Of a stretch of DNA of 64,000 bases, positions 1 to 64,000 are shown one piece after another. The stretch covers positions 1-64,000 of IMG/VR virus record IMGVR_UViG_3300031963_000037; one strand, written 5' to 3'. The position numbers and the translations under genes were made by a program. Numbering within the stretch: position 1 is the stretch's first letter; each line of letters begins with the position of its first letter. The notes below the pieces were generated by a model. It had not been told where the DNA came from, made no database searches, and saw nothing but the letters and a program-made list of their open reading frames with translations. Origin of the DNA: a virus.

Positions 1-1
1 A

Positions 2-994
2 TCTGGAAGTTCAGGTTCATCTGGAACAAGTGGAACATCTGGCTCATCTGGAACAAGTGGAACATCTGGCTCATCTGGTTCAAGTGGTTCGTCAGGAACT
101 TCTGGAACAAATGGAACATCTGGAACATCAGGTTCATCTGGAAGTTCAGGTTCATCTGGAACTAGCGGAACATCAGGTTCTTCTGGAACAAGTGGAACGT
201 CAGGTTCGAGCGGAACATCAGGTTCATCTGGAACAAGTGGAACATCAGGCTCATCAGGTTCTTCGGGAACTAGTGGAACATCAGGTTCTTCGGGAACTAG
301 CGGAACATCAGGTTCTTCGGGAACTAGTGGAACATCAGGTTCTTCGGGAACTAGCGGAACATCAGGTTCTTCGGGAACTAGTGGAACATCAGGTTCCTCG
401 GGAACTAGTGGAACATCAGGTTCTTCGGGAACTAGCGGAACATCAGGTTCTTCGGGAACTAGTGGAACATCAGGTTCCTCTGGCACAAGTGGAACATCAG
501 GTTCTTCTGGACTCGGGACAATCAACAACAACGTTAATGACTATGTCCTTACTGCGACAGGAACCGCAGGAACAATCAATGGTGAACAAAACCTTCAGTT
601 TGATGGTTCAACACTCAAAGTGACTGGTGACACTAATATAACAGGAGCATTAACAGCGGCTTCTAAATCATTCGATATTCCTCACCCTACAAAAGAAGGT
701 TGGAGATTAAGATATGGTGTGTTGGAGGGTCCTGAACATGGTGTTTATTTCAGAGGTAGAGTTCAAGGAAACGTAATAGAATTACCTCATTATTGGATAG
801 GATTAGTAAAAGAGGAATCGATTTCGGTATCATTAACACCAATTGGTGTTTCTAATACACACTTTGTTGTCAAAATTGAAGATAATAAAGTCTTCATAGA
901 CTCTCAAAGTTCTCATATCGACGCGTTCTTTATGATAAATGCTGAGAGAAAAGACGTAGAAAAAGTATTACTCGAGTATCGTCCAATAGTATAA
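2..994 (+). CDS. Ser-Gly-Thr repeat phage fibre protein, 5' truncated
   Basis: The frame is open from the first bases and continues to a TAA at 992-994, so the N-terminus lies outside the window. About the first 175 residues are almost only Gly, Ser and Thr in SGT/SGS triplets, a collagen-like low-complexity shaft. A globular tail follows, with DIPHPTKEGWRLRYG and LEGPEHGVYFRGR, motifs known from C-terminal domains of phage fibre and other virion proteins. The role is inferred to be a tail or surface fibre. The many hydroxyl residues make it a natural O-glycosylation substrate, and a glycosyltransferase operon converges on it. An overlapping ORF rich in MEHLAH-type repeats is a frame shadow of the same DNA. 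Confidence 0.8.
   Translation, partial: SGSSGSSGTSGTSGSSGTSGTSGSSGSSGSSGTSGTNGTSGTSGSSGSSGSSGTSGTSGSSGTSGTSGSSGTSGSSGTSGTSGSSGSSGTSGTSGSSGTSGTSGSSGTSGTSGSSGTSGTSGSSGTSGTSGSSGTSGTSGSSGTSGTSGSSGTSGTSGSSGTSGTSGSSGLGTINNNVNDYVLTATGTAGTINGEQNLQFDGSTLKVTGDTNITGALTAASKSFDIPHPTKEGWRLRYGVLEGPEHGVYFRGRVQGNVIELPHYWIGLVKEESISVSLTPIGVSNTHFVVKIEDNKVFIDSQSSHIDAFFMINAERKDVEKVLLEYRPIV
256..471 (+). repeat. 27-bp tandem repeat with alternating 54-bp pattern
   Basis: Eight near-identical 27-bp units each encode nine residues of the SGT shaft. The third base of one Ser codon (positions 274, 301, 328, 355, 382, 409, 436, 463) reads T,C,T,C,T,T,C,T, which suggests expansion by a 54-bp double unit. The array is inside the fibre gene and keeps the frame. 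Confidence 0.85.
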
Positions 995-1010
995 GGAATA
1001 AAAAAATACA

Positions 1011-1044
1011 AAAACGCACTCAATAAAATGGGTGCGTTTTTTTT
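1011..1044. terminator. bidirectional intrinsic terminator
   Basis: The arms 1011-1021 and 1030-1040 form an 11-bp stem with one G-T wobble and an 8-nt loop. A T run follows on the plus strand and an A-rich stretch precedes it, giving a U tract on the minus transcript. It sits between the stop of the Ser-Gly-Thr fibre gene and the stop of the convergent FkbM gene. Confidence 0.85.
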
Positions 1045-1717
1045 ATTTACTATTGTCAATATAAATCATTACTTCGTTATAATAAGGGATAAAATTATCA
1101 TTCCATATTTGCCAAGTTATATCAATTCCATCAAAAGAAATTACTTTAAAGTTAGGAAAAACCCTCAAATACACATCTCTAAAAATTCTGAATTTTTCTT
1201 TCATCCAAGGCTGGCCAAGGTGCCACTCACCAACAATTTTTCTGACATTATTTTTTATCCAAAACAAATTTTCAATTGTGAATATATCATATTCGCCTGA
1301 TTCACAATCAGTTTTAAGAAAGTCAATTTTTTTAATATTATAATCCTCAATTACCTTTGAGAATGTTGTTGAATATAGTTTATAACCACCAGTCAAATCA
1401 AAAACATCAGTGAAATTAAATTCACCTATTGAACTCGAAATACCTTTATTTATTGCGGTTACATTTCCGTGTCTTGTATTTAATAACAAAGTTTTGAATT
1501 CTTCAAAACTAGGCTCAAAAGCAAATACGTGAGAAGGATTCTTTGATAATATTGAATATGTGAAAGGACCTAAACTAGCCCCAATATCGAAAACAATATC
1601 GCCCTCTTCAACCTCAAAAAATCTTTCGTAAATCCTGTCAACAAATATTTCTTGTTCCACAGTTTCTCTAAAACCATCGTAACATTTAGGTTCCCATATA
1701 AAATTTTCTATACTCAT
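1043..1717 (-). CDS. FkbM-family SAM-dependent methyltransferase
   Basis: The predicted 224-residue protein carries a class I methyltransferase glycine motif (VFDIGASLGPFTYS) and the later FkbM-type DFLKTDCESGEYD. FkbM enzymes usually O-methylate sugars or small metabolites; methylation of glycans made by the neighbouring transferases is inferred. I chose the ATG at 1717 because it overlaps the upstream stop as ATGA, the junction also used by the previous gene pair. An in-frame ATG at 1774 would add 19 residues inside the upstream gene and is less likely. It is the last gene of the minus-strand operon. Confidence 0.8.
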   Translation of the reverse strand: MSIENFIWEPKCYDGFRETVEQEIFVDRIYERFFEVEEGDIVFDIGASLGPFTYSILSKNPSHVFAFEPSFEEFKTLLLNTRHGNVTAINKGISSSIGEFNFTDVFDLTGGYKLYSTTFSKVIEDYNIKKIDFLKTDCESGEYDIFTIENLFWIKNNVRKIVGEWHLGQPWMKEKFRIFRDVYLRVFPNFKVISFDGIDITWQIWNDNFIPYYNEVMIYIDNSK

Positions 1718-4700
1718 TTCAATAAATTTTGAATTTGATTTATTACCATACTTGGTGTTATTGAAGTGTGACACTCAAATTGTCTTGGTGTTCCTTTGTG
1801 AATTGGACACCAATCCCAATCACCTTTATCGAACTTGAAGTTGGGGTTATTCCAACATCCATTACAGACTGATTTGTTTATAATTCGGGTGCAGTTTGTG
1901 GTAAATTCGTGGTCGGGTTCAGTAAAATTACTAATCATCACAACGTGTTTACCCATTGCCCAAGACAACCAAGAAAGTCCACTTGATAAACCTATGAAAA
2001 ATTCACTATGATGTATTACATTCATGGTATTACCAATTGAACTATCTGAAATTTGTGTAACATTTCTGAACTCATTTTTTTCTTTTGATACGTTTATTAC
2101 TTTGAAACCTAAATCTACTAAGTAATCAATTAGTTCTTGCCAATATTCTTTTTTCCAAAATTTTAAACCTGAGGTGGAATTGGTTGCGATACTTATATAT
2201 TTTTCATCAAAAGGTCTTCGATAAACGTTAAAATTAATTCGTGGTTTTATTTCTTCAAATTCCAAACCTAAGATGTTTGTTGCTGCTTTTTGGAGAGGAA
2301 TTGTATTCGGGATTACTGGTTCCATATTTTCATTATAAAACCAACCAATGGAGTATTGTGCATGAATGTCTTTTACAACATTCCCTGGTTCTATGAATTC
2401 TATCTCAGGGTAAACTTCTTTGAATAACTTATTCCAAAATGTGGAAAGAATAATTTTACAATTATGTTTCTTTTGAAACTCCAAAACATAAGGCACCCAA
2501 GCAATGTTGTCACCTAAAGATTTACTATCAAAATTTATAAACACTCTTTTGTCTTTCAAATCTAATTTCGAGTCATATATTAGTGTTTCTTCTTCGTAAA
2601 CCTTAGTTCTCCAATTTGTAAAATATTGTCTGTTAAGTTTTACCCAACAGTTGGAATCTATTTTATTTTCATAATGAATTACCCCTTTATCATCAATGAA
2701 TTGAACCAAAAACTTAGAACTTGAATCCCCTTTAATTTCTAAAAAAGGTTGTCTTATAAAATATTGAGTAATTTGTATATTATTCTTTGATGATTTTTGA
2801 ATCTTTATATCCATAGTTTTTAACTTCTCATAAAACTTTTTATGAGATAAAGCAAAGTTCTGAGATTGGTCATGACTAACTTCATAGTCTCTTGAGATTC
2901 CATTGTATTTTAACTCACGAATTATGTTTGACGTTTTCTCACAATCATCATCAATTGGTGTGATGTATGGTGTAAACATATCATAATATTGTGTAAGATT
3001 TCTAGAAAGAATTTTTAAACCATAAGAAGCGGCTTCCCTAAGAACAAGGGGATTACATTCAATTGTGGAGTTAAATAAAAATATGTCTGATGCTTTCATA
3101 AACAAATCCACATCACTCCTTTCACCCCAAATTTTTACATTTGATGGTAAATTCATCATCAGAGGTTTCCAATAACTTTCGAAATTTGATGCTTGATTTC
3201 CTATGAAATGAAACTCTATATCTTCACCTTGTAGATATCTTGCGATTTCGATGCCCTCTCCTTGATTTTTTCCTTGAGTCCAAAGTCCAACGTTTATCAC
3301 ATGGGTTTTATTAAGGTCTAAACCAAGTTTTAACCTTGCGTGTTCTTTTTGTTCTTCGGTAACAAATTTTCGGTCAATAGGGTATTCAAAAAATTCATAA
3401 TAAGAATTTTCATTTTTGAATTGAACCTTCGGATGATGGGGAGAACAGAAGGCGTAAGCGTCGGGATGAAAATGTCTATTCTCAGGATTAAAATGAATAT
3501 TATGACAGGTCTCGACAATTTTCCAAGTTCTGTTGTTATCAAAAAGTGCATTTAAGACATTTATTGATACTCGATTGAAACTATCAAACCCCTCAAGTAT
3601 TTCGTCAACATGAACAATATCAATTGAATTATCTTTTATAATTTGAATTAACTTCAGAGAATTTTCATCATTATGATTTCCCAAAGTGTTTAATGTCCAA
3701 TATCTGTTATCGGGTATAATTTGTTTTATTTTTTCTTTTTGAACCACATACCAAGTTGAGTAAAGACAATACTCAACAACATATAATTCTACCTCAGGGT
3801 AATATTCTTGTAGGGTTTCGATTCTTTTCAATAAGTAAGCTGGCATACCACCAGTTGAAAGGTGAGGTGCTAAGTATAAAATTCTAAGTTTTTCCTTGTT
3901 ATATTTTTTGATTTCATCTACCATCTCTCTCATCATGTTTGGATTTTTTTCACCATGAAAAAACAGGAGATGATTTTTTTCTTCAGGAACTCTTAACCAT
4001 TCACCGATGTGGTTTCTGATACCCTTTCCTTTATATTCTACTTGGGTATACATTTTCTCAACCGTTTCTAATCTCCCATTGACATAGACATAGGGAAGAC
4101 CCTTATCTATATTGTATTTCCATAATAGAACGTTACAAATAGTCTCCTCATTATACGGAGCATAATGACTAACATTTTTCAGGACTTTTGGGTGTGAGCA
4201 CATCCAATACCATTCCTCCAAAAACTCGATGGTATTTTGACCTGAAACGAAATATCCTGTTTGTCTATAGTTTTTTCTGACCGATTGGTCAACACCAAAC
4301 AAGACACAGGTATCGTGTTCCAAAGTTGTTTCCATTCCACCTCCGAATCCTCCTCCTCCACCTCTACCATCGTATTTCAAAAAATCGTATATCCCTTCAA
4401 CAAAATATGGGTGAGATGAATTTTCATCATAATATGAAAATATAGTATCAACGTTAGGGGTTGCGATTGAATCGCTGTCAACATAACAAACAATATTTGA
4501 ATATTTTTCTAAAGCATCTTTGATAATCAGAGGTCTTTGAGATAAAATTTTATAAATTATTGGATTTTTTCTATCTATGTAAAAGTTGTCCCTTTCCTTA
4601 ATATACATGTTATTTGAAGTAGGTTCGATATCTATAGACCAATTTAAAGTCTTGGTATTTTCTACTTCAACAGTTCTGTTTGAATTTATTAAATAAACCA

Positions 4701-5403
4701 ATATTGGTAGTTTACTAAATTGTCTTATTGATTTTGCACATTCAGTTACAATATCAAAGTAATTTTCGGTTGAATATAAGACATAAGATTTGTCAAATTC
4801 AGACTCTGTTTTGATGTTCAATATAACGTCTTCCTCCAAATAAGTTACATTATAATTTGATAATTGATTTATAATTTTATCTAATTCAATTTTATTTGAT
4901 GTTTCATTGTATTCGAATTCAATTTTAGATGCGAAAAGATTATGATTCAGTCTACATTGTTCGAGATACCCTTTTAAAATTATATGTTCATGACCTTCAG
5001 TGTCAATTTTTAAATAATCAATTGAACCTATATTGTATTTTTCTATTAAAGTTTTCCAAGATATAGTTGGGACTTTATCAATTTTTACCAACTTGTTATA
5101 TGTTTCATCACCAATTTTTTTCTTTGTAAATTCATGAGGACCATTAACAGAGTTACATCCTCTAATCCAATAGGGAAGATTGTATTTTTCTAAATCTTTA
5201 GATTCTATATGATATATTTCAATAGTATCGTCTGTATCAGAAAGAGCCGCATTGACTTTTTGAACTTTGGGTTTATTAGGTAATCTATCGAGATATTCTG
5301 AAATGGGTTCGATACTGAGTCCGACAGTTTGGTCATCAGCAGATTGAATTAGAGTCATGAAGTCTGATGTTCCGACCTCTATAAAGTTGTATCTTATACT
5401 CAT
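1714..5403 (-). CDS. Four-domain glycan enzyme: FkbM methyltransferase, GT-A, GT-B and BAHT-like O-heptosyltransferase
   Basis: This 1229-residue protein appears to be four enzymes in one chain. Residues 1-200 are FkbM-like (FIEVGTSDF, then IDYLKIDTEGHEH at 128-140). About 205-500 looks like a GT-A transferase with a DxD motif (VCYVDSDS, 305-312). About 505-870 is a GT-B/GT4-like transferase (LRILYLAPHLSTGGMPAYL; EAASYG near 790). About 955-1229 resembles GT9 and the bacterial autotransporter O-heptosyltransferases, with SLGDNIAWVP and four cysteines near 1180-1215 (C-x2-C-x15-C-x11-C) like the metal site known in TibC-type enzymes. Such enzymes glycosylate Ser/Thr of repeat adhesins. A glycine-rich loop (347-356) is unusual. 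It overlaps both neighbours by ATGA. Confidence 0.75.
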   Translation of the reverse strand: MSIRYNFIEVGTSDFMTLIQSADDQTVGLSIEPISEYLDRLPNKPKVQKVNAALSDTDDTIEIYHIESKDLEKYNLPYWIRGCNSVNGPHEFTKKKIGDETYNKLVKIDKVPTISWKTLIEKYNIGSIDYLKIDTEGHEHIILKGYLEQCRLNHNLFASKIEFEYNETSNKIELDKIINQLSNYNVTYLEEDVILNIKTESEFDKSYVLYSTENYFDIVTECAKSIRQFSKLPILVYLINSNRTVEVENTKTLNWSIDIEPTSNNMYIKERDNFYIDRKNPIIYKILSQRPLIIKDALEKYSNIVCYVDSDSIATPNVDTIFSYYDENSSHPYFVEGIYDFLKYDGRGGGGGFGGGMETTLEHDTCVLFGVDQSVRKNYRQTGYFVSGQNTIEFLEEWYWMCSHPKVLKNVSHYAPYNEETICNVLLWKYNIDKGLPYVYVNGRLETVEKMYTQVEYKGKGIRNHIGEWLRVPEEKNHLLFFHGEKNPNMMREMVDEIKKYNKEKLRILYLAPHLSTGGMPAYLLKRIETLQEYYPEVELYVVEYCLYSTWYVVQKEKIKQIIPDNRYWTLNTLGNHNDENSLKLIQIIKDNSIDIVHVDEILEGFDSFNRVSINVLNALFDNNRTWKIVETCHNIHFNPENRHFHPDAYAFCSPHHPKVQFKNENSYYEFFEYPIDRKFVTEEQKEHARLKLGLDLNKTHVINVGLWTQGKNQGEGIEIARYLQGEDIEFHFIGNQASNFESYWKPLMMNLPSNVKIWGERSDVDLFMKASDIFLFNSTIECNPLVLREAASYGLKILSRNLTQYYDMFTPYITPIDDDCEKTSNIIRELKYNGISRDYEVSHDQSQNFALSHKKFYEKLKTMDIKIQKSSKNNIQITQYFIRQPFLEIKGDSSSKFLVQFIDDKGVIHYENKIDSNCWVKLNRQYFTNWRTKVYEEETLIYDSKLDLKDKRVFINFDSKSLGDNIAWVPYVLEFQKKHNCKIILSTFWNKLFKEVYPEIEFIEPGNVVKDIHAQYSIGWFYNENMEPVIPNTIPLQKAATNILGLEFEEIKPRINFNVYRRPFDEKYISIATNSTSGLKFWKKEYWQELIDYLVDLGFKVINVSKEKNEFRNVTQISDSSIGNTMNVIHHSEFFIGLSSGLSWLSWAMGKHVVMISNFTEPDHEFTTNCTRIINKSVCNGCWNNPNFKFDKGDWDWCPIHKGTPRQFECHTSITPSMVINQIQNLLK

Positions 5404-6338
5404 AATAGGGTTAATATTTTATTGAAAATTTGTAGAACGCTAGGATGACAAACAAATTCGGATTTTCCTTCTAAACATCCAACTAAAGGTGGGATTCCTC
5501 TTATTGAACCCCATTCTTTGACACCATATCTCATGTCAGATGCACATGCTATCTTACAATCCCCATCAATATAATGAAATTTATATTCTTGAGAACCGTT
5601 TCGAAAAGGGGCTCTTAACTTCCAATGAACAGAACTACCTAATTGAATGATGTTTGCATCTGTGGTTCCTGCTAAGTGTAACATACCTGAGTCCATGGTG
5701 ACCGTGCAAATACTTTTTTGCATTAACCACCAAGTTTGGGGGACATTTGCTTTATTCATTAAATTCAAACCAAGTTTGATAGGGAAATCGAAAACAGGTT
5801 TGTCTACCATGTGAAAACCTACCTCACTCGATGCCTTCCCCATCGAAACAACAGGAATACCGTAATCGTTTAACATTCGTGTTAATAACTGCCATTTCTC
5901 TGCGGGCCAAGTTCTCGAAGCCCAAGAGGTTACGGGATGTATCAAAACAAACTTTTCAGGTAAACCATCAATTGGCTCCCACTCATCAGGAACGTAATCC
6001 ATATCACATTCCTCGGGTAATAATTGGAAACCCAACCCCGCCGCATGGAATTGTCTTATGTCCATAACATTATGACGTAATCCTAAACCGTATCGGTTTT
6101 CTAAATTTGGTGCAAAACTTACGAGTAATTCGTATTGAGATTCTAAATCATCTCTATTTGTGTTCTTGGTATCAAAGATTTTATCAACATATTTGTTATG
6201 TTTGAATATTAGTGGATGGTCAGTTAATACTGATATTTTTTTTCCATAAGCAAAATATAGTTTCCTTAAAGAAGGTGTTGCACAAATAGTGTCACCTAAT
6301 CCATGACTCAGATGTAAGTCTAATAGAGGTTCTTTCAT
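5400..6338 (-). CDS. GT9-like (heptosyltransferase-family) glycosyltransferase
   Basis: The 312-residue protein begins LLDLHLSHGLGDTICATPSLRKL, where the GLGDxxxxxP loop is typical of GT9 heptosyltransferases. Later it has FVLIHPVTSWASRTWPAEKW and TVTMDSGMLHLAG, the family's nucleotide-sugar binding region. GT9 enzymes transfer ADP-heptose or related sugars; the acceptor here is unknown. It is the first glycan gene of the minus operon, joined by ATGA to the four-domain enzyme, whose last domain belongs to the same superfamily. A TATATTTC box lies 5 nt before the ATG. The C-terminal part has several cysteines, which may be structural. Confidence 0.75.
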   Translation of the reverse strand: MKEPLLDLHLSHGLGDTICATPSLRKLYFAYGKKISVLTDHPLIFKHNKYVDKIFDTKNTNRDDLESQYELLVSFAPNLENRYGLGLRHNVMDIRQFHAAGLGFQLLPEECDMDYVPDEWEPIDGLPEKFVLIHPVTSWASRTWPAEKWQLLTRMLNDYGIPVVSMGKASSEVGFHMVDKPVFDFPIKLGLNLMNKANVPQTWWLMQKSICTVTMDSGMLHLAGTTDANIIQLGSSVHWKLRAPFRNGSQEYKFHYIDGDCKIACASDMRYGVKEWGSIRGIPPLVGCLEGKSEFVCHPSVLQIFNKILTLL

Positions 6339-6390
6339 GTGATGAAATATAAGAAAGAACTTTAAGAAAATCTATTGACTTAAGATGTAA

Positions 6391-6621
6391 TTATTTTTTC
6401 TTGGATTTTAGTTTTTCCTGTTTGGAATTGTATAAGCGTAACAATTTCAGAGAGTCTTGATAGTGTTTTTCGAGTCTATCTAATTCTTCAAGTGGTGTGT
6501 TAGTCTCACTTGCAGTATTATACTGTTCTTCAGCCTCTTGAATAATCTTCTTTATCGTTTTAAGAAGTTTCATATAATCATAAATATAGGCTGAGCGTGC
6601 CTTTATATTGTTTTTAGTCAA
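6391..6621 (-). CDS. Small charged coiled-coil protein, unknown
   Basis: The 76-residue product is highly charged and predicted helical, with a Lys-rich end (KLKSKKK). The longest frame begins at a TTG (6621); an ATG at 6573 would give a 60-residue protein starting MKLLKTIKKIIQEAEEQY. I see no recognisable domain. It lies upstream of, and in the same direction as, the glycosyltransferase operon, and divergent from the large fibre gene starting at 6683. Confidence 0.5.
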   Translation of the reverse strand: MTKNNIKARSAYIYDYMKLLKTIKKIIQEAEEQYNTASETNTPLEELDRLEKHYQDSLKLLRLYNSKQEKLKSKKK

Positions 6622-6657
6622 ACTATATTTTGAATGTGAAAAAAATAAAGTTCAAGT

Positions 6658-6666
6658 TATTTATAA
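6658..6666 (+). promoter_or_regulatory. TATTTATAA motif, candidate late promoter
   Basis: TATTTATAA lies upstream of the start at 6683. The same core occurs before the genes starting at 15453, 33483, 38677, 39774, 45604, 55976 and 61847, and before minus-strand genes at 55642 and 55888. It is the reverse complement of the T4 late box TATAAATA; function is inferred from recurrence only. Confidence 0.4.
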
Positions 6667-6682
6667 GGTAAGTAAGTAATTC

Positions 6683-9600
6683 ATGTCTAACATATTTGTT
6701 TATAATCAGTCACCACCCACAATTACTATAAGTCAAATTGACTTTAACGGTGTTACAGCAACTTGTGATGTGGGATGTCCTTGTACGCCAAGTTCGAGTA
6801 CTTGTGCATTCACCACTACACAAGTTGGTGAGTACACTCTTACTGTATATTGGAGTAATGGGTTGTTGAATGGTTGTATCGAGGTTACAGATAGTACTGG
6901 TAGAAAACAAAATTTTGATGCGGGTGCTGGCGGCTCGGCAACTCAATCTTTTCCCAACGTAATTTACGACGGGATTACTGAAATAGGAATATCAATATAC
7001 GACAATTTTTGTGGTCCATTAGGTGCAAACACCTTTTTGGTTTCATACTCAGTCATAAGTGGTCCGTCTGCTTGTTCTGATTTTGCATCTACAGGTGGTA
7101 CAGGTTATTACACCTCATCAGTAGAAGGACTTTGGAGTGGTAGTACTTTATATTCTGACTCAGGTCTTACAACATTTGCGCCTGACGGATATTATTCTAA
7201 CGGAATCTATTCTTGGGAAATAAGTGGAAGTAATGGGATTCTAAACAATCAAGAACTTTGTTCAGTAGGGCCTGTAGTTTCTTCAACTCCAACAGAAACT
7301 CCGACCGAAACTCCTACCCCTACACCAACTCCAACTGTAACAGAAACGCCAACAGAAACTCCAACCCCTACTCCAACGGACCCAGACCCTCCAGCTCCAG
7401 CAATCTCGCAAACACAAACACAAACACCTACCCCAACACCACAGACAGGTTGTGTTCAATATTCATTATATTTAGGTTTTTCAGGGCCTATTTCAGAACC
7501 TTATTCTTACACTGATTGTGATTCTGTACCCCAAAACGCCACAATAACCAACGGTAATACTGATGTTTTTTGTGCACTGGCTGGAACCGTTATAAGCGGT
7601 CCATCTGCAATTTTGACCGTTGTTGGTCCTTGTTTTGTAAGCCCATCACAAACACCGACACCAACTCTTACTGAGACGCCAACTACAACACCTACCCCAA
7701 CACCTACCCTAACACCACCTGGTGATTGCGAATGTTGGGAAATCACTAACAATGATATTGTAGATATTTCAATCAGATACTACGCGTGTAATGGAAATGA
7801 GGAATGTGTTCAAGTTGATGTGACATCAAGTAGATATATTTGTATATCGGGTGGAACACAAGGATTAAAACTTGTTTCATCGGGAACTACCTGTGCAGGA
7901 GGACCTGAGCCTTTATATACTTGGACATCTTTGGGAGGAACTTGTGTGGTTGATGGAGATTGTGGTGTAGTCCCTTCTCCTACGCCAACTCAAACACAAA
8001 CTCCAACCCCTTCAACTCCTTGTAATTGTACATATTTTGATGTTACAATTGCACAACCTGACTTGGATGATGCCACGGGTAATACACCTTCGTCACTAAA
8101 CAACACTATATTCGTAGACTATTACAATTGTTATAATATACTGACCACGGCAAGTTTTGCTGACGCAGGAACTTTCGACGATTCATTTTGTGCAAATTAC
8201 GTTCAGTCGACTTATTATTATAAAAACAATGTCGCTTACTTTCCAGTATCGTCTTATGCTACGGATACATTTGTAGATTGTTGTGGTACTCCAACACCTA
8301 CACCGACAACAACTGAAACTCCAACTGAAACTCCAACCGAAACGCCTACACCAACAACAACCGCAACTATAGGTTCGTCACCTACAGCAACAGAAACACC
8401 TACACAAACACCATCTGAAACCCCTACTCAAACACCTTCTGAAACCCCAACTCAGACTCCTACAATAACCGAAACTCCCACACAAACACCAACTGAGACT
8501 ATTACTCAAACGCCTTCAGAAACTCCTACACAAACACCATCCGAAACCCCAACTCAGACCCCTACATCAACTATTGGTTCATCCCCTACAGCAACTGAGA
8601 CTCCTACACAAACACCTTCAGAAACTCCAACTCAGACGCCTTCACAGACTCTATCACCAACCCCTGATGTAACACCAACCCAAACTCAAACCGAAACTCC
8701 GACACAGACACCTTCTGTAACTCCAGACCCAACTCAAACGCCATCTAATACCCCAACTAACACTCAAACACCGACACAAAACCTAATAGGGTTCCGTGAT
8801 TGTGTTTCAGGGACTTTATTCAGATTTGAGGATTTACCAGTTGCAGTTGTGGTTGACGATGTCTATCTTATCACAGGTTCTACAGAATATGAAGGATGTG
8901 CGACAGTTGTTGATTCGGGAAGTGGTCCAATATATGATGGAACATCGGTTACATTTACAAATGTAACAGGTTGCGGTTCTACACTTTGTCCAAGAGTTGC
9001 GAGTGTTGCTGCATTATTGATTGACTGTTCCACTGAAGAAATATTTTATGCCAATGTTGATGAAGATACCGCTTATCAAGGAGCGGTTTATGAATATAAC
9101 AATAGATGTTATAGATTCGAAGAGTTTTCAGGTCCTGGTGGACCTGATTTGGGTGCACCTGATTGGGGTAGTTGTAGAGCTTGTCTATTGAACACACCAA
9201 CGCCAACCCCGTATTCAACACCAACAAACACTCCGACAGTATCTTCGACACCAGCGGCTTGTGATTCGGGTGAATTTTGCTTTACTACAACCCTACCTTC
9301 TTTGTTGAATTACAATGGACTTTACGTTTCAGGTGCAACTTATAATGGTAGAATCTCCTATTCTGGTGGAAGCGTCAGCTTGGGTTACATTTATTATTTT
9401 ACATCAGTTACTGAGAGTTATTGGTGTCTGAGCACCTCTCTCGGTGGGACTTGTTTATTGAAGGGCTCGTCTCCATGTTACTCTGCGTGTCCTGATATAT
9501 CTTTCGGTTCTTTTGAACCAGGAGTTTGTCCAACTCCAACTCCAACGCCAATAAATTGTGACACCTTCGATTTCAATGCATACTTTGACTGTGATTGGGA

Positions 9601-10984
9601 ACCAGTCCCAACACCAAGTCCGTCAGTTCCTTGTGACGATGTGAATTTCATTTTCACTTCCATAGGTGTAACGCCAACTCCATCACCAACAGGATTGATA
9701 TGTCTTGGGAAAAGTGTCGACTTTGAGATTAATTATGTTCCTGATTCAACCCCAACCCCTTCAAACACACCAACGATAACACTGACAAGAACAGTTCCTG
9801 CGGATGGACAAGTTACCTTCAATATATTTGAAGAAACATTCAGTTGTGTTTCGGTTAAGGTATTGAATCAATGTGGAACTGAAAATTATTTCTACACTTC
9901 TGACCCACTTGTGTTTGAGGAAATTCCAATCCAAACTGAGATGGTATTCTCGGCGGTTATTAATGAAACAATTCTTTGCTTGAAGTATTTGAGGGATGAT
10001 TCAAACTTATCATCTAACACGAACGTAGACTCGATAATTGATATTTTTGGAAACGATTGTTCGAAATGTTCAACAGTCCCTTCACCATCACCTTCAACGA
10101 CGATAACATCAACACCTACATCAACACCAACGATGACAATTACGCCGACACAAACTTCGTCCTCGACTCCTACATTCACGCCAACTCCAACACAGACAAC
10201 AACTCCTGGTCTTACACCAACAGCAACACCAAGGCCAAGTTATTCATCAACGCCAACCCAAACTCAGACTCCATCACAAACACCGTCTTATAGTCCTACT
10301 TCAACGATGACCCCAACGCCAAGTGAAACCCCTTGTTTGGTATATGTTTATTCAAGTTGTATTCCAATTAGTCCAAATACAGTCAGAACATATATGATTC
10401 AAACACAACAATCACCAATACAGACTACAGTTGGAAGACAATTTAAAGATGCTGATGGAAATTGTTGGACCTATGAGGGTGAATTTGATTGTAATTATTT
10501 TGCACCTATCAAAATTGCAACCTCACAAAGATTCGATGGAGATTACTTTGCTTCAGCACCTGATAAAACCTATTTGAGTTGTGATACGTGTTTGAGTAGT
10601 GTTGATGAAGTTGAGGTTTATTTGAATGTAAGTTTGGAAAATAATGGAGACGGAACTTATAATATGAACTTCGTCTTATCTAGCACACCTGATGAAATTA
10701 ACCTAACCACCCTTCCGTTTGATATTGGTAATGAATTCGGACAATACATTCGTTACGGTGCACAATGTGGGTTTGTTGATGTCAGTGGAACTTGGTATCT
10801 CCTTTCAGGTAACTCACAAACAACAAAAGTTGTTGAATGTAACAAGTATGGCGGTTTCGTGTTGAATTCAGTTCAACTTACAAATCCACCATTCAATTAC
10901 AAACCTCTTGTAGGATGTTACACAATTGTTTTCCCATCAGTGACAGGAACTTTGTATAAAATTTTTATAAAACGAACAACATAA
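6683..10984 (+). CDS. Giant Thr-Pro stalk and Cys-rich bead protein, putative virion fibre or adhesin
   Basis: The 1433-residue protein alternates small Cys-rich globular segments with long T-P-T/E/Q/S-rich linkers (for example TPTETPTPTPTPTVTETP). At least seven bead segments are visible, each ending in a linker. One bead near residues 255-320 resembles the N-terminal bead of the gene at 12573, so the units are paralogous. The block TIGSSPTATETPTQTPSETP occurs twice near residues 560 and 635, showing internal duplication. No N-terminal signal peptide is clear, which fits a virion component rather than a secreted protein. Extended Thr/Pro stalks are common O-glycosylation sites. The C-terminal 220 residues have no linker and may be a receptor-binding or assembly domain. 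The exact function is unknown. Confidence 0.65.
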   Translation: MSNIFVYNQSPPTITISQIDFNGVTATCDVGCPCTPSSSTCAFTTTQVGEYTLTVYWSNGLLNGCIEVTDSTGRKQNFDAGAGGSATQSFPNVIYDGITEIGISIYDNFCGPLGANTFLVSYSVISGPSACSDFASTGGTGYYTSSVEGLWSGSTLYSDSGLTTFAPDGYYSNGIYSWEISGSNGILNNQELCSVGPVVSSTPTETPTETPTPTPTPTVTETPTETPTPTPTDPDPPAPAISQTQTQTPTPTPQTGCVQYSLYLGFSGPISEPYSYTDCDSVPQNATITNGNTDVFCALAGTVISGPSAILTVVGPCFVSPSQTPTPTLTETPTTTPTPTPTLTPPGDCECWEITNNDIVDISIRYYACNGNEECVQVDVTSSRYICISGGTQGLKLVSSGTTCAGGPEPLYTWTSLGGTCVVDGDCGVVPSPTPTQTQTPTPSTPCNCTYFDVTIAQPDLDDATGNTPSSLNNTIFVDYYNCYNILTTASFADAGTFDDSFCANYVQSTYYYKNNVAYFPVSSYATDTFVDCCGTPTPTPTTTETPTETPTETPTPTTTATIGSSPTATETPTQTPSETPTQTPSETPTQTPTITETPTQTPTETITQTPSETPTQTPSETPTQTPTSTIGSSPTATETPTQTPSETPTQTPSQTLSPTPDVTPTQTQTETPTQTPSVTPDPTQTPSNTPTNTQTPTQNLIGFRDCVSGTLFRFEDLPVAVVVDDVYLITGSTEYEGCATVVDSGSGPIYDGTSVTFTNVTGCGSTLCPRVASVAALLIDCSTEEIFYANVDEDTAYQGAVYEYNNRCYRFEEFSGPGGPDLGAPDWGSCRACLLNTPTPTPYSTPTNTPTVSSTPAACDSGEFCFTTTLPSLLNYNGLYVSGATYNGRISYSGGSVSLGYIYYFTSVTESYWCLSTSLGGTCLLKGSSPCYSACPDISFGSFEPGVCPTPTPTPINCDTFDFNAYFDCDWEPVPTPSPSVPCDDVNFIFTSIGVTPTPSPTGLICLGKSVDFEINYVPDSTPTPSNTPTITLTRTVPADGQVTFNIFEETFSCVSVKVLNQCGTENYFYTSDPLVFEEIPIQTEMVFSAVINETILCLKYLRDDSNLSSNTNVDSIIDIFGNDCSKCSTVPSPSPSTTITSTPTSTPTMTITPTQTSSSTPTFTPTPTQTTTPGLTPTATPRPSYSSTPTQTQTPSQTPSYSPTSTMTPTPSETPCLVYVYSSCIPISPNTVRTYMIQTQQSPIQTTVGRQFKDADGNCWTYEGEFDCNYFAPIKIATSQRFDGDYFASAPDKTYLSCDTCLSSVDEVEVYLNVSLENNGDGTYNMNFVLSSTPDEINLTTLPFDIGNEFGQYIRYGAQCGFVDVSGTWYLLSGNSQTTKVVECNKYGGFVLNSVQLTNPPFNYKPLVGCYTIVFPSVTGTLYKIFIKRTT
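8293..8790 (+). repeat. Thr-Pro coding repeats with internal duplication
   Basis: Tandem variants of ACACCTACTCAAACACCTTCTGAA encode TPTQTPSE units. Two copies of the SSPTATETPTQTPSETPTQT segment lie about 200 bp apart, evidence of segmental duplication inside the stalk. Confidence 0.75.
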
Positions 10985-10985
10985 G

Positions 10986-11204
10986 ATGGCAGTTCAAGTT
11001 ACAATAAATGGTATAACAGGACAATCACCATTTGACATTTATATCTGTCAACCAAACGGTAGTGGTTGCTTTTATATTAATACTATAACAACTCTTCCAT
11101 ATGATTTTGATATACCACAACCATATGATACTGGACTGGCTTACATGTTGAAAGTAATTGATTCGCAGAATTGCATAATCTCAGGAGTAACTTATGTAGC
11201 ATGA
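10986..11204 (+). CDS. Single-domain paralogue of the next gene's N-terminus
   Basis: The 72-residue protein starts one base after the preceding stop. Its pattern (VTINGITGQSPFDIYICQ, then C-x-Y-I and PYDFDIPQPYDTG) matches residues 1-70 of the following gene (VTIQSVTANTPVDIYYC, PFSFYVPSPYSES). Both contain Cys near 20 and 28 and a late Cys. It looks like a duplicated small beta domain without the Thr-Pro stalk, perhaps a tip or connector subunit of the appendage. The function is unknown. Its TGA overlaps the next ATG as ATGA. Confidence 0.65.
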   Translation: MAVQVTINGITGQSPFDIYICQPNGSGCFYINTITTLPYDFDIPQPYDTGLAYMLKVIDSQNCIISGVTYVA

Positions 11205-12541
11205 GTCAATTTGTAACTATCCAATCTGTAACTGCAAATACACCAGTTGACATATATTATTGTAACTCGGGTGGTGGCGACTGTCAATTTGTTGCGTCGG
11301 TTGCAACATTTCCATTCTCATTCTATGTCCCATCACCATATAGTGAATCAACAATTGTTATTAAAATTGAAGATACCCAAGGTTGTATTGATGAGATTCC
11401 TATAGATATAACTCCCACACCAACACCAAATGTCACTAAAACCCCAACCATGACACCAACCCCGTCGTATTCACCTACCTTGTCACCAACCCAAACGCCA
11501 TCCATGACACCAACAAATTCACCCACTACCTCGAATACAGCAACTATATCATCAACACCAACCGCAACACCTCTTGTTGTTTTTCACCCGACAGCTGATA
11601 GTTGTTCATCACCACTCAATCTAACAGGTTATTATACATACATTTCAGAGGCAAATTTAGTCCCTGTTGTAGGTGCCACAATTTACCAAACACTTCTAAA
11701 CGGGGTATTATATAACCCTTTGAATGGGGGTGGGAACACATATATCATTTCTTTCGGAGGAACATTATATCAAGTGGTAATTGATTCCCAAGGTAAAATA
11801 GTATCTTTTTCACTTTGTGTTCCATCGACACCAACACAAACTCAAACTCCATCCCAAACCCAAACTCCTACCCAATCTGAAACACCTCCTCAAACTCCTA
11901 CCCAAACAGAAACCCCTTCACAAACGCCAACGGTTACACCTTCATTTGTTGAGTTTCTTTTATCATATGGGGCAACTATATGTGGGTCAGAAATAAATTG
12001 GACATCAAAAACAAAAGAAGAAGTGAAATGTGATTTTATAGAAGCTTTCGACCCATTAGTTGAGGTAGATGGAAACGCAGGGTATTATTACAATTCTTCA
12101 ACTACTTTAGGACCTGGCAGTCAATTATATTATAATCTTTTTGGAATATTTTTTGTAAACACAACTCTTACAGGAAAATATGTATACGGACCATCTACGT
12201 ATCCAGCAAATCCTGATATATCGTCACCACCACTTTATGTTATGGAAATCTTAAATGGTGTTGTAGTGGCAATAACTAATTTCGATGATATAAGCTCTTG
12301 TGGAACTTATGTTTGTCCATGTTTGTGTTATTACTTTGAAAATCAAGATGTTGTGGGTTCAACAATACAATATACTTTATGTGATGGTTCAGTAGTTGGT
12401 GAACCACTTTCTGCAGGTTCAAAAGTCGAAAGGTGCATCCGAGCTGGGTCGGGTGATTTTTCAGGTGGGGTTACATCAATTCAACCTTGTAGTAGTGTAA
12501 CTATTTGCACTGATAGCGTAGATTGTGGTGGATGTTCATAA
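11201..12541 (+). CDS. Thr-Pro stalk appendage protein
   Basis: A 446-residue protein if started at the ATG at 11201, which overlaps the previous stop by ATGA; a longer in-frame start at 11171 lies inside the previous gene and is disfavoured. Residues 1-70 are the small beta domain shared with the preceding gene. Two Thr-Pro linkers (about 77-125 and 208-245) separate this domain, a middle domain and a C-terminal Cys-rich domain (CGTYVCPCLCYYF and DSVDCGGCS). It is probably a virion surface protein made with the two neighbouring stalk proteins. No enzymatic motif is visible. Confidence 0.65.
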   Translation: MSQFVTIQSVTANTPVDIYYCNSGGGDCQFVASVATFPFSFYVPSPYSESTIVIKIEDTQGCIDEIPIDITPTPTPNVTKTPTMTPTPSYSPTLSPTQTPSMTPTNSPTTSNTATISSTPTATPLVVFHPTADSCSSPLNLTGYYTYISEANLVPVVGATIYQTLLNGVLYNPLNGGGNTYIISFGGTLYQVVIDSQGKIVSFSLCVPSTPTQTQTPSQTQTPTQSETPPQTPTQTETPSQTPTVTPSFVEFLLSYGATICGSEINWTSKTKEEVKCDFIEAFDPLVEVDGNAGYYYNSSTTLGPGSQLYYNLFGIFFVNTTLTGKYVYGPSTYPANPDISSPPLYVMEILNGVVVAITNFDDISSCGTYVCPCLCYYFENQDVVGSTIQYTLCDGSVVGEPLSAGSKVERCIRAGSGDFSGGVTSIQPCSSVTICTDSVDCGGCS

Positions 12542-12572
12542 ATAAAAAAATGGAAAAGATAATTATAAATTA

Positions 12573-15422
12573 ATGGCTTGTATTAACTATCAAATAACAA
12601 ATGGGTCCGCAATTTTACCTGCAACTCCTATAGGGTTTGACTGTGAATTGAATCCTATTCCTACAATTCCACCGAGCGGCACAATAACTGTTTGTTCCTA
12701 TACTGTGCCAGGTCAAGCTCCAGGTGAGTTCATAATACTCACAGTTCTCGGTGCTTGTCCCACGCCCCCTATTCCTTCTTCGAGCCAAACCCCTACACAA
12801 ACACCGACTCAAACCCCCCCGCCAACCCAATCTCAAACCCCACCACCAACACCAACACAAACTATTACGCAAACTAAAACTCCAACCCAAACACCGACCC
12901 CTACCAAAACTCCCACTAATACCCCTACACCAACGCAGACCCCATCATCCACCCCAATAGTGTGTGGAAGTGCTTATACAACTGGAATATTTTGGTATAC
13001 AGATTGTTGTGGTAATTTCCAAAAAGGTGAAAGTTTTGAAGTCCTTGTTTCGTTAGATTATACTCAAGTTTATAGTGGTGTAGTTTTATTGAACGAGCCT
13101 GCAACCACAGCGTGCCTGACCCCAACACCAACACAAACAGCCTCACCAACAACTACTCTCACAACTACACCGACCCCTACTCAAACGCCAAGTCTGACAC
13201 CAAATGTAACACCAAGTCAAACACCAACACCTAACCCAACACCAGTTTATCGTCCGAAAAACAATTGTGAACCGTTTACCCTTTTCGATTTGGGTGTGAA
13301 TTGTAATCTTCTCAAAATGCCTTCAAACTCAGAATCATATGATGGGATTCTCACTTTGAACATCACAGGAGGAACAAGTCCGTATTCAATTTATTGGGCA
13401 AATGGTCAAAGAACAAGAACTTTAACTAACATAGGACCTGGTTATTATCCTGTTACCGTTGTTGATTATTACGGTGACTATACTGCAAACACAGTTTGCT
13501 CCATACTTTTACCGACAGCAAGTCCAACTCCATCCCCAACTGTAACGCCATCCACAACACCTCCACCAGTTTACGCCAACATTTGTTTCTTGGCATACAA
13601 CAATTCTAACGTTGTAGGACCAACAACGTTCAGTCAAAATGGAACGTCTAATGGTAAACCAAGATGGACAAGTAGTAATTCACAGAACATTGTGTGGAAA
13701 GGAACAAGATGGGAACTTGTTGGTTCAGATTTGATAACACCAATAAACCCTGTGGGGGGAGGTATTTTTGCGTCCTCAACCACTTCATTACCACCTTTAG
13801 GTGGTTGGAGTTTACTTGGTGGAACACAAACTTATACTATAAATGTAACTTTAGGTTCTTGTCCTACAATAATACCACTTCAAGTGACAACAACAAAACA
13901 AGATGCGTCTTGCAACAACCAAACGAACTGTGATGGTTCAATAACGGTTAGTGCGAGATTTGGATTAGCACCATATCAATATTCGATTAATAACGGGGTA
14001 TCATATCAAACCTCAAATATTTTTACAAATCTTTGCCCGAACACATACAATATTAGAGTTATAGATGCCGCGAATAATATAGTTAATCAATCGGTTCAAA
14101 TAAGTTCAGTGGGAAGTCCACAAACATATCAAATTAATATTATAACACAACCACAATTAAACACTGAGGTATCTTCAAATAATATTTCAACGAAAACAAC
14201 ATATTTTTATGTTACTTCGGTTCCGCCTATACCTAATGGAGTTGTGGTTAATTTCAATTTGACAACATCATCTATCAAGACATTCAATGGACCAGGAACA
14301 GGAACTTGTGTAGACAACTTTACTATTCTACAAAATGGTTCAACAAAGACACCTTTCTCCACAGACATAGATACTGTTATTGGAAGTAGACCAAACTGTA
14401 ATCCCGAGACACAAAGAATTGATACTGAGACTGACCAATATTCGTTGGAACTCTCAAATTTTAGCACTGTTTCAGGTTCTACTACTTCGATATTAACAAT
14501 AACCGATGGTCAAGTTGGAGCTCAGTCCAACTGCACAACTAATCTACAACAGACAATTTCTTTTCAAGTTTCTGATGTAGTCATCAAAGGATGCACTTGT
14601 TGTTCAGCGGTAGGTGATACAGAAAAAACACAGGTGAATAACAACTCAATCACCTATCAAGGTCAGGTTGATACACCTGAATGTGTAACATGTCAAGGTG
14701 TTATTCAAAGTGGTAACATTTATCTCAACATGAATCAATTAGTTGGAGGATTAATTTGTTCAGGACCAAATAAGGTGGGTTGTTTCCAAAATTTCAGATA
14801 TAGCCCTACTGGTGGTGTTCTTACAATTGATTCAGGACTATCCACATATCCGTGTGGTATATCCCCAAATAATAATGTTCAATACATGCAGGCAAACTTC
14901 CAAACACCAACAAGCGACAATTATTATGTTGAGGTTAAAGCAATGCTGAATGACGTTGAAGTTGGCTCGGGTATTTTCAACGGATTCTGTTCTGCGGGAA
15001 TAAATGAAAGTGTTAGTGTTGTTATGTATAACCCGATTAATCTTGTTGCAGGTGATGTGTTCAAGATGGTTTATAATAGTGATGGTGGAAGTATTGTTTG
15101 TAATCCTGTGACAAGTTTGATTGTGACACCAACTACTAATTTGGGTGAACCCGCAGTGGACATAGTAATTACTACGCAAAACATTGTGACAATTGATACT
15201 AGTTTTTCGATTCAGATTGAGACGAGTAACTATGGGGTATTTTATAAAACCGTAACAATAACAAGTGGAAATTCTTCGGGTAATATGATAGACAACGTTT
15301 CAGGAAGTCCAGGACCTGACCCAACAATAGTTGCTTATTGTATTGACAGCGTAGATAATTCTCTTATCTCTTGTTCATCAAAACAATGTTCAAACGCGAG
15401 CTGTAAATGTGCACAGGATTAA
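12573..15422 (+). CDS. Large stalk protein with SprB-like repeats
   Basis: The 949-residue protein starts with a Cys-rich bead (1-70), then Thr-Pro linkers and another bead (VCGSAYTTGIFWYTDCCG). At about 257-305 it has LNITGGTSPYSIYWANG and LTNIGPGYYPVTVVDYYGD, a clear match in form to the SprB repeat known from Bacteroidota adhesins. A second, more divergent copy starts near 443 (CDGSITVSARFGLAPYQYS, NLCPNTYNIRVID). The C-terminal half has many cysteines (CTCCS, CSNASCKCAQD end). It is likely a virion fibre or decoration protein; the SprB-like units point to gene exchange with a gliding Bacteroidota host. It is preceded by an AT-rich TATAAATTA box. Confidence 0.7.
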   Translation: MACINYQITNGSAILPATPIGFDCELNPIPTIPPSGTITVCSYTVPGQAPGEFIILTVLGACPTPPIPSSSQTPTQTPTQTPPPTQSQTPPPTPTQTITQTKTPTQTPTPTKTPTNTPTPTQTPSSTPIVCGSAYTTGIFWYTDCCGNFQKGESFEVLVSLDYTQVYSGVVLLNEPATTACLTPTPTQTASPTTTLTTTPTPTQTPSLTPNVTPSQTPTPNPTPVYRPKNNCEPFTLFDLGVNCNLLKMPSNSESYDGILTLNITGGTSPYSIYWANGQRTRTLTNIGPGYYPVTVVDYYGDYTANTVCSILLPTASPTPSPTVTPSTTPPPVYANICFLAYNNSNVVGPTTFSQNGTSNGKPRWTSSNSQNIVWKGTRWELVGSDLITPINPVGGGIFASSTTSLPPLGGWSLLGGTQTYTINVTLGSCPTIIPLQVTTTKQDASCNNQTNCDGSITVSARFGLAPYQYSINNGVSYQTSNIFTNLCPNTYNIRVIDAANNIVNQSVQISSVGSPQTYQINIITQPQLNTEVSSNNISTKTTYFYVTSVPPIPNGVVVNFNLTTSSIKTFNGPGTGTCVDNFTILQNGSTKTPFSTDIDTVIGSRPNCNPETQRIDTETDQYSLELSNFSTVSGSTTSILTITDGQVGAQSNCTTNLQQTISFQVSDVVIKGCTCCSAVGDTEKTQVNNNSITYQGQVDTPECVTCQGVIQSGNIYLNMNQLVGGLICSGPNKVGCFQNFRYSPTGGVLTIDSGLSTYPCGISPNNNVQYMQANFQTPTSDNYYVEVKAMLNDVEVGSGIFNGFCSAGINESVSVVMYNPINLVAGDVFKMVYNSDGGSIVCNPVTSLIVTPTTNLGEPAVDIVITTQNIVTIDTSFSIQIETSNYGVFYKTVTITSGNSSGNMIDNVSGSPGPDPTIVAYCIDSVDNSLISCSSKQCSNASCKCAQD

Positions 15423-15440
15423 TAAAAAAAGGATGACAAA

Positions 15441-15448
15441 TATTTATT
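15441..15448 (+). promoter_or_regulatory. TATTTATT motif, candidate late promoter
   Basis: The motif lies 4 nt before the ATG at 15453 and shares its core with the motifs before other structural genes. If used as a -10 box the message would be nearly leaderless. Confidence 0.35.
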
Positions 15449-15452
15449 CGTA

Positions 15453-17696
15453 ATGGCTTATATAATTAAAAATACTTCGGGTCTAATTAACACAAGATTA
15501 ACTGACGTTGGTCGTAGAAAGATATCACAAGGGAATTTCAACATTTCTTATTTCCAAATAGGGGATAGTGAAGTTAATTATCAGGCCGTTCCTAACTATA
15601 ATCAAACTAATAATAACATTTTGATGCCTGATTTCAATGCTCAAAATGACACAGGTTCCCCTCAGTCCAACAAAGAAAATGTGAAATATCCTTACTATGT
15701 TCAGGGTGGTATCGGTAACACATACGGAATACCTTACATGGATTCTACATTTCAAGAAGTTTATAATTCTGCTGGTGAAAAAGGATTTTTCATGACGGGA
15801 GGAACTCAAGGTAGTTGGACGGCACAAACTTCATCTGCATATACAATAACTTCTAACTATTGGGTTGCACAAGATACGCTCACAGGTCAAACAACGATAG
15901 ACATCGAATTAGATACAAACCCACTTACACTCGAGCCATCATCAGGAACACCCTCAATAGGTGATTTTGTTACATTAATACTCGGAGTAGGACTTACAGG
16001 TTTTGTAGGTAACTATCCTGTTTTCACATATAAAATTCAAAACATAAGCCCTTCAACAGGAACCTCTGGAACAACTCCATGGACACTTACCTTAGATAGA
16101 AGTGTTCCAGATTTAAGTTCTTTTTCATTATCAGGAGAATATGCAAGAGTTCTGATATATCCTTCAGGTATGACTGTTCTTTATGATTTCATAACACCAG
16201 CACCTTATTGGCAGACTGACACTATTAATTTTGAATCACCATGTGATGTTTCAAACCGTGAAAATACTTTAATTTGGAACATGAATATTCCTTGGTCAGA
16301 AAGTCCTGCTGGTCTTTTCAGTAACGCTTATGAAGATTATACAAAATACGGTTCAGTAACTTACATCGGGACTAAAGAATATTTGGGATATCAAGAGCCT
16401 TCAGGTCAAACCGATACAAGTCAAGTTTTTTATTACAATTCGTTTGATGAGAAAGTAGTTGTTAGACCCCAAGACCAAAAAGCAATTGCAATCATACACT
16501 ACACTAATCAAGATATTGACCATGTTTATGGCGAGAAGTTTTCAACTATTCCTTATGACCCACAGAACCCTTCGAATCAAACAGGTTTAGCGAGACACCT
16601 TAAGGTTACAATACCTACTTTGATGTGGCATAAGTCGACAGGAAACACAATTGGTCAAACATTCTTTATCGACCCACCAGGTTATGATTTATGTAAACCA
16701 TACTATATCAAATCAACCAAAAACATTGATATGAACGACCCTGGTATTCGTTATTATCATCTTTGGGATACAAATCCTGATAGTAATGGTAATTTGAATA
16801 GAATTGGCAAGGTTTTCCCTGATTCACAGACCATTGTAATTGACGATGAGGAGGTAATAGCGGCTATGTCTTATAAGGCTAATAGAAACTGGACTCTATC
16901 AGCACCTAAACTTTCTTATTTGGCACCTAATACTTGTTTCACGAACAACTCAACCGCCACAGGTTTACTTACTGCTGATACACAAACACTTTGGGTAACC
17001 TATAGATTCAACAATACAGGATTTACTGATTCATTACACTGTAATTATTATTCGAAAATTGTTGGACCTTCAACAGGTTGCACAGACACAAGTCAAAATG
17101 TTGCTGTCAGATTCGGACCAGAGTTTCAATTTTTGAATCAACCTTCACCTTCTTCTACGGCTATTAATCTGACAGGATATTGTGCAAACTCATTGATGAT
17201 TCTTTGTCAAATGGTTTCAGGTGACACTAGACCAAGTCCAACTGATTGGAAATACATTGATGTTACAGACCAAATATCTGGTTCATCGGTTAATGGATAT
17301 ATTACAATGTCAGGATTGACAGGCACAACATTCCAAATAGATTTGGCAACGTATCAAAGTGCAGTTACAAACAGTGATATATATAACCTCGCCTCTTACA
17401 TAGACATTCCAACAAACAATCAAACAGATTATTTGAATTTTGGTGATGAGTATTACTTCTATGGTAATTTCACAACAGATATTTCGGCAACAATATATGA
17501 GATGAGATACTTGATAAATTTGGGAAGAAATCAATTCACTAACACTTCTAACCCAACATGGACAAGTGGAACTACTTCATATGTTACCGAAATTGGTCTT
17601 TACGATTCCAATAAAGACCTTATTGTTATATCTAAGCTACAGTCTCCCGAATTGAGACAAGGTATTCAACAATACGTAGTGAAATTAGATTTTTAA
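15453..17696 (+). CDS. Virion structural protein, baseplate or tail candidate
   Basis: The 747-residue protein starts MAYIIKNTSGLINTRLTDVG followed by RRKISQGNFNISYFQIGDSE. To my recollection this N-terminal pattern recurs in structural proteins of large uncultured phages. The rest is rich in Thr, Ser, Asn, Tyr and Gly with beta-type alternation, has no signal peptide or membrane segment, and shows no catalytic motif. Position after the stalk genes and two bases before the RuvC-like gene suggests it ends the structural block. Baseplate or tail-associated function is an inference. Confidence 0.6.
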   Translation: MAYIIKNTSGLINTRLTDVGRRKISQGNFNISYFQIGDSEVNYQAVPNYNQTNNNILMPDFNAQNDTGSPQSNKENVKYPYYVQGGIGNTYGIPYMDSTFQEVYNSAGEKGFFMTGGTQGSWTAQTSSAYTITSNYWVAQDTLTGQTTIDIELDTNPLTLEPSSGTPSIGDFVTLILGVGLTGFVGNYPVFTYKIQNISPSTGTSGTTPWTLTLDRSVPDLSSFSLSGEYARVLIYPSGMTVLYDFITPAPYWQTDTINFESPCDVSNRENTLIWNMNIPWSESPAGLFSNAYEDYTKYGSVTYIGTKEYLGYQEPSGQTDTSQVFYYNSFDEKVVVRPQDQKAIAIIHYTNQDIDHVYGEKFSTIPYDPQNPSNQTGLARHLKVTIPTLMWHKSTGNTIGQTFFIDPPGYDLCKPYYIKSTKNIDMNDPGIRYYHLWDTNPDSNGNLNRIGKVFPDSQTIVIDDEEVIAAMSYKANRNWTLSAPKLSYLAPNTCFTNNSTATGLLTADTQTLWVTYRFNNTGFTDSLHCNYYSKIVGPSTGCTDTSQNVAVRFGPEFQFLNQPSPSSTAINLTGYCANSLMILCQMVSGDTRPSPTDWKYIDVTDQISGSSVNGYITMSGLTGTTFQIDLATYQSAVTNSDIYNLASYIDIPTNNQTDYLNFGDEYYFYGNFTTDISATIYEMRYLINLGRNQFTNTSNPTWTSGTTSYVTEIGLYDSNKDLIVISKLQSPELRQGIQQYVVKLDF

Positions 17697-17697
17697 T

Positions 17698-18300
17698 ATG
17701 GCTAAAAATATTGTTAAAGACTCCCCTAAGATTTTAGGATTGGATGTGTCCACCAAAACTATTGGATGGGCTTTGTTTGATATTGAATCAAAAAATTTAT
17801 TAGAACTTACACATATTTCACCGGTCCCAAAACCAAAAAGTGAAAATAAAATCGAGGAACTCATTCTCAAATCGGGCATTTTTAGGAACAAACTTTCTGA
17901 ATATGTAGGATTAGGAATCCAAAATGTCATTATCGAGGAACCACTACTTAATTCAAACAACGTGTATACGGTTGGAACTCTTATGAGGTTCAACACTTTG
18001 ATTTGTAAAGAAGTGTATGATATCTTAGGAGTAGTTCCTGAATTTATGTCTACTTACAACTCAAGAAAATTTGCATTCCCACACTTAGTTCAGAAAAATG
18101 ATAAAGGTAAATTTGTATTGTTCGGGGGTTTTCCTAAAGACATAGATAAAAAAGTTATCATATGGGAGTTGATTGCGAAAAGAGAACCACAAATTACTTG
18201 GTTATACACAAAAAACAACACCCTTAAAAAAGAAAACTTCGACCAAACAGACGCTTACTGTGCAGCACTAGGTTACATGAAGATGAAAGAAATTTGGTGA
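17698..18300 (+). CDS. RuvC-like Holliday junction resolvase (RNase H fold)
   Basis: The 200-residue protein has the expected order of acidic motifs: ILGLDVSTKTIGWALFD (first Asp, near 15), NVIIEEPLL (Glu, near 81) and FDQTDAYCAALGYMKM (last Asp, near 186). This matches RuvC-type resolvases, which cut four-way DNA junctions before packaging or during recombination. The start is one base after the previous stop. It is followed by primase, nuclease and SbcCD genes, so a recombination role fits. Phages also use related enzymes as debranching nucleases, and I cannot separate these by sequence. Confidence 0.75.
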   Translation: MAKNIVKDSPKILGLDVSTKTIGWALFDIESKNLLELTHISPVPKPKSENKIEELILKSGIFRNKLSEYVGLGIQNVIIEEPLLNSNNVYTVGTLMRFNTLICKEVYDILGVVPEFMSTYNSRKFAFPHLVQKNDKGKFVLFGGFPKDIDKKVIIWELIAKREPQITWLYTKNNTLKKENFDQTDAYCAALGYMKMKEIW

Positions 18301-18324
18301 TTTAAAGAACAAAGCATATCTTTG
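18293..18324 (+). promoter_or_regulatory. Bacteroidota-type promoter (TTTG, 20 nt, TATCTTTG)
   Basis: TTTG at 18293-18296 and TATCTTTG at 18317-18324 match the Bacteroidota -33/-7 consensus with 20 nt between them. The -7 box ends 4 nt before the ATG at 18329, so the transcript may have almost no leader. Confidence 0.65.
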
Positions 18325-18328
18325 TGGT

Positions 18329-18697
18329 ATGCACATGTTGAGAACACCACACACAAAGTCAATTTCCAAAGTTGTAAAAAAATTTGGTAACAAGATACCC
18401 ATATCCAACTCACAACTCAAAGGAACTTTTACAATCAAAAACTACCGTTCATACTCTCACCTCGAAGAAGTAGATATAATATTCGAAGGGCAAATTTTCG
18501 TTCACTATAATAGGAAAAAAGATTGGTATAGTTCTTCAGTCATGACTGACGTTTTTCCAAATGGGGGAAGAGTTTCAAAAATTAAAGTCAATCGATTCAT
18601 AAGACGAAACATTTTTTTTGATGTTAAAACTTACTTAAAGTATTTCGATATTGAAATACCCTATTATGATTTGATTAAGAAAATTATTTGGAAATGA
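18329..18697 (+). CDS. Unknown basic protein
   Basis: The 122-residue protein is Lys/Arg-rich at the N-terminus and contains alternating hydrophobic strands (VDIIFEGQIFVHYNR). I recognise no family. A host-type promoter ends 4 nt before the first ATG; a second in-frame ATG (18335) would remove two residues. It heads a tightly packed run with the membrane peptide and primase genes (ATGA overlaps at 18694 and 18852). Confidence 0.6.
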   Translation: MHMLRTPHTKSISKVVKKFGNKIPISNSQLKGTFTIKNYRSYSHLEEVDIIFEGQIFVHYNRKKDWYSSSVMTDVFPNGGRVSKIKVNRFIRRNIFFDVKTYLKYFDIEIPYYDLIKKIIWK

Positions 18698-18855
18698 TAA
18701 TATTTTTTTACATTTGGGTCACGCTTCTTATTATAACGGTCGTTTTCTTCATTTTTGCTGGTTTCATAGAAAAAAATTTTGATGAAAATCATCCGGTAAA
18801 AAAATGGTGGAGAAAACACGTTGTGGCAGAAGCACCTAAAGATATCGACATATGA
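18694..18855 (+). CDS. Small single-pass membrane protein
   Basis: This 53-residue gene fills the gap between two annotated frames and is joined to both by ATGA overlaps (18694-18697 and 18852-18855), strong evidence that it is translated. Residues 2-25 are hydrophobic (MIIFFYIWVTLLIITVVFFI), a membrane anchor, followed by a charged tail with KKWWRK. The function is unknown; its place between an unknown gene and primase does not define a role. Confidence 0.7.
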   Translation: MIIFFYIWVTLLIITVVFFIFAGFIEKNFDENHPVKKWWRKHVVAEAPKDIDI

Positions 18856-19769
18856 GTGATGAAATAGAGGTTTTAGTTGAACTCCTTAGTGATTTTTTAG
18901 GTGAACCTAATCAGCACTATGAATCAAAGGGGCAAATATCTTTTGACTGCCCTGTCTGTGCGGATGAAAAAGGTTTGGATAAAGGAGACGGTAAAGGAAA
19001 CCTTGAGATTAACTATATCCGACACGTTTACAAATGTTGGGCTTGTGGTGAAACTCACGGAACACACGGACCCTTGGGTAAACTTTTCGATGGACATGCA
19101 ACAAAACAACAAAAGAAAGTTTACAATCTTATCAAACCCGAAGAGTTCAAACAGGAGGATAAAAAAAGACTCAGATTAAGACTACCTGAAGGGTTCACTT
19201 TATTTAAAGATTCAAATCCTAGATTCATTCCTCATATTGAAGCTTACAAATACCTTCAATCTCGTGGTATATCAGATGAAATGATTGAAAAATATAAGAT
19301 TGGATATACGGTTCAAGGAGATTTTGCATATAGAGTAATTATACCGTCTTTTGACAAAGAAGGTGTCTTGAATTATTTTGTTGGTAGAGCATGGGTTAAT
19401 AAAAAGATGAAATACAAAAATCCTGCTTCAGTCCCTAAAGACGAAATCATATTCAATGAAAAACTAATTGATTGGGATAAGGAAATATACCTCGTAGAAG
19501 GTGCCTTTGACTCATTCTTTCTTCCAAACCCGTTAGTGATGCTTGGTAAAAAAATGAGTAAACTCATTTTCGAAACCCTTTATACAAGGGCAAATGGAAA
19601 TATTACAATATGTGTCGATGGTGATGCTTGGGATGACGGTCTCAAAATGTATCACGAACTGAATGGAGGTCGTTTGTATAATAAAATAAAAATTGTTAAA
19701 TTACCTAAAGACAAAGACGTTTGTGATTTGAAAGGTAACATCGAAGAATTCTATTATGAAATTAAGTAA
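18852..19769 (+). CDS. DNA primase (zinc finger plus TOPRIM)
   Basis: The 305-residue protein has an N-terminal zinc-binding region, FDCPVCADEKG then YKCWACGETHG (residues 31-70), and a TOPRIM-type centre: EIYLVEGAFDSFF (about 213-225) and ITICVDGDAWDDG (about 252-264). These are hallmarks of DnaG-like primases that lay RNA primers for lagging-strand synthesis. At 305 residues it is much shorter than cellular DnaG and lacks the C-terminal helicase-binding region, as usual in phages. It overlaps the next nuclease gene by 14 bp. No replicative helicase is in this window. Confidence 0.85.
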   Translation: MSDEIEVLVELLSDFLGEPNQHYESKGQISFDCPVCADEKGLDKGDGKGNLEINYIRHVYKCWACGETHGTHGPLGKLFDGHATKQQKKVYNLIKPEEFKQEDKKRLRLRLPEGFTLFKDSNPRFIPHIEAYKYLQSRGISDEMIEKYKIGYTVQGDFAYRVIIPSFDKEGVLNYFVGRAWVNKKMKYKNPASVPKDEIIFNEKLIDWDKEIYLVEGAFDSFFLPNPLVMLGKKMSKLIFETLYTRANGNITICVDGDAWDDGLKMYHELNGGRLYNKIKIVKLPKDKDVCDLKGNIEEFYYEIK

Positions 19770-20598
19770 CGTAGCCAATGAATTAAGGGAAATAATTTCC
19801 CGAAGACAAGACGAATTAGGTCTTACTTTCCAAGAAGAAAAACATATATACACAATGGATGGTAAGACAAGTTGGCCATCAGTTTCGAAAGTCTTGAAAC
19901 ATTTTTATAAGCCATTTCCCACCGAGGAAGCTGCGTATAATAAAGCTGGTGGTGACCCTGAAAAACAACAACAACTTATCGAGGAATGGGCGGCAGCTGG
20001 TTCTTATTCCACGAATTTGGGAAGTAGAGTGCACTTCGTTTTGGAAGAAGAAGCCATTAAGAGATATGGTTCCTATAAAGAGGTTAGAAAACCTGTTTTC
20101 GAATGCGATTTAACCCAACTCATGAAAAGTGATAAAATGATAGTTGCGGGTAAAAGATATTTGGATTTATTGGAACAAAGAGAAGTTGTATTGTTAGATA
20201 CCGAGATGGTTCTCGGAGACCCTGAACTTGGTTATACGGGTCAACCTGATAAAGTATGGTTAACCCATAATGTTAATAAAAATGACTTCGGATTGTTAAT
20301 TACAGATTGGAAAACAAATAAACCAAAAAACTTCCTTGAAAATGATTACACAGAAAGAATGTATGAACCTTTCGAGGAATTACCGAATAATGCCTTGGGA
20401 CATTATTTTGTTCAATTACCTCTTTATGGAAAACTCTTATTGAAAATGTTAAAGGGTTCCAAATATGAAAATATCAAAGTTTATGGTTGTATTATTGCAC
20501 ATCTCAGAGAAGATACACAATTTGAAGAGTTCAGAGTTCCAAAAAAAGTAATCGAAACTGTGATGGGTATGGACATCAAAAAATATTTGAATAAATAA
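19756..20598 (+). CDS. PD-(D/E)XK exonuclease, RecB/Cas4-like
   Basis: The 280-residue protein shows the nuclease core: LDTEMVLGDPELGYTGQPDK, with the Glu and Asp, then LLITDWKTNKPKN, the D-W-K centre, and QLPLYGKLL, the Q-x3-Y helix of RecB-type nucleases. Such enzymes process DNA ends during phage recombination and replication. It overlaps primase and precedes the zinc-ribbon and SbcD genes, consistent with one replication-recombination operon. The N-terminal YTMDGKTSWPSVSKVL segment is common to this phage exonuclease group. Confidence 0.75.
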   Translation: MKLSNVANELREIISRRQDELGLTFQEEKHIYTMDGKTSWPSVSKVLKHFYKPFPTEEAAYNKAGGDPEKQQQLIEEWAAAGSYSTNLGSRVHFVLEEEAIKRYGSYKEVRKPVFECDLTQLMKSDKMIVAGKRYLDLLEQREVVLLDTEMVLGDPELGYTGQPDKVWLTHNVNKNDFGLLITDWKTNKPKNFLENDYTERMYEPFEELPNNALGHYFVQLPLYGKLLLKMLKGSKYENIKVYGCIIAHLREDTQFEEFRVPKKVIETVMGMDIKKYLNK

Positions 20599-20629
20599 TA
20601 ATTTTTACTATATTTTAAATAAAAACTGT

Positions 20630-20866
20630 ATGCAAGATTTAACCCCAAAAATTGATTTGAGACAATGTGACAACGTCAAGTGTGAGAACTGTGGTGGGAT
20701 TTTTTTCCGTGAAGTATTACTTCTAAAAAGAGTTCCTGCACTGATGACAGGTTCCCGAGAAGACACAAATGTTCCCTTCTCAGTAACAAAGTGTGATAGT
20801 TGTGGACATGTTAATAAAGGATTTAATCCATTTGAAGAAGAAACAAAATCATTAATTAATGATTAA
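20630..20866 (+). CDS. Small zinc-ribbon protein
   Basis: The 78-residue protein contains two Cys pairs, CENCGG (near 19) and CDSCGH (near 55), which would bind one zinc. It overlaps the SbcD-like gene by 8 bp and so is probably co-translated with it. It may act in DNA or RNA binding, or as a partner of the recombination proteins; no specific family is recognised. Confidence 0.7.
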   Translation: MQDLTPKIDLRQCDNVKCENCGGIFFREVLLLKRVPALMTGSREDTNVPFSVTKCDSCGHVNKGFNPFEEETKSLIND

Positions 20867-21638
20867 AAAATTAGTCCATTTTTCTGACCTTCATATTAGG
20901 TTGTTCAAAGACCACGAACTTTATCGTGGGATTTTGATGCAAGCACTTAGCGAGTGGAAAGCTCTTGCGCCTGATAGAATTGTATTCACAGGTGACTTGG
21001 TTCACTCCAAAAATCAAATGACACCTGAATTGGTTGAATTTGTTGCTTGGGTTTTGGCTCAATGTGCTGAAATAACAAAAACAATTGTAATTATCGGTAA
21101 TCATGATTTTTTGGAAAACAACAACACTCGTCTCGATGCATTGACACCGATAATAGACTCACTCAAAAACGAAAACATTTCTTATTTCAAAAACAGAGGT
21201 GTTTATGAGGATGATAATATTAATTGGTGTGTGTTCTCTCTCATGGAGCATAACATTCCACCTGAAATAAAAAAGTCAGAAAGAATTAATATAGGTTTAT
21301 TTCATGGACCCGTTCAAGGATTATACACTGATATTGGTTATAAGTTTGAGGATGGTTTCGATTCGAACAAATTCAAAGGGTGTGATTTAGTTCTATGTGG
21401 CGATATTCACAAAAGGCAGATATTTGACATACCTGGTGGTAAGAAAGCTTATATGATTGGTTCCACTATACAACAAAACTTTGGTGAAACAGTAAGGAAA
21501 CACGGATACGGAGTATACGAAATCGAAAAAGACGAATACACTTTCATTGATTTACCTAACCCTAAACCTTTCCTTTCATTCTATATTAATTCAATTGATA
21601 ATTTAGAGAAGGGAACTGAAAAGTTAGTTAATTATTAA
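20859..21638 (+). CDS. SbcD/Mre11-like nuclease (T4 gp47-like)
   Basis: The 259-residue protein has the calcineurin-type metallophosphoesterase motifs in order: FSDLHIR (D10, H12), FTGDLVHSKNQ, IIGNHDFLE, GLFHGP and CGDIHKRQ. These coordinate the two Mn ions of Mre11/SbcD nucleases. The protein is shorter than cellular SbcD and similar to T4 gp47. Its ATPase partner is encoded at 23007, separated by three small genes, where T4 has the pair almost adjacent. It processes DNA ends in recombination-dependent replication. Confidence 0.85.
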   Translation: MIKKLVHFSDLHIRLFKDHELYRGILMQALSEWKALAPDRIVFTGDLVHSKNQMTPELVEFVAWVLAQCAEITKTIVIIGNHDFLENNNTRLDALTPIIDSLKNENISYFKNRGVYEDDNINWCVFSLMEHNIPPEIKKSERINIGLFHGPVQGLYTDIGYKFEDGFDSNKFKGCDLVLCGDIHKRQIFDIPGGKKAYMIGSTIQQNFGETVRKHGYGVYEIEKDEYTFIDLPNPKPFLSFYINSIDNLEKGTEKLVNY

Positions 21639-21639
21639 G

Positions 21640-22455
21640 ATGGAAGTTAAACTTAATCTTTCCAAAGATGAACTTAAAGAATTGGTTTCTTATTGTAATC
21701 TCAACGATTTACTTATAAGCTCAGTTGTCAAGGAATCCTTTACAACTGGATTCAACATTGAAAGATATGGTTTGTTAAATGCTGGACCAAAAGTGACCGA
21801 AAAAGAAGTCATCAAAGAAGTTGTAAAGAGAGTTGAGATACCGGTGGAAATTGAAAAAGAAGTTGTCAAAATTGAATATGTGGAGATTGAAAAACCAGTC
21901 GAAGTTATCAAAGAGGTTATTGTAGAAAAAATTGTTGAGGTCATAAAAGAAATTCCAATTGAAAAGGTAGTTGAAAATGTGGTCGAGGTAATCAAAGAAA
22001 TCCCTGTTGAAAAAGTTGTGGTCAAAGAAATAGTAAAAGAGGTGCCTGTTGAAAAAGTGATTGAAAAAATCGTAAAAGTTTCAGACGATACTCAAATAAA
22101 TGAGTTGTTGTTCAAAATACAACAGTTGGAAAATCAACCACCAAAGATTGTTGAAGTTGTAAAAGAAATCCCTGTTGACAAAGTTGTGATACAGGAAAAA
22201 ATAGTGGAGGTTACTAAAGAAATTCCAATTGAGGTCATCAAAGAAGTGGTGATTGAAAAAGTCACAGGAGGGGATTTACAACCTAAACTGGATGCTTTAC
22301 AGAATACAGTTCAGAAACTAAAACAAGACAACATAGAAAAAGACAAAAAAATAAAAGAATACGAAAAAACAATTCAAGATATTCAAAAGTTCCAAGAAGA
22401 TAAAAAAGCAATGTTCTTGAGGGGCTCGAATCTTGATGATAATCTTTATAAATAA
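21640..22455 (+). CDS. VEVIKEIPVEKV-repeat coiled protein between SbcD and SbcC
   Basis: The 271-residue protein starts with a globular N-terminus (about 1-45), then has a long run of imperfect 11-14-residue units such as EVIKEIPVEKVV (about 53-210), then a Lys/Glu-rich predicted coiled coil (220-260). The strictly alternating acidic, basic and branched residues suggest an extended fibrous structure. I do not recognise a function. It starts 1 bp after the SbcD stop, so it may help bridge or scaffold the SbcCD complex; this is only a context inference. Confidence 0.65.
   Translation: MEVKLNLSKDELKELVSYCNLNDLLISSVVKESFTTGFNIERYGLLNAGPKVTEKEVIKEVVKRVEIPVEIEKEVVKIEYVEIEKPVEVIKEVIVEKIVEVIKEIPIEKVVENVVEVIKEIPVEKVVVKEIVKEVPVEKVIEKIVKVSDDTQINELLFKIQQLENQPPKIVEVVKEIPVDKVVIQEKIVEVTKEIPIEVIKEVVIEKVTGGDLQPKLDALQNTVQKLKQDNIEKDKKIKEYEKTIQDIQKFQEDKKAMFLRGSNLDDNLYK
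21805..22265 (+). repeat. Imperfect coding repeat (EVIKEIPVEKV units)
   Basis: About a dozen degenerate units of 33-42 bp encode VIKE(I/V)P(V/I)EKV-type sequence. The DNA copies have diverged, but the protein pattern is kept, which points to selection on the product. Confidence 0.7.
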
Positions 22456-22461
22456 TATTTT

Positions 22462-22815
22462 ATGACACAATTAATTTTATGGATGATAATGACTTATGGA
22501 ATAAGCAACATCTTGGTTTATGGGAGCATTTTCAACGGACCGAGAAATAAAATAAACAAATTGGCGGCAAGCGAGCATACACTATTCAATGGATTTTGGG
22601 TTTTCTTATCCGATATGTTGAAATGTATGATGTGCACACCAACTTGGGTTGGATTTTTCTTCGGAATTTTCTTATATTCACCAGTTCATACTATACTTGA
22701 AGTATCACCATTTGTATCGTGGTTTTTTGATGGGATGTTGGCTTCTGGTTCTGTATGGGCAATTAATTCAATAATCGAGTGGTTTGAACAAAATAGACCA
22801 CAACAAAACAATTAA
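22462..22815 (+). CDS. Multi-pass membrane protein with CxxC
   Basis: The 117-residue protein has hydrophobic segments near 1-22, 48-75 and 85-108 and a short motif MLKCMMCTPTWVGFFFG, in which Cys-x2-Cys precedes P-x-W-x-G. A similar arrangement occurs, to my knowledge, in small phage membrane proteins of the DUF1360 type; this assignment is tentative. Holin function is possible but unsupported, since it sits among recombination genes rather than in the lysis cassette. Confidence 0.55.
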   Translation: MTQLILWMIMTYGISNILVYGSIFNGPRNKINKLAASEHTLFNGFWVFLSDMLKCMMCTPTWVGFFFGIFLYSPVHTILEVSPFVSWFFDGMLASGSVWAINSIIEWFEQNRPQQNN

Positions 22816-22818
22816 AAA

Positions 22819-23004
22819 ATGGGAACGTCAAAAAAAAGAGGTGGAGCAAAGGCTCACAGAAAAAGAGTTCAATCAAGAAACACTCAAATCAATGCACAAA
22901 AAAATGTTATGCAAAAATTGTTTGAGGAACAAATGAAACTACAGATAGAGGAAATGAAGAAGAAAGATGCTCAAACATCAGGTCTAACAACAACACCTCA
23001 ATAA
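22819..23004 (+). CDS. Small basic coiled-coil protein
   Basis: The 61-residue product has a basic N-terminus (KKRGGAKAHRKRVQSR) suited to nucleic-acid binding and a short amphipathic helix (LFEEQMKLQIEEMKKK). It sits 3 bp after the membrane gene and 2 bp before the SbcC-like gene. No family is recognised. Confidence 0.55.
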   Translation: MGTSKKRGGAKAHRKRVQSRNTQINAQKNVMQKLFEEQMKLQIEEMKKKDAQTSGLTTTPQ

Positions 23005-23006
23005 TA

Positions 23007-25385
23007 ATGAAATGGGATTTGTTCAATCCAAAACCAGAATTTAACTACAAAGAGATGTCACACAAACTCGATACTTCAGCTTTGGATAACCCTTACATTC
23101 AAGTGATTTGGGAAGACTCTTCTGAAAATTTTACACAAGAAAGAATCAAGTCTGTTAAGCAATACTTCATGAAGAAGTATGCCTCAACAAACGTAAATGT
23201 AATTACCAAAGTAAAAACAACAGACGATACCCAGCAAACTATAGATGTTACCATGAATATCATGGACCAAAACTATCTCAGAGAGTTGGTCAGAAATTTC
23301 TTGGAATCTAAAAACCAACATCAGTATTTTGACCAAGTCATGAATATCGACTTAGCGGTTGAAAATAGAATGTTGATAAATGAGGTCGAAGTAACCCCCT
23401 TCAAGAGATGGTATATCAAAAAGATAGAGTTTAGTAACTTTCTTTCTTACGGGGAAAATCAAGTAATTGATTTTGACAAGTGTAATGGTATCACAGTAGT
23501 TGAATCTGACCCACCAAACTTTGGAGGAAAAACTGTATTGACGGTAGATTTATTATTGTTCTTATTCTTTAACTCAACAACCAAAACACAGAAAGCAGAG
23601 GAAATCTTTAACCGTTTTTCTGACAAAAACAAAGTAACCGTTAGAGGTGAAATTGTTATTGATGGTGAGGAATATGTTATTGCAAGACAAATTGAAAGAA
23701 AAAAGGCTAAGTCAGGAGAATGGAATGTTAAAACTGAATTGGAGTTTTTCAAAAAACTCGCTGATGGACAACTTCAAAACTTCACTGGTGAACAAAGGAG
23801 AGAGACTGAGGACTTCATCAAAAAATCGATAGGTAATATCGATGACTTTTTGATGACCATTGTGACTACCGCTTCGAATTTAGAGGATTTATTGGAGGCA
23901 AAGCCAACAGCACGTGGACAAGTGTTGAGTAGATTTTTGGGGCTCGAATTCCTGAAGAAAAAAGAAGAAACAGGTAAAGAAATTTATTCTGACTTTTCTA
24001 AAGGTATGTTGTCCAATGTATATAATACTGAAACTTTGAAGCAAAACAATTCAGAGTCAAATGAAGAAATAAAAGTTCTCGACAGTCAAATTATCGATTC
24101 TCAGGAAAAAATGAAAGATGTTGATAACAGGCTTCAAAAGGGTCAAGATTATAAAGAAAATCTTCTTAAATCCAAGCATAACGACATAGACCAAGAACTT
24201 GTTAGACTAAATCCAAATACTCTCAAGACAGAAATAGAAAACTTCAAAAATTCATCTAAGTCGATTCAAACTCAAATAAACGAAGTTAAGATTATTGAGC
24301 CCAAAGAGTTCTATCATGAAGACCAACACGACGCGGTGAAAGATGTAATCAAATCGAGAAATGGTGAGTTGGTGTTAGCAGAAAATAAAGTTGAAGAAAT
24401 ACAAGAATTGATAGAAAAGTATGGGGATGGAATCCAGTGCGAGCACTGCGGAATCAAATTAATGGAGGCATCCCTAACAAAGAAAAAAATAGAACAGTTA
24501 GAAGGATATAAAAAACTTGTCAGGGAATTCAGAAAAGAAATCGGAGATTTAGAAAAAAAAGAACAGTCTTTCACCCAACTGAAAAAAGACTTTGATGAGT
24601 ATGAAAGAAACAAACTCATAAAAGAAAAGTATGAATTGTCTTTGGAGTCTACGAAACTTAAACTCGAGCAAGCTCAAGACAAACTGACAAGATATGAAGA
24701 AGTTCAAGATAAGATTAAAAAGAACAATGATATTGATGCTCAGTTAGTGAAGGCGGGAATGAGGATAGACGATTTAATTAATGAGAAGAGAGATTACGAA
24801 AGAACTATAACATCTAACCAACTTCAAATAAAAAACCTCAAACAACAAATCGATAAGAATCTCGAAATGATTCAAACAATTACCGAGGAGTTTGAAAGGG
24901 AAAAAATATATAAGATATATTTGGAGGTATTTGGTAAAAATGGTATCTCGAAAATTATAATGAAGACGATGATGCCGTTAATCAATCAAGAACTTCAAAG
25001 ACTCCTCATGGATTCTTGTTATTTCAATCTTGAAATAAGAATTAACGATAAAAATGAGGTAGAATTCATGATGATTGATAATTCAACTGGAATCGAAAAA
25101 CCAATGACATCAGGGTCTGGTTATGAAAGAACGATAGCTGCTATGGCACTAAGAGCCGTGTTGTCAAAAGTGTGTTCATTACCAAAACCAAACATTATTG
25201 TATGGGACGAAGTTTTTGGTAAGATTTCAAACGAAAACTTAGAAATGGTAGGGGAGTTTTTTTCTAAGATGAGAGAATACTTCGAGAAGATTTTTGTTAT
25301 CACGCACAATCCTTTGGTAAACAATTGGGCTAATAATGTGGTTAGAATTTCAAAAACGGAAAATATTTCTAAAGTTTCTCAATAA
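23007..25385 (+). CDS. SbcC/Rad50-like ATPase (T4 gp46-like)
   Basis: The 792-residue protein has split ATPase lobes around a long coiled coil. The N-lobe begins near 134 (WYIKKIEFSNFLSYGENQ) with a Walker A-like PPNFGGKT (169-176). The zinc hook is CEHCG near 478. The C-lobe has an ABC signature-type TSGSGYERT (near 700), Walker B NIIVWDEVF (near 730) and a final THN. It pairs with the SbcD-like nuclease to resect DNA ends. Two oddities: a 130-residue N-terminal extension absent from typical gp46 proteins, and Pro replacing the first Gly of the Walker A loop. All other motifs are intact, so activity is likely. Confidence 0.85.
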   Translation: MKWDLFNPKPEFNYKEMSHKLDTSALDNPYIQVIWEDSSENFTQERIKSVKQYFMKKYASTNVNVITKVKTTDDTQQTIDVTMNIMDQNYLRELVRNFLESKNQHQYFDQVMNIDLAVENRMLINEVEVTPFKRWYIKKIEFSNFLSYGENQVIDFDKCNGITVVESDPPNFGGKTVLTVDLLLFLFFNSTTKTQKAEEIFNRFSDKNKVTVRGEIVIDGEEYVIARQIERKKAKSGEWNVKTELEFFKKLADGQLQNFTGEQRRETEDFIKKSIGNIDDFLMTIVTTASNLEDLLEAKPTARGQVLSRFLGLEFLKKKEETGKEIYSDFSKGMLSNVYNTETLKQNNSESNEEIKVLDSQIIDSQEKMKDVDNRLQKGQDYKENLLKSKHNDIDQELVRLNPNTLKTEIENFKNSSKSIQTQINEVKIIEPKEFYHEDQHDAVKDVIKSRNGELVLAENKVEEIQELIEKYGDGIQCEHCGIKLMEASLTKKKIEQLEGYKKLVREFRKEIGDLEKKEQSFTQLKKDFDEYERNKLIKEKYELSLESTKLKLEQAQDKLTRYEEVQDKIKKNNDIDAQLVKAGMRIDDLINEKRDYERTITSNQLQIKNLKQQIDKNLEMIQTITEEFEREKIYKIYLEVFGKNGISKIIMKTMMPLINQELQRLLMDSCYFNLEIRINDKNEVEFMMIDNSTGIEKPMTSGSGYERTIAAMALRAVLSKVCSLPKPNIIVWDEVFGKISNENLEMVGEFFSKMREYFEKIFVITHNPLVNNWANNVVRISKTENISKVSQ

Positions 25386-25391
25386 AAGCCA

Positions 25392-25399
25392 TACATTTG
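25392..25399 (+). promoter_or_regulatory. -7 box TACATTTG, 4 nt before ATG
   Basis: This matches the TAnnTTTG -7 consensus and ends 4 nt before the start at 25404. The -33 element is poor (TTTCT about 21 nt upstream). Confidence 0.5.
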
Positions 25400-25403
25400 C
25401 GAT

Positions 25404-25922
25404 ATGGAAAGACAAGGTCACGGTTTTGATTACCAAAGACAACTCTGTGAAAGATATAACCTATCTTCAGATGATAACTACACGGGTATTTGGGATGCCT
25501 ATCGTCAAGATGGAACCCCATGTGTAGTTAAAACCTTCAAACAAAATTCGGAAATTCCCTTGGCCGATATATTCAATAATGTATCGAGAGATAAAGACTT
25601 CTATTTAATGTATGGTGTTTGGAAAGGTAAAAAATCAAACATTGTTGAAGAAAAAGTTATATTAGTAGACGTTGAAAAATGGAAAGAGTTATTCACTTGG
25701 GAACACTTCGAAGAACTTAAACATTGGATTAAAAATGTTGTTTCCAATAGTTATGACTACGATACCACTTGGAAGTCTGAAGTAAAAGAGTGGAAAGAAA
25801 AGTGGGGTGAAGAAAGAATCGTTCAACCTAGATTCAAAAGAGACCATAAAACCCAACGTAGAATACAATCTGCGGTTTCTTACAAAAACTTGGAAACTTT
25901 TTTAGATTATGTCAAAAAGTAA
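25404..25922 (+). CDS. Putative restriction-type endonuclease
   Basis: The 172-residue protein contains GIWDAYRQDGTPCVVKTFK (about 28-46), which fits the spacing of a PD-(D/E)XK centre (Asp, then x-V-K), followed by LADIFNNVSRDKDFYLMYG, a layout seen in small restriction endonucleases. The usual Glu before x-Lys is replaced, so catalysis is not proven. Its end overlaps by 14 bp the gene of a DNA methyltransferase, as in restriction-modification pairs. Alternatives are a non-restricting phage nuclease or an inactive homologue. Confidence 0.5.
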   Translation: MERQGHGFDYQRQLCERYNLSSDDNYTGIWDAYRQDGTPCVVKTFKQNSEIPLADIFNNVSRDKDFYLMYGVWKGKKSNIVEEKVILVDVEKWKELFTWEHFEELKHWIKNVVSNSYDYDTTWKSEVKEWKEKWGEERIVQPRFKRDHKTQRRIQSAVSYKNLETFLDYVKK

Positions 25923-26679
25923 GTATGGTTTAGACCAATTTTATACAAAATCTGAGGTCGCTCGAAGGTGTTTAGAGACTCTGAATCTAACTGATTATGA
26001 TACAATCATAGAGCCATCGGCAGGAGAGGGTGTTTTTTTTCATTTGGCGGAACACCAAGACAAAATAGCCTACGACATTGAACCTAAGTCTGATGATATA
26101 GAACAATGTAATTTTTTGACTAAGGATTTAAGTTTCTTGGGGAATCGTAAAGTGCTTTTCTTTGGTAATCCTCCATTTGGGAGAAATTCAAGTCTTGCAT
26201 TAAAATTTATAAAAAAGTGTTGTCTTCACGCAGACACAATCGCATTCATATTACCCAAAGGTTTCAAAAAAAGGTCAATGATTGACAAGATTCCTCTCAA
26301 CTTTGAGGTTTCATTAATTCAGGATTTAACTGAGGATATTTTTACGTTCGAAGGAAAAGATTTCATGGTCCCATGTGTTTGGGTTATCTTGAAAAAAACC
26401 GAAGTTCTTAGAGAGAAAGAAATAAAACTTTCTCCCACAAAATTTACTTTCACCACAAAACAACATGCGAATTTAGCAATCAGAAGAGTTGGTATCAATG
26501 CTGGAGATGTTTTCACTGATACAGATGTATCAATTACTTCACATTATTTTCTTAGAGTCGAAGACCCTCAAACAGCTCAACGTTTAATATCACAAATTCA
26601 ATTTAGTTCAGGTGATACTACAGGTCCAAGAAGTATACCCAAAAATGAACTTATTATTAAGTTGGACCAAATTTTGTAA
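25909..26679 (+). CDS. N6-adenine DNA methyltransferase (NPPF type)
   Basis: The 256-residue protein has motif I as IIEPSAGEGVFF (near 36-47) and motif IV as FFGNPPFGRN (near 84-93), the NPP[FY] signature of exocyclic amino methyltransferases, usually adenine N6. The start GLDQFYTKSEVARRC is also typical of this class. It has no recognisable separate target-recognition domain, but the C-terminal 100 residues could play that part. The overlap with the putative nuclease suggests coupled synthesis. It may protect phage DNA or modify it against host enzymes. Confidence 0.75.
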   Translation: MSKSKYGLDQFYTKSEVARRCLETLNLTDYDTIIEPSAGEGVFFHLAEHQDKIAYDIEPKSDDIEQCNFLTKDLSFLGNRKVLFFGNPPFGRNSSLALKFIKKCCLHADTIAFILPKGFKKRSMIDKIPLNFEVSLIQDLTEDIFTFEGKDFMVPCVWVILKKTEVLREKEIKLSPTKFTFTTKQHANLAIRRVGINAGDVFTDTDVSITSHYFLRVEDPQTAQRLISQIQFSSGDTTGPRSIPKNELIIKLDQIL

Positions 26680-26703
26680 TTGTAAAAATATTCAGTATCA
26701 TTG
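26672..26703 (+). promoter_or_regulatory. Bacteroidota-type promoter (TTTTG, 19 nt, TATCATTG)
   Basis: TTTTG ends at 26676 and TATCATTG spans 26696-26703 with 19 nt between. The -7 box has one mismatch and ends 4 nt before the ATG at 26708. It overlaps the end of the methyltransferase gene. Confidence 0.5.
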
Positions 26704-26707
26704 CAGC

Positions 26708-27184
26708 ATGCAAATTTTCTTACCATATTCCGATATGAGAAAATCTCTTAAATCCCTCGACAACAAACGTCTCGGTAAACAAAGAGTTGAAACTTATCAA
26801 ATAATATCAGCAATCACCCGTAGGCCTAAGTTAGATGGAACACCATACAAAGGTTGGTTAAACCATCCTTGCACGGTTATGTGGAGAGACTATGTCCCTG
26901 CGTTGAAATTGTATATGAATTATTCAATTGCAGAATGGATTTGTCGAGGATTCAAGAATACGATGAGTTTTGAACAATACATTGAGAATGATGTTATTAT
27001 ACCACCATTCATTGGAAACGAAAGATTTCATTCATCTCACCGTGCCAATCTTTTGAAAAAAGAACCTGAATTTTATCAAAAATATGGGTGGTCCGAAGAC
27101 CCTTCAGACCCTTACGTATGGTTGGATAATGAAGGTAAATGGTATGAACAACATTCAGGAAAAAAAGGAAGAGTATATCTATGA
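26708..27184 (+). CDS. Pyrimidine-dimer-glycosylase-like family protein
   Basis: Start chosen at 26708, where MQIFLPYSDMRKSLKSLDNK begins the conserved region; a longer frame upstream runs through the promoter. The 158-residue protein has LDNKRLGKQRVE, GWLNHPCTVMWRDY, EWICRGFKNTM and RFHSSHRANLLKKEPEFY in an order resembling the Pyr_excise superfamily (T4 endonuclease V relatives) and similar bacterial proteins. If correct it would repair UV damage or act as a DNA-base enzyme. The resemblance is partial and the catalytic N-terminal residue of DenV is not clearly matched. Confidence 0.5.
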   Translation: MQIFLPYSDMRKSLKSLDNKRLGKQRVETYQIISAITRRPKLDGTPYKGWLNHPCTVMWRDYVPALKLYMNYSIAEWICRGFKNTMSFEQYIENDVIIPPFIGNERFHSSHRANLLKKEPEFYQKYGWSEDPSDPYVWLDNEGKWYEQHSGKKGRVYL

Positions 27185-27720
27185 AACATTTAACATTCAA
27201 GAAAATAGGGGTTGAACATCACCCAATCAAAGTTTGGAAAACTGACTTAGTTACAGAAGTTGCTATTTATCAAGGCGAACGAGGTCAAAACCCCGAGCTT
27301 GATTTTGTGGTTAAGTATAAAGAAGAGGGAAAAAGGTTGAGAACCCCATCTCACACACATTGGATAGTTGACTTATTGGTTAAAGGGTCTCATAGTTCAG
27401 TTTTCAAAATGAACTATCTATATAGTTTTGTTAATGACCTCATAAAAATCTACGATGAGTCCGAAAAGTTCTCATCTATTCAAGAAAGAAATACATACGA
27501 TTTGAAACACCCACAAGTTATGGGTAATAAACACTCTCAACTTAGGGGTCATGGGTATTATACAGTTGAAACAATTACAGCATTTGTTGAACTTTTTTCA
27601 AAGTGTGAAAAACAATCAGATGATGCTTTTATGTTTCGCGGGCTACTTACTTTGGTAAAAGAGTATTGTGAAGGAAAAAAAGATTTTTATCAAATAGTTG
27701 GATTATCCAAGAGAGTTTAA
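27181..27720 (+). CDS. Unknown conserved-looking protein
   Basis: The 179-residue protein overlaps the previous stop as ATGA, so the two are translationally coupled. It contains ELDFVVKYKEEGKRLRTP and THWIVDLLVKG. The E-x-D-F-x-x-K string could suggest another nuclease fold, but no full motif set is present. It belongs to the cluster with the nuclease, methyltransferase and glycosylase-like genes. No family is assigned. Confidence 0.6.
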   Translation: MKHLTFKKIGVEHHPIKVWKTDLVTEVAIYQGERGQNPELDFVVKYKEEGKRLRTPSHTHWIVDLLVKGSHSSVFKMNYLYSFVNDLIKIYDESEKFSSIQERNTYDLKHPQVMGNKHSQLRGHGYYTVETITAFVELFSKCEKQSDDAFMFRGLLTLVKEYCEGKKDFYQIVGLSKRV

Positions 27721-27730
27721 CCTATATTTG
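27698..27730 (+). promoter_or_regulatory. Bacteroidota-type promoter (TTG, 22 nt, TATATTTG)
   Basis: TTG at 27698-27700 and a perfect TATATTTG at 27723-27730. The -7 box ends 4 nt before the ATG at 27735. Confidence 0.6.
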
Positions 27731-27734
27731 CTTT

Positions 27735-28253
27735 ATGAAAAAATACATTTTATCAGTAATTGGTAAATTCGAAAACGAGAAGATGTGTCAAGAGTTAGCA
27801 CTATCATTAACCCCTATTGTTGACTCACCTCACATGAAATTCCAACACACAAACGGTATTTTGATATTCCATTTTGCCTCTGAGGTTGAAAAAAGTGAAA
27901 TATTTGAATACATCCGTGGAATTCTCTATGGTATAACCGAAGCATTTATTCTGACAGAATTACATGACAATATGACATTGTCTATGCCGAAAGAAATAGA
28001 AAGTCATCTTTTAGACTTAGAAAATTCAAGTGATGACGTTGAGATGAATATCGACCTTAATAGAATTAAAAGGAATTTAGATTTCATGGACGAAGAGGAA
28101 GATGACGATTTTGTGGCATTACTTTTGGGTGAAAAGAATAACCTGTTTCCTAAACCATCCTTAGACCAAATTTTGGACAAGATGATTGACAAAGGGTTTG
28201 AAAATCTTACAGAGTTCGAAAAAGATATATTAAAGAGTTATAGTAAAAATTAA
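27735..28253 (+). CDS. Acidic protein with Bacteroidota-type C-terminal motif
   Basis: The 172-residue protein has a predicted alpha/beta N-terminal half and a very acidic middle (DFMDEEEDDDF). Its last 32 residues (PSLDQILDKMIDKGFENL, then TEFEKDILKSYS) resemble a short helical motif found at the ends of several Bacteroidota membrane and rhomboid proteins (DUF6576-like). This supports a Bacteroidota connection. The protein directly precedes the sigma factor by 3 bp, so a regulatory or anti-sigma role is possible but speculative. Confidence 0.6.
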   Translation: MKKYILSVIGKFENEKMCQELALSLTPIVDSPHMKFQHTNGILIFHFASEVEKSEIFEYIRGILYGITEAFILTELHDNMTLSMPKEIESHLLDLENSSDDVEMNIDLNRIKRNLDFMDEEEDDDFVALLLGEKNNLFPKPSLDQILDKMIDKGFENLTEFEKDILKSYSKN

Positions 28254-28256
28254 TCT

Positions 28257-29054
28257 ATGAAGGAAAAAAGTGTAATCCCAATTAATCAGGAAGAAATTAA
28301 CGCCTACCTTAAAGAAGTAAGAAAACTTAAGGTAATGACGGTAGAGAGAGAAAGAGAACTTTCTAGAAAAATGTTATCAGGTAGAATCTCAATCCAAGAG
28401 AAGGAAGAAATAAAAAAAGAAATTCTCGAGGGTAACTTAAGGTTTGTGATTACTGTTTCCAAACAATATCAAAACCAAGGGTTAGATTTACCTGACCTTA
28501 TCGCTGAAGGTAATTATGGTCTTATGAAAGCGATTGAGAATTTTGATTGGTCAAAAAATCTTAGATTCATATCATACGCTGTGTGGTGGATTAGACAATC
28601 CATACTTCAATCCTTGAATGAAAATGCTAGAACAATTCGACTACCAGTAAATGTGGTTCAAGAACTACATAAGGCGAAAAAAGAACTTGACAAGGTGGGG
28701 ACTGAACTTCCTGAGAAGTTTCTCAACCTACCATCTATTGTGAACTTGGATAGCCCACTTAACGAAGAGGGAGATACGCTTTTGGATGTTGTTCCAAATC
28801 CAAATGCTGAAAGTGCGGACTCAGGACTTTCTTCAGAGCAAACACTTAAAGATAAATTACTTTCACTTCTCGATGTTCTCGATGAAAGAGAAAAGGTAAT
28901 CATCCAAGATTATTTCGGGTTATCTGGCTCAACAAGAACATTAGAAGATATTGGTAATGACTTTGATTTAACTAAGGAAAGGGTTAGACAAATCAAAGAA
29001 AAAGCCCTCAGAAAACTTAGGAATGAAACGGGTAGTTTGTTCGACTACATGTAA
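28257..29054 (+). CDS. Phage sigma-70 family RNA polymerase sigma factor
   Basis: The 265-residue protein has region 1.2 (INAYLKEVRKLKVMTVERE), region 2 (GNLRFVITVSKQYQNQGLDL and RFISYAVWWIRQSILQSL), and region 4 (LEDIGNDFDLTKERVRQIKE). It closely follows the layout of the short RpoD of Bacteroidota, which is near 290 residues. It therefore resembles a captured housekeeping sigma factor more than T4 gp55. It could direct host polymerase to phage promoters such as the TAnnTTTG or TATTTAT boxes here; which one is not known. An intrinsic terminator follows. Confidence 0.9.
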   Translation: MKEKSVIPINQEEINAYLKEVRKLKVMTVERERELSRKMLSGRISIQEKEEIKKEILEGNLRFVITVSKQYQNQGLDLPDLIAEGNYGLMKAIENFDWSKNLRFISYAVWWIRQSILQSLNENARTIRLPVNVVQELHKAKKELDKVGTELPEKFLNLPSIVNLDSPLNEEGDTLLDVVPNPNAESADSGLSSEQTLKDKLLSLLDVLDEREKVIIQDYFGLSGSTRTLEDIGNDFDLTKERVRQIKEKALRKLRNETGSLFDYM

Positions 29055-29063
29055 TTAAAGGTA

Positions 29064-29099
29064 AAGGGTGTATTTATTAGATACACCTTTTATATTTTT
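29064..29099 (+). terminator. intrinsic terminator after the sigma factor gene
   Basis: Arms 29064-29073 and 29081-29090 pair over 10 bp with one wobble, around a 7-nt loop, followed by a T-rich stretch. The loop side contains TATTTATTA, the candidate late motif, ahead of the lysis genes. Confidence 0.7.
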
Positions 29100-29103
29100 A
29101 TGA

Positions 29104-29142
29104 TATTAAAATTATAAATCTAAGTTGTATTAAAATTATAAA
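29104..29142 (+). repeat. 15-bp direct repeat in the leader of the lysis operon
   Basis: TATTAAAATTATAAA occurs at 29104-29118 and again at 29128-29142, 24 bp apart, just before the ATG at 29146. It may be a protein-binding or promoter element. The region is very AT-rich, so partial coincidence is possible, but a 15-bp perfect match is notable. Confidence 0.6.
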
Positions 29143-29145
29143 ATT

Positions 29146-29427
29146 ATGAAAAAATTTATTCAAAACAATTTCACAGTTATCGTATTGGTAATTGCGGTAT
29201 TAACCTTTTTTAAGGGATGTGGAGATTCAAGAGATTTAAGTAGGATTAAATCAGAAATAAGAGCAATAAAAGATTCAACTTATACTAAAACCGAGTTGAA
29301 TAAGGAACTTAAGATTTCAGGTCTTGAGGCTGAAAAAAGAATGATTCAAGCGACAGATAGAAAACTTCTTGATGTAAGAAGACAAACTGAAATCGAAGAA
29401 GAAATAAAAAAATTAAATAAAAAATAA
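29146..29427 (+). CDS. Membrane-anchored coiled-coil protein of the lysis region
   Basis: The 93-residue protein has one N-terminal membrane segment (FTVIVLVIAVLTFF, 9-22), then KGCGDS and a long charged coiled coil. The single membrane anchor and helix recall an inner-membrane spanin or a small accessory lysis protein. The Cys after the hydrophobic stretch could suggest a lipobox but lacks the usual L-x-G/A-C form. Its stop overlaps the next start as TAATG. Confidence 0.55.
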   Translation: MKKFIQNNFTVIVLVIAVLTFFKGCGDSRDLSRIKSEIRAIKDSTYTKTELNKELKISGLEAEKRMIQATDRKLLDVRRQTEIEEEIKKLNKK

Positions 29428-30146
29428 TGAACTGGATACAAAAAAACTTTAAAACCCTAATATACGTTGCCTTCTTGGTTCCGATTATTACGGTTGCTAT
29501 TGTTTCCATTTCTCACGTAACAACTTGGTATGGTATTTCTAATCCATTGAGTTGGTCGATATATCTTTCAATAGGGATTGAAATCGCTGCTTTATCAGCG
29601 TTAGCCGCAATTGCGGCTCAAATGGGTAAAAAAGTATATTTCCCATTCATCATTGTTACGTTGATACAATTCATTGGAAACATATTTTTTGCATATCAAT
29701 ATATTGATATAAACAGCGAATCTTTCAAAGATTGGGTTGATATGGTTGACCCCATCGTTTCATTTTTAGGTGTAGAATCTGGTGACCTCGTTGGACACAA
29801 AAGATTCTTGGCTTTGTTCGCAGGTGGTATGTTACCATTGATATCCTTATCGTTCCTACACATGCTTGTGAAATTCGAAGAGGAAGAAAAAAGAAAACTA
29901 CCGGTCAATAATTTCGACTTGGATATAGAAGAATTGAGTAAACAAGCTGGACTGAAAGAGGCCGAAATCGAAAAAGAAAAATTCACTCCAACTGAAGATG
30001 AATTAAAAAAACTTGAAGAAGAACTGAGGAAACTAAATGAACAAAAGTTTGGAAACCTACAAGAACCAATTGTTTATGATGAAACACCCTCAGTTAAAGA
30101 AACTAATAATAAAAAGGTATTGAGTTATTTGAGAAGAGATGCTTAA
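29427..30146 (+). CDS. Four-helix membrane protein, possible holin or superinfection factor
   Basis: The 239-residue protein has four likely membrane helices in residues 8-145 and a cytoplasmic charged tail (about 155-239) with a coiled coil (TEDELKKLEEELRKLNEQ). It overlaps the amidase gene by 8 bp. The position makes it a holin candidate, although it is larger than most holins. No specific family is recognised. Confidence 0.5.
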   Translation: MNWIQKNFKTLIYVAFLVPIITVAIVSISHVTTWYGISNPLSWSIYLSIGIEIAALSALAAIAAQMGKKVYFPFIIVTLIQFIGNIFFAYQYIDINSESFKDWVDMVDPIVSFLGVESGDLVGHKRFLALFAGGMLPLISLSFLHMLVKFEEEEKRKLPVNNFDLDIEELSKQAGLKEAEIEKEKFTPTEDELKKLEEELRKLNEQKFGNLQEPIVYDETPSVKETNNKKVLSYLRRDA

Positions 30147-30744
30147 AATCCAAAAATACGGAAACTTCAAACCGATTGGGAAACAAAAGAAAAAAAATCA
30201 AATAATATTATGTCATACTTCAAGGGAGGTCGGGGAATTCCTGGTCTCCCTTAAATTTAGATATAATGGACAATATGATAAAATCCCAAACTACGTTGTA
30301 ACAAGAAAGGGTGAGGTTTTACAACTTCTACCAGAGTTAGGTCATTCGAACATATTTCCTAAGGAACAAATCAATAAGAACTCAGTCATAATATGTCTTG
30401 AGAACCTTGGATGGTTGGAAAAGAAACCATTAACCAATCATTATATTAACTGGATTGGAAGTATTTATAATGACAAGGTTTATGAAAAAAAATGGAGAGA
30501 CTACTTTTTTTGGCAACCTTACACTGACATTCAAATGGAATCAACAGCTGAACTGTGTAAAATGCTAGGAGAGTCGCTTAACATAAAACTGAGGTCAATA
30601 GGTCATAACACAAAAATCGATGGGATTACTGATTGGGAGGGAATAATTTCAAGGAGTAATATCGACACAATGTATACGGACCTAAATCCTTCATTTCAAT
30701 TCGAGACCTTACAAAAATATTTTGAAAATGAACAATATGCTTAA
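30139..30744 (+). CDS. N-acetylmuramoyl-L-alanine amidase, endolysin
   Basis: The 201-residue protein follows the amidase_2/PGRP plan: IILCHTSREV provides the first zinc His (near 26), YVVTRKGEVLQLLPE is the core strand, VIICLENLGWL follows, and RSIGHNTKIDG supplies the later His. The terminal SNIDTMYTDLNPSF parallels the R-x-DPGP-x-F end of the family. It cleaves the sugar-peptide bond of peptidoglycan. There is no signal peptide, so export would need a holin. It lies among membrane and spanin-like genes in a lysis cassette. Confidence 0.75.
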   Translation: MLKIQKYGNFKPIGKQKKKNQIILCHTSREVGEFLVSLKFRYNGQYDKIPNYVVTRKGEVLQLLPELGHSNIFPKEQINKNSVIICLENLGWLEKKPLTNHYINWIGSIYNDKVYEKKWRDYFFWQPYTDIQMESTAELCKMLGESLNIKLRSIGHNTKIDGITDWEGIISRSNIDTMYTDLNPSFQFETLQKYFENEQYA

Positions 30745-31303
30745 CGAAGAAAGATACGATGAAATCAAATCTCTTTTGAAAAAATCGAGACTGATATTCG
30801 AACAAGAGACACAAATCAATGTCGCCAAAGACCTTGAAAAAAGGATTGAAAGAGACAATCAATATGATACTGCGGTTTCTGATGAAGAGAAAGGTGAAAA
30901 ACCAACACCTGAAGACAAAACTCAGAAATATAGAATTTCAGGTGGAATCTTAGCCCTTCATGGTAAGGACAGAAGTGAATTGGATATTACAACAGACGAT
31001 AAAGTTGCATTCCAAGAAACCATGGATGAATTCGTAGAAGAGGTTTCTGACCTTGTAGATTTCAATGTCTTGAATGTTTATCAAAATAATGTTGAATGGT
31101 CTGGGAAATTAATTGATGAAGACTTGGAATTTATCTTCACAATTGGGGAAGATAGTGGAATTTATATCAATGGACAAATGGTTAAGGTTGACCAAGAATT
31201 TCTGGATTTAATTAATAAACTTCAACAATTCTACCAAAAATTCAAATCCAAATGGGGTAAAGTTTTGGCGAGTAGAAAGAAAACAAAAGAATCACCAATT
31301 TAA
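30722..31303 (+). CDS. Unknown acidic protein, start region capsid-targeting-like
   Basis: The 193-residue protein overlaps the amidase gene by 23 bp; starts at 30722, 30728 or 30737 are possible. The N-terminus MKMNNMLNEERYDEIKSLLK contains M-L-N-E, an [I/L]-x-E site like those of T4 capsid-targeting peptides. The rest is alpha-helical and acidic with a domain around 70-165 (YRISGGILALHGKDRSELD). The function is unknown; it may be a virion-internal protein whose gene sits between lysis genes. Confidence 0.5.
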   Translation: MKMNNMLNEERYDEIKSLLKKSRLIFEQETQINVAKDLEKRIERDNQYDTAVSDEEKGEKPTPEDKTQKYRISGGILALHGKDRSELDITTDDKVAFQETMDEFVEEVSDLVDFNVLNVYQNNVEWSGKLIDEDLEFIFTIGEDSGIYINGQMVKVDQEFLDLINKLQQFYQKFKSKWGKVLASRKKTKESPI

Positions 31304-31304
31304 T

Positions 31305-31667
31305 ATGATTAGTAAAATTCTAAATTTCTTAAAGAAACATTACATAACAATCCTTAAAGTTATTTTCGGATTGTTCATCCTTTATTATTTAATATTTTTC
31401 CTGACACCAAGGGTCCAAATGGCTGCCGACCAAAAACAACAACTTGATTCACTCAATGTTGTTATTAAGCAACTTCACGAAGATAATTTGAAATTGGAAA
31501 ACAAGATTTCTGATTTCAACAATGAAATTGAAAAAGTAGACCAAACTATCGGCAAAATAAAAAATCAAAAAACAATTGTCAAAGAAATTTATCATGAAAA
31601 AATTAGCAATATTGATAAGCTTACTTCTCGTGAAGTCGATAGCTTTTTCACAGATAGATACAAGTAA
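31305..31667 (+). CDS. Inner-membrane spanin (Rz-like)
   Basis: The 120-residue protein has a short cytoplasmic basic end, one membrane helix (ITILKVIFGLFILYYLIFFL, 14-33), and a long periplasmic coiled coil. It ends LTSREVDSFFTDRYK, a form commonly seen at the C-terminus of Rz-like proteins. Spanins fuse the inner and outer membranes in the last step of lysis of Gram-negative hosts. The next gene starts inside its 3' end, like Rz/Rz1. Confidence 0.7.
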   Translation: MISKILNFLKKHYITILKVIFGLFILYYLIFFLTPRVQMAADQKQQLDSLNVVIKQLHEDNLKLENKISDFNNEIEKVDQTIGKIKNQKTIVKEIYHEKISNIDKLTSREVDSFFTDRYK

Positions 31668-32004
31668 GACTGAAAAGTGTTTTCCCTTACCTGTGGTTAA
31701 GCAAATAATGAAAGACTTAATAAGTGGAGATTCTGCAAAGGCACAATTGAAACTCACTGAATTCCAACTTATTGAAACCGAGAAAAAAGTAGGACTCAAG
31801 GACAGCGTTATTACAATTCTTAGAGCAAAAGAAACGAATTATCTCACAATAATTGATTCTGAGAAACAAAAGTTTGATATCATGGAAAGATATTCAAAAA
31901 AATTAGAATTTGATTTGAAGAAAGAGAAAGTAAAAAGTAAATTCAATTCTATCCTTGGCACAGGTCTGATTGCTGTATTAACGTTCTTTTTAATAACCAA
32001 ATAA
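31594..32004 (+). CDS. Spanin-partner protein with signal peptide
   Basis: Start chosen at 31594, giving MKKLAILISLLLVKSIAFSQ, a typical Sec signal peptide; the longer frame from 31576 adds six unlikely residues. The gene overlaps the inner-membrane spanin by 74 bp in another frame. The 136-residue product has a periplasmic coiled coil (about 60-115) and a C-terminal hydrophobic helix (ILGTGLIAVLTFFLITK). This is not a classic o-spanin lipoprotein, since no lipobox Cys is seen. It may be a variant partner or unimolecular form. Confidence 0.55.
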   Translation: MKKLAILISLLLVKSIAFSQIDTSKTEKCFPLPVVKQIMKDLISGDSAKAQLKLTEFQLIETEKKVGLKDSVITILRAKETNYLTIIDSEKQKFDIMERYSKKLEFDLKKEKVKSKFNSILGTGLIAVLTFFLITK

Positions 32005-32249
32005 TGGCATTTACAAATTCAGAAATAAAAGAAATTGAAACATTAGTCCGCAAGGAGGTTAGAAACTTTATGCAGAATAATACTGTCAAACAATTCGAGG
32101 ATAAACTTCTTGATACAATAAGAAAAGAAATCAAAAAAGGAAAACTCGAAGGTGATATAAAAGATATAACTCTTAGGATGTTCCGTGAATTTTACCAGTT
32201 CATGTGGACCAACAGAGGTTATTGGGAACCTAGATTGAAAAACGCTTAA
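32004..32249 (+). CDS. Small helical protein, unknown
   Basis: The 81-residue protein has amphipathic helices (IKEIETLVRKEVRNFMQN) and ends FMWTNRGYWEPRLKNA. It starts on the last base of the previous stop (TAATG). No family is recognised. The same strand and tight spacing place it in the operon that continues to the virion-type gene at 32251. Confidence 0.6.
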   Translation: MAFTNSEIKEIETLVRKEVRNFMQNNTVKQFEDKLLDTIRKEIKKGKLEGDIKDITLRMFREFYQFMWTNRGYWEPRLKNA

Positions 32250-32250
32250 C

Positions 32251-33456
32251 ATGGGATTTAATGCTGCAGAACAATTCAAAAAAGCCATAGACAAGGCTTT
32301 CACAACACAACCAAATGTAAAGTTGAATTCCTCAACTATGAAAGATGCAACTAGATTGAAACAATCATTTAAAGAAGAGAAACTAGAGGGTGGTAAGGCA
32401 GATAAAATGAGTTTGGGTGACATTGCTCACAAACACAAGGTTGATGTCAAAAAACTTACACATGAATTTCTTAAAGGAGTCAAAATTGAGACTGAACACA
32501 CCAAGGATAAGAACATGGCCAAAGAAATCGCTATGGACCACTTATATGAAGACCCAAAATATTATTCTAAGTTGAGTAAAATAGAAACTAAGGAGGACGA
32601 TAAAGTTACCGCAAAAAGACAATTTGCGACAGATTTACAAGCCGATAAAGACTATATCGATTTTAAGAAGAGAGCGAAATACAAACAAGGATATAAGGAG
32701 TTTAACTTCGGTTTACCCAATGTAACGAAAGATGACCCTTACATCAAGAAAAGAAAGTGGGGTAGACCTGGCAAAGAGAAAACGAATGAAAAAGTAGATA
32801 AGGAGTTGAAAGGTAATGATAAAGATATGGTGGACGGAATCATTGAAATTCTGAATCAAATTAATGATAAAGGAAATAAGATGAAGGTTGCTAAAAACAT
32901 GGTTCAAAAATTTAAGAAAGAAGGTGTAAAGTTTGATTACGATGACTTTTTTCAAAAGTGTGGGTTGGGAAAAAAAATTGAAAATAAGGAGGCGACAGGG
33001 TCAGGTTCATCAGGGGCATTTGCGGGTCCTATTGCATTTAAAGACAGTGATTTTCTAAGAAAGAGTTTTGCTGAAACTCCAAAACTTAAAGAGGGTATTG
33101 CAGTAAATGCAATGGGCCTCAATGGTATTGAAAAGGCTGAAACAAAAGAAGCGACAGGTTCGGGTTCAGTTGGTGGTTATGAAACACCTGCAATGTGGGC
33201 TAAATCCACAAAGAAAAAAGATTGGGGGCCAAGTAGGAAAACCCAAGTCCCTGGTGGTTCATTTGTAAAAGTAAAAAAGAAATGCACGAAATTCCCATAT
33301 TGTAATCAGGGTGACATAAATGCTTTGAAAATTACGAAAAATGAGTCTGTAAAAGAAGCAATAAAATCAATTTCCAAAAAATTCAAAATCAGTGAAAATG
33401 TTATTATCACAATATTGGAGCACGAGTTTGAGAAAATTAATAAAAGACCAAAATAA
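32251..33456 (+). CDS. DUF5661-like charged phage protein, likely virion-associated
   Basis: The 401-residue protein has a region at about 52-110 (GDIAHKHKVDVKKLTHEFLK, GVKIETEHTKD, MAMDHLYEDPKYYSKL-like) resembling DUF5661. Two EATGSGS[SV]G units (near 249 and 303) are followed by conserved-looking segments, AFAGPIAFKDSDF and YETPAMWAKSTKK, and then KKCTKFPYCNQGD. To my knowledge such modules recur in virion or prohead proteins of marine and freshwater phages. The protein is lysine-rich, which would suit DNA contact inside the head. The function is not established. Confidence 0.6.
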   Translation: MGFNAAEQFKKAIDKAFTTQPNVKLNSSTMKDATRLKQSFKEEKLEGGKADKMSLGDIAHKHKVDVKKLTHEFLKGVKIETEHTKDKNMAKEIAMDHLYEDPKYYSKLSKIETKEDDKVTAKRQFATDLQADKDYIDFKKRAKYKQGYKEFNFGLPNVTKDDPYIKKRKWGRPGKEKTNEKVDKELKGNDKDMVDGIIEILNQINDKGNKMKVAKNMVQKFKKEGVKFDYDDFFQKCGLGKKIENKEATGSGSSGAFAGPIAFKDSDFLRKSFAETPKLKEGIAVNAMGLNGIEKAETKEATGSGSVGGYETPAMWAKSTKKKDWGPSRKTQVPGGSFVKVKKKCTKFPYCNQGDINALKITKNESVKEAIKSISKKFKISENVIITILEHEFEKINKRPK

Positions 33457-33459
33457 AGA

Positions 33460-33468
33460 TATTTATAT
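33460..33468 (+). promoter_or_regulatory. TATTTATAT motif, candidate late promoter
   Basis: The core TATTTAT is 16 nt upstream of the ATG at 33483, in the short gap after the previous gene. It matches the set found before other likely late genes. Confidence 0.4.
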
Positions 33469-33482
33469 TAAAAACACACATA

Positions 33483-35270
33483 ATGGACAAGTTTCAAAAA
33501 CATATTGACAATCTTATTTCTAAAATCCTCAATGAGGAAATCGAGAGCAAGGTTAAACAAATTACCGAAGAAAAAGGTGAATGGCAGGAAATTGAAGTTG
33601 AGGAAGGACTCAAAGGAGGTCAAAAGAAATTAGATGTTGCAGAGCCAAAGGGTAAATTAGATGCTGCAGACTTCAAAAAATTAAGAAGTAAAAAGAAAGA
33701 GACTAAAGAAACCGAAGAAATGGATGAATGGTTTTTTTATGATAAAGATAAATCAACACATGGTGATTACGAAGGTGATGAAGAGGCTGAAGAGGATGCA
33801 GAAGAATTGTCTCAGAATGAACCAACTTACGTTGGTAAAGGATTGGAAGACAATAAAATGAAAGCTAACCTCAAAAACAAAATATTTGGTTCATTTAGCG
33901 ATGAACATGGTTGGTTTGATGAAAAAGATAGAGCTCATATAGGAGATTTTGATTTCGATTTTGATGAAGAAGAATACGATGAGTTCGAACCTATGTTCCA
34001 AAAATTTGGTGAAAAAACTAATTGGTTTGCACCTGGTGAAGAAGGTAAGAAATTTTTCGACATGTATAAGGACAAATATGGTCCAATGAAAATTAGAATC
34101 ATGAAAGGTTTAGAAGAAGAAGCTGAGACTGAAGAAGGAAATGCTTTTACAGGGGCTTTAGCGGATGCTAAAAAAGACGGAAGAGATTCTTTTGAAGTAG
34201 ATGGAAAAAAATATCATGTTAAAGAATCTAAAGGTAAGAAGTGTGCGAAGTGTGGTATGATGAATTGTAAATGTAATCACAAAAAAGAAACTAAAGAATC
34301 TGAAAAAAAATGGATTCAAAAAACTGATATTAAAAAAGGTGCACTTCACAAGAAATTGAATGTCCCAGATGATGAGAAAATTCCTCAATCAAAATTGAAA
34401 TCATTGAAAAAAGAATTAATGAAGAAAGCTGAAGGGGATAAAAAATTGTCTTCTTCGGACTTAAAAACTTTGAAACAAGTTAATTTAGTTCTGACCCTCA
34501 AAGGAATAAAGGAAAATGAAAATAAAATCGTTTTCACTGAAAATGAACTTATAGATTTGATTGAAAATATTGTCATCGAGCAAAAAGAAAAAAAGGAAAA
34601 ATCAAACATCTCAAAGAAAGAACCCGAAGGTTTGAAAAAAACAATGAAAGCTCTTAACGCGTCGAAAAAAGAAAATGAAGATTATGCTAAGAGTGTTGTG
34701 AAAAAAATGAAGGATTATCTCAAATCAGGTTCGAATGGTGAATTTAGTGAAAACCCTGAGGCGTTTCCAGAGAGTAATTATGACCTTTCAGGTATGAAAG
34801 AAAAAACAAAAAAGTATCATCCGTCTGAAGCAGTCGATGAATATATTGATGCATTCGCATACCCTGGTATGACAAATCTTGTTTATGATGAAATCAAACC
34901 TGAAGATGAAAAAATCGAAATGTATTTGAAAGGAAATTCAAAAACAGGTAATGCTGTCAAGGACAAAGATGGTAAAGCGTTAGGTAACGTGGTCCCGAGT
35001 GAGGTAGGTGAAAAGTTCATGAAAAATTATAAGGACAACCTATACGGTGCAGAACAACAAAACGCATCTTATAAAAGACAACCTCAACCTGTAGACGTTG
35101 CAGGTGAGACCAAGTCAACTGGAAGTCTCAAAAAAATAAAATCATCAACTGAAAAATCTGCAAAAATATTCAACCAATTAGAATCAACTGAGGACAAGAA
35201 ATCAAAAATAATTTCTGAAGAAATGGAAAAGATGAAAAATCTTATTAGTTACGACAGAAAGACTCAGTAA
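33483..35270 (+). CDS. Large acidic modular protein, scaffold or internal head protein candidate
   Basis: The 595-residue protein is extremely rich in Glu, Asp and Lys and probably mostly helical or disordered. The N-terminus MDKFQKHIDNLISKILNEEI has an [I/L]-x-E site after an amphipathic segment. Recognisable modules are WFFYDKDKSTHGDYEGDEEA, GNAFTGALADAKKDGRDSFE, a small Cys cluster (KCAKCGMMNCKCNHKK) and KGALHKKLNVPDDEKIPQSK. I recall these modules, in varied combinations, in large phages. Such a protein may be a prohead core component or be packaged with DNA. No enzymatic function is visible. Confidence 0.6.
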   Translation: MDKFQKHIDNLISKILNEEIESKVKQITEEKGEWQEIEVEEGLKGGQKKLDVAEPKGKLDAADFKKLRSKKKETKETEEMDEWFFYDKDKSTHGDYEGDEEAEEDAEELSQNEPTYVGKGLEDNKMKANLKNKIFGSFSDEHGWFDEKDRAHIGDFDFDFDEEEYDEFEPMFQKFGEKTNWFAPGEEGKKFFDMYKDKYGPMKIRIMKGLEEEAETEEGNAFTGALADAKKDGRDSFEVDGKKYHVKESKGKKCAKCGMMNCKCNHKKETKESEKKWIQKTDIKKGALHKKLNVPDDEKIPQSKLKSLKKELMKKAEGDKKLSSSDLKTLKQVNLVLTLKGIKENENKIVFTENELIDLIENIVIEQKEKKEKSNISKKEPEGLKKTMKALNASKKENEDYAKSVVKKMKDYLKSGSNGEFSENPEAFPESNYDLSGMKEKTKKYHPSEAVDEYIDAFAYPGMTNLVYDEIKPEDEKIEMYLKGNSKTGNAVKDKDGKALGNVVPSEVGEKFMKNYKDNLYGAEQQNASYKRQPQPVDVAGETKSTGSLKKIKSSTEKSAKIFNQLESTEDKKSKIISEEMEKMKNLISYDRKTQ

Positions 35271-35298
35271 AAATTCACATTGAAATTTAATTTATTAT

Positions 35299-35333
35299 AT
35301 TCTCCATAGATGAACTCTATGGAGAATTTTTTT
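35299..35333 (+). terminator. strong intrinsic terminator overlapping the next gene's start
   Basis: Arms 35299-35310 and 35316-35327 form a perfect 12-bp stem with a 5-nt loop, followed by seven T. Two in-frame ATGs of the next gene (35310 and 35319) lie inside the hairpin, so termination and initiation are physically linked. Confidence 0.85.
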
Positions 35334-35777
35334 AATTGGATGTCCAAGACAATACCTAAAGATGAAGTTTTGATTTGGTTCAATACTCATAACATGAGTT
35401 ATGAAAAGATTGAGCTATATGGTGACCTATTCAAAAGTTTAAACCATATTATTATCAACACTTATATGGGAGACACCGAGGGTGAAACTAAGATTTACCT
35501 TTCGCAAGAAGATAAAGAAAAACATTTCGAGTGGTGTTGGAATAAATTATTAGAGAATTTTCTAGCGGAAAATATTAAAATAAACAGAGAAGGGGACCAC
35601 AAAGAGTATTTCAAAGAATTTTTTTCAGACAGTTTTTATAATCAACAACAAGATAACGTAAAAATGTCAATACCCAAATTCCTCAATGATGTTTTTGATG
35701 TCGAAAAAGATTTTAGTAAGTCTGACTTGGACATACTGACCGAGCTATATAAGTTAATGGAAAAAAATATGATTTGA
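35310..35777 (+). CDS. Unknown phage protein starting inside a terminator hairpin
   Basis: The 155-residue protein contains WMSKTIPKDEVLIWFNTHNM and YGDLFKSLNHIIINTYMGD, which look conserved and helical. Candidate starts are 35310, 35319 (MENFFNWMSK) and 35340 (MSKTIPK). The first two are buried in the terminator stem, which could block ribosomes or force use of 35340. I favour 35319 because FFNW reads like real protein sequence. The function is unknown. Confidence 0.6.
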   Translation: MNSMENFFNWMSKTIPKDEVLIWFNTHNMSYEKIELYGDLFKSLNHIIINTYMGDTEGETKIYLSQEDKEKHFEWCWNKLLENFLAENIKINREGDHKEYFKEFFSDSFYNQQQDNVKMSIPKFLNDVFDVEKDFSKSDLDILTELYKLMEKNMI

Positions 35778-35857
35778 AAAAAATCTTGATTCTATTTACA
35801 CCAGACGTAAAAAAGTTAATATTATAACTATTAATAAACAACTATAACCATAGAAAA

Positions 35858-36040
35858 ATGGAAACATTAGAAAAAATCAAAGAATTGACCGAACTACTTT
35901 CAGTTGACACAACAAAGTTTTTCAAAGGAAATAAGAGTGCGGGAACAAGAGCAAGAAAATCTGCACAAGAATTGAAAGCTCTTTTACAGAAACTCAGAGG
36001 TGAAATTCTTGAACACAAAAAGACAGAGGATAATGCATAA
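35858..36040 (+). CDS. Histone H1-like (Hc1-type) DNA-binding protein
   Basis: The 60-residue protein contains TTKFFKGNKSAGTRARKSAQ followed by ELKALLQKLRGEI, a pattern like the short Hc1/histone-H1-like proteins common in Bacteroidota. The SAGTRARKxxQELK core is the recognisable signature. It should bind DNA nonspecifically and could compact phage or host DNA. The next gene overlaps its end by 8 bp. This is a further sign of a Bacteroidota host. Confidence 0.75.
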   Translation: METLEKIKELTELLSVDTTKFFKGNKSAGTRARKSAQELKALLQKLRGEILEHKKTEDNA

Positions 36041-36221
36041 TATTGAAACGATATATATTTTTATATTTGTTTTCACAATATTAGTAACATTAAAAAATGT
36101 CACAAAATTTTTAAGCGCCCTGTTACAAAAAGAACCAAAACCAATGGTTTATAGTAACAGGGAACTTATCTTCTTAGGTTTATCGTTGAGTTACATAATA
36201 ACATATCTTATTACGAAATGA
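36033..36221 (+). CDS. Small two-helix membrane protein
   Basis: Start chosen at 36033, overlapping the histone-like gene's stop by 8 bp; a longer frame from 36000 runs inside that gene. The 62-residue protein has two hydrophobic stretches (TIYIFIFVFTILVTL and LIFLGLSLSYIITYLI) separated by a basic loop with QKEPKPMVYSNRE. It is joined to the next gene by ATGA. The function is unknown. Confidence 0.6.
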   Translation: MHNIETIYIFIFVFTILVTLKNVTKFLSALLQKEPKPMVYSNRELIFLGLSLSYIITYLITK

Positions 36222-36667
36222 GTTTTTACAAAGAAATAGCCCCGTTCATTGAATACATACGTTCAATCAGGAAGCTCAAAACCTATTTGAGTTTCGACAT
36301 AGAGTTTCCTTCTAAATGGGTAATTCCAAAGAGTATGGTTGAGGAAGGACAAGTAGTTTCTTTCGAAACAGAGGATTCCAATAAAAAAGGGATTTCGTTC
36401 GTTACACCCTTGGATGAGGCCAACACCTCTTCTACCTTGTCTAAGATTTCAAAAATAATTAAATTGAATAAAGAAAAAGAAATCAAAGAAAAACTTTTCA
36501 AACATACAATAGAACAGTTGAAAGAAACTTTCGAAAAGACTGATTTAGATAAACTTAAAACATTATATTTCGATTTCGAATTAGAACAAACTGAATTAGA
36601 AATTAACGATGAGTCAGAGACAGGAGAAGATATTACAATGGCTGAACAGCGAGAAAGCGAAGGATAA
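36218..36667 (+). CDS. Unknown phage protein
   Basis: The 149-residue protein has an N-terminal segment with FDIEFPSKWVIPKSMVEEGQ and a charged helical C-terminal half ending in Glu/Ser-rich sequence. The next gene starts 59 bp before its end in a different frame. No family is assigned. It is translationally coupled to the preceding membrane gene. Confidence 0.6.
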   Translation: MSFYKEIAPFIEYIRSIRKLKTYLSFDIEFPSKWVIPKSMVEEGQVVSFETEDSNKKGISFVTPLDEANTSSTLSKISKIIKLNKEKEIKEKLFKHTIEQLKETFEKTDLDKLKTLYFDFELEQTELEINDESETGEDITMAEQRESEG

Positions 36668-36797
36668 AAAAGAATTGGAAAGGGAAAAAGAAAGCTTCAT
36701 ACGTCAAATAAAAAAGTTGAATAAAGAAGACATATTTCCCAAACCAAAAAAACTAACCTTATGGCAGAAAATAAAAATACTGATTTTGGGGAATTAG
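36609..36797 (+). CDS. Small coiled-coil protein with basic C-terminus
   Basis: The 62-residue protein begins inside the preceding gene and is Lys/Glu-rich (KELEREKESFIRQIKKLNKE), ending KKLTLWQKIKILILGN, an amphipathic or membrane-associating tail. No earlier or later ATG is available in frame, so the overlap is likely real. The function is unknown. Confidence 0.55.
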   Translation: MSQRQEKILQWLNSEKAKDKKELEREKESFIRQIKKLNKEDIFPKPKKLTLWQKIKILILGN

Positions 36798-36991
36798 AAA
36801 AGTTAGCTTTGATTGCCGACGCTTGTCAAAACGTTTTTGTCGGAAAAGCAACAATGATATTCGAGCTGAAAAAGGAAGAATATACCAAAGTCATTAATCA
36901 TTTCAGAGAGATTGAAAGACATCACAAACAATTTTCAATAGACATCTCAGGAACTGAATTTCACTTTATTCTTGATGAGGAAGAGAAGTAA
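36761..36991 (+). CDS. Small acidic protein, unknown
   Basis: The 76-residue protein overlaps the previous gene by 37 bp and converges with the minus-strand gene ending at 36966, overlapping it by 26 bp. It has a helical N-terminus and a beta C-terminus (FSIDISGTEFHFILDEEEK). No family is recognised. Confidence 0.5.
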   Translation: MAENKNTDFGELEKLALIADACQNVFVGKATMIFELKKEEYTKVINHFREIERHHKQFSIDISGTEFHFILDEEEK

Positions 36992-37610
36992 ATCTTCTGT
37001 ATAAGATGGACTTATCAAATCCTTTATTTTCCAACAATTGATATAAGTATTTTTTCTGTGGTTTAGAAAAGTCCTTAACAAACAGACAATCACCCCTTTT
37101 GATTTTCCAAAAGTAATTTGATAGACAATCAATAAAACGTGATGCTTCTGATTCATTTTTCAAAGTGAACAAAAAGACTTTTTCCTCATCTTGAATGATA
37201 ACCTTATTATTCAACATTGATATCATTTTTACACCTTCGCCCTTCAAATAAGTTTTTATCAACCTTTGGACTTCTATCTTCTTTTTCGTTTGAATGTCGA
37301 AAACCTTTTCCTCCTTTTTGTATGGAGATATTAAAATCAATGTCATACCAGGTTCATCAAGTTTTACTCTCAAATTTCTACCCAAATCGTCGGTTAGATA
37401 GATTGGCACTTCTTGTTTTGAACTCATATGTATTATACCCATTTCATAGTCGACTTCCTTTCCTGATTCATATTTTACATCAAAAATTACGTCACTGGAT
37501 TCTTTCATTTTTTTGTTGAAAAAATCCTTAGCCTTGGAAGGGGTGATAAACTTATTTATTATTCTTTTCTTTTTTTTATCCTTGAATAATACCACGAGGT
37601 AATTAGCCAT
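36966..37610 (-). CDS. Unknown protein divergent from dnaJ
   Basis: The 214-residue protein starts MANYLVVLFKDKKKKRIINK and contains EVPIYLTDDLGRNLRVKLDE. It alternates basic and hydrophobic stretches with no catalytic signature. Its ATG is only 2 bp from the divergent DnaJ ATG, so each gene's promoter would lie inside the other's coding sequence. The function is unknown. Confidence 0.6.
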   Translation of the reverse strand: MANYLVVLFKDKKKKRIINKFITPSKAKDFFNKKMKESSDVIFDVKYESGKEVDYEMGIIHMSSKQEVPIYLTDDLGRNLRVKLDEPGMTLILISPYKKEEKVFDIQTKKKIEVQRLIKTYLKGEGVKMISMLNNKVIIQDEEKVFLFTLKNESEASRFIDCLSNYFWKIKRGDCLFVKDFSKPQKKYLYQLLENKGFDKSILYRRFTSLPHQE

Positions 37611-37612
37611 AT

Positions 37613-38533
37613 ATGAAAAATTACTACAAAATTCTAGAAGTTGAAGAGAATGCCTCAGAAGATGAAATCAAAAAGAGTTACAGAAACCTCTCAAAAAGAT
37701 TTCATCCTGACATCAATCCCGATGGTGCTGAAAAATTTAAAGAGATAAACGAAGCTTACGAAGTTTTGGGAGACAGAGAAAAAAGAGCTCAGTATAATAA
37801 TCAAAAGTCCAACCCATATCAAGGAACCAATTTTGAGAGTTTCTTTGATAACATGTTTGGTCGCAATCCTCATTTCCAAGGACAAAGACCGAGGCATGCA
37901 CCAGACAAAGTTGTGAGACTTCAAGTTTCACCAATTGAATCCTATTTGGGTGGGGAAAAGGAAATTCAATATAGTAGAGATATTCCGTGTAATTCTTGTC
38001 AAGGTAACGGGGGCCAGCATCAAACCTGTGGGTCTTGCGGTGGTCAAGGTTTCTTTATCAAAACATTTGGGACAGGATTCATGGTTCAACAAATAAGGAC
38101 AATTTGCGGGAACTGCAATGGTCAAGGAACCATTTTAGTTGAAAGGTGTTATTTGTGTGGTGGAAAAGGAACAAGTCAGACCATTCATAGCATTAGGGTC
38201 AAAGTCCCACAAGGTATTGATAGTGGACAGTTTCTCAAACTACCAAACTTGGGTGATTTCAAAAACGGAGGTATGGGGGATTTGGTAATTCAAGTGGAAA
38301 TGGTCCCGAAAGATGGGTTTGAAAAGATTAATTCAGATTTGGTTTATAATTTGACACTGAATTTGGAACAAATACAAAATGATAAATTTTTAATTCCACA
38401 TCCAGATGGTGATTTAAATTTACAAGCACCAAAAATAATAGACACATCTAAACCTTTAAGATTAAGAGGAAAAGGATATAAAGGTGGTGATTTTTATGTT
38501 AAACTCAATTTGAAATTCGAGAGACCTATTTAA
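37613..38533 (+). CDS. dnaJ: DnaJ co-chaperone
   Basis: The 306-residue protein has a J domain (1-65, with HPD at about 32-34), a short linker, a substrate domain with four zinc repeats (CNSCQGNG, CGSCGGQG, CGNCNGQG, CYLCGGKG) and C-terminal beta domains. It is shorter than cellular DnaJ (about 375) and lacks most of the G/F region. It would recruit host DnaK to fold or remodel phage proteins, possibly virion assembly or replication complexes. No DnaK is in the window. A phage origin is clear from context, the source probably a host gene. Confidence 0.85.
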   Translation: MKNYYKILEVEENASEDEIKKSYRNLSKRFHPDINPDGAEKFKEINEAYEVLGDREKRAQYNNQKSNPYQGTNFESFFDNMFGRNPHFQGQRPRHAPDKVVRLQVSPIESYLGGEKEIQYSRDIPCNSCQGNGGQHQTCGSCGGQGFFIKTFGTGFMVQQIRTICGNCNGQGTILVERCYLCGGKGTSQTIHSIRVKVPQGIDSGQFLKLPNLGDFKNGGMGDLVIQVEMVPKDGFEKINSDLVYNLTLNLEQIQNDKFLIPHPDGDLNLQAPKIIDTSKPLRLRGKGYKGGDFYVKLNLKFERPI

Positions 38534-38666
38534 AAAATTCTATTATAATTTTGAATATTTCGATTGTTCCGTAAACAGATGAGAAAACAATATAACTTCC
38601 TAAAATTAACACGCCCCATTTAACTCTATTTATTGGACGATTTGATTTACAACTACTACATGCCAT
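38526..38666 (-). CDS. Small CxxC membrane protein
   Basis: This 46-residue frame reads MACSSCKSNRPINRVKWGVL, then a hydrophobic helix (ILGSYIVFSSVYGTI) and ends FFK. It has a start-proximal Cys pair and a single membrane helix, a coherent protein pattern. It converges with dnaJ, overlapping by 8 bp, and is divergent from the small gene at 38677, with an AT-rich TATTTATAA box between. The function is unknown. Confidence 0.5.
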   Translation of the reverse strand: MACSSCKSNRPINRVKWGVLILGSYIVFSSVYGTIEIFKIIIEFFK

Positions 38667-38674
38667 ATTTATAA
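38666..38674. promoter_or_regulatory. TATTTATAA between divergent small genes
   Basis: The motif lies between ATGs at 38666 (minus) and 38677 (plus), 2 nt before the plus start. It reads as TTATAAATA on the minus strand and could serve either gene. Confidence 0.35.
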
Positions 38675-38676
38675 TT

Positions 38677-38853
38677 ATGATTTTGGAACAAATTATTAAA
38701 AGAGTTCTTTACCAATATTTGGACGAGAAAGAACAAAAGAAATTTAAGAAACCAAGGAAATATAGTAAATCATATTGTAAATCTACATCATGCTCAGATA
38801 TGGGATTTACTCAGAAAGCTTCATGTAGACCTTACAAAAATTGTTATAACTAA
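38677..38853 (+). CDS. Small Cys-rich MGFTQKASC-type phage protein
   Basis: The 58-residue protein reads MILEQIIKRVLYQYLDEKEQ, a basic stretch, then YCKSTSCSDMGFTQKASCRP and ends CYN. The C-x-(S/T)-x-x-C and MGFTQKASC segment recalls small proteins in T4-like phages with the motif MGF-[ST]-x-K-A-S. Five cysteines suggest metal or disulphide binding. The start carries I-L-E, an [I/L]-x-E site, but only at residue 4. It fits within a gap of more than 300 bp that would otherwise appear empty. Confidence 0.6.
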   Translation: MILEQIIKRVLYQYLDEKEQKKFKKPRKYSKSYCKSTSCSDMGFTQKASCRPYKNCYN

Positions 38854-38854
38854 A

Positions 38855-38885
38855 TTTGCTTTTTTGATTTTTTTTATTATATTTC
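38855..38885 (+). promoter_or_regulatory. Bacteroidota-type promoter (TTTG, 19 nt, TATATTTC)
   Basis: TTTG at 38855-38858, then 19 nt, then TATATTTC at 38878-38885 (one mismatch). The -7 box ends 4 nt before the ATG at 38890. Confidence 0.5.
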
Positions 38886-38889
38886 TTAT

Positions 38890-39729
38890 ATGTTAAGTTA
38901 TATCGGAGGAAAATCAAAAATTGGAAAATGGATAGTCGAATACTATCCTGAGGATATGGAAACATATGTCGAAACATTCGGGGGAATGTTTTGGTGTTAT
39001 TTCAACATGAATTTAGAAAAATTCACAAACCTCAAACGAGTGGTCTACAATGACTTCAACCCACTAAACTACAATCTATTTCAATGTGTTCAGAATCCTG
39101 CTGAACTCCAAAGAGTTTTGGACACCATACCGGTTCAAGAGTTTGGTAAATTAGTTACAGACATAAGTTACAAGGATAGATTCAGAGAGTATCAAACTGA
39201 ATTATTTTCATCGGGATTTACTATAAATTACCCTGACTACGAAGTTGCTGCAAAATACGTTTACATTGTCACTCAAGTGTTCAGTGGAAGTAAACCTGAA
39301 ACTTCTAACTTTATAGATTTGAAGGGAAAGTATCGTTCAAAATATTTGTCTTTCAGAGACAAACTATCTAATCCAAAATGGGTCGAACACTTTAATAAGA
39401 TTACTCATGTTGAAAATATGGATTTCCAAAAGGTTATAGAGAAATACGACTCCCCGTCAACTTATATTTACTTGGACCCACCATATTGGAAAACTGAAAA
39501 TTACTATTCCAACCATGATTTCGACAGAGCAGACCACGAAAGATTGGCAAATGTGTTGAATTCAGTCCAAAGTAAGTTTAGTTTATCTTACTACGATTTT
39601 GACCTTTTAAGTCAATGGTATTCAACAGATAGATTCAGATGGGAAAAGAAGAAGTTTGCTAAAGCAGCTGCTGCGAAAAAAGGGACGAAACAAAATATGG
39701 GTGAAGAGCTCTTGATATTGAATTATTAG
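38890..39729 (+). CDS. D12-class N6-adenine DNA methyltransferase (Dam-like)
   Basis: The 279-residue protein has motif I-type YIGGKSKIGKWI at the N-terminus, VYNDFNPLNY in the middle and the catalytic YLDPPYW near 196-202, the D12/Dam pattern. The intact DPPY motif predicts activity. It is one of three DNA methyltransferases in the window, which suggests defence against several host restriction enzymes. A host-type promoter precedes it. Confidence 0.85.
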   Translation: MLSYIGGKSKIGKWIVEYYPEDMETYVETFGGMFWCYFNMNLEKFTNLKRVVYNDFNPLNYNLFQCVQNPAELQRVLDTIPVQEFGKLVTDISYKDRFREYQTELFSSGFTINYPDYEVAAKYVYIVTQVFSGSKPETSNFIDLKGKYRSKYLSFRDKLSNPKWVEHFNKITHVENMDFQKVIEKYDSPSTYIYLDPPYWKTENYYSNHDFDRADHERLANVLNSVQSKFSLSYYDFDLLSQWYSTDRFRWEKKKFAKAAAAKKGTKQNMGEELLILNY

Positions 39730-39749
39730 TTATTTTTGTGTAATCAATA

Positions 39750-39757
39750 TATTTATT
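39750..39757 (+). promoter_or_regulatory. TATTTATT motif, candidate late promoter
   Basis: The core TATTTAT lies 17 nt upstream of the ATG at 39774, in the gap after the Dam-like gene. Confidence 0.4.
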
Positions 39758-39773
39758 AATAAATTCGTGGTAG

Positions 39774-41096
39774 ATGAAATTTACATCATTACTTAAAGAT
39801 ATTTTGTTGGAGCAATCAAGATTTGAGATTTTGAGAAATGCTTTAACAAAACCTACTGAAGACAAGAAGGGAAAAAAACAAAAGCCCAAGATGACCGTGG
39901 CTGAATTTTTAAAATTGGTGCAGGCAGACCCTACCACTAAATTAAATAACGTTGACCCTGAGAGTGCAGACTCCAAAGAACTTGAAAAAATAAAGGCAGG
40001 TAAGTATGTTAACTGGCTCATCAAAAGTTTCTTGAACGTTAAGACTGAAAGACAACCTGGTGATACGGGTTATGAAAGAGAACTTGCTCAAGTAAAGGAA
40101 ACATTCTTGGAAGACCTGTATAAGGTTACAGATGATTTGAAGAAATTCGGAAGATTTTACAAACGTATTCCTTTGGAAAAAAGGGATATAATGAAGTTGA
40201 CTCCTGACCAATTGTATGACGAAGTTAAAGACTTCGACCTTACGATGGCAACAACAACTAAAGCAGAAAGAAAAACTGCCGAAGTTCACCCTGGTGCTGA
40301 ACTCATGTATGACGGTGAAGATTGGAGAGTGATTAAGATTGAAGACAAGGGTTTATCAGGAAAAGAAGCCGCATGTTTTTACGGTGGAAATAATAGAGAG
40401 ACTAGATGGTGCACTTCTGCACCTGGATTGTCTTGGTTTGATAGATATATTAAGGACGGTCCATTATATGTTGTGTTCAATCCAAATGACCCTAACAAAG
40501 CCTCTGAAACAGGTTTACCTGTTGAAAGATTTCAATTCCATTTCCCATCCAATCAATTTATGGACAAGGATGACCGTCAACAAGATTTAGTTGGGCTACT
40601 CAATGGAAGAATGTCTGAATTGAAACCGTTATTCAAACCAGAATTTGCAAAAGGTTTGACTGTTGGAGGTGAAAAACTTGTTATTGATAGTTTTTCTCAT
40701 GGTGCAATTGGAAAATTCATTGCCCTTTATGGTTTAGACGATTTGATAGATAACTTACCATCTACCTTGACTGAATTTCAAATCCAAAATAGAGACAAAA
40801 ATAATATTATTATTAACATTCCTGAATCGATTTCTAGATTCAAAGACTTGAGAATGATATTACTTGATAATTGTGTTGAAACTGTGCCCGATTCAATTTG
40901 TGAATTACCAAAGTTGAAGTTCTTAGCACTTATTAATAACAAACAACTTACTTCTATCCCTGAATGTGTGTGTAACATGCCGAGTCTTTTCTTTATTAAT
41001 CTGAAAGGAAGTGACAATTGTCAAGTTCCTGAATGTATCAAAAGAAAAGGTAGTGACATGGGTAACAATATGTGGGATTTGGAAGGTGAGGAATAA
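39774..41096 (+). CDS. WCT-domain and leucine-rich-repeat protein, putative packaged effector
   Basis: The 440-residue protein starts MKFTSLLKDILLEQ, with an [I/L]-x-E site at residue 13. A domain near 175-265 contains ACFYGGNNRETRWCTSAPG and GPLYVVFNPND, matching a domain in the gene at 55976. Residues about 330-421 form three or four leucine-rich repeats (INIPESISRFKDLRMILLDN, VPDSICELPKLKFLALINN, IPECVCNMPSLFFINLKG), similar in form to LRRs of bacterial effectors. LRRs bind proteins, so the product may act on a host target after injection. The activity of the WCT domain is unknown to me. Confidence 0.6.
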   Translation: MKFTSLLKDILLEQSRFEILRNALTKPTEDKKGKKQKPKMTVAEFLKLVQADPTTKLNNVDPESADSKELEKIKAGKYVNWLIKSFLNVKTERQPGDTGYERELAQVKETFLEDLYKVTDDLKKFGRFYKRIPLEKRDIMKLTPDQLYDEVKDFDLTMATTTKAERKTAEVHPGAELMYDGEDWRVIKIEDKGLSGKEAACFYGGNNRETRWCTSAPGLSWFDRYIKDGPLYVVFNPNDPNKASETGLPVERFQFHFPSNQFMDKDDRQQDLVGLLNGRMSELKPLFKPEFAKGLTVGGEKLVIDSFSHGAIGKFIALYGLDDLIDNLPSTLTEFQIQNRDKNNIIINIPESISRFKDLRMILLDNCVETVPDSICELPKLKFLALINNKQLTSIPECVCNMPSLFFINLKGSDNCQVPECIKRKGSDMGNNMWDLEGEE

Positions 41097-41106
41097 TCAT
41101 TTCACT

Positions 41107-41385
41107 ATGAGCGTAGATGTTGACATATATATGAATAACATCGTCAAGTTTTTCAAGGAAAATCCAAAAGACTTATTTAATCTTATTCCAAAAGACAAGG
41201 AAGAAGAATTTTATGTAAAGATTCGTGAGGTAGCCTTTGATAATATCGAAAATGGTAAAGAGGTTAGTTTAACTCAGAAACAACTCATTGACGTGTGTAG
41301 AGAGCTTAATCAGAAACCAATCGAAACTAAAGAATTATTTGCACCTTTCTTCAAGACTAAATTTGGTCTAGTTTGTTTAAATTAA
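41107..41385 (+). CDS. Small unknown protein
   Basis: Start chosen at 41107, giving MSVDVDIYMNNIVKFFKENP (92 residues); the longer frame begins inside the previous gene. It is helical and acidic, with KDKEEEFYVKIREVAFDNIE and LTQKQLIDVCRELN. No family is assigned. A host-type promoter for the next gene begins right after its stop. Confidence 0.65.
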   Translation: MSVDVDIYMNNIVKFFKENPKDLFNLIPKDKEEEFYVKIREVAFDNIENGKEVSLTQKQLIDVCRELNQKPIETKELFAPFFKTKFGLVCLN

Positions 41386-41417
41386 TTTTTGTAATTCAAA
41401 TTAATACTGTATCTTTG
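41386..41417 (+). promoter_or_regulatory. Bacteroidota-type promoter (TTTTTG, 18 nt, TATCTTTG)
   Basis: TTTTTG ends at 41391 and a perfect TATCTTTG spans 41410-41417. The box ends 18 nt before the ATG at 41436, the one case here with a normal leader. Confidence 0.65.
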
Positions 41418-41435
41418 TAATCTAAATTAATAAAC

Positions 41436-42191
41436 ATGATTACACTCGATTCTATTCGTAACACAGTTCCCGCCGTTTTCTCTACAAGTGCAGACCCTAA
41501 AATGTCTGAGAAGTATACCTTCGTTCCAACCATGGAAATTTTGGAAAATTTTGACCGTGAAGGTTGGAGACTCTATTCCGCAAAACAAATAGGTCAAGGT
41601 CGTTTTTCGAGTCACGAACTACGTTTAAGAAATGGAGAATTACCTCAAGTCGGAGATTCATTGGTTGAGGCAGTGATTCGAAATTCACACAATGGCATGA
41701 GCACCTTTTCAGTGAGCGCCGGTCTTTTCCGTTTGGTTTGCTCAAATGGTCTTACTGTTCCAACATCAGTTGCTGACAGTATTTCTGTTAAACATATGCG
41801 TGTTGACATGGGGGTTGTTCGTCAAATCACTGATGAGTTCGCTGACCGTCTCCCACTTATCCAAAGAGCTGTAGGTCGTATGGAAACGACAGAACTCAAC
41901 GAAGAAAGAACAATTGATATGATGAATAAGGCATCCCTCCTTCGTTGGGAAAAAGGTTCAGTTCCTACCTCAATAAACGTTGAAGAATTACTTCGTCCCG
42001 AGAGAGATGCTGATAGCGGTAATTCTGTTTGGAAAGTCTTTAATGTGATTCAAGAAAAATTTGTCCGTGGTGGAACTAAATATCAATCCAAGAGAGGTCG
42101 TTTGGTTACAATGAAGGAATTGAAAAACTTCCAAACCATTAATAAAATCAACACCGGTCTTTGGGAATTGGCTGAATCATATTGTGGTTAA
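41436..42191 (+). CDS. DUF932-family phage/plasmid-like protein
   Basis: The 251-residue protein has the typical centre SAGLFRLVCSNGLTVP and a helical C-terminal half, features of the DUF932 (phage/plasmid-like TIGR03299) family. Its role is unknown; members are common in plasmids and large phages. It has its own promoter and a strong terminator, so it is probably a single-gene unit. Its codon choice looks somewhat more GC-rich in the third position (many CGT and CTC) than its neighbours, consistent with high expression or recent acquisition. Confidence 0.8.
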   Translation: MITLDSIRNTVPAVFSTSADPKMSEKYTFVPTMEILENFDREGWRLYSAKQIGQGRFSSHELRLRNGELPQVGDSLVEAVIRNSHNGMSTFSVSAGLFRLVCSNGLTVPTSVADSISVKHMRVDMGVVRQITDEFADRLPLIQRAVGRMETTELNEERTIDMMNKASLLRWEKGSVPTSINVEELLRPERDADSGNSVWKVFNVIQEKFVRGGTKYQSKRGRLVTMKELKNFQTINKINTGLWELAESYCG

Positions 42192-42196
42192 TTTTT

Positions 42197-42223
42197 GAAG
42201 GGAGTTTTCTCCCTTCTTTTTTT
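42197..42223 (+). terminator. intrinsic terminator after the DUF932 gene
   Basis: GAAGGGAG (42197-42204) pairs with CTCCCTTC (42209-42216) around a TTTT loop, followed by seven T. Confidence 0.9.
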
Positions 42224-42225
42224 AT

Positions 42226-42233
42226 TATATTTG
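42226..42233 (+). promoter_or_regulatory. -7 box TATATTTG before the PcfJ-like gene
   Basis: Perfect TAnnTTTG match ending 7 nt before the ATG at 42241. No good -33 element is present, since the terminator occupies that region. Confidence 0.45.
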
Positions 42234-42240
42234 TATACTA

Positions 42241-43854
42241 ATGACTGAAATCTATAAAGTAAATTTTACAAAATTCATTTCTGAAAAATATAGAGACCAC
42301 TCATCTTTGAATGAGAGGAATATAGTTTTTGGAGAAACAGAGGACTTGAGACATCCTTTATTCGTAATTGAAAACAAATTTCACGATGAGGAAACATTCG
42401 TAAAGAATTTTGCCAACCCCATCTATGCTGTAAACAGGTATTACAGTATGATTGTAATTGAAGAAAAAGATGATAAATTATCCTTGAAATTTTTCTATGG
42501 TGGAAAGGCCAGAGGGGTTGGGAAGCCATGGTTCAAAGTCTCTAAAAATGTTGAATTTCTAACCGTAAACAAAAAGACGGGCGATTTTTATAGAGGATAT
42601 TTGCACAATTACCAAAAGAAAAAAAAATTCACTAAATCCATACGAAGAAATTATTTTCCTAATAACCCTTTTTCCTCTATACTGTCAAGTATCAAAAATC
42701 ATCTCTCCAATTTTTGTGACAACTCATCTGAGGTTATTTTCGAAGTTGCTAATAAATTCTTCGAAAGAATAGATTTAAATTTGGATAAATTGGATAATGA
42801 TGAAAAATTAATGAAATTCTATTTGGACAAAAAGGGTTTCAAGTATCCAAATAATTTTTGGATTTATGTGAATTTCATGTGGGGTAAGGATTACAGAAAA
42901 ATCTTGAAAAAAAATGACAAGAAAATTGTTGATACATTTATGCAAGTTTGGAGTTTTAAAGGAAAAAAACTTAAAAAATATCTACATGAAGTAAATTTTC
43001 TCAATGTTGAACTTTATACTTGTGCTAAGAAATTATTCGGAGAGGATTGGTTAAATCAAGATGGTGATATCATCAAAGAAATTCTAAGTTCTCAAGGGAA
43101 ATCCATATCAATACCTGATAATTTCAAAAATTATCTTTCCAACGAAGAATTGAAAAAAGTTTATTCTGTTTTTAAAGGAATGATTCTCAATGACACAATG
43201 AACAATTGGACATTTAATGACCATGTAAGAACCTACACTTCCTTAAAAGAATTCGGTGAGACTGAAACAAGGTGGACGACTGATGGTAATGATTACAATA
43301 AATTCCAAGCAGAACACTTGGATTGGACTGATAAATTGGACCATTATCGTAAAGGGTCTTACATAAGACTTTATCCTGAGTATTTTTATGACAGAATCGA
43401 AAAACCTTTAGATGATTTTTTTCCTGTCTTATTGAAAACTAGTGAAGAATATAATCATGAAAGTTTTAATCAATCCAACTGTGTAAAAGGATATATTGGT
43501 AAAGCGGGTTCCATGATAATTTCACTTAGAAAAAATTCAATTGATTCCACAGAAAGAGCAACGATTGAATATAGAATTGTTTTTCTGAAAAATATAGACA
43601 AAATACATGTGGATAGAGTTCAAACTTTAGGAAAATTCAATCAAAAACTTGATTCATCTTGGAGTAAGGTTCTATTGAAATTAGATGAAGTTGTCTTATC
43701 TTGCTTTGAGGATAAAAAATTCGAAACAGTCTCGATAGAAAAAGTTTGTAACAACGGAATCAAACTTTCCTCAGGTTCTCATTTTGATGATGATGGAAAC
43801 TTGATTTGGACTGAGAGAAAAACAACAAACAATTATTACACATGGGATTTTTAG
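42241..43854 (+). CDS. PcfJ-like protein
   Basis: The 537-residue protein has a C-terminal region (about 400-480) with KTSEEYNHESFNQSNCVKGY, IGKAGSMIISLRK, ERATIEYRIV and GKFNQKLDSS, the order seen in PcfJ-domain proteins (HCV-x-Y, then TlEl, then N). The first His of HCV is replaced by Asn here. PcfJ proteins are widespread on plasmids and phages with unknown biochemical function. The N-terminus contains F-I-S-E at residue 15, a possible targeting site. It also has ETETRWTTDGND, reminiscent of the WCT motif but without the Cys. Confidence 0.6.
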   Translation: MTEIYKVNFTKFISEKYRDHSSLNERNIVFGETEDLRHPLFVIENKFHDEETFVKNFANPIYAVNRYYSMIVIEEKDDKLSLKFFYGGKARGVGKPWFKVSKNVEFLTVNKKTGDFYRGYLHNYQKKKKFTKSIRRNYFPNNPFSSILSSIKNHLSNFCDNSSEVIFEVANKFFERIDLNLDKLDNDEKLMKFYLDKKGFKYPNNFWIYVNFMWGKDYRKILKKNDKKIVDTFMQVWSFKGKKLKKYLHEVNFLNVELYTCAKKLFGEDWLNQDGDIIKEILSSQGKSISIPDNFKNYLSNEELKKVYSVFKGMILNDTMNNWTFNDHVRTYTSLKEFGETETRWTTDGNDYNKFQAEHLDWTDKLDHYRKGSYIRLYPEYFYDRIEKPLDDFFPVLLKTSEEYNHESFNQSNCVKGYIGKAGSMIISLRKNSIDSTERATIEYRIVFLKNIDKIHVDRVQTLGKFNQKLDSSWSKVLLKLDEVVLSCFEDKKFETVSIEKVCNNGIKLSSGSHFDDDGNLIWTERKTTNNYYTWDF

Positions 43855-44201
43855 GTAAACCAGATTTTATTAATCAATTAGAAAAAAAAGAAGGTATTTT
43901 TTCCCTTTTGGATTTTCACAGATATCCAGATGATTTAATCAAGTATTTGGATGAAAAAAAACTTAAGAGAGTTTATGAGAGAGGAGTAGTTTCCAACCGA
44001 GGCAAAGCTAAATGGGAGGAAGTCATTTACGAAACAGCTCAAAAGTTCTATCTTCAAGTTAATACAATAAACGTAAATGGAGAAGATGAGTTTGGACTCA
44101 CTATTTATTATAAACCTGAACAATTTAAAGAACTTGTTTTTTTAACAACTCAACTTTTAAAACCCTTCAAAGATGGAACAGATAACAACGGAACAACTTA
44201 A
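43842..44201 (+). CDS. Unknown small protein
   Basis: The 119-residue protein overlaps the PcfJ-like gene by 13 bp and thioredoxin by 29 bp, so the three are probably co-translated. It has mixed alpha/beta sequence (FGLTIYYKPEQFKELVFLTT) and no known motif. Confidence 0.6.
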   Translation: MGFLGKPDFINQLEKKEGIFSLLDFHRYPDDLIKYLDEKKLKRVYERGVVSNRGKAKWEEVIYETAQKFYLQVNTINVNGEDEFGLTIYYKPEQFKELVFLTTQLLKPFKDGTDNNGTT

Positions 44202-44496
44202 ACAAAAAATTAACAACGGAGAAAATTTTGTATTGGATTTGTTTGCAACATGGTGCGGACCTTGTAAAATAATGTTATACAATCTCGAAAAGGTGAACGA
44301 ATCCCTGATTAGTGAGTCAACAAGTTCACCCAAGTATTCAATCTATAAGTTGGATATTGATTCCGATAGAGAGTATGTCGTAAACGAACTTCAAATCAGA
44401 AGTGTTCCAACAATTAAAATATTTAAAGAAGGTAAAGAGGTGTTTTCTAAACCTGGTGTCATGACTGCACCCGAAGTATTAAATCTTTTAGATTAA
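44173..44496 (+). CDS. Thioredoxin
   Basis: The 107-residue protein has the active site FATWCGPCKIM (near 24-34) and the cis-Pro loop SVPTIKIFKEGK (near 77), both standard for thioredoxins. It reduces disulphides and can supply electrons to ribonucleotide reductase or act as a polymerase processivity factor, as in T7. It is directly followed by a glutaredoxin gene. No ribonucleotide reductase is in this window. Confidence 0.9.
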   Translation: MEQITTEQLKQKINNGENFVLDLFATWCGPCKIMLYNLEKVNESLISESTSSPKYSIYKLDIDSDREYVVNELQIRSVPTIKIFKEGKEVFSKPGVMTAPEVLNLLD

Positions 44497-44497
44497 A

Positions 44498-44797
44498 ATG
44501 AAAAATTTAAACGTTATAGTATACACAATGAAAGGATGTCCTCATTGTGATGAATTCAAAAAAATGTTGAGAACCGAAAACATAGACTTCTTTGAACGAG
44601 ACATCGATGAGTATTCCAAAGAATATAATATGTATTCTGAAGTGACGGAAAATGACATGGTTCCAGCTTTGATGATTATCGAAGGTGACGATAAAGATTA
44701 TGAACCTCATTTATATGCTCCAGAAAGAAATTATAATGAATTAACTGAGGCAATTCAAATTATACAAGGACACAGAAAAAAATTAGGTATTATATAA
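44498..44797 (+). CDS. Glutaredoxin
   Basis: The 99-residue protein contains YTMKGCPHCDEF (CPHC near 14-17), DFFERDIDEY and NDMVPALMIIEGD (cis-Pro), the glutaredoxin fold. It starts one base after the thioredoxin stop, so the two redox proteins are made together. It may feed ribonucleotide reductase or keep Cys-rich virion proteins reduced before assembly. Confidence 0.85.
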   Translation: MKNLNVIVYTMKGCPHCDEFKKMLRTENIDFFERDIDEYSKEYNMYSEVTENDMVPALMIIEGDDKDYEPHLYAPERNYNELTEAIQIIQGHRKKLGII

Positions 44798-45503
44798 TAA
44801 TAAATCCCTCAACCTTTTCTTTCAAAAAATCATATTCGTAAAGTGGGTCTGTGAGTTCGATACTCCAATCCACTTTTTTTATTTCTTTGGCGATTGGCTC
44901 CATATTGAAATCAAATATATCTAAGACCGCAGAACGAAGCACTTCATCCTTTGTTTTGTAAAATCCATCGTAAACGCTGAATCCAAATTCATTTTCATCA
45001 TTTCTCTCATTTGTTAGATGAAATTCCAAACTCGTGACAAGGTAATTGGATGGAATGTTGTAGAATATTTTTTTCCCATAATAATAAAGTAATCTACCCT
45101 GAGTTAGGGAATAACCGTGGGGAAATGAAGAAACGTATACTAATTCATCAGTTTCTTCGGAAATCTCATTTTTTTCGATTTCGGTTTGATTATATGAACA
45201 GTTGGAGGTATTACTGTGGTATGTGTGGGAAATTGACTTTACATCAGGTAAATCAGAATCATATTCAATTAAGTCAATTGTATGGGTGAGTTTAGAGGGT
45301 ATTTCGAATCTCTCATTAAATTTAGAAATTATGTTTGGTAAAAATAAAACTTCTTTTGAAGTGGTTTTTCCTTTGATAACAAAAAAATTACCACAGTCGA
45401 TTACTTTTATTATTGAGTTCTCTTCAGTTGATATCTCAGAAAGAATGTAGTCTGAAAGTAAGTTTACAACGTAAGATTTGCTACCTATTTTTTTTAATGT
45501 CAT
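44790..45503 (-). CDS. Unknown protein, weak MetK-like N-terminus
   Basis: The 237-residue protein contains LLSDYILSEISTEENSIIKV and FVIKGKTTSKEV, which faintly recalls the N-terminal part of S-adenosylmethionine synthetase (ISDAxLDA, GExTT). It is much shorter than MetK (near 390) and lacks the HPDK start and later ATP motifs, so it cannot be a full enzyme. An acidic C-terminal half has Phe/Tyr-rich strands. It converges with glutaredoxin (8-bp overlap). Best treated as unknown. Confidence 0.5.
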   Translation of the reverse strand: MTLKKIGSKSYVVNLLSDYILSEISTEENSIIKVIDCGNFFVIKGKTTSKEVLFLPNIISKFNERFEIPSKLTHTIDLIEYDSDLPDVKSISHTYHSNTSNCSYNQTEIEKNEISEETDELVYVSSFPHGYSLTQGRLLYYYGKKIFYNIPSNYLVTSLEFHLTNERNDENEFGFSVYDGFYKTKDEVLRSAVLDIFDFNMEPIAKEIKKVDWSIELTDPLYEYDFLKEKVEGFIII

Positions 45504-45576
45504 AAATTAATAATTATAATAGTGTCAATTATAAAATTTTCCAAAATAAAAATGAATACAAATTCTATTCAACTTG

Positions 45577-45590
45577 TATTTATATAAATA
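45577..45590. promoter_or_regulatory. Palindrome TATTTATATAAATA, candidate late promoter
   Basis: This perfect 14-bp palindrome precedes the collagen-like gene start at 45604 and sits between divergent genes. An identical palindrome occurs at 55911-55924. It contains both TATTTAT and T4-type TATAAATA. Confidence 0.5.
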
Positions 45591-45603
45591 GAAAAAAACA
45601 TTC

Positions 45604-48228
45604 ATGGGTGATATTTTAATAGTTCCGAGTAATTCCATTTCTAGAACACCAGACAGAGTCCCTTATATAAATTGGGTTAACAGTGGAACAAGTGTTTGGA
45701 GAGTTGTGCCAACGGGTAAGATTAATCTTAGCTCAGCATCAGTTACTAATCAATTAGTTATTGACCGTTCTAGCCAAACAATTGGTGTTGTAACGCTTAA
45801 TGTTTCTGATTATTTTGCTATTGACTCAGTTCAAGTAATTGATGGAACTTTGGATTGGATTGGACCAACCACAGGTATTGCAGGAGCTCAAGGGGCTCAG
45901 GGTCACCAAGGTGCGCAGGGCAATACAGGTGCACAGGGTGATACGGGTGCACAGGGAAATTTGGGTGCACAAGGGTTACAAGGAATACAAGGTGCACAAG
46001 GTGATACAGGTGCACAAGGTCAGGTTGGACCCCAAGGGGCACAGGGTGCTAAAGGCACAACCCAGGGTGCACAGGGTAATACAGGTGCACAAGGAGCCAC
46101 GGGAAATACCGGTGCACAAGGAAATACAGGTGCACAGGGTAATACAGGTGCACAAGGAGCCACAGGTAACACAGGAGCGCAAGGTAACACGGGAGCTCAA
46201 GGAAATGTTGGACCACAAGGGGCCACAGGTAATACAGGAGCACAAGGAAATACAGGTGCACAGGGTCATACAGGTGCTCAAGGAGCTACAGGTAACACAG
46301 GAGCACAAGGTAATACAGGAGCACAAGGAAATGTTGGTCCACAAGGGGCCACAGGTAATACAGGAGCACAAGGTAATACAGGAGCACAAGGAAATGTTGG
46401 ACCACAAGGGGCCACAGGTAACACAGGGGCTCAGGGAGCTACCGGGGCTACAGGTAACGTAGGACCACAAGGAGCCACAGGTAACACAGGAGCACAAGGT
46501 AATACAGGAGCACAAGGAAATGTTGGCCCACAAGGAGCCACAGGTAATACAGGTGCACAAGGACCTACAGGTTCTACAGGTGCAGTAGGACCTCAAGGTG
46601 CTACAGGTCCTCAAGGGGCTCAAGGACCACAAGGTGCGACGGGTCATGCTGGTGCTCAGGGTGCTACAGGACCACAAGGAGCACAGGGACCAACAGGAAA
46701 TACAGGTCATCCAGGTGCACAAGGTGCTACGGGGAATGCTGGTTCTACTGGGGCACAAGGTGCGACGGGTCATGCGGGTGCTCAAGGTGCTACAGGACCA
46801 CAAGGTGCACAGGGGCCAACAGGAAACACAGGTCACCCTGGTGCTCAAGGTGCTACAGGTAATGCAGGTTCGACGGGTGCTCAAGGAGCCACAGGACATC
46901 CAGGAGCTCAAGGAGCAACAGGACCAACAGGACCTCAAGGTGCTCAAGGTGCCGTTGGTCATACAGGAGCACAAGGAGCCACAGGACCACAAGGTCCAAC
47001 AGGTTCGGGTGGAGGAACAGGACATCCAGGAGCACAAGGAGCCACAGGACCACAAGGTCCTCAAGGTTCAGGTGGAGGAACAGGACATCCAGGAGCACAG
47101 GGAGCCACAGGACCACAAGGTCCAACAGGTTCTGGTGGAGGAACAGGACATCCAGGAGCACAAGGTGCCACAGGACCACAAGGTGCACAAGGTGCAGGGG
47201 GTAATACAGGTGCAATTGGTCCTCAGGGAGCAACAGGTGCTCAGGGTTCACAGGGTGGTAAGGGTGCTACAGGTCATCCAGGTGCACAAGGAGCAACAGG
47301 AAATCAAGGTGCTCAAGGTGCTCCAGGACCACAAGGTGGAACAGGAGGTCAGGGTGCTCAAGGTGCTCAAGGTCCTCAAGGTGGTGGGGGTGCTACGGGT
47401 AGCCAAGGGGCGCAAGGAGCTGCTGGACCGAAAGGTCCAAACGGAGGTCAAGGTGCTCAAGGTGCACCAGGTGTAACAGGACCTCAAGGTAACCAAGGTG
47501 CACAAGGACCAGGTGGTCCTACTGGTCCTACGGGTAACCAAGGTGCACAAGGGTCGGGTGGTCCTACGGGTCCTACGGGTCCTACGGGAGGACAAGGAGC
47601 CCAAGGTGCACAAGGTGCAACAGGACCTGGCTCGTTCACCTCTTGTTTTGTTCAGAATCTATGTGGTGATTCTTATTACGCCATTTGTGTAAACGCGGGG
47701 GCATGTCAAAACAGAACAGTTTATTCCCAAGATATTAACTGGCAAGCAAATTTTAGCATCCAACTCGCTTCAGATGTTACAACTTGTCAAAACTCAACAT
47801 TTCAGTGGACCTATGGTTCAATTACGATTGGTGTTACATATTTGTATTATGGTTCTACTAACTTCAATGGTTATTTTACATACGGGGGCAGCTGCTCTGA
47901 TAGAAGAGTCAAATATAATGTTAAATCACTTGATAATACACTTGAAAAAATTCTTGAACTTAGAGTCGTAGAATACGATTGGAATGAAAAGTTGACGAAA
48001 AGCGATTACATTAAAAGATTAAACAATAACAAGCTTCACTCGATTGGTCTGATAGCTCAAAATGTTAAAGAATTTTTCCCGACAGTAGTTAAAATCGGTT
48101 CTGATGGTTTTTATACTGTTGAATATAATAGAATGAACGCCGTTTTGATTGAAGGTATTAAAGAGCAACAAGTATTTATATCAGATATCGAAAAACAAAT
48201 AAATGAACTTGAAAACCTTCTTAATTAA
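45604..48228 (+). CDS. Collagen-like fibre with S74 intramolecular chaperone (first of three)
   Basis: The 874-residue protein has an N-terminal domain (1-95), a collagen-like Gly-x-y shaft (about 97-675) rich in [15 protein letters not shown] units, a Cys-containing globular part (about 675-760) and an S74/endosialidase-type chaperone (from SDRRVKYN near 764 to the end, with [17 protein letters not shown]). S74 domains help trimer folding and self-cleave at the N-side Ser, which is present. The product is a likely trimeric tail fibre whose released tip is the 675-760 domain. The next gene overlaps the stop by one base. Confidence 0.85.
45892..47630 (+). repeat. Collagen-like Gly-x-y coding repeat
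   Basis: Tandem 9-bp triplet codons with higher-order blocks, such as the 60-63-bp unit encoding [20 protein letters not shown] that recurs at least four times between 46180 and 46540, and later blocks encoding [20 protein letters not shown]. Confidence 0.85.
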
Positions 48229-50657
48229 TGTCTGACGTTATAATATATCCCAATGGTAAAAGTGGTGGAAACCCTAACCCTCATATGGAATTTGAAGGGA
48301 TTTCATCCGCGGACAAAATACAATTATCTGTTAATGGTTCTGGAAATATCCAAGTTTCATCAACAACAAAAAGTAACATAGCAACTATCGGAGCTGAATT
48401 ACTCGTTGATGGTGCAAAGGTCACCGGAGGAATATATGGATTGTATGTGGGTGGTATAGAAATGATTAATGAAGTTGGCGAATGGGTAGGACCTGCTGAG
48501 GGTATATCTGGATTTACCGGTGCTCAAGGAGCACAAGGTGCTTCAGGAACTACAGGCTCTCAGGGGTCAATAGGTGCTCAAGGAGCGCAAGGTTCTCAAG
48601 GTGCTAAGGGAGCAATAGGAAATGTAGGTGCTCAAGGTTCACAAGGTTCGATAGGACCTCAAGGAGCTCAAGGTGCTACGGGTGGACAGGGAGCACAGGG
48701 AGCTCAAGGAGCGGATACGGGAGCTCAAGGTGGTCAAGGAGCTCAAGGTGGTCAAGGAGCTCAAGGTGCTCAAGGAGCTAACACAGGTGCTCAGGGTTCA
48801 CAAGGTGCACAAGGAGGACAAGGTGCTCAAGGTGCTCAAGGTGGAACAATTGGTGCTCAAGGAGCTCAAGGAGCACAAGGAGGACAGGGTTCACAAGGAG
48901 CTCAGGGAGCTAATACAGGTGCTCAGGGTGCACAAGGAGCCCAAGGAGGACAAGGTGCACAAGGAGCCCAAGGAGGAACAACAGGTGCTCAGGGTGCACA
49001 GGGGGCACAAGGAGGACAAGGAGCTCAAGGAGCTCAAGGAGGAACAACAGGTGCTCAGGGTTCAACTGGAGCACAAGGTGCACAAGGTTCTCAAGGAGCA
49101 CAAGGAGGAACAACAGGAGCCCAAGGAGCTCAAGGTTCACAAGGAGGACAGGGTGCTCAAGGAGCCCAAGGGGGAACCACGGGGGCACAAGGAGGTCAAG
49201 GAGCTCAAGGTGGAACAGGAGCACAAGGAGCCCAAGGAGGAACAACAGGTGCTCAAGGTGGTCAAGGCTCACAAGGAGGACAGGGAGCGCAAGGTGCACA
49301 GGGTGCTTCAACAGGTGCACAAGGAAACCAAGGTGCACAAGGACCACAAGGTGCTCAAGGTGCACAAGGAGCCAATACAGGAGCTCAAGGTAATACAGGT
49401 GCTCAAGGAGCTCAAGGCTCTCAAGGAGCACAAGGAGCCAATACAGGTGCACAAGGAAACCAAGGTGCACAAGGACCACAAGGTGCTCAAGGAGCACAAG
49501 GAGCCAATACAGGAGCTCAAGGTAATACTGGAGCACAAGGGGCACAAGGTTCACAGGGTGCTCAAGGTGGTTCAACAGGTGCCCAAGGTGCGACAGGTAA
49601 TCAGGGTGCCCAAGGAGCCCAAGGAGCTCAAGGTGGTTCAACGGGAGCACAGGGAGCTCCTGGTGTTCAGGGCTCTCAAGGGGCTCAGGGAGCTCAAGGA
49701 GCTTCAACAGGTGCACAAGGTGCTCCTGGTGTCCAAGGTTCACAAGGAGCTCAAGGAGCCCAAGGAGGAAATACGGGTGCACAAGGTGCTCCTGGTGTCC
49801 AAGGTTCACAAGGAGCCCAAGGAGCTCAAGGTGGTAACCAAGGTGCACAAGGTAACCAAGGTGCTCAAGGACCAACAGGTGCTCAAGGAGCTCAAGGTGG
49901 AACTACAGGTGCTCAAGGAAGCCAAGGTGGAGGTGGTTCCACAGGTGCTCAAGGAGCACAGGGTGGTGCTCAGGGAGCTCAAGGCGCTCAGGGTCCTGTT
50001 GGGGCTCAAGGTGGAACAGGAGGGGGAGGTGCAACAGGATTCCAAGGAGCACAGGGACCAACAGGACCTACAGGAGGAACAGGAGGACAAGGTGCCCAAG
50101 GAGCAGTGGGGCCTGGTGGAGGACCAGGAGCTACGGGAGCCCAAGGGGCTCAAGGCTCGGGTGGTGGTCAAGGGGGTCAAGGTGCCCAAGGTGCTACAGG
50201 TTCAGGTGGGGGCCAAGGTGGTCAAGGTGCTCAAGGTAACGTAGGACCTACAGGTCCTCAGGGTGGAACTGGTCCAACAGGAGGTCAAGGAGCTCAAGGA
50301 GCTCAGGGTCCACCTTCAGACCAAAGACTTAAAGATAATATTCAATCCTTAACAAATGTATTAGAAAAAGTTAAAGGTATTGAGGGTGTTAGATTCGAAT
50401 GGGTTGACCATCCTAAAATATCAATGAACCGTGCAATATCTCTTCCAAGTGCATTTACTGGTGAAACAATAGGTTTTATTGCACAGCAAATTGAAGATAT
50501 CGTCCCAGAAGTTGTTTGGACAGACGAGGAGGGCTTTAAATCAGTTGAATATGGTCTTATGGTAAGTTTGGGTATTGGTGCACTTCAAGAACAACAGAAA
50601 AGAATAATCTCAATAATGGAGAGAATAAAAATTTTAAAAGATAATTTAAGTGTCTGA
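48228..50657 (+). CDS. Collagen-like fibre with S74 chaperone (second of three)
   Basis: The 809-residue protein starts with a domain of about 98 residues ([20 protein letters not shown]), then a shaft (98-695) dominated by [13 protein letters not shown][TN]TGAQG units, and an S74 end from SDQRLKDN (near 697) with [16 protein letters not shown]. Here the chaperone follows the shaft directly, with no separate tip domain. After cleavage the collagen shaft itself would form the free end. It overlaps both neighbours (1 bp and 8 bp), so the fibres are made from one operon. Confidence 0.85.
48519..50310 (+). repeat. Collagen-like Gly-x-y coding repeat
   Basis: Near-continuous triplets with blocks of 45-60 bp encoding [21 protein letters not shown] second block (encoding [20 protein letters not shown]) is repeated at about 49320 and 49450. 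Confidence 0.85.
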
Positions 50658-52992
50658 AAATATAATAATATATCCTGATTATGCGTTTCCCACGGTCGAA
50701 TTCGTTGATTCTGGCTCAACCTCAACATATTTGAAGCTTGAAGACGATTCACCACTACTACATTTGCATTGGACAGATAATAGTAATATTGTTTATCTTG
50801 CTTGGAGAAGTGATAAACCTTCATTTGTAACTTACAATAGTAACCTCAAGATAACAACTAGTTTAAAAAATTCAGCAGGAACACTTATCAACTCTACAGG
50901 ATGGGTTGGTAATAGAGAACCAACTGGTGCTCAAGGTAGTATTGGTTTTCAAGGGGGACAAGGTGCTCAAGGAAATCAAGGTTCCCAGGGAGTGACAGGT
51001 GGTCAAGGTGCTCAAGGTTCACAAGGGGGTCAAGGAGCACAAGGTCCAACAGGGGCTCAAGGTATTACTGGCTCACAAGGTTCCCAAGGTGCTGTAGGTC
51101 CACAAGGCGCACAAGGTGGTCAAGGTGCTCAGGGTGCAATAGGTGCACAAGGCGATACTGGTTCTCAGGGTTCACAAGGAGGTCAAGGTGCTCAAGGTGC
51201 CACAGGTTCACAGGGAGCGGTCGGTTCTCAGGGTTCACAAGGTGGACAAGGTGCTCAAGGGCCGGTAGGGTCACAAGGTGCTACAGGTTCTCAGGGTTCA
51301 CAAGGAGGTCAAGGTGCTCAAGGTGCCACAGGTTCTCAGGGAGCGGTTGGTTCCCAAGGGTCACAAGGAGGTCAAGGAGCACAAGGACCAGTTGGGTCAC
51401 AAGGAGCTACAGGTTCCCAAGGTTCACAGGGAGGACAAGGAGCTCAAGGTGGACAAGGTTCACAAGGTGCCATAGGTTCACAAGGTTCACAAGGTGGACA
51501 GGGAGCTCAGGGTCCCGTTGGTTCAGCAGGAGCCACAGGTTCCCAAGGTTCACAAGGTGGACAGGGAGCTCAAGGGCCAGTAGGTGCACAAGGGGCCACG
51601 GGCTCACAAGGTTCGCAGGGAGGCCAAGGAGCACAAGGTCCAGTAGGTTCTGCGGGTGCCACAGGTTCCCAAGGCTCACAGGGTGGACAAGGAGCTCAAG
51701 GAGCGCAAGGTTCGGGTGGTAATCAAGGAGCTCAAGGACCAACAGGTGGACAAGGAGCTCAAGGAGGACAAGGTTCTCAAGGTGGTAAGGGTGCTACAGG
51801 ACCAACAGGTGGACAAGGAGCTCAAGGAGCGCAAGGTTCGGGTGGTAATCAAGGAGCACAAGGACCAACAGGTGGACAAGGAGCTCAAGGAGGACAAGGT
51901 TCACAAGGTGCCAAAGGTGGTCAAGGTTCACAAGGTGGACAGGGAGCACAAGGAGCACAGGGGCCTGTAGGTGCCACAGGTTCACAAGGTTCTCAAGGAG
52001 GACAAGGTGCTCAAGGAGCACAAGGTGGTAAAGGTAACCAAGGAGCTCAGGGACCAACAGGAGGACAAGGTGCGCAAGGAGCTCAAGGCCCAGGAGGAGC
52101 CCAAGGAGCACAAGGACCGGCAGGAGGACAAGGTGCGCAAGGAGCTCAAGGTGGTAAAGGTAACCAAGGAGCACAAGGACCGGCAGGAGGACAAGGTGCG
52201 CAAGGAGCTCAAGGCAGTGGTGGAAACCAAGGAGCCCAAGGTTCACAGGGAGGACAAGGTTCTCAAGGTGGTGGTGGTGCAACAGGAGCTCAAGGAGCTC
52301 AAGGTTCTCAAGGTGGACAAGGTGCTCAGGGTCCTGGCGGAGCACAAGGTGCTCAGGGTCCTGGCGGACCAACGGGTAACCGAGGTCCACAGGGAGCTCA
52401 AGGTCACACAGGACCTCCTGGTGGAGGAGGTGGAACTGGTTCTCAAGGAGCCCAAGGTCCATCACAAGGTAATGGAAACCAAGGTGCACAAGGTGCTCAA
52501 GGTCCTGGAGGACCAACCGGTCCTACGGGTAATCAAGGTGCTCAAGGGACTGGTGGTGGAACAGGAGGAACAGGTCCACAAGGTGCTCAAGGTGGAGGTG
52601 GTGGAACTGGTCCACAAGGTGGCACAGGACCAACAGGGGCACAAGGTGCATCAGGTGCACCTGGACCATCGGATTTAAGGTTCAAAACTAATATCAGACC
52701 AATTACAGATAGTTTGGACAAAATATTAAAGACTAGAGGTGTTTCCTACCATCTAATAAAAGATGATGAAAGACCCGAGTTACTTCAGATAGGTTTTATT
52801 GCACAAGAGTTGCAGTTGGTATTTCCTGAACTCGTTTATGAAGACCCAGAAACCACAATGTTATCAATAAGATTTGAAACGATTATATCAGCTTGTTTAG
52901 AGGCAATCAAAGAACAATCCACCCTTTTAGATTTCCATGAAAGGAAATTAGAAAAATTGGAAATGTTAGCAAGCGGAAAAAAAGGGATTTAA
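50650..52992 (+). CDS. Collagen-like fibre with S74 chaperone (third of three)
   Basis: The 780-residue protein begins at a GTG (50650) that overlaps the previous stop by 8 bp; [20 protein letters not shown] matches the N-terminal style of the second fibre (IIYP). The shaft (about 93-672) uses [20 protein letters not shown] units. The S74 end runs from SDLRFKTN (near 673), with [16 protein letters not shown]. It has no separate tip domain. Its stop lies within the terminator hairpin. Three paralogues with different shafts and ends may form alternative or hetero-fibres. Confidence 0.85.
50926..52665 (+). repeat. Collagen-like Gly-x-y coding repeat
   Basis: Blocks of about 81-99 bp encoding [20 protein letters not shown] recur six or more times between 51160 and 51700, then give way to [20 protein letters not shown] blocks. 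Confidence 0.85.
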
Positions 52993-53009
52993 AAATCCCT
53001 TTTTTTTAT
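52979..53009. terminator. bidirectional intrinsic terminator
   Basis: AAAAAGGGATTT (52979-52990) pairs with AAATCCCTTTTT (52993-53004) and is flanked by T and A runs. It overlaps the stop codon of the third fibre gene and abuts the stop of the convergent minus-strand gene. Confidence 0.9.
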
Positions 53010-53857
53010 TTATAGTTTTTGTTGATAATGTCTCTAATCTCGAAAGTTGTATTGTAGAACATACTTAGGAACTTTTTCCATATTTCAGGATTAAATTTCT
53101 TAATCAATTCGACATAGTGTAAATAATATGGTTCCTCACCTCTTTCAGGAAGTAAGTCCGCCAAATGGGGCATATCTGCGGTCAGATTCTTAAGAACTTT
53201 GAATGAATCTTGTCCTACGTGTTCGTCATTGATTCTGAAAAGAATGTCTTGACTGAGCTTATTTAATGGCTCACCCTTGGCAAAATAGTTGAGAATATTT
53301 TTCAAAGACTTATCCAAAATCTCTTTGTTTTCAATTTTTCTTAATCTTTTTGCTCTTCTTTCAAATTCTCTTACAAGACCTTCCAAGAACTCATTTGATA
53401 TCGCAAAGAATTCTATTGGATGACCCCAATACTTTTCATCAGACTTTTCATCATAGCTCAACATATATTTTGGAGACCAAGAACTACTTTGAGTTGGGTC
53501 ACTGGCGTGTATCATCTCATGATAGATTGTAAGATAAAGATTTTTCTTAGATTCGTAATATTTTGGATTTACCTCGATATAAATGTCTGCGGGGTCATAA
53601 GATTTACTCGGTTTAGTTCCCATAAATCCCAAGTATTTCAATCTTGGATTAACAATCACTTTTACCAAACCGTCAACACCATTTGCAGTTTTGAAGGGGA
53701 TAACATCAACAACCTCTTTCTTATTACCGTAATTTTTGTTTCGGTCATTCCAAAGGTTTTCTACGACCGAATTAATTTTTTGTAGTAATTCAGGTGTGAA
53801 TTTATATCTTTTAGCTTCAGATAAAATATCGGATAATATGTTGATGAATTTAGGCAT
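53006..53857 (-). CDS. Zincin-type metallopeptidase (HEMIH), putative packaged protein
   Basis: The 283-residue protein has YHEMIHASDP (near 112-121), a HExxH zinc site, and later YWGHPIEFFAISNEF, which could supply the third ligand. The N-terminus MPKFINILSDILSEAK ends in L-S-E like a T4 capsid-targeting peptide. The family is not identified; I recall similar HExxH plus GHPIEFFA pairs in other phage proteins. It may be cargo or a virion maturation enzyme. It overlaps the next upstream gene by 8 bp. Confidence 0.7.
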   Translation of the reverse strand: MPKFINILSDILSEAKRYKFTPELLQKINSVVENLWNDRNKNYGNKKEVVDVIPFKTANGVDGLVKVIVNPRLKYLGFMGTKPSKSYDPADIYIEVNPKYYESKKNLYLTIYHEMIHASDPTQSSSWSPKYMLSYDEKSDEKYWGHPIEFFAISNEFLEGLVREFERRAKRLRKIENKEILDKSLKNILNYFAKGEPLNKLSQDILFRINDEHVGQDSFKVLKNLTADMPHLADLLPERGEEPYYLHYVELIKKFNPEIWKKFLSMFYNTTFEIRDIINKNYK

Positions 53858-54632
53858 TCAAATCAGTCCTCCAATCTATGTTTATTTTATTAGGTTTGAT
53901 TTTACCTGTATAAGAATCAAATACTTGTTTGAAAGGTAATTGAGCTTGTTTGATGTTTTTGATTCTTGTCATGTTATCTCCTATCCCTGTAGATAAATAG
54001 GCTTGAATCTCATCATCTACCACATTTTCTCCATATCCCATACCAGTTATTTTTCTTGCTACCGATTCTCTTACATTTGGCTCGAGTCTTTCTATGTTTT
54101 TCATTTGTTTGTTCTTATAAATTGGAGATGAAAACCAAAGACCATGTGCTACTTCGTGAAAAATAAGTGAAGGGTCTTCACCATTACTTTGGTCAATACC
54201 AATTAAATAGAAATCCTCTCCACCTACTAACGTTCTAATCGTATCTATTACACTAAACATTATCAAATCATAAAAATTTACGTCTGGAATAACTTTCATA
54301 CAAGATTCAATTGAGTTACAAGGGATATTATAACCTGCCCAATCTTCATGATAAGAGAAATAATCTTTCTTGGTCTTTTTCTTGTAATGTTTCACGTAGT
54401 CATACCATTTGAAACCTTTTCCTCTAAATGTCTCGGAATCTGACTCATAAAACTCCTGATACCTCATAAAAACTCTTGCTCTTAATTTGTCGTCTTTGAT
54501 GACAAGAGCAAAAATCTTTGGATACATCTCGAAAAGTTCTATTTGGGATAAAATATTTTTGATGTTTGGTGGAGGAGTTTTTCTTGGAGTAAAGCCTCTT
54601 TGTTCAACTAATATGTATTTTACGTAAGCCAT
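53850..54632 (-). CDS. Second zincin-type metallopeptidase (HEVAH)
   Basis: The 260-residue protein has LIFHEVAHGLWFSSP (near 156-170) and, about 45 residues later, VVDDEIQAYLSTG, where the Glu likely completes a gluzincin-like site. Its start MAYVKYILVEQRG carries L-V-E at residue 10. It is different in sequence from the adjacent peptidase apart from the HExxH core and the start motif. Two peptidases in a row with the same type of leader suggest linked roles, for example in a packaged set. Confidence 0.7.
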   Translation of the reverse strand: MAYVKYILVEQRGFTPRKTPPPNIKNILSQIELFEMYPKIFALVIKDDKLRARVFMRYQEFYESDSETFRGKGFKWYDYVKHYKKKTKKDYFSYHEDWAGYNIPCNSIESCMKVIPDVNFYDLIMFSVIDTIRTLVGGEDFYLIGIDQSNGEDPSLIFHEVAHGLWFSSPIYKNKQMKNIERLEPNVRESVARKITGMGYGENVVDDEIQAYLSTGIGDNMTRIKNIKQAQLPFKQVFDSYTGKIKPNKINIDWRTDLNA

Positions 54633-55642
54633 TAAAAATAATCAGAAAATATTTCATTTATGTTTTTGTCAAGCAATCTTGAGTCAGGGTAATCAGGAAA
54701 CCACAATCTGAGACAATCCTTTTCTTCCCTAATTATTTCTATAAAACTTCCATGGTAATCAAGTGTTCCTGAATTTCCATAACCTTTGTTAGAATGTAAA
54801 AAATCATTCACGATACCTTCGAAATCATATATTGGTATTTTGAATTTTTCAACCACAGTTTCTTTTTTGTATGGGTGGGGAACATTTATCCATTGTTTTT
54901 TTTCGGTGTTGAAATATTCATCCAATTTATTGAAAATGCTATTATATACCTCACTTTCGTAAGCAGAATTATATGAATTAGAATGAACAGAGTATAAATC
55001 AGATTTTACATCGGCAAGCTCATCTTTTAGTAAACTATTCATGGACTCCTCATCGTCGATTATTCTCGTCACATTTTCTGAATCTATAGTCCAATAATTT
55101 TCATGTCCTTGCTCAGTGGCTATTAACTCCATTTCTTCCGTATCAGGACTCAACTGTTGACCTGATAATTCTTTAACAATCCTTTCTTTAAAAATTTCTA
55201 AATTCTCTTTGGTTAGTTCTTCAATGACATCTCTGTAAACATCATCGGTTGTGTCCCAATAAGGTTCGAAAACATCCTCACCAACTAAAATACTTTCAAT
55301 TGTATCTCTACTCGGACCGTCTCTTCTATCATCACAAAATAAAATTGCTAAATCAACTCTGTCACCTTGCCAATAAACATCTTTACCTTCTATTACAACA
55401 TCAGATAAAATCTCATTCATCCATTTGTAATATTTTTCTCTATCATTATCGTATAACCACAAAAGATATTCATTTTGCCAATCTTCGGAACCCGCAGCAT
55501 TCTTCGGGTCGATTTCACCCATCAAACCTCTTTTCTTCAACACATTGAACCATGTTTCATAATCACCAAAATATTTTTTTACATCCAAGTCATTATTATT
55601 GAATGATTCCAAGAAACCACGTATAGAATATTCATTTTCCAT
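54632..55642 (-). CDS. Unknown acidic protein upstream of the peptidases
   Basis: Start chosen at 55642 (MENEYSIRGFLESFNNND, 336 residues), because a longer frame reaching 55669 would begin inside the terminator hairpin. The protein is Asp/Glu-rich with Trp/Tyr, no enzymatic motif and a DYHGSFIEIIREEKDCLRLW segment near the end. It is joined to the second peptidase by TAATG. The upstream TATTTATA box (55647-55654, minus) fits the late set. An inhibitor, carrier or structural role is possible; no evidence decides. Confidence 0.6.
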   Translation of the reverse strand: MENEYSIRGFLESFNNNDLDVKKYFGDYETWFNVLKKRGLMGEIDPKNAAGSEDWQNEYLLWLYDNDREKYYKWMNEILSDVVIEGKDVYWQGDRVDLAILFCDDRRDGPSRDTIESILVGEDVFEPYWDTTDDVYRDVIEELTKENLEIFKERIVKELSGQQLSPDTEEMELIATEQGHENYWTIDSENVTRIIDDEESMNSLLKDELADVKSDLYSVHSNSYNSAYESEVYNSIFNKLDEYFNTEKKQWINVPHPYKKETVVEKFKIPIYDFEGIVNDFLHSNKGYGNSGTLDYHGSFIEIIREEKDCLRLWFPDYPDSRLLDKNINEIFSDYF

Positions 55643-55646
55643 ATCA

Positions 55647-55654
55647 TATAAATA
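55647..55654 (-). promoter_or_regulatory. TATTTATA motif before the minus-strand peptidase operon
   Basis: Reads TATTTATA on the minus strand, 4 nt before the ATG at 55642, directly after the terminator hairpin. Confidence 0.4.
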
Positions 55655-55660
55655 CAAAAA

Positions 55661-55690
55661 AAGGGACAAATTTTGTCCCTTGAATTATTT
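55661..55690. terminator. bidirectional intrinsic terminator
   Basis: AAGGGACAA (55661-55669) and TTGTCCCTT (55673-55681) form a 9-bp stem with an ATT loop and A/T runs on both sides. It follows the small minus-strand gene ending at 55709. Confidence 0.8.
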
Positions 55691-55708
55691 TTTTGTGAAG
55701 TGGACATA

Positions 55709-55888
55709 TTAGTCCCTAATGTATCCGTTAGTTTGTCCTTTGTTGGTGTTATAATATTTTTCAACAGTTTTTTTAACTGTTTCTTTCAATTCTTGATTTT
55801 TGGTCATAATTGTTTTTTGAACTGCCTCTTGAGCTAGCTTTTGAGCTTCAGGCGAGGTATTCTGTTTGTTTTTACATCCGCATCCCAT
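55709..55888 (-). CDS. Small protein MGCGCKNKQ, CxC type
   Basis: This 59-residue minus-strand gene begins MGCGCKNKQNTSPEAQKLAQ and continues as a charged helix to NGYIRD. It fills an otherwise empty gap between a terminator and a palindromic promoter-like box, with both in the right places. The N-terminal CGC could bind metal or lipid. To my recollection, MGCGC-type small proteins are seen among structural genes of large phages; their role is unknown. Confidence 0.65.
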   Translation of the reverse strand: MGCGCKNKQNTSPEAQKLAQEAVQKTIMTKNQELKETVKKTVEKYYNTNKGQTNGYIRD

Positions 55889-55910
55889 GGTAAAAAGATT
55901 TTTTAGTTTT

Positions 55911-55924
55911 TATTTATATAAATA
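55911..55924. promoter_or_regulatory. Palindrome TATTTATATAAATA between divergent genes
   Basis: Identical to 45577-45590. It lies 22 nt upstream of the minus-strand ATG at 55888 and 51 nt upstream of the plus-strand ATG at 55976, so it could drive either. Confidence 0.5.
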
Positions 55925-55955
55925 TTACTTCCAACCAATTATAATTAAAAAAAGA

Positions 55956-55963
55956 TATTTATT
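55956..55963 (+). promoter_or_regulatory. TATTTATT motif, candidate late promoter
   Basis: The motif lies 12 nt upstream of the ATG at 55976. Confidence 0.4.
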
Positions 55964-55975
55964 AAAGAAAACTTG

Positions 55976-57736
55976 ATGAAAATTTTAGAATTAATATTAG
56001 AAAACAAATCAGAAGAACTCAAAGCTAAGTATGGAACGAAATTTTCTGAGGAGCAATTGAAAAAAATCATTGATAACGTTCCTCAAAAATTTTGGGATTG
56101 GGTTGCCAAAAACTTTGAGGTGATGAACTTTGAATCTAACTTTCAAGACTTAGTCAGAAAACTTAGAGAATTTGATAAGATTTCATCAAACCTACCTAAA
56201 ACTGATATTAATTCATATAAAAGTGTTTCCGAACTCAGTGATGAATTACAAAAATATGCGAACAGACCAAGAAGAGATTATAAACAAGTTGAGGGTGGTA
56301 AAGTTGTTTTCGATGATGGAAGATTTTTTGTTGTGAATCCTCAAACACATCAGGCTTCATGCTATTACGGTAAAGGAACAAAGTGGTGCACCGTGGCAAG
56401 TTCAGACCACCAATTCAATTATTATAACACAGAGGGTAAATTGTTTTATATTTTAGATAGAAGTGCTGATTCATCTGACCCATTCTACAAAGTAGCCTTG
56501 CTCAACAAATTTGACGGTAACAAAAGTTTTTTCACGGCCACAGACCAACAAACAAATATATATCCTGCTCATGTGGGCACCGCTAAATACAATGAGATAA
56601 TTAATCAGATAACTGAATACATGAACTCAGAGTATTCTGAACAAATAAAGATTTTTAATGACAAAGAAGCCGCGAAAAAAGAAAAAGAGAGACAAGAAGC
56701 ACTAAGACAAGCAAGAATATTAAGGCAAATGAGAGACGATGCTGAGGAGAGAAGGATGGAAAATGAATGGGCTCTTGGTCCCGATTGTCCTGAAGAGGGT
56801 TTGAAAGCCCACGCCCTTTTAGATTGGTTGGTTGACACAAGTGACGTTTCAGCGTTGACAAATGAGGACAGAATAGAAATTCAGAGACTTAAAGATGAAA
56901 TCGAGAGACTTAAAAACCAATACGATAATAGTGAGGAAGTAGAAACAGACATTTTAGACGAAATCAGTGACTTAGAGGATGAGTTGAATGAATTAGAGGA
57001 AAAAATTGATGTATACAACATAATACCCACAGGAGAGTATTATGATTGCACGGAATTTGAGGTAATAGATGCAGGTTTGAGTGATAGAAAATATGCGGTG
57101 GGAACGGAGGGTGAAATGCAATCAAGTTGTGAGGAAAGGGTGGATTCATTAATTGACGATATTGGTTATGGCGGTTTCAGTAGTGGGTTTGCGAGAGGTT
57201 TCATTGACGATGAACAAGTCGCGGACTATGCAAGAGACTACTTAGGGGACGATGTATATCAAAATCCTGAGGTTTATTTGGATGAAAGTGAGAGACAATT
57301 ATCTTCCAAACAAAAAGAAGAAATCGAAATTCTCAAAATGAGAATAAAAAGAACCGAAGTAGAAATTGAGAGATTTGAGGAACTAATTGGGGACGGGGGA
57401 GATGATGATTCGATTCAAGATAAAATAGATGAACTAAGTGAATTGATAGTAGAATATCAGGATGAAATCGATGATATTGAGAACGACCCTGATGGAGAAT
57501 TCCCTGATGATTTGGTTGAAGAAAAAGTTGATGAATTAGTTGATGATGTTATGAGAGACCCCGAAGGTTTTTTAAATGAGCATGGGATTGACTGGGAACA
57601 ATTTATAGACAAAGATGAATTTATACAAGGGGTGATAGATGCTGATGGATTTGGGCAAACACTTAATTCTTACGATGGGAATGCTGATGAGGTGAAAATT
57701 CAAGACCAATGGTTTTACGTAATGAGAATTGATTAA
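55976..57736 (+). CDS. WCT-domain protein with acidic coiled-coil tail, putative packaged protein
   Basis: Start chosen at the ATG at 55976 (MKILELILENKSEELKAKYG, 586 residues); the frame also has a TTG just before it. The leader ends I-L-E at residue 9. A domain at about 105-205 contains VVFDDGRFFVVNPQTHQ and CYYGKGTKWCTVASS followed by GKLFYILDR, matching the domain of the gene at 39774. The rest is a long, very acidic, partly coiled-coil region (about 215-570). The WCT domain's activity is unknown to me. The shared leader and domain link two separate loci. Confidence 0.6.
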   Translation: MKILELILENKSEELKAKYGTKFSEEQLKKIIDNVPQKFWDWVAKNFEVMNFESNFQDLVRKLREFDKISSNLPKTDINSYKSVSELSDELQKYANRPRRDYKQVEGGKVVFDDGRFFVVNPQTHQASCYYGKGTKWCTVASSDHQFNYYNTEGKLFYILDRSADSSDPFYKVALLNKFDGNKSFFTATDQQTNIYPAHVGTAKYNEIINQITEYMNSEYSEQIKIFNDKEAAKKEKERQEALRQARILRQMRDDAEERRMENEWALGPDCPEEGLKAHALLDWLVDTSDVSALTNEDRIEIQRLKDEIERLKNQYDNSEEVETDILDEISDLEDELNELEEKIDVYNIIPTGEYYDCTEFEVIDAGLSDRKYAVGTEGEMQSSCEERVDSLIDDIGYGGFSSGFARGFIDDEQVADYARDYLGDDVYQNPEVYLDESERQLSSKQKEEIEILKMRIKRTEVEIERFEELIGDGGDDDSIQDKIDELSELIVEYQDEIDDIENDPDGEFPDDLVEEKVDELVDDVMRDPEGFLNEHGIDWEQFIDKDEFIQGVIDADGFGQTLNSYDGNADEVKIQDQWFYVMRID

Positions 57737-57758
57737 TAGTTATAATAAATTATCTTTT
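57729..57758 (+). promoter_or_regulatory. Bacteroidota-type promoter (TTG, 19 nt, TATCTTTT)
   Basis: TTG at 57729-57731, 19 nt, then TATCTTTT (one mismatch) at 57751-57758, ending 4 nt before the ATG at 57763. Confidence 0.45.
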
Positions 57759-57762
57759 TGTT

Positions 57763-58542
57763 ATGGCTAGACAAAAGAAACAACCGTTCAGATTGAAGCC
57801 CGATTGGATGTTGAAAAAACCTGTTGACTTCGAATACAACAAATATACTTTATTGGATTACCTTCAGAAGTGCGAAAACAATTTCAACAATCTACAAATT
57901 TATCCTGACTTTGTAGAACTTTCACTTCATTTGGCTAACATACAATCACTTGTCAAAGAAAATAGGTTACTACTTACAAATAAGACATTCGAGTCATGTG
58001 ATGATGAGATTCTTCTTAAAGAATTGGTTCAAAAAAAACCAAGACAATTAAGTGATTCTGAATCCAATGAACTTGACAAGACAATCAAATATTCTGGTAA
58101 CAAATTATTTGACGCCTTCAATATGGCTAAGTCAATTTGGAACATGGCTTACGACCACATGGACCTCAGTCTCAAAAGAAATAAAAATAATTTAGCCGCG
58201 GGGAAGGGGTATGTTTACTATTTCAAAAAATCCTTGAATGAAATTTTCATTTGGGAATATGAAATAAAAAAACCCGAGAACGAGAATTTCAATAGTAAAA
58301 TTTATTTAAACCTCATATACAACACATTACCAAGTGATGTAACGTTGAACTCAATTATAGAAACCTTCTCAACTTGGAATGAAGAAGAACATTTTAAAGA
58401 TTTACCTATTTTTGAATTGAAGTCCACGAATGATTTCCCAATGGAGGAAACTTTCTTACCCATAATGAAAAGAAAAATAATGGCATACGTTTTTCAGATT
58501 GTTAATTTAGAAAAAATAAATAATTTTGACTCTGAACTATAA
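57763..58542 (+). CDS. Unknown phage protein
   Basis: The 259-residue protein starts MARQKKQPFRLKPDWMLKKP and is mostly helical, with a middle segment GNKLFDAFNMAKSIWNMAYD. There are no catalytic motifs or membrane helices. It begins a run of small genes, under its own host-type promoter. No family is assigned. Confidence 0.65.
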   Translation: MARQKKQPFRLKPDWMLKKPVDFEYNKYTLLDYLQKCENNFNNLQIYPDFVELSLHLANIQSLVKENRLLLTNKTFESCDDEILLKELVQKKPRQLSDSESNELDKTIKYSGNKLFDAFNMAKSIWNMAYDHMDLSLKRNKNNLAAGKGYVYYFKKSLNEIFIWEYEIKKPENENFNSKIYLNLIYNTLPSDVTLNSIIETFSTWNEEEHFKDLPIFELKSTNDFPMEETFLPIMKRKIMAYVFQIVNLEKINNFDSEL

Positions 58543-58556
58543 AATTATTATTTTTG
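58524..58556 (+). promoter_or_regulatory. Bacteroidota-type promoter (TTTTG, 20 nt, TATTTTTG)
   Basis: TTTTG ends at 58528 and TATTTTTG spans 58549-58556 after 20 nt. The -7 box ends 4 nt before the ATG at 58561. Confidence 0.6.
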
Positions 58557-58560
58557 TTTT

Positions 58561-58773
58561 ATGGGATTCAACAAAAGAATTATTTCAGCTGAATACACAT
58601 TGAAAGCACTTGAAAACAATAGTCTTAAAGATTATTATGGAAAAAGTGATATGTTAATTTTTGAAGATGAACTGAGTTCAAAAGTTTATGAATATTACAA
58701 AAGTGGAAAAAACGAAAAAGAAATTCTATTAACTATAAAAAACATGGAGGAAAAAACCAATGAAGTGTATTAA
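58561..58773 (+). CDS. Small unknown protein
   Basis: The 70-residue protein is charged and helical (SSKVYEYYKSGKNEKEILLT). It overlaps the next gene by 14 bp and has a near-perfect promoter ending 4 nt before its ATG. No family is recognised. Confidence 0.6.
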   Translation: MGFNKRIISAEYTLKALENNSLKDYYGKSDMLIFEDELSSKVYEYYKSGKNEKEILLTIKNMEEKTNEVY

Positions 58774-58993
58774 AGCTTTAAAAGCATCGAAAGACGTTGA
58801 GGTCGGTGACATCAAAAGAGTTGATGACAAAACCGCTTACAACATGGTTGGGAGTATGTGGGCATATATTCCCAAATCAGAATGGAAACTTGTAAACCGT
58901 AAAACTAAAACTACAGAGCAAGTAACCGAACAAGTAGAAAAGAAACCCTACAAGAAGGGTCAAAAATCTGAAAAACATAAAAACAAACAATAA
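58760..58993 (+). CDS. Small basic protein
   Basis: The 77-residue protein has a beta-like first half (VGDIKRVDDKTAYNMVGSMW) and a Lys-rich tail (KKPYKKGQKSEKHKNKQ) typical of disordered nucleic-acid-binding ends. It overlaps the next gene by one base (TAATG). The function is unknown. Confidence 0.6.
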   Translation: MKCIKALKASKDVEVGDIKRVDDKTAYNMVGSMWAYIPKSEWKLVNRKTKTTEQVTEQVEKKPYKKGQKSEKHKNKQ

Positions 58994-59208
58994 TGGGAAA
59001 CGTTAAGAATCATTTAATCGAAATGCTTCGTTTAGAAGCTGAAGCACAAAAAGCCAAAGCATTACTTACTTTGGAATTGTTATCAAATCATGCATCAGGA
59101 ATTGGAGACCACTCTACAGGAGATTTCTATAAAAATGCTGAAGAAGCACTCCAAATGTTGGTGGATGCCGATGATAAATTAGAAACATTACAAAAATACT
59201 TTTTATAA
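58993..59208 (+). CDS. Small helical protein
   Basis: The 71-residue protein has Ala/Leu-rich helices (LEAEAQKAKALLTLELLSNH) and ends LETLQKYFL. No motif is recognised. It starts on the last base of the previous stop and ends one base before the next gene. Confidence 0.6.
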   Translation: MGNVKNHLIEMLRLEAEAQKAKALLTLELLSNHASGIGDHSTGDFYKNAEEALQMLVDADDKLETLQKYFL

Positions 59209-59209
59209 T

Positions 59210-59398
59210 ATGAAAAGATTCACAATCGTAGGTGTGAGAACTATTGATGAATATGTCACCTACACCGTTGAAGCCGAGACTGAAGATGAGGCAATCGAAA
59301 TGGTTGAGAGTGGTGAGATTGATGACAATGACGACCATTGGCAAAAAGAAACATCAGGAGGTGAAGACTTTCACGTTCAAAACGTAGAAGAAATTTAA
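59210..59398 (+). CDS. Small acidic protein, DpnD/PcfM-like
   Basis: The 62-residue protein starts MKRFTIVGVRTIDEYVTYTV, then EAETEDEAIEMVESGEIDDN, a pattern like short DpnD/PcfM-type proteins in which an AEsEEEAi helix follows a beta hairpin. The function of that family is unknown. The assignment is tentative. Confidence 0.5.
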   Translation: MKRFTIVGVRTIDEYVTYTVEAETEDEAIEMVESGEIDDNDDHWQKETSGGEDFHVQNVEEI

Positions 59399-59403
59399 TT
59401 ACA

Positions 59404-59529
59404 TTGAAAAAAATATTAAAAAAAATAGATTGGTGGTTTGACTATTACATTGTATGGATGTTGTATAATGGAAATAAGACTCATAGATATATTGAATACA
59501 TGGAAAACAAATGGGGCTCAAAAAAATGA
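59404..59529 (+). CDS. Very small TTG-start protein
   Basis: The frame at 59404-59529 encodes 41 residues (KKILKKIDWWFDYYIVWMLY near the start) from a TTG codon. It fills the 113-bp gap and its TGA overlaps the next ATG as ATGA (59526-59529), the coupling used throughout this cluster. The first part is amphipathic and Trp/Tyr-rich. The TTG start makes it less certain than the other small genes. Confidence 0.45.
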   Translation: MKKILKKIDWWFDYYIVWMLYNGNKTHRYIEYMENKWGSKK

Positions 59530-59714
59530 ACAAATTAGATGATGGACTTAAAATATACTTGTCTATTTTGTTAGCTTCTTGGGTAACAATTATAATTTAT
59601 TTGGTTAACTATGAAAATCAAAATCACATCCAAGAAGAGTTCATAAAAAAAGAATTGGATTCATATCCCACAAATCACAGTCAAATCTCAGATTCAACTT
59701 TAAATGCTAGATAA
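59526..59714 (+). CDS. Small membrane protein
   Basis: Start chosen at 59526 (MNKLDDGLKIYLSILLASWV, 62 residues), overlapping the previous stop; a longer frame from 59511 is disfavoured. A single membrane helix (IYLSILLASWVTIIIYLV) is followed by a polar tail. Its stop overlaps the next start by one base (TAATG). The function is unknown. Confidence 0.6.
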   Translation: MNKLDDGLKIYLSILLASWVTIIIYLVNYENQNHIQEEFIKKELDSYPTNHSQISDSTLNAR

Positions 59715-59941
59715 TGAGTAAAGAAATGGTAAACCACCCGAATCATTATGGTGGAGAAGAAAATCCTTACGAGGTGATTAAAGTTTGTGAGGCTTGGGAG
59801 TTACACAAAGATGCATATCTCTTCAATGTAGTCAAATACGTTGCAAGAGCCGGTAAAAAAGATTCTTCAAAAGAATTAGAAGACCTCAAAAAGGCTTCAT
59901 TTTACTTAAACCGAAAAATACAAAATTTAGAAAATGAATAA
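59714..59941 (+). CDS. DUF3310-family protein
   Basis: The 75-residue protein has VNHPNHYGG, VIKVCEAW, LFNVVKYVARAGKKD and ELEDLKKASFYLNRKI, the recognisable order of the DUF3310 family common in phages (sometimes called nucleotide kinase-like). Its biochemical role is not established. It overlaps the next gene by 8 bp. Confidence 0.85.
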   Translation: MSKEMVNHPNHYGGEENPYEVIKVCEAWELHKDAYLFNVVKYVARAGKKDSSKELEDLKKASFYLNRKIQNLENE

Positions 59942-60116
59942 ATTGAGTTTACTAGCAAAGACCTGTTTCTTGTTAGGTTTTATTGGTGTGATAGGTTCGA
60001 TAATACTTTCTTTTATTGATGGTAAAGACTTTACTTGGCAGTTCATTACACTTCTTTGGATGGGTTCATCATTCGTTAATGAATTGAGAATAAAACAATT
60101 GGAGGACAAAAAATGA
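59934..60116 (+). CDS. Small two-helix membrane protein
   Basis: The 60-residue protein has two membrane helices (LAKTCFLLGFIGVIGSIILS and WQFITLLWMGSSFV) and a charged end. It overlaps the kinase gene by ATGA. The function is unknown. Confidence 0.6.
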   Translation: MNKLSLLAKTCFLLGFIGVIGSIILSFIDGKDFTWQFITLLWMGSSFVNELRIKQLEDKK

Positions 60117-60562
60117 TATACTGGTTAACAGGACAGCCTGGTGCTGGCAAAACAACAATCTGTAACGAAATCTTGGACATTAGAGACCATAGAATATTTC
60201 ATATCGACGGTGATGACCTAAGAGATTTATTCGATAATAAAGATTATTCTGAAACAGGGAGAAGAAAGAACATAGAACTCGCACAACAAATCGCTCAATA
60301 CCTTCACAACAAAGGTAAAGATGTATTAGTATCGTTGGTTTCCCCTTACAAAGACCAACGAGACAAGTTCAAACAGAAGATGGGGGATAATATGGTTGAG
60401 GTTTATATTCATACAACAGAGGTAAGAGGAAGAGAAAGTTTCTTTGTTAAAGAATATGAGGCACCTACCGAAAGATATCTTAGTATCGACACCACAAATG
60501 AAAGTGTTGAGGTATCTGCAAAAAAAGTTTTAGACTATGCAAAAAATTCACGTAGAGGGTGA
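60113..60562 (+). CDS. Adenylylsulfate kinase (CysC)-like P-loop kinase
   Basis: The 149-residue protein has Walker A GQPGAGKTT (7-15), FHIDGDDLRDLFDN (like the CysC DGDxLR motif) and LVSLVSPYKDQRDKFK (like ISPyR-x-x-R). In cells CysC phosphorylates adenylylsulfate to PAPS. Residues and size fit the family, although the usual FSxxDR-ENIRR segment is changed to YSETGRRKNIELA. The next gene encodes an adenylyl/cytidylyl-type transferase, so the pair may make an activated nucleotide compound. The true substrate is uncertain. Confidence 0.75.
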   Translation: MIYWLTGQPGAGKTTICNEILDIRDHRIFHIDGDDLRDLFDNKDYSETGRRKNIELAQQIAQYLHNKGKDVLVSLVSPYKDQRDKFKQKMGDNMVEVYIHTTEVRGRESFFVKEYEAPTERYLSIDTTNESVEVSAKKVLDYAKNSRRG

Positions 60563-60938
60563 CCCTAAGTTAAAAAACACGGGGGCAAAACAGTATTCCA
60601 TGTTTATCGGAAGATGGCAACCGTGGCATGCTGGACACAGATGGTTGATTGACCAAAGACTCAACGAAGGTAAAAATGTTTTGATTTGTATTAGGGATAT
60701 TGCCCCTGATGAAAAAAATCCTTTTTCCGCTCAAGAAGTTGAGGCGAACATAAAAAAAGAATTATGGCAATTGCTCAGTGACCAAACGGTAAAAGTAATT
60801 GTCATACCCGATATTGAATCTGTCAATTTTGGAAGAGGAGTAGGTTATGATATTATTGAACATGTTCCACCTCAGGACATTCATGATATCTCTGCAACAA
60901 AGATTAGAGAACAAATGAAACAAGAGGGAAAGTTGTAA
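60537..60938 (+). CDS. HxGH nucleotidyltransferase (NMNAT/cytidylyltransferase-like)
   Basis: The 133-residue protein has FIGRWQPWHAGHRWLIDQ (HAGH motif near 32-35) and HDISATKIREQM (the ISSTxIR motif). These define the nucleotidylyltransferase superfamily that includes NMN adenylyltransferase and phospholipid cytidylyltransferases. It overlaps the CysC-like gene by 26 bp and the methyltransferase start by one base; a start at 60600 is possible but would remove the first 21 residues. In NadR, an NMNAT domain is fused to a P-loop kinase, so this could be a split salvage pair. Confidence 0.75.
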   Translation: MQKIHVEGDPKLKNTGAKQYSMFIGRWQPWHAGHRWLIDQRLNEGKNVLICIRDIAPDEKNPFSAQEVEANIKKELWQLLSDQTVKVIVIPDIESVNFGRGVGYDIIEHVPPQDIHDISATKIREQMKQEGKL

Positions 60939-61801
60939 TGGAAAATTATATAAGAAAAATAACTCAAGGAGATTGTGTTGAAGTCATGAAGACCCTACCT
61001 GAGAAATCAATTGATTTAATTGTAACATCACCACCGTATGGTGTTGGAATCGAATACGATGTTCATGACGACGACGTTCAATTTGAAGATTACAAGGAAT
61101 TTTCAAAAAAATGGTTGACCCAAGCTTTCAGACTTTTGAAAGACGACGGAAGAATTGCCCTGAACATACCTTATGAAATCAATAGACAAGATAAAGGTGG
61201 GAGAATTTTCATGGTTTCGGAATTATGGTCAATCATGCAAAAAATTGGTTATAAGTTTTACGGACTGGTTGACCTGAATGAAAACTCACCACATAGAAGT
61301 AAGACCACTGCTTGGGGCTCATGGATGTCACCGTCCTCTCCTTATATCTACAATCCGAAAGAATGTGTGATTTTAGCATATAAAAAAGATAGAATCAAAA
61401 AGATTAAGGGGGAGCCGCAATGGGTTGGAGTTGTTGAGGAAATCGAGAGTGAGGATGGAAAAAAAAGAAATAAGACAATGTATACTGAGGAGCAAAAACG
61501 TGAGTTTATGGATTTAGTATATGGTCAATGGGACTATTTCGCTGATACAAAACAACTTACCAAGGCAACCTTCTCAATGGATATTCCAGCGAAAGCCATA
61601 AAAATATTAACCTATAAGAACGATTTGGTTCTTGACCCATTCATGGGAAGTGGAACAAGTGCATGTGCGGCAGAGATATTAGATAGAAGGTGGATAGGGA
61701 TTGAACTCAGTCCTAATTATGCGGAAGTCGCTCGAAAAAGAGTTCAACATTTTATAGATAAAAAAAATCAACCAGAACTTGATTTTGAAAAGGAGGTCTA
61801 A
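60938..61801 (+). CDS. Beta-class DNA methyltransferase (TSPPY type)
   Basis: The 287-residue protein has catalytic IVTSPPYGVGIEYD (near 29-42) before the SAM-binding DPFMGSGTSACAAE (near 233-246), the beta-class order. TSPPY is used by N4-cytosine and some N6-adenine enzymes, so the target base is open. The GIELSPNYAEVARKR end is typical. It is followed directly by a strong terminator. As the third methyltransferase in this window it broadens the set of modified sites. Confidence 0.85.
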   Translation: MENYIRKITQGDCVEVMKTLPEKSIDLIVTSPPYGVGIEYDVHDDDVQFEDYKEFSKKWLTQAFRLLKDDGRIALNIPYEINRQDKGGRIFMVSELWSIMQKIGYKFYGLVDLNENSPHRSKTTAWGSWMSPSSPYIYNPKECVILAYKKDRIKKIKGEPQWVGVVEEIESEDGKKRNKTMYTEEQKREFMDLVYGQWDYFADTKQLTKATFSMDIPAKAIKILTYKNDLVLDPFMGSGTSACAAEILDRRWIGIELSPNYAEVARKRVQHFIDKKNQPELDFEKEV

Positions 61802-61813
61802 CCTCCTTTTTTT
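61788..61813 (+). terminator. intrinsic terminator after the methyltransferase
   Basis: AAAAGGAGGT (61788-61797) pairs with ACCTCCTTTT (61801-61810) around CTA, followed by TTT. It contains the stop codon. Confidence 0.9.
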
Positions 61814-61825
61814 ATATCCGAGGGA

Positions 61826-61834
61826 TATTTATAA
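61826..61834 (+). promoter_or_regulatory. TATTTATAA motif, candidate late promoter
   Basis: The motif follows the terminator and lies 12 nt before the ATG at 61847, a clean terminator-promoter boundary. Confidence 0.45.
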
Positions 61835-61846
61835 GAAAAAGTATCC

Positions 61847-63061
61847 ATGGCAGAATTTATAATTTCTGAAAAACAACTCCAACTTTTGAATTTAGAAATT
61901 CTCAAGCAAGACAATTATAGGCTTGCCGAAGAAAGTTGGTCAAAGTTTTCCAAAGAGGAAAAAAAACAAATCGTCGAAACACTGTGTGTTCTATATCCAT
62001 CAAAGGGTAAATTAGTAAACGAAGCAAAGTGGTATAACACCCTTGGTGATATCGTTGGAATTTTTGACCCAACAGGGGTAGTTGATTTAGTAAACGGTAT
62101 CTCTTATTTGAAACAAGGAGATAAATTATTCGGATTATTATCAATCATTTCAGCTTTACCATATGCTGGAGACATCGTTGCCAAACCTATGATGGCAGCC
62201 CTCAAAATTGGTGGTCCTGGCGTGAAGAATTTGAGAAAAGTTACCGCCTTGGTTGAAGCAGGAAAAACAGCCGAAGCGGCTAAAATGCTTGATAATATAA
62301 CCGCGATGGGTGGTGTGACAGGAAGATTTGTTTCAGCTTTCAGTAAAATCGCTGGTAAGTTAAGAGGATATATCGAAAGAGTTCCGATGCCATTGATGGG
62401 AGGGTTAAAGAAAACTGTTTTACAATGGTTTGATTTATTCGCTAATTATAATAAAGCAACAGCACCTTTGAGAAAAACAGGTCAAGAAATAGTGAGGGGT
62501 ATGACAGGATTGAAAACTGCAACTACATCTGTTGGAGTATGGTCAAAAGCTAAACAACTAGCGGCACTCGAAGAACTTACCAAACTAGCTAAAGAAGCAC
62601 CAGGTTTATTTTCAGGTTATAGAACAACCAAAGGAATTTTGTCTTGGAAAAGTGTTTTCAGAGGAATGCCTCAACTATTGAATAGAAATGCATCCGTAAG
62701 AAGTTTAATGAGACAAACAAAATGGTGGATGGGATTATTAGATTATATGAATATTGCAAATTTTGTCGGACCCGATGAATTGGCGGCTAAAATTGGTGAA
62801 GACGAACTTCTGAAAAATATGGAAAACTATAATAAAACAGAAGAAGCTCAAAATAATTTTGAGTCGGACTTTAACCAAGCAATAAACGCTGATGCAGGTC
62901 AAGATGGTGGTTCAGGTAAAGTAGGGTATGGGCAAATTCAACCTCTTTTTGGTTCTGGTGCTTACAAACCTCAAAGTTCATCTGAAAAACCGAAAGAAAA
63001 TAATCCAGTTCAAAACATGTTTAGTAATATGTTTTCGGGTTCGTTAAATCCTTTACCTTAG
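61847..63061 (+). CDS. Virion-internal candidate with pretoxin-like region
   Basis: The 404-residue protein starts MAEFIISEKQLQ, with I-S-E at residue 8. Residues about 65-120 (LGDIVGIFDPTGVVDLVNGI, then GLLSIISALPYAGDIVAKP) resemble the hydrophobic pretoxin region found before toxin domains in polymorphic toxins. The middle is Gly/Ala/Lys-rich and amphipathic, and the C-terminus is disordered. No toxin domain is recognised. A role as an ejected internal protein that interacts with membranes would fit; a plain structural role is equally possible. Confidence 0.55.
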   Translation: MAEFIISEKQLQLLNLEILKQDNYRLAEESWSKFSKEEKKQIVETLCVLYPSKGKLVNEAKWYNTLGDIVGIFDPTGVVDLVNGISYLKQGDKLFGLLSIISALPYAGDIVAKPMMAALKIGGPGVKNLRKVTALVEAGKTAEAAKMLDNITAMGGVTGRFVSAFSKIAGKLRGYIERVPMPLMGGLKKTVLQWFDLFANYNKATAPLRKTGQEIVRGMTGLKTATTSVGVWSKAKQLAALEELTKLAKEAPGLFSGYRTTKGILSWKSVFRGMPQLLNRNASVRSLMRQTKWWMGLLDYMNIANFVGPDELAAKIGEDELLKNMENYNKTEEAQNNFESDFNQAINADAGQDGGSGKVGYGQIQPLFGSGAYKPQSSSEKPKENNPVQNMFSNMFSGSLNPLP

Positions 63062-63076
63062 TAATATTTAAATTAT

Positions 63077-63448
63077 ATGAAAGAAGAATTGATAAAAAAA
63101 TTAGTCCAAATCCAAATTCAATGGAGATTTTTACACTGGCAGACGTTTGGTGATGCAAAACATAAAACCTACGGTGCAATTTATGAGGGATTAGATGGTC
63201 TCATTGATGAGTTCACTGAAACCATGATGGGAAAGTATGGTAGACCTGAATTTGAACCTGAGTTTGGATTGATGTTTCAAGACATCAGTAAGTTAAGTAT
63301 TCAGAATTTCATGGACGGAATCACAGAATTTTTAGTTGGAATCTCTGACCAATTGGACTCGAGATATGATACAGATTTATTGAATCTAAGAGATGAAATG
63401 TTAGGTTTGATTAATAAATCGAAATACTTGTTGACTCTGAAATATTAA
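63077..63448 (+). CDS. DUF5856-like (ferritin-like helical) phage protein
   Basis: The 123-residue protein has IQIQWRFLHWQTFGDAKHKT and GLDGLIDEFTETMMGKYGRP, matching my recollection of the DUF5856 family of phage proteins with a Dps/ferritin-like four-helix pattern (HWQT, H, E-x6-E). Metal binding by His/Glu is plausible but unproven. Its stop overlaps the next start (TAATG). Confidence 0.65.
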   Translation: MKEELIKKLVQIQIQWRFLHWQTFGDAKHKTYGAIYEGLDGLIDEFTETMMGKYGRPEFEPEFGLMFQDISKLSIQNFMDGITEFLVGISDQLDSRYDTDLLNLRDEMLGLINKSKYLLTLKY

Positions 63449-64000
63449 TGAAGAACCTAATAACTGAGACAGGTTTAAGAGATATTTCCGCATTAAGAAA
63501 AAGATACCCGAAGGCTGAAATATATTTCCACCAAGATTTAGATGGTGTAACTACTGCTATTGCGATGAAAAAATACCTTGAGAACAATGGTATTGATGTG
63601 GTAGATGTTCACGTAATACAATATGGGGAAAAAGAATTTGCGGTTAAGAAGAATGACGCTAAGGGTGATACCATGCCTGTTTTGGTTGACTTTGCTCATG
63701 GTAAACCAATGTTCGTTATCCACACGGACCATCATGACAAACAAATAGGTGCGGAAAAAGGTGCTTCGAAATCATTTAGACAAGCACGTTCAAACGTGGA
63801 AACAATCTCACAAATAATTTCACCCAAAGATTTATTTCCCTCATCTGACGTTTTATTGATTAACACTGTTGACTCCGCAGATTTCGCTAGACAAGATATA
63901 AGTCCCGAGGAGGTAGTCAATTATCTTTTTAGATTAGATAAAGAAAAGCCGTTACAAAGAAACAAAATGTTATTGGGTTTCGTTATAAACAAACTCATTT
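63448..64000 (+). CDS. DHH-family phosphoesterase, 3' truncated
   Basis: The frame is open to the window end (184 codons visible). It contains FHQDLDGVTTAIAMKKYL (DHD-like motif I), VLVDFAHG (motif II), IHTDHHDKQ (DHH motif III) and NTVDSADF (motif IV), the order in DHH phosphoesterases such as RecJ and oligoribonuclease-type enzymes. In motif I the His-Asp is QDLDG. It would cleave DNA ends, nanoRNA or cyclic dinucleotides; the last is of interest since phages use such enzymes against host signalling. The start MKNLITET also has I-T-E at residue 7. Confidence 0.75.
   Translation, partial: MKNLITETGLRDISALRKRYPKAEIYFHQDLDGVTTAIAMKKYLENNGIDVVDVHVIQYGEKEFAVKKNDAKGDTMPVLVDFAHGKPMFVIHTDHHDKQIGAEKGASKSFRQARSNVETISQIISPKDLFPSSDVLLINTVDSADFARQDISPEEVVNYLFRLDKEKPLQRNKMLLGFVINKLI

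What the first reader, a model, noticed from the sequence alone, without database searches (positions are those of the whole stretch)
1..15422. A candidate phage fibre O-glycosylation system
Three glycan genes (GT9-like, four-domain enzyme, FkbM) form an ATGA-coupled operon placed between a Ser/Thr/Gly repeat fibre and three Thr-Pro-rich stalk proteins. The last domain of the big enzyme resembles the O-heptosyltransferases that modify Ser/Thr of repetitive autotransporter adhesins. Seen: gene order, repeats and motifs. Inferred: the enzymes glycosylate the phage's own fibres, with later O-methylation by FkbM. Such coating could hide the virion or tune adhesion in a Bacteroidota habitat.
Basis: partly seen in the sequence, partly recalled or inferred. 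Interest (0 to 1): 0.85.

Follow-up and report, generated by a model that had tools for sequence, protein, structure and literature searches.

The report
Phage enzymes that sugar-coat phage fibres
A large aquatic bacteriophage carries a multi-domain sugar-transferring enzyme, related to the one that sugar-coats bacterial adhesins, next to its own giant glycine-serine-threonine fibre; the same pairing recurs across many phages and in some bacterial chromosomes, which suggests that the phage decorates its own fibres with sugar.

Summary
The last domain of the 1229-aa enzyme is a TibC/AAH-type protein O-glycosyltransferase (TIGR04414, 293.6 bits, cut-off 200) that keeps the catalytic Asp, Lys and Trp and four iron-finger Cys.

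The new evidence is its pairing with (Gly-Thr/Ser-Ser)n proteins. In viral contigs, 21 of 26 enzyme clusters with enough flank have such a fibre in the locus; random, shorter loci have any long Gly-X-X array in 3 of 120. Among printed records of 60 kb or more, the enzyme is in 13 of 18 picked by TSG repeats, 7 of 18 picked by another collagen-like repeat (p 0.09), and 0 of 16 shorter random ones. In four of five bacterial genomes, chosen because the enzyme had a TSG neighbour, 80 of 82 genome-wide TSG matches lie beside it. These enzymes form a clade apart from autotransporter enzymes (TSG arrays in 0 of 59 loci).

The GT9 gene is linked less strongly to the Thr-Pro proteins. I infer O-glycosylation of the phage's own fibre, extension by fused transferases, and methylation by FkbM. 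The donor is unproven: the adenine-contact Arg is mostly lost. No chemistry has been shown.

The parts
2..994 (+). 3' end of the giant (Gly-Thr/Ser-Ser)n fibre gene; repeat followed by a C-terminal domain shared with phage tail fibre-like proteins
   Evidence: the full 2059-aa ORF is in L004
1010..1041 (.). terminator-like hairpin between the convergent fibre gene and glycan operon (13 pairs, T tail)
   Evidence: pattern match only; 5 such matches in the region, 2.5 expected
1043..1717 (-). stand-alone FkbM-type methyltransferase, ATGA-coupled to the polyenzyme
   Evidence: (TIGR01444, 50.4 bits, cut-off 37.7)
1714..5403 (-). 1229-aa polyenzyme: FkbM / putative GT-A / GT4 / TibC-type O-glycosyltransferase
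4840..5403 (-). polyenzyme domain 1 (aa 1-188): FkbM methyltransferase
   Evidence: Methyltransf_21 4.3e-13
3895..4818 (-). polyenzyme domain 2 (aa 196-503): putative GT-A glycosyltransferase; the fold was not matched independently
   Evidence: the PDB list covers mainly the GT4 half; homologues loci
2824..3891 (-). polyenzyme domain 3 (aa 505-860): GT4 retaining glycosyltransferase
   Evidence: HepE/BshA/PimA, Z about 27-29 over 315-330 residues
1717..2799 (-). polyenzyme domain 4 (aa 869-1229): TibC/AAH-type (BAHT) protein O-glycosyltransferase with iron-finger Cys4
5400..6338 (-). stand-alone GT9 glycosyltransferase, ATGA-coupled to the polyenzyme; heptosyltransferase-like fold, own conserved Cys set (C261, C265, C288, C297)
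6683..10984 (+). Thr-Pro-rich protein 1, divergent from the GT9 gene; candidate acceptor of GT9
11171..12541 (+). Thr-Pro-rich protein 2
   Evidence: (phrog_15511)
12573..15422 (+). Thr-Pro-rich protein 3, with SprB repeats
   Evidence: (SprB 33 bits, cut-off 28)

Best explanation
This is a phage-encoded virion-protein O-glycosylation operon. In the infected cell's cytoplasm the TibC-type domain attaches the first sugar, most likely to Ser of the Gly-Thr/Ser-Ser repeat of the phage's own fibre. The GT4 and putative GT-A domains fused to it extend the glycan, and the two FkbM domains O-methylate it. The separate GT9 enzyme probably starts or adds sugar on the Thr-Pro-rich stalk proteins. Shown: family membership of the domains (the GT-A one excepted), conserved catalytic and iron-finger residues, gene coupling, and a genomic pairing of this enzyme clade with TSG-repeat proteins in phages and bacteria. 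Inferred: the acceptor residue, the sugar, the order of steps, methylation of the glycan, the GT9/Thr-Pro pairing, and any biological role (stiffening a proline-poor Gly-X-X fibre, protease resistance, or tuning adhesion).
For: Family: TIGR04414 293.6 bits, cut-off 200; TibC structures 4rb4/4rap at 9.9e-53 and 1.1e-51. In 55 of 55 non-redundant phage domains Asp-110, Lys-230, Trp-305 and the four iron Cys of TibC are kept, Thr-226 in 51 with Ser in 4; in the wider clade the Cys are kept in 74 of 75. Mutants at Asp-110, Lys-230, Trp-305 and the Cys lose or largely lose activity (PMC4358343, passages).
Forward pairing: Ser/Thr-rich Gly-X-X ORF in 22 of 28 clusters at 70% identity, 21 of 26 with at least 8 kb of flank, several within 1 kb. 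Any Gly-X-X run of 15 or more: 42 of 61 enzyme loci against 3 of 120 random loci (the random loci are shorter, median 8.0 against 15.5 kb). Loci with only the GT-A domain: 0 of 13, of 4-19 kb.
Reverse pairing: enzyme in 13 of 18 TSG-picked records of 60 kb or more against 0 of 16 random ones (p 1e-5).
Bacteria: in four genomes 22 of 22, 33 of 33, 12 of 12 and 13 of 15 genome-wide TSG matches lie at the enzyme locus (places matched to by coordinates). In Methylobacter the TSG protein's frame ends 20 bp before the enzyme's open frame.
Clade: 75 phage and TSG-linked rows split from 60 rows that include TibC. Strict TSG arrays: 34 of 43 phage rows not picked by a repeat pattern (41 of 54 with the picked ones) and 13 of 21 bacterial loci, against 0 of 59.
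An isolated phage, Microcystis phage Mel-JY01, has the pair (317.4 bits in TIGR04414).
Against: No chemistry exists: the pairing is genomic. Arg-286, which contacts adenine in TibC and whose mutation abolished or cut activity, is kept in 16 of 75 clade members and is Thr here, so ADP-heptose may not be the donor. The 321-kb record has no match to the HldE-domain-II or GmhA models; a host supply would be needed. Specificity for TSG over other collagen-like repeats in phages is only suggestive: 13 of 18 against 7 of 18 records (p 0.09). My first, hand-picked sets had given 12 of 18 against 3 of 16 (p 0.007) because I left out two GAQ records already known to carry the enzyme and kept one such TSG record. 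Among the 18 GAQ records the enzyme is in 4 of 6 with a strict TSG match and 3 of 12 without. In short stretches it was 7 of 120 TSG against 5 of 120 GAQ. 5 of 18 TSG records of 60 kb or more had no enzyme (records may be fragments). Neighbours of TSG fibres whose stretch lacks the enzyme show few other glycosyltransferases (3 matches among 150, with 23 of 48 families not shown). The within-record rotation test is moderate (combined p 1.9e-4 over 14 partly related records).
Confidence: 0.8

Rival explanations
1. The enzymes remodel the host's lipopolysaccharide or capsule (for example to exclude other phages) and lie beside tail genes only because such regions collect host-interaction genes.
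For: This is how glycosyltransferases in the host-recognition region of pelagimyophages were read in print (PMC7029224, passages). GT4 and GT9 families include LPS enzymes. Among phage records the enzyme is also found with GAQ-type collagen-like fibres (7 of 18), as expected if it merely goes with tail-fibre regions.
Against: The enzyme is in the protein O-heptosyltransferase family above cut-off, and none of the LPS heptosyltransferase models listed for it reaches its cut-off. The same clade lies beside TSG-repeat secreted proteins in bacterial chromosomes, away from any tail region seen in those loci.
Confidence: 0.12
2. The enzymes glycosylate a host surface protein carrying TSG-like or Thr-Pro repeats, masking a receptor, rather than the phage's own fibre.
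For: Some bacteria do carry secreted TSG-repeat proteins with their own enzyme.
Against: The adjacent TSG array with over a thousand Ser/Thr is the phage's own, and the enzyme is next to or overlapping such a gene in several loci (0-49 bp).
Confidence: 0.05
3. The domain has kept its fold but uses another acceptor or donor, for example it extends glycans already present, or uses a non-ADP sugar, and GT9 or GT4 starts the glycan.
For: Arg-286 lost in 59 of 75 clade members; fused GT4 and GT-A domains; no heptose-pathway matches in the 321-kb record.
Against: The TibC-type domain also occurs without fused partners beside TSG proteins in phages and bacteria (L071, L551, L554), so it is the part common to these pairs.
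Confidence: 0.3

Closest known systems
TibC / AAH autotransporter heptosyltransferases (BAHT family, TIGR04414)
   Same: Family model above cut-off, catalytic Asp/Lys/Trp, iron-finger Cys4, gene near a repetitive Ser-rich protein
   Different: Separate clade; the neighbour is a Gly-Thr/Ser-Ser array, not an autotransporter (such arrays in 0 of 59 classical loci); Arg-286 mostly lost; fused to GT4, putative GT-A and FkbM domains; phage-borne
Chlorovirus A64R (glycosyltransferase plus O-methyltransferase multi-domain protein) and Mimivirus L230 (collagen glucosylation)
   Same: Virus-encoded glycosylation of virion or collagen-like proteins, with fused domains (PMC4691112, passages)
   Different: L230 acts on hydroxylysine and A64R is not described there as TibC-like; viruses of eukaryotes
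Phage virion glycosylation in mycobacteriophages and jumbo phage XacN1
   Same: Phage glycosyltransferases proposed or inferred to glycosylate virion proteins (PMC11256854, abstract start in the listing; PMC5852040, passages)
   Different: No TibC-type enzyme or TSG fibre mentioned in what I saw; the wider mycobacteriophage work is recalled, not read
LPS heptosyltransferases WaaC / RfaF (GT9)
   Same: Fold of the stand-alone GT9 gene
   Different: The LPS models listed stay far below cut-off; four conserved Cys in the 14 phage GT9 rows aligned; gene beside Thr-Pro proteins in part of its lineages

Membership tests
BAHT / TIGR04414 | Curated family score above cut-off | tested here: met
   293.6 bits, cut-off 200
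BAHT / TIGR04414 | Catalytic base Asp-110 and donor-site Thr-226, Lys-230, Trp-305 | tested here: met
   All four in the window enzyme; 55, 51, 55 and 55 of 55 non-redundant phage domains
BAHT / TIGR04414 | Adenine-contact Arg-286, conserved in the published family | tested here: not met
   Thr in the window; Arg in 16 of 75 clade members against 59 of 59 classical rows. I therefore file it as a sister clade of the autotransporter enzymes, not as a classical BAHT
BAHT / TIGR04414 | Iron finger with four Cys | tested here: met
   All four Cys, 55 of 55; 74 of 75 in the wider clade
BAHT / TIGR04414 | Neighbouring autotransporter acceptor | tested here: not met
   The neighbour is a TSG fibre
BAHT / TIGR04414 | Dodecamer and N-terminal beta-barrel | not tested
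BAHT / TIGR04414 | Heptose transfer to Ser from ADP-heptose | not testable with these tools
   needs biochemistry
LPS heptosyltransferase (TIGR02193/02195), for the GT9 gene | Curated score above cut-off | tested here: not met
   32 bits against 185.3; 23.7 against 134.6
GT4 family, polyenzyme aa 505-860 | GT4 fold and Pfam score | tested here: met
   Pfam Glycos_transf_1 34.2 bits, cut-off 26.4; HepE/BshA/PimA Z about 27-29
GT-A fold, polyenzyme aa 196-503 | GT-A fold match to a solved structure | tested here: inconclusive
   The structure list is filled by the GT4 half
FkbM methyltransferase | Pfam/NCBIfam score above cut-off | tested here: met
   Both copies above the Pfam cut-off; in NCBIfam the stand-alone copy is above (50.4, cut-off 37.7), the fused one just below (35.9)
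Phage virion glycosylation system | Glycan found on virion protein | not testable with these tools
   needs virion mass spectrometry

The most novel reading that the evidence does not exclude
TSG arrays are a widespread class of proline-poor Gly-X-Y helix, shared by many aquatic phages and some gammaproteobacteria, that is completed by O-glycosylation of Ser in the Y position. The dedicated clade of TibC-type enzymes would then do for these fibres what proline hydroxylation does for animal collagen, with a phage-specific, methylated glycan built by a variable set of fused transferases. In the longest array of the own phage Y is Ser in 92% of triplets and Thr in 1%, while X is Thr or Ser. A similar bias (Y Ser 70%, Thr 10%) is seen in arrays with no enzyme in the held stretch, so it does not by itself prove the point.
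Probability: 0.3. Interest if true: 0.9.

Novelty: new variant of a known kind. Interest (0 to 1): 0.8.

Why it matters
Phages often carry glycosyltransferases next to tail genes, and the two papers I saw passages of read them as host-LPS, cell-wall or DNA modifiers; another calls glycosylation of phage structural proteins rarely identified (PMC5852040). This result names a specific enzyme clade, its likely acceptor repeat and an isolated phage with the pair. The question 'do phages sugar-coat their own fibres, and with what' becomes testable with one virion digest. It also extends the autotransporter heptosyltransferase family to a new candidate acceptor class, found on bacterial chromosomes as enzyme/secreted-protein pairs.

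Tried and rejected
1) Specificity for TSG over other collagen-like repeats. Short stretches: enzyme in 7 of 120 TSG, 5 of 120 GAQ, 0 of 120 random (above 100 bits). Whole records, first pass: 12 of 18 TSG, 3 of 16 GAQ, 0 of 16 random. On checking, those sets were uneven: I had left out GAQ records L196 and L251, which are the contigs of enzyme loci L035 and L033, and kept TSG record L130, the contig of enzyme locus L633. Taking every printed row (80 of 120 per set) with a contig of 60 kb or more, stretch-positive ones included, gives 13 of 18 TSG and 7 of 18 GAQ, p 0.09. Of the 7 GAQ records with the enzyme, four have strict TSG matches (112, 22, 150, 195) and three none. One of the three gives the same enzyme score as one of the four and its enzyme is 1.7 kb from its contig end; another is a contig of the same group as L033 and L034; the third has two matches to a shorter pattern.
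2) Thr-Pro-rich proteins as acceptors of the TibC-type enzyme: rejected as the general rule, as 0 of 66 loci outside the own phage have one. They go with the GT9 gene: 14 of 24 enzyme loci with GT9 have a Thr-Pro ORF against 1 of 68 without (Fisher 2e-9, rows redundant). By lineages grouped by hand, 4 of 8 against 0 of 27 clusters without GT9 (p 0.0013; an earlier 0 of 28 had counted the own phage). Reverse: GT9 in 1 of 120 Thr-Pro pattern stretches, of which 65 pass the Thr-Pro ORF rule.
3) TSG fibres without the enzyme in their stretch flanked by other glycosyltransferases: little support; two GT2 matches and one GT25 among 150 neighbours from 73 loci, 25 of 48 families shown. The GAQ and random neighbour lists were not scanned, so there is no control.
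4) Phage-made ADP-heptose: sub-threshold HldE-domain matches in 4 of 21 records, GmhA 0 of 21, neither in the 321-kb record.
5) The strict run rule misses interrupted or mixed arrays (L561; L298); a lenient rule also flagged autotransporter loci, so the strict one was used for counts. 7 of the 54 phage rows there were picked by their TSG repeat and 4 by a GAQ repeat; without them 34 of 43.
6) GT-A half: no independent fold match; closest viral model over GT-A+GT4 is a glycosyltransferase of Virus NIOZ-UU157, 48%.
7) Paper searches that showed no report of this pairing; listings (titles and abstract starts) only, open-licence PMC only.


Full report
Check of the observation. The window is the start of a 109,379-base IMG/VR virus record. 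Eight other contigs, of up to 321 kb, carry the same enzyme at 100% identity. One of those contigs (L004) shows the fibre ORF to be 2059 aa with 1120 Ser/Thr, mainly GTS (281) and GSS (225) triplets. Ser is written with both codon families, so the amino-acid pattern, not DNA slippage alone, is kept. The C-terminal domain of the fibre matches 49 phage records; the best are annotated 'putative tail fiber-like protein' in Flavobacterium phage immuto (50% identity), and 32 of 49 are Synechococcus phages.

What the enzymes are. The 1229-aa protein is FkbM / putative GT-A / GT4 / TibC-type. The last domain passes the curated model for autotransporter O-heptosyltransferases (293.6 bits, cut-off 200) and aligns with TibC structures at 9.9e-53 and 1.1e-51. 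I mapped residues named in the TibC paper (PMC4358343, passages read) on 55 phage domains non-redundant at 90%. Asp-110, Lys-230, Trp-305 and the four iron Cys are kept in 55 of 55; Thr-226 in 51, Ser in the other 4; Arg-286 in 9; Pro-300 is Ser in 35 and Gly in 20. The GT4 half of a good model (pLDDT 89) matches HepE, BshA and PimA at Z about 27-29 over 315-330 residues. The GT-A half was not matched independently. The stand-alone GT9 model (pLDDT 82) is nearest to RfaF, another GT9 and TibC.

Forward pairing. One search gave 74 loci; 61 carry the TibC-type domain above 100 bits, 41 of those the strict TSG pattern and 42 a Gly-X-X run of 15 or more. Clustered at 70% identity (a few clusters are second copies), 22 of 28 clusters have a Ser/Thr-rich Gly-X-X ORF in the locus, 21 of 26 with at least 8 kb of flank. 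Distances fall to 0-49 bp in L013, L019, L036, L037 and L071. Controls: random stretches have a TSG pattern in 1 of 120, a Gly-X-X run of 15 or more in 3 of 120, and the enzyme in 0 of 120. They are shorter than the enzyme loci, median 8.0 against 15.5 kb. Loci with the homologous GT-A domain but no TibC-type domain have such a fibre in 0 of 13; they are 4-19 kb long. In whole records, 18 of 22 have the strict TSG pattern. Three of the other four have two matches each to a shorter pattern and one has none. In 14 of those 22 records, read almost end to end, the enzyme is 3 bp to 10 kb from a Ser/Thr-rich Gly-X-X ORF (circular distance). A rotation test gives a combined p of 1.9e-4, but some records are related. 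In several contigs the assembly breaks inside the repeat, which hides adjacency.

Reverse pairing. Stretches of about 9 kb picked by a TSG pattern hold the enzyme in 7 of 120, by a GAQ collagen pattern in 5 of 120, by a random pattern in 0 of 120. For whole records my first, hand-picked sets gave 12 of 18, 3 of 16 and 0 of 16. On checking, the sets were uneven (see Tried and rejected). Every printed row with a contig of 60 kb or more gives 13 of 18 TSG records and 7 of 18 GAQ records (p 0.09); TSG against the 16 random records, which are shorter, gives p 1e-5 (members). Within the 18 GAQ records the enzyme is in 4 of 6 with a strict TSG match and 3 of 12 without. So in phages the enzyme goes with Gly-X-X fibres, with a lean towards TSG that this sample does not prove.

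Bacteria. The nearest bacterial relatives (best 80 of 324 kept) give an independent and cleaner test. In Methylobacter, other Methylococcaceae and several gammaproteobacterial genomes the stand-alone enzyme lies beside a short protein with a signal-peptide or lipobox-like start (judged by eye) and TSG repeats. Distances between stop-to-stop frames are 20 bp in L551 and L559, 4 bp in L561, 93 bp in L563 and 116 bp in L554. I chose five such genomes (3.7-5.0 Mb) because of that neighbour and searched each whole for the strict pattern. Four gave 22, 33, 12 and 15 matches, of which 22, 33, 12 and 13 lie at the enzyme locus. In Methylobacter luteus the two matches lie elsewhere, and its enzyme-linked repeat does not meet the strict pattern (places matched to by coordinates). 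So in these genomes TSG repeats are nearly confined to the enzyme's neighbourhood.

Clade. A tree of 135 rows splits 75 phage and TSG-linked rows from 60 rows that include TibC and enzymes beside large ORFs (quick method, midpoint root). Strict TSG arrays occur in 41 of 54 phage rows (34 of 43 without rows picked by a repeat pattern) and 13 of 21 bacterial loci of the first clade, and 0 of 59 of the second. Arg-286 is present in 16 of 75 against 59 of 59. The working name is therefore a TSG-linked sister clade of the autotransporter enzymes. It works like them, but two published features (Arg-286 and an autotransporter partner) were tested and not met.

Assembly line. The TibC-type domain is the constant part. 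Around it vary GT-A+GT4 (L010-L013), an unassigned N-terminal region of about 400 aa (L033, L045), GT4 before and FkbM after (L639, L650, L651), FkbM+GT-A+GT4 (window, L104, L654), GT9 fused in front (L638), or nothing (L071, L551). This fits one initiating step and a phage-specific glycan. It is inference that FkbM methylates that glycan.

GT9 and the Thr-Pro proteins. GT9 relatives sit 26-40 bp upstream of a Thr-Pro ORF on the same strand in L642-L645, L651-L653 and L657, and about 260-300 bp from one in L632, L633, L635-L637 and L654. Several GT9 lineages lack one, and two have other Ser/Thr-rich ORFs in the locus. I regard a GT9/Thr-Pro pair as likely but unproven (about 0.45).

An isolated test case. 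Microcystis phage Mel-JY01 has a 1226-aa protein annotated 'methyltransferase FkbM' that scores 317.4 bits in TIGR04414, near a TSG fibre of 156 triplets. All 12 strict TSG matches of its 190-kb record lie within the first 9.6 kb, around that gene. The 735-kb record LR756501 also has the pair; LR756504 has the enzyme but no TSG match.

Literature. Glycosyltransferases in phage genomes have been read as LPS modifiers (PMC7029224, passages) or as DNA or cell-wall modifiers (PMC10202952, passages). XacN1 authors call glycosylation of phage structural proteins rarely identified and report at least two glycoproteins (PMC5852040, passages). Chlorovirus and Mimivirus systems are the nearest working analogues (PMC4691112, passages). 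I saw no report of this pairing in the listings. Parallels to glycosylated bacterial and worm collagens are recalled only.

Verdict.

Noticed in passing
window 45604-52992: Three further collagen-like fibre genes of GAQ/GPQ type with few Ser/Thr lie about 40 kb from the operon; the same phage carries both fibre types.
   Followed up: partly
L002-L009, G001, G016, G018: Metagenomic contigs of these phages tend to end inside the TSG repeat, and the fibre ORF length differs between assemblies; repeat collapse is likely, so fibre lengths are uncertain.
   Followed up: partly
L544, L545, L547, L550, L551, L554, L559, L561, L562, L563: Bacterial contigs carry pairs of a TibC-type enzyme and a small secreted or lipoprotein-like TSG-repeat protein of unknown function.
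   Followed up: partly
neighbours of TSG fibres in L076-L195: 2OG-Fe(II) oxygenase matches (families matching 3 and 1 of 150 neighbours) beside TSG fibres whose held stretch has no enzyme; a hydroxylation alternative could be checked.
   Followed up: no
L536-L539: Four of 21 records with the enzyme encode a nucleotidyltransferase similar to HldE domain II, below the curated cut-off.
   Followed up: no
window 5400-6338: The GT9 family has four Cys invariant in 14 aligned rows (C261, C265, C288, C297), reminiscent of the TibC iron finger although it does not match TIGR04414.
   Followed up: no
window 12573-15422: The third Thr-Pro protein contains SprB repeats, known from Flavobacterium gliding adhesins (recalled).
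   Followed up: no
window 53006-53857 (-): Weak metallopeptidase-like matches (SprT-like, Peptidase_M91), below cut-off, in a minus-strand block of three genes after the collagen-like fibres.
   Followed up: no
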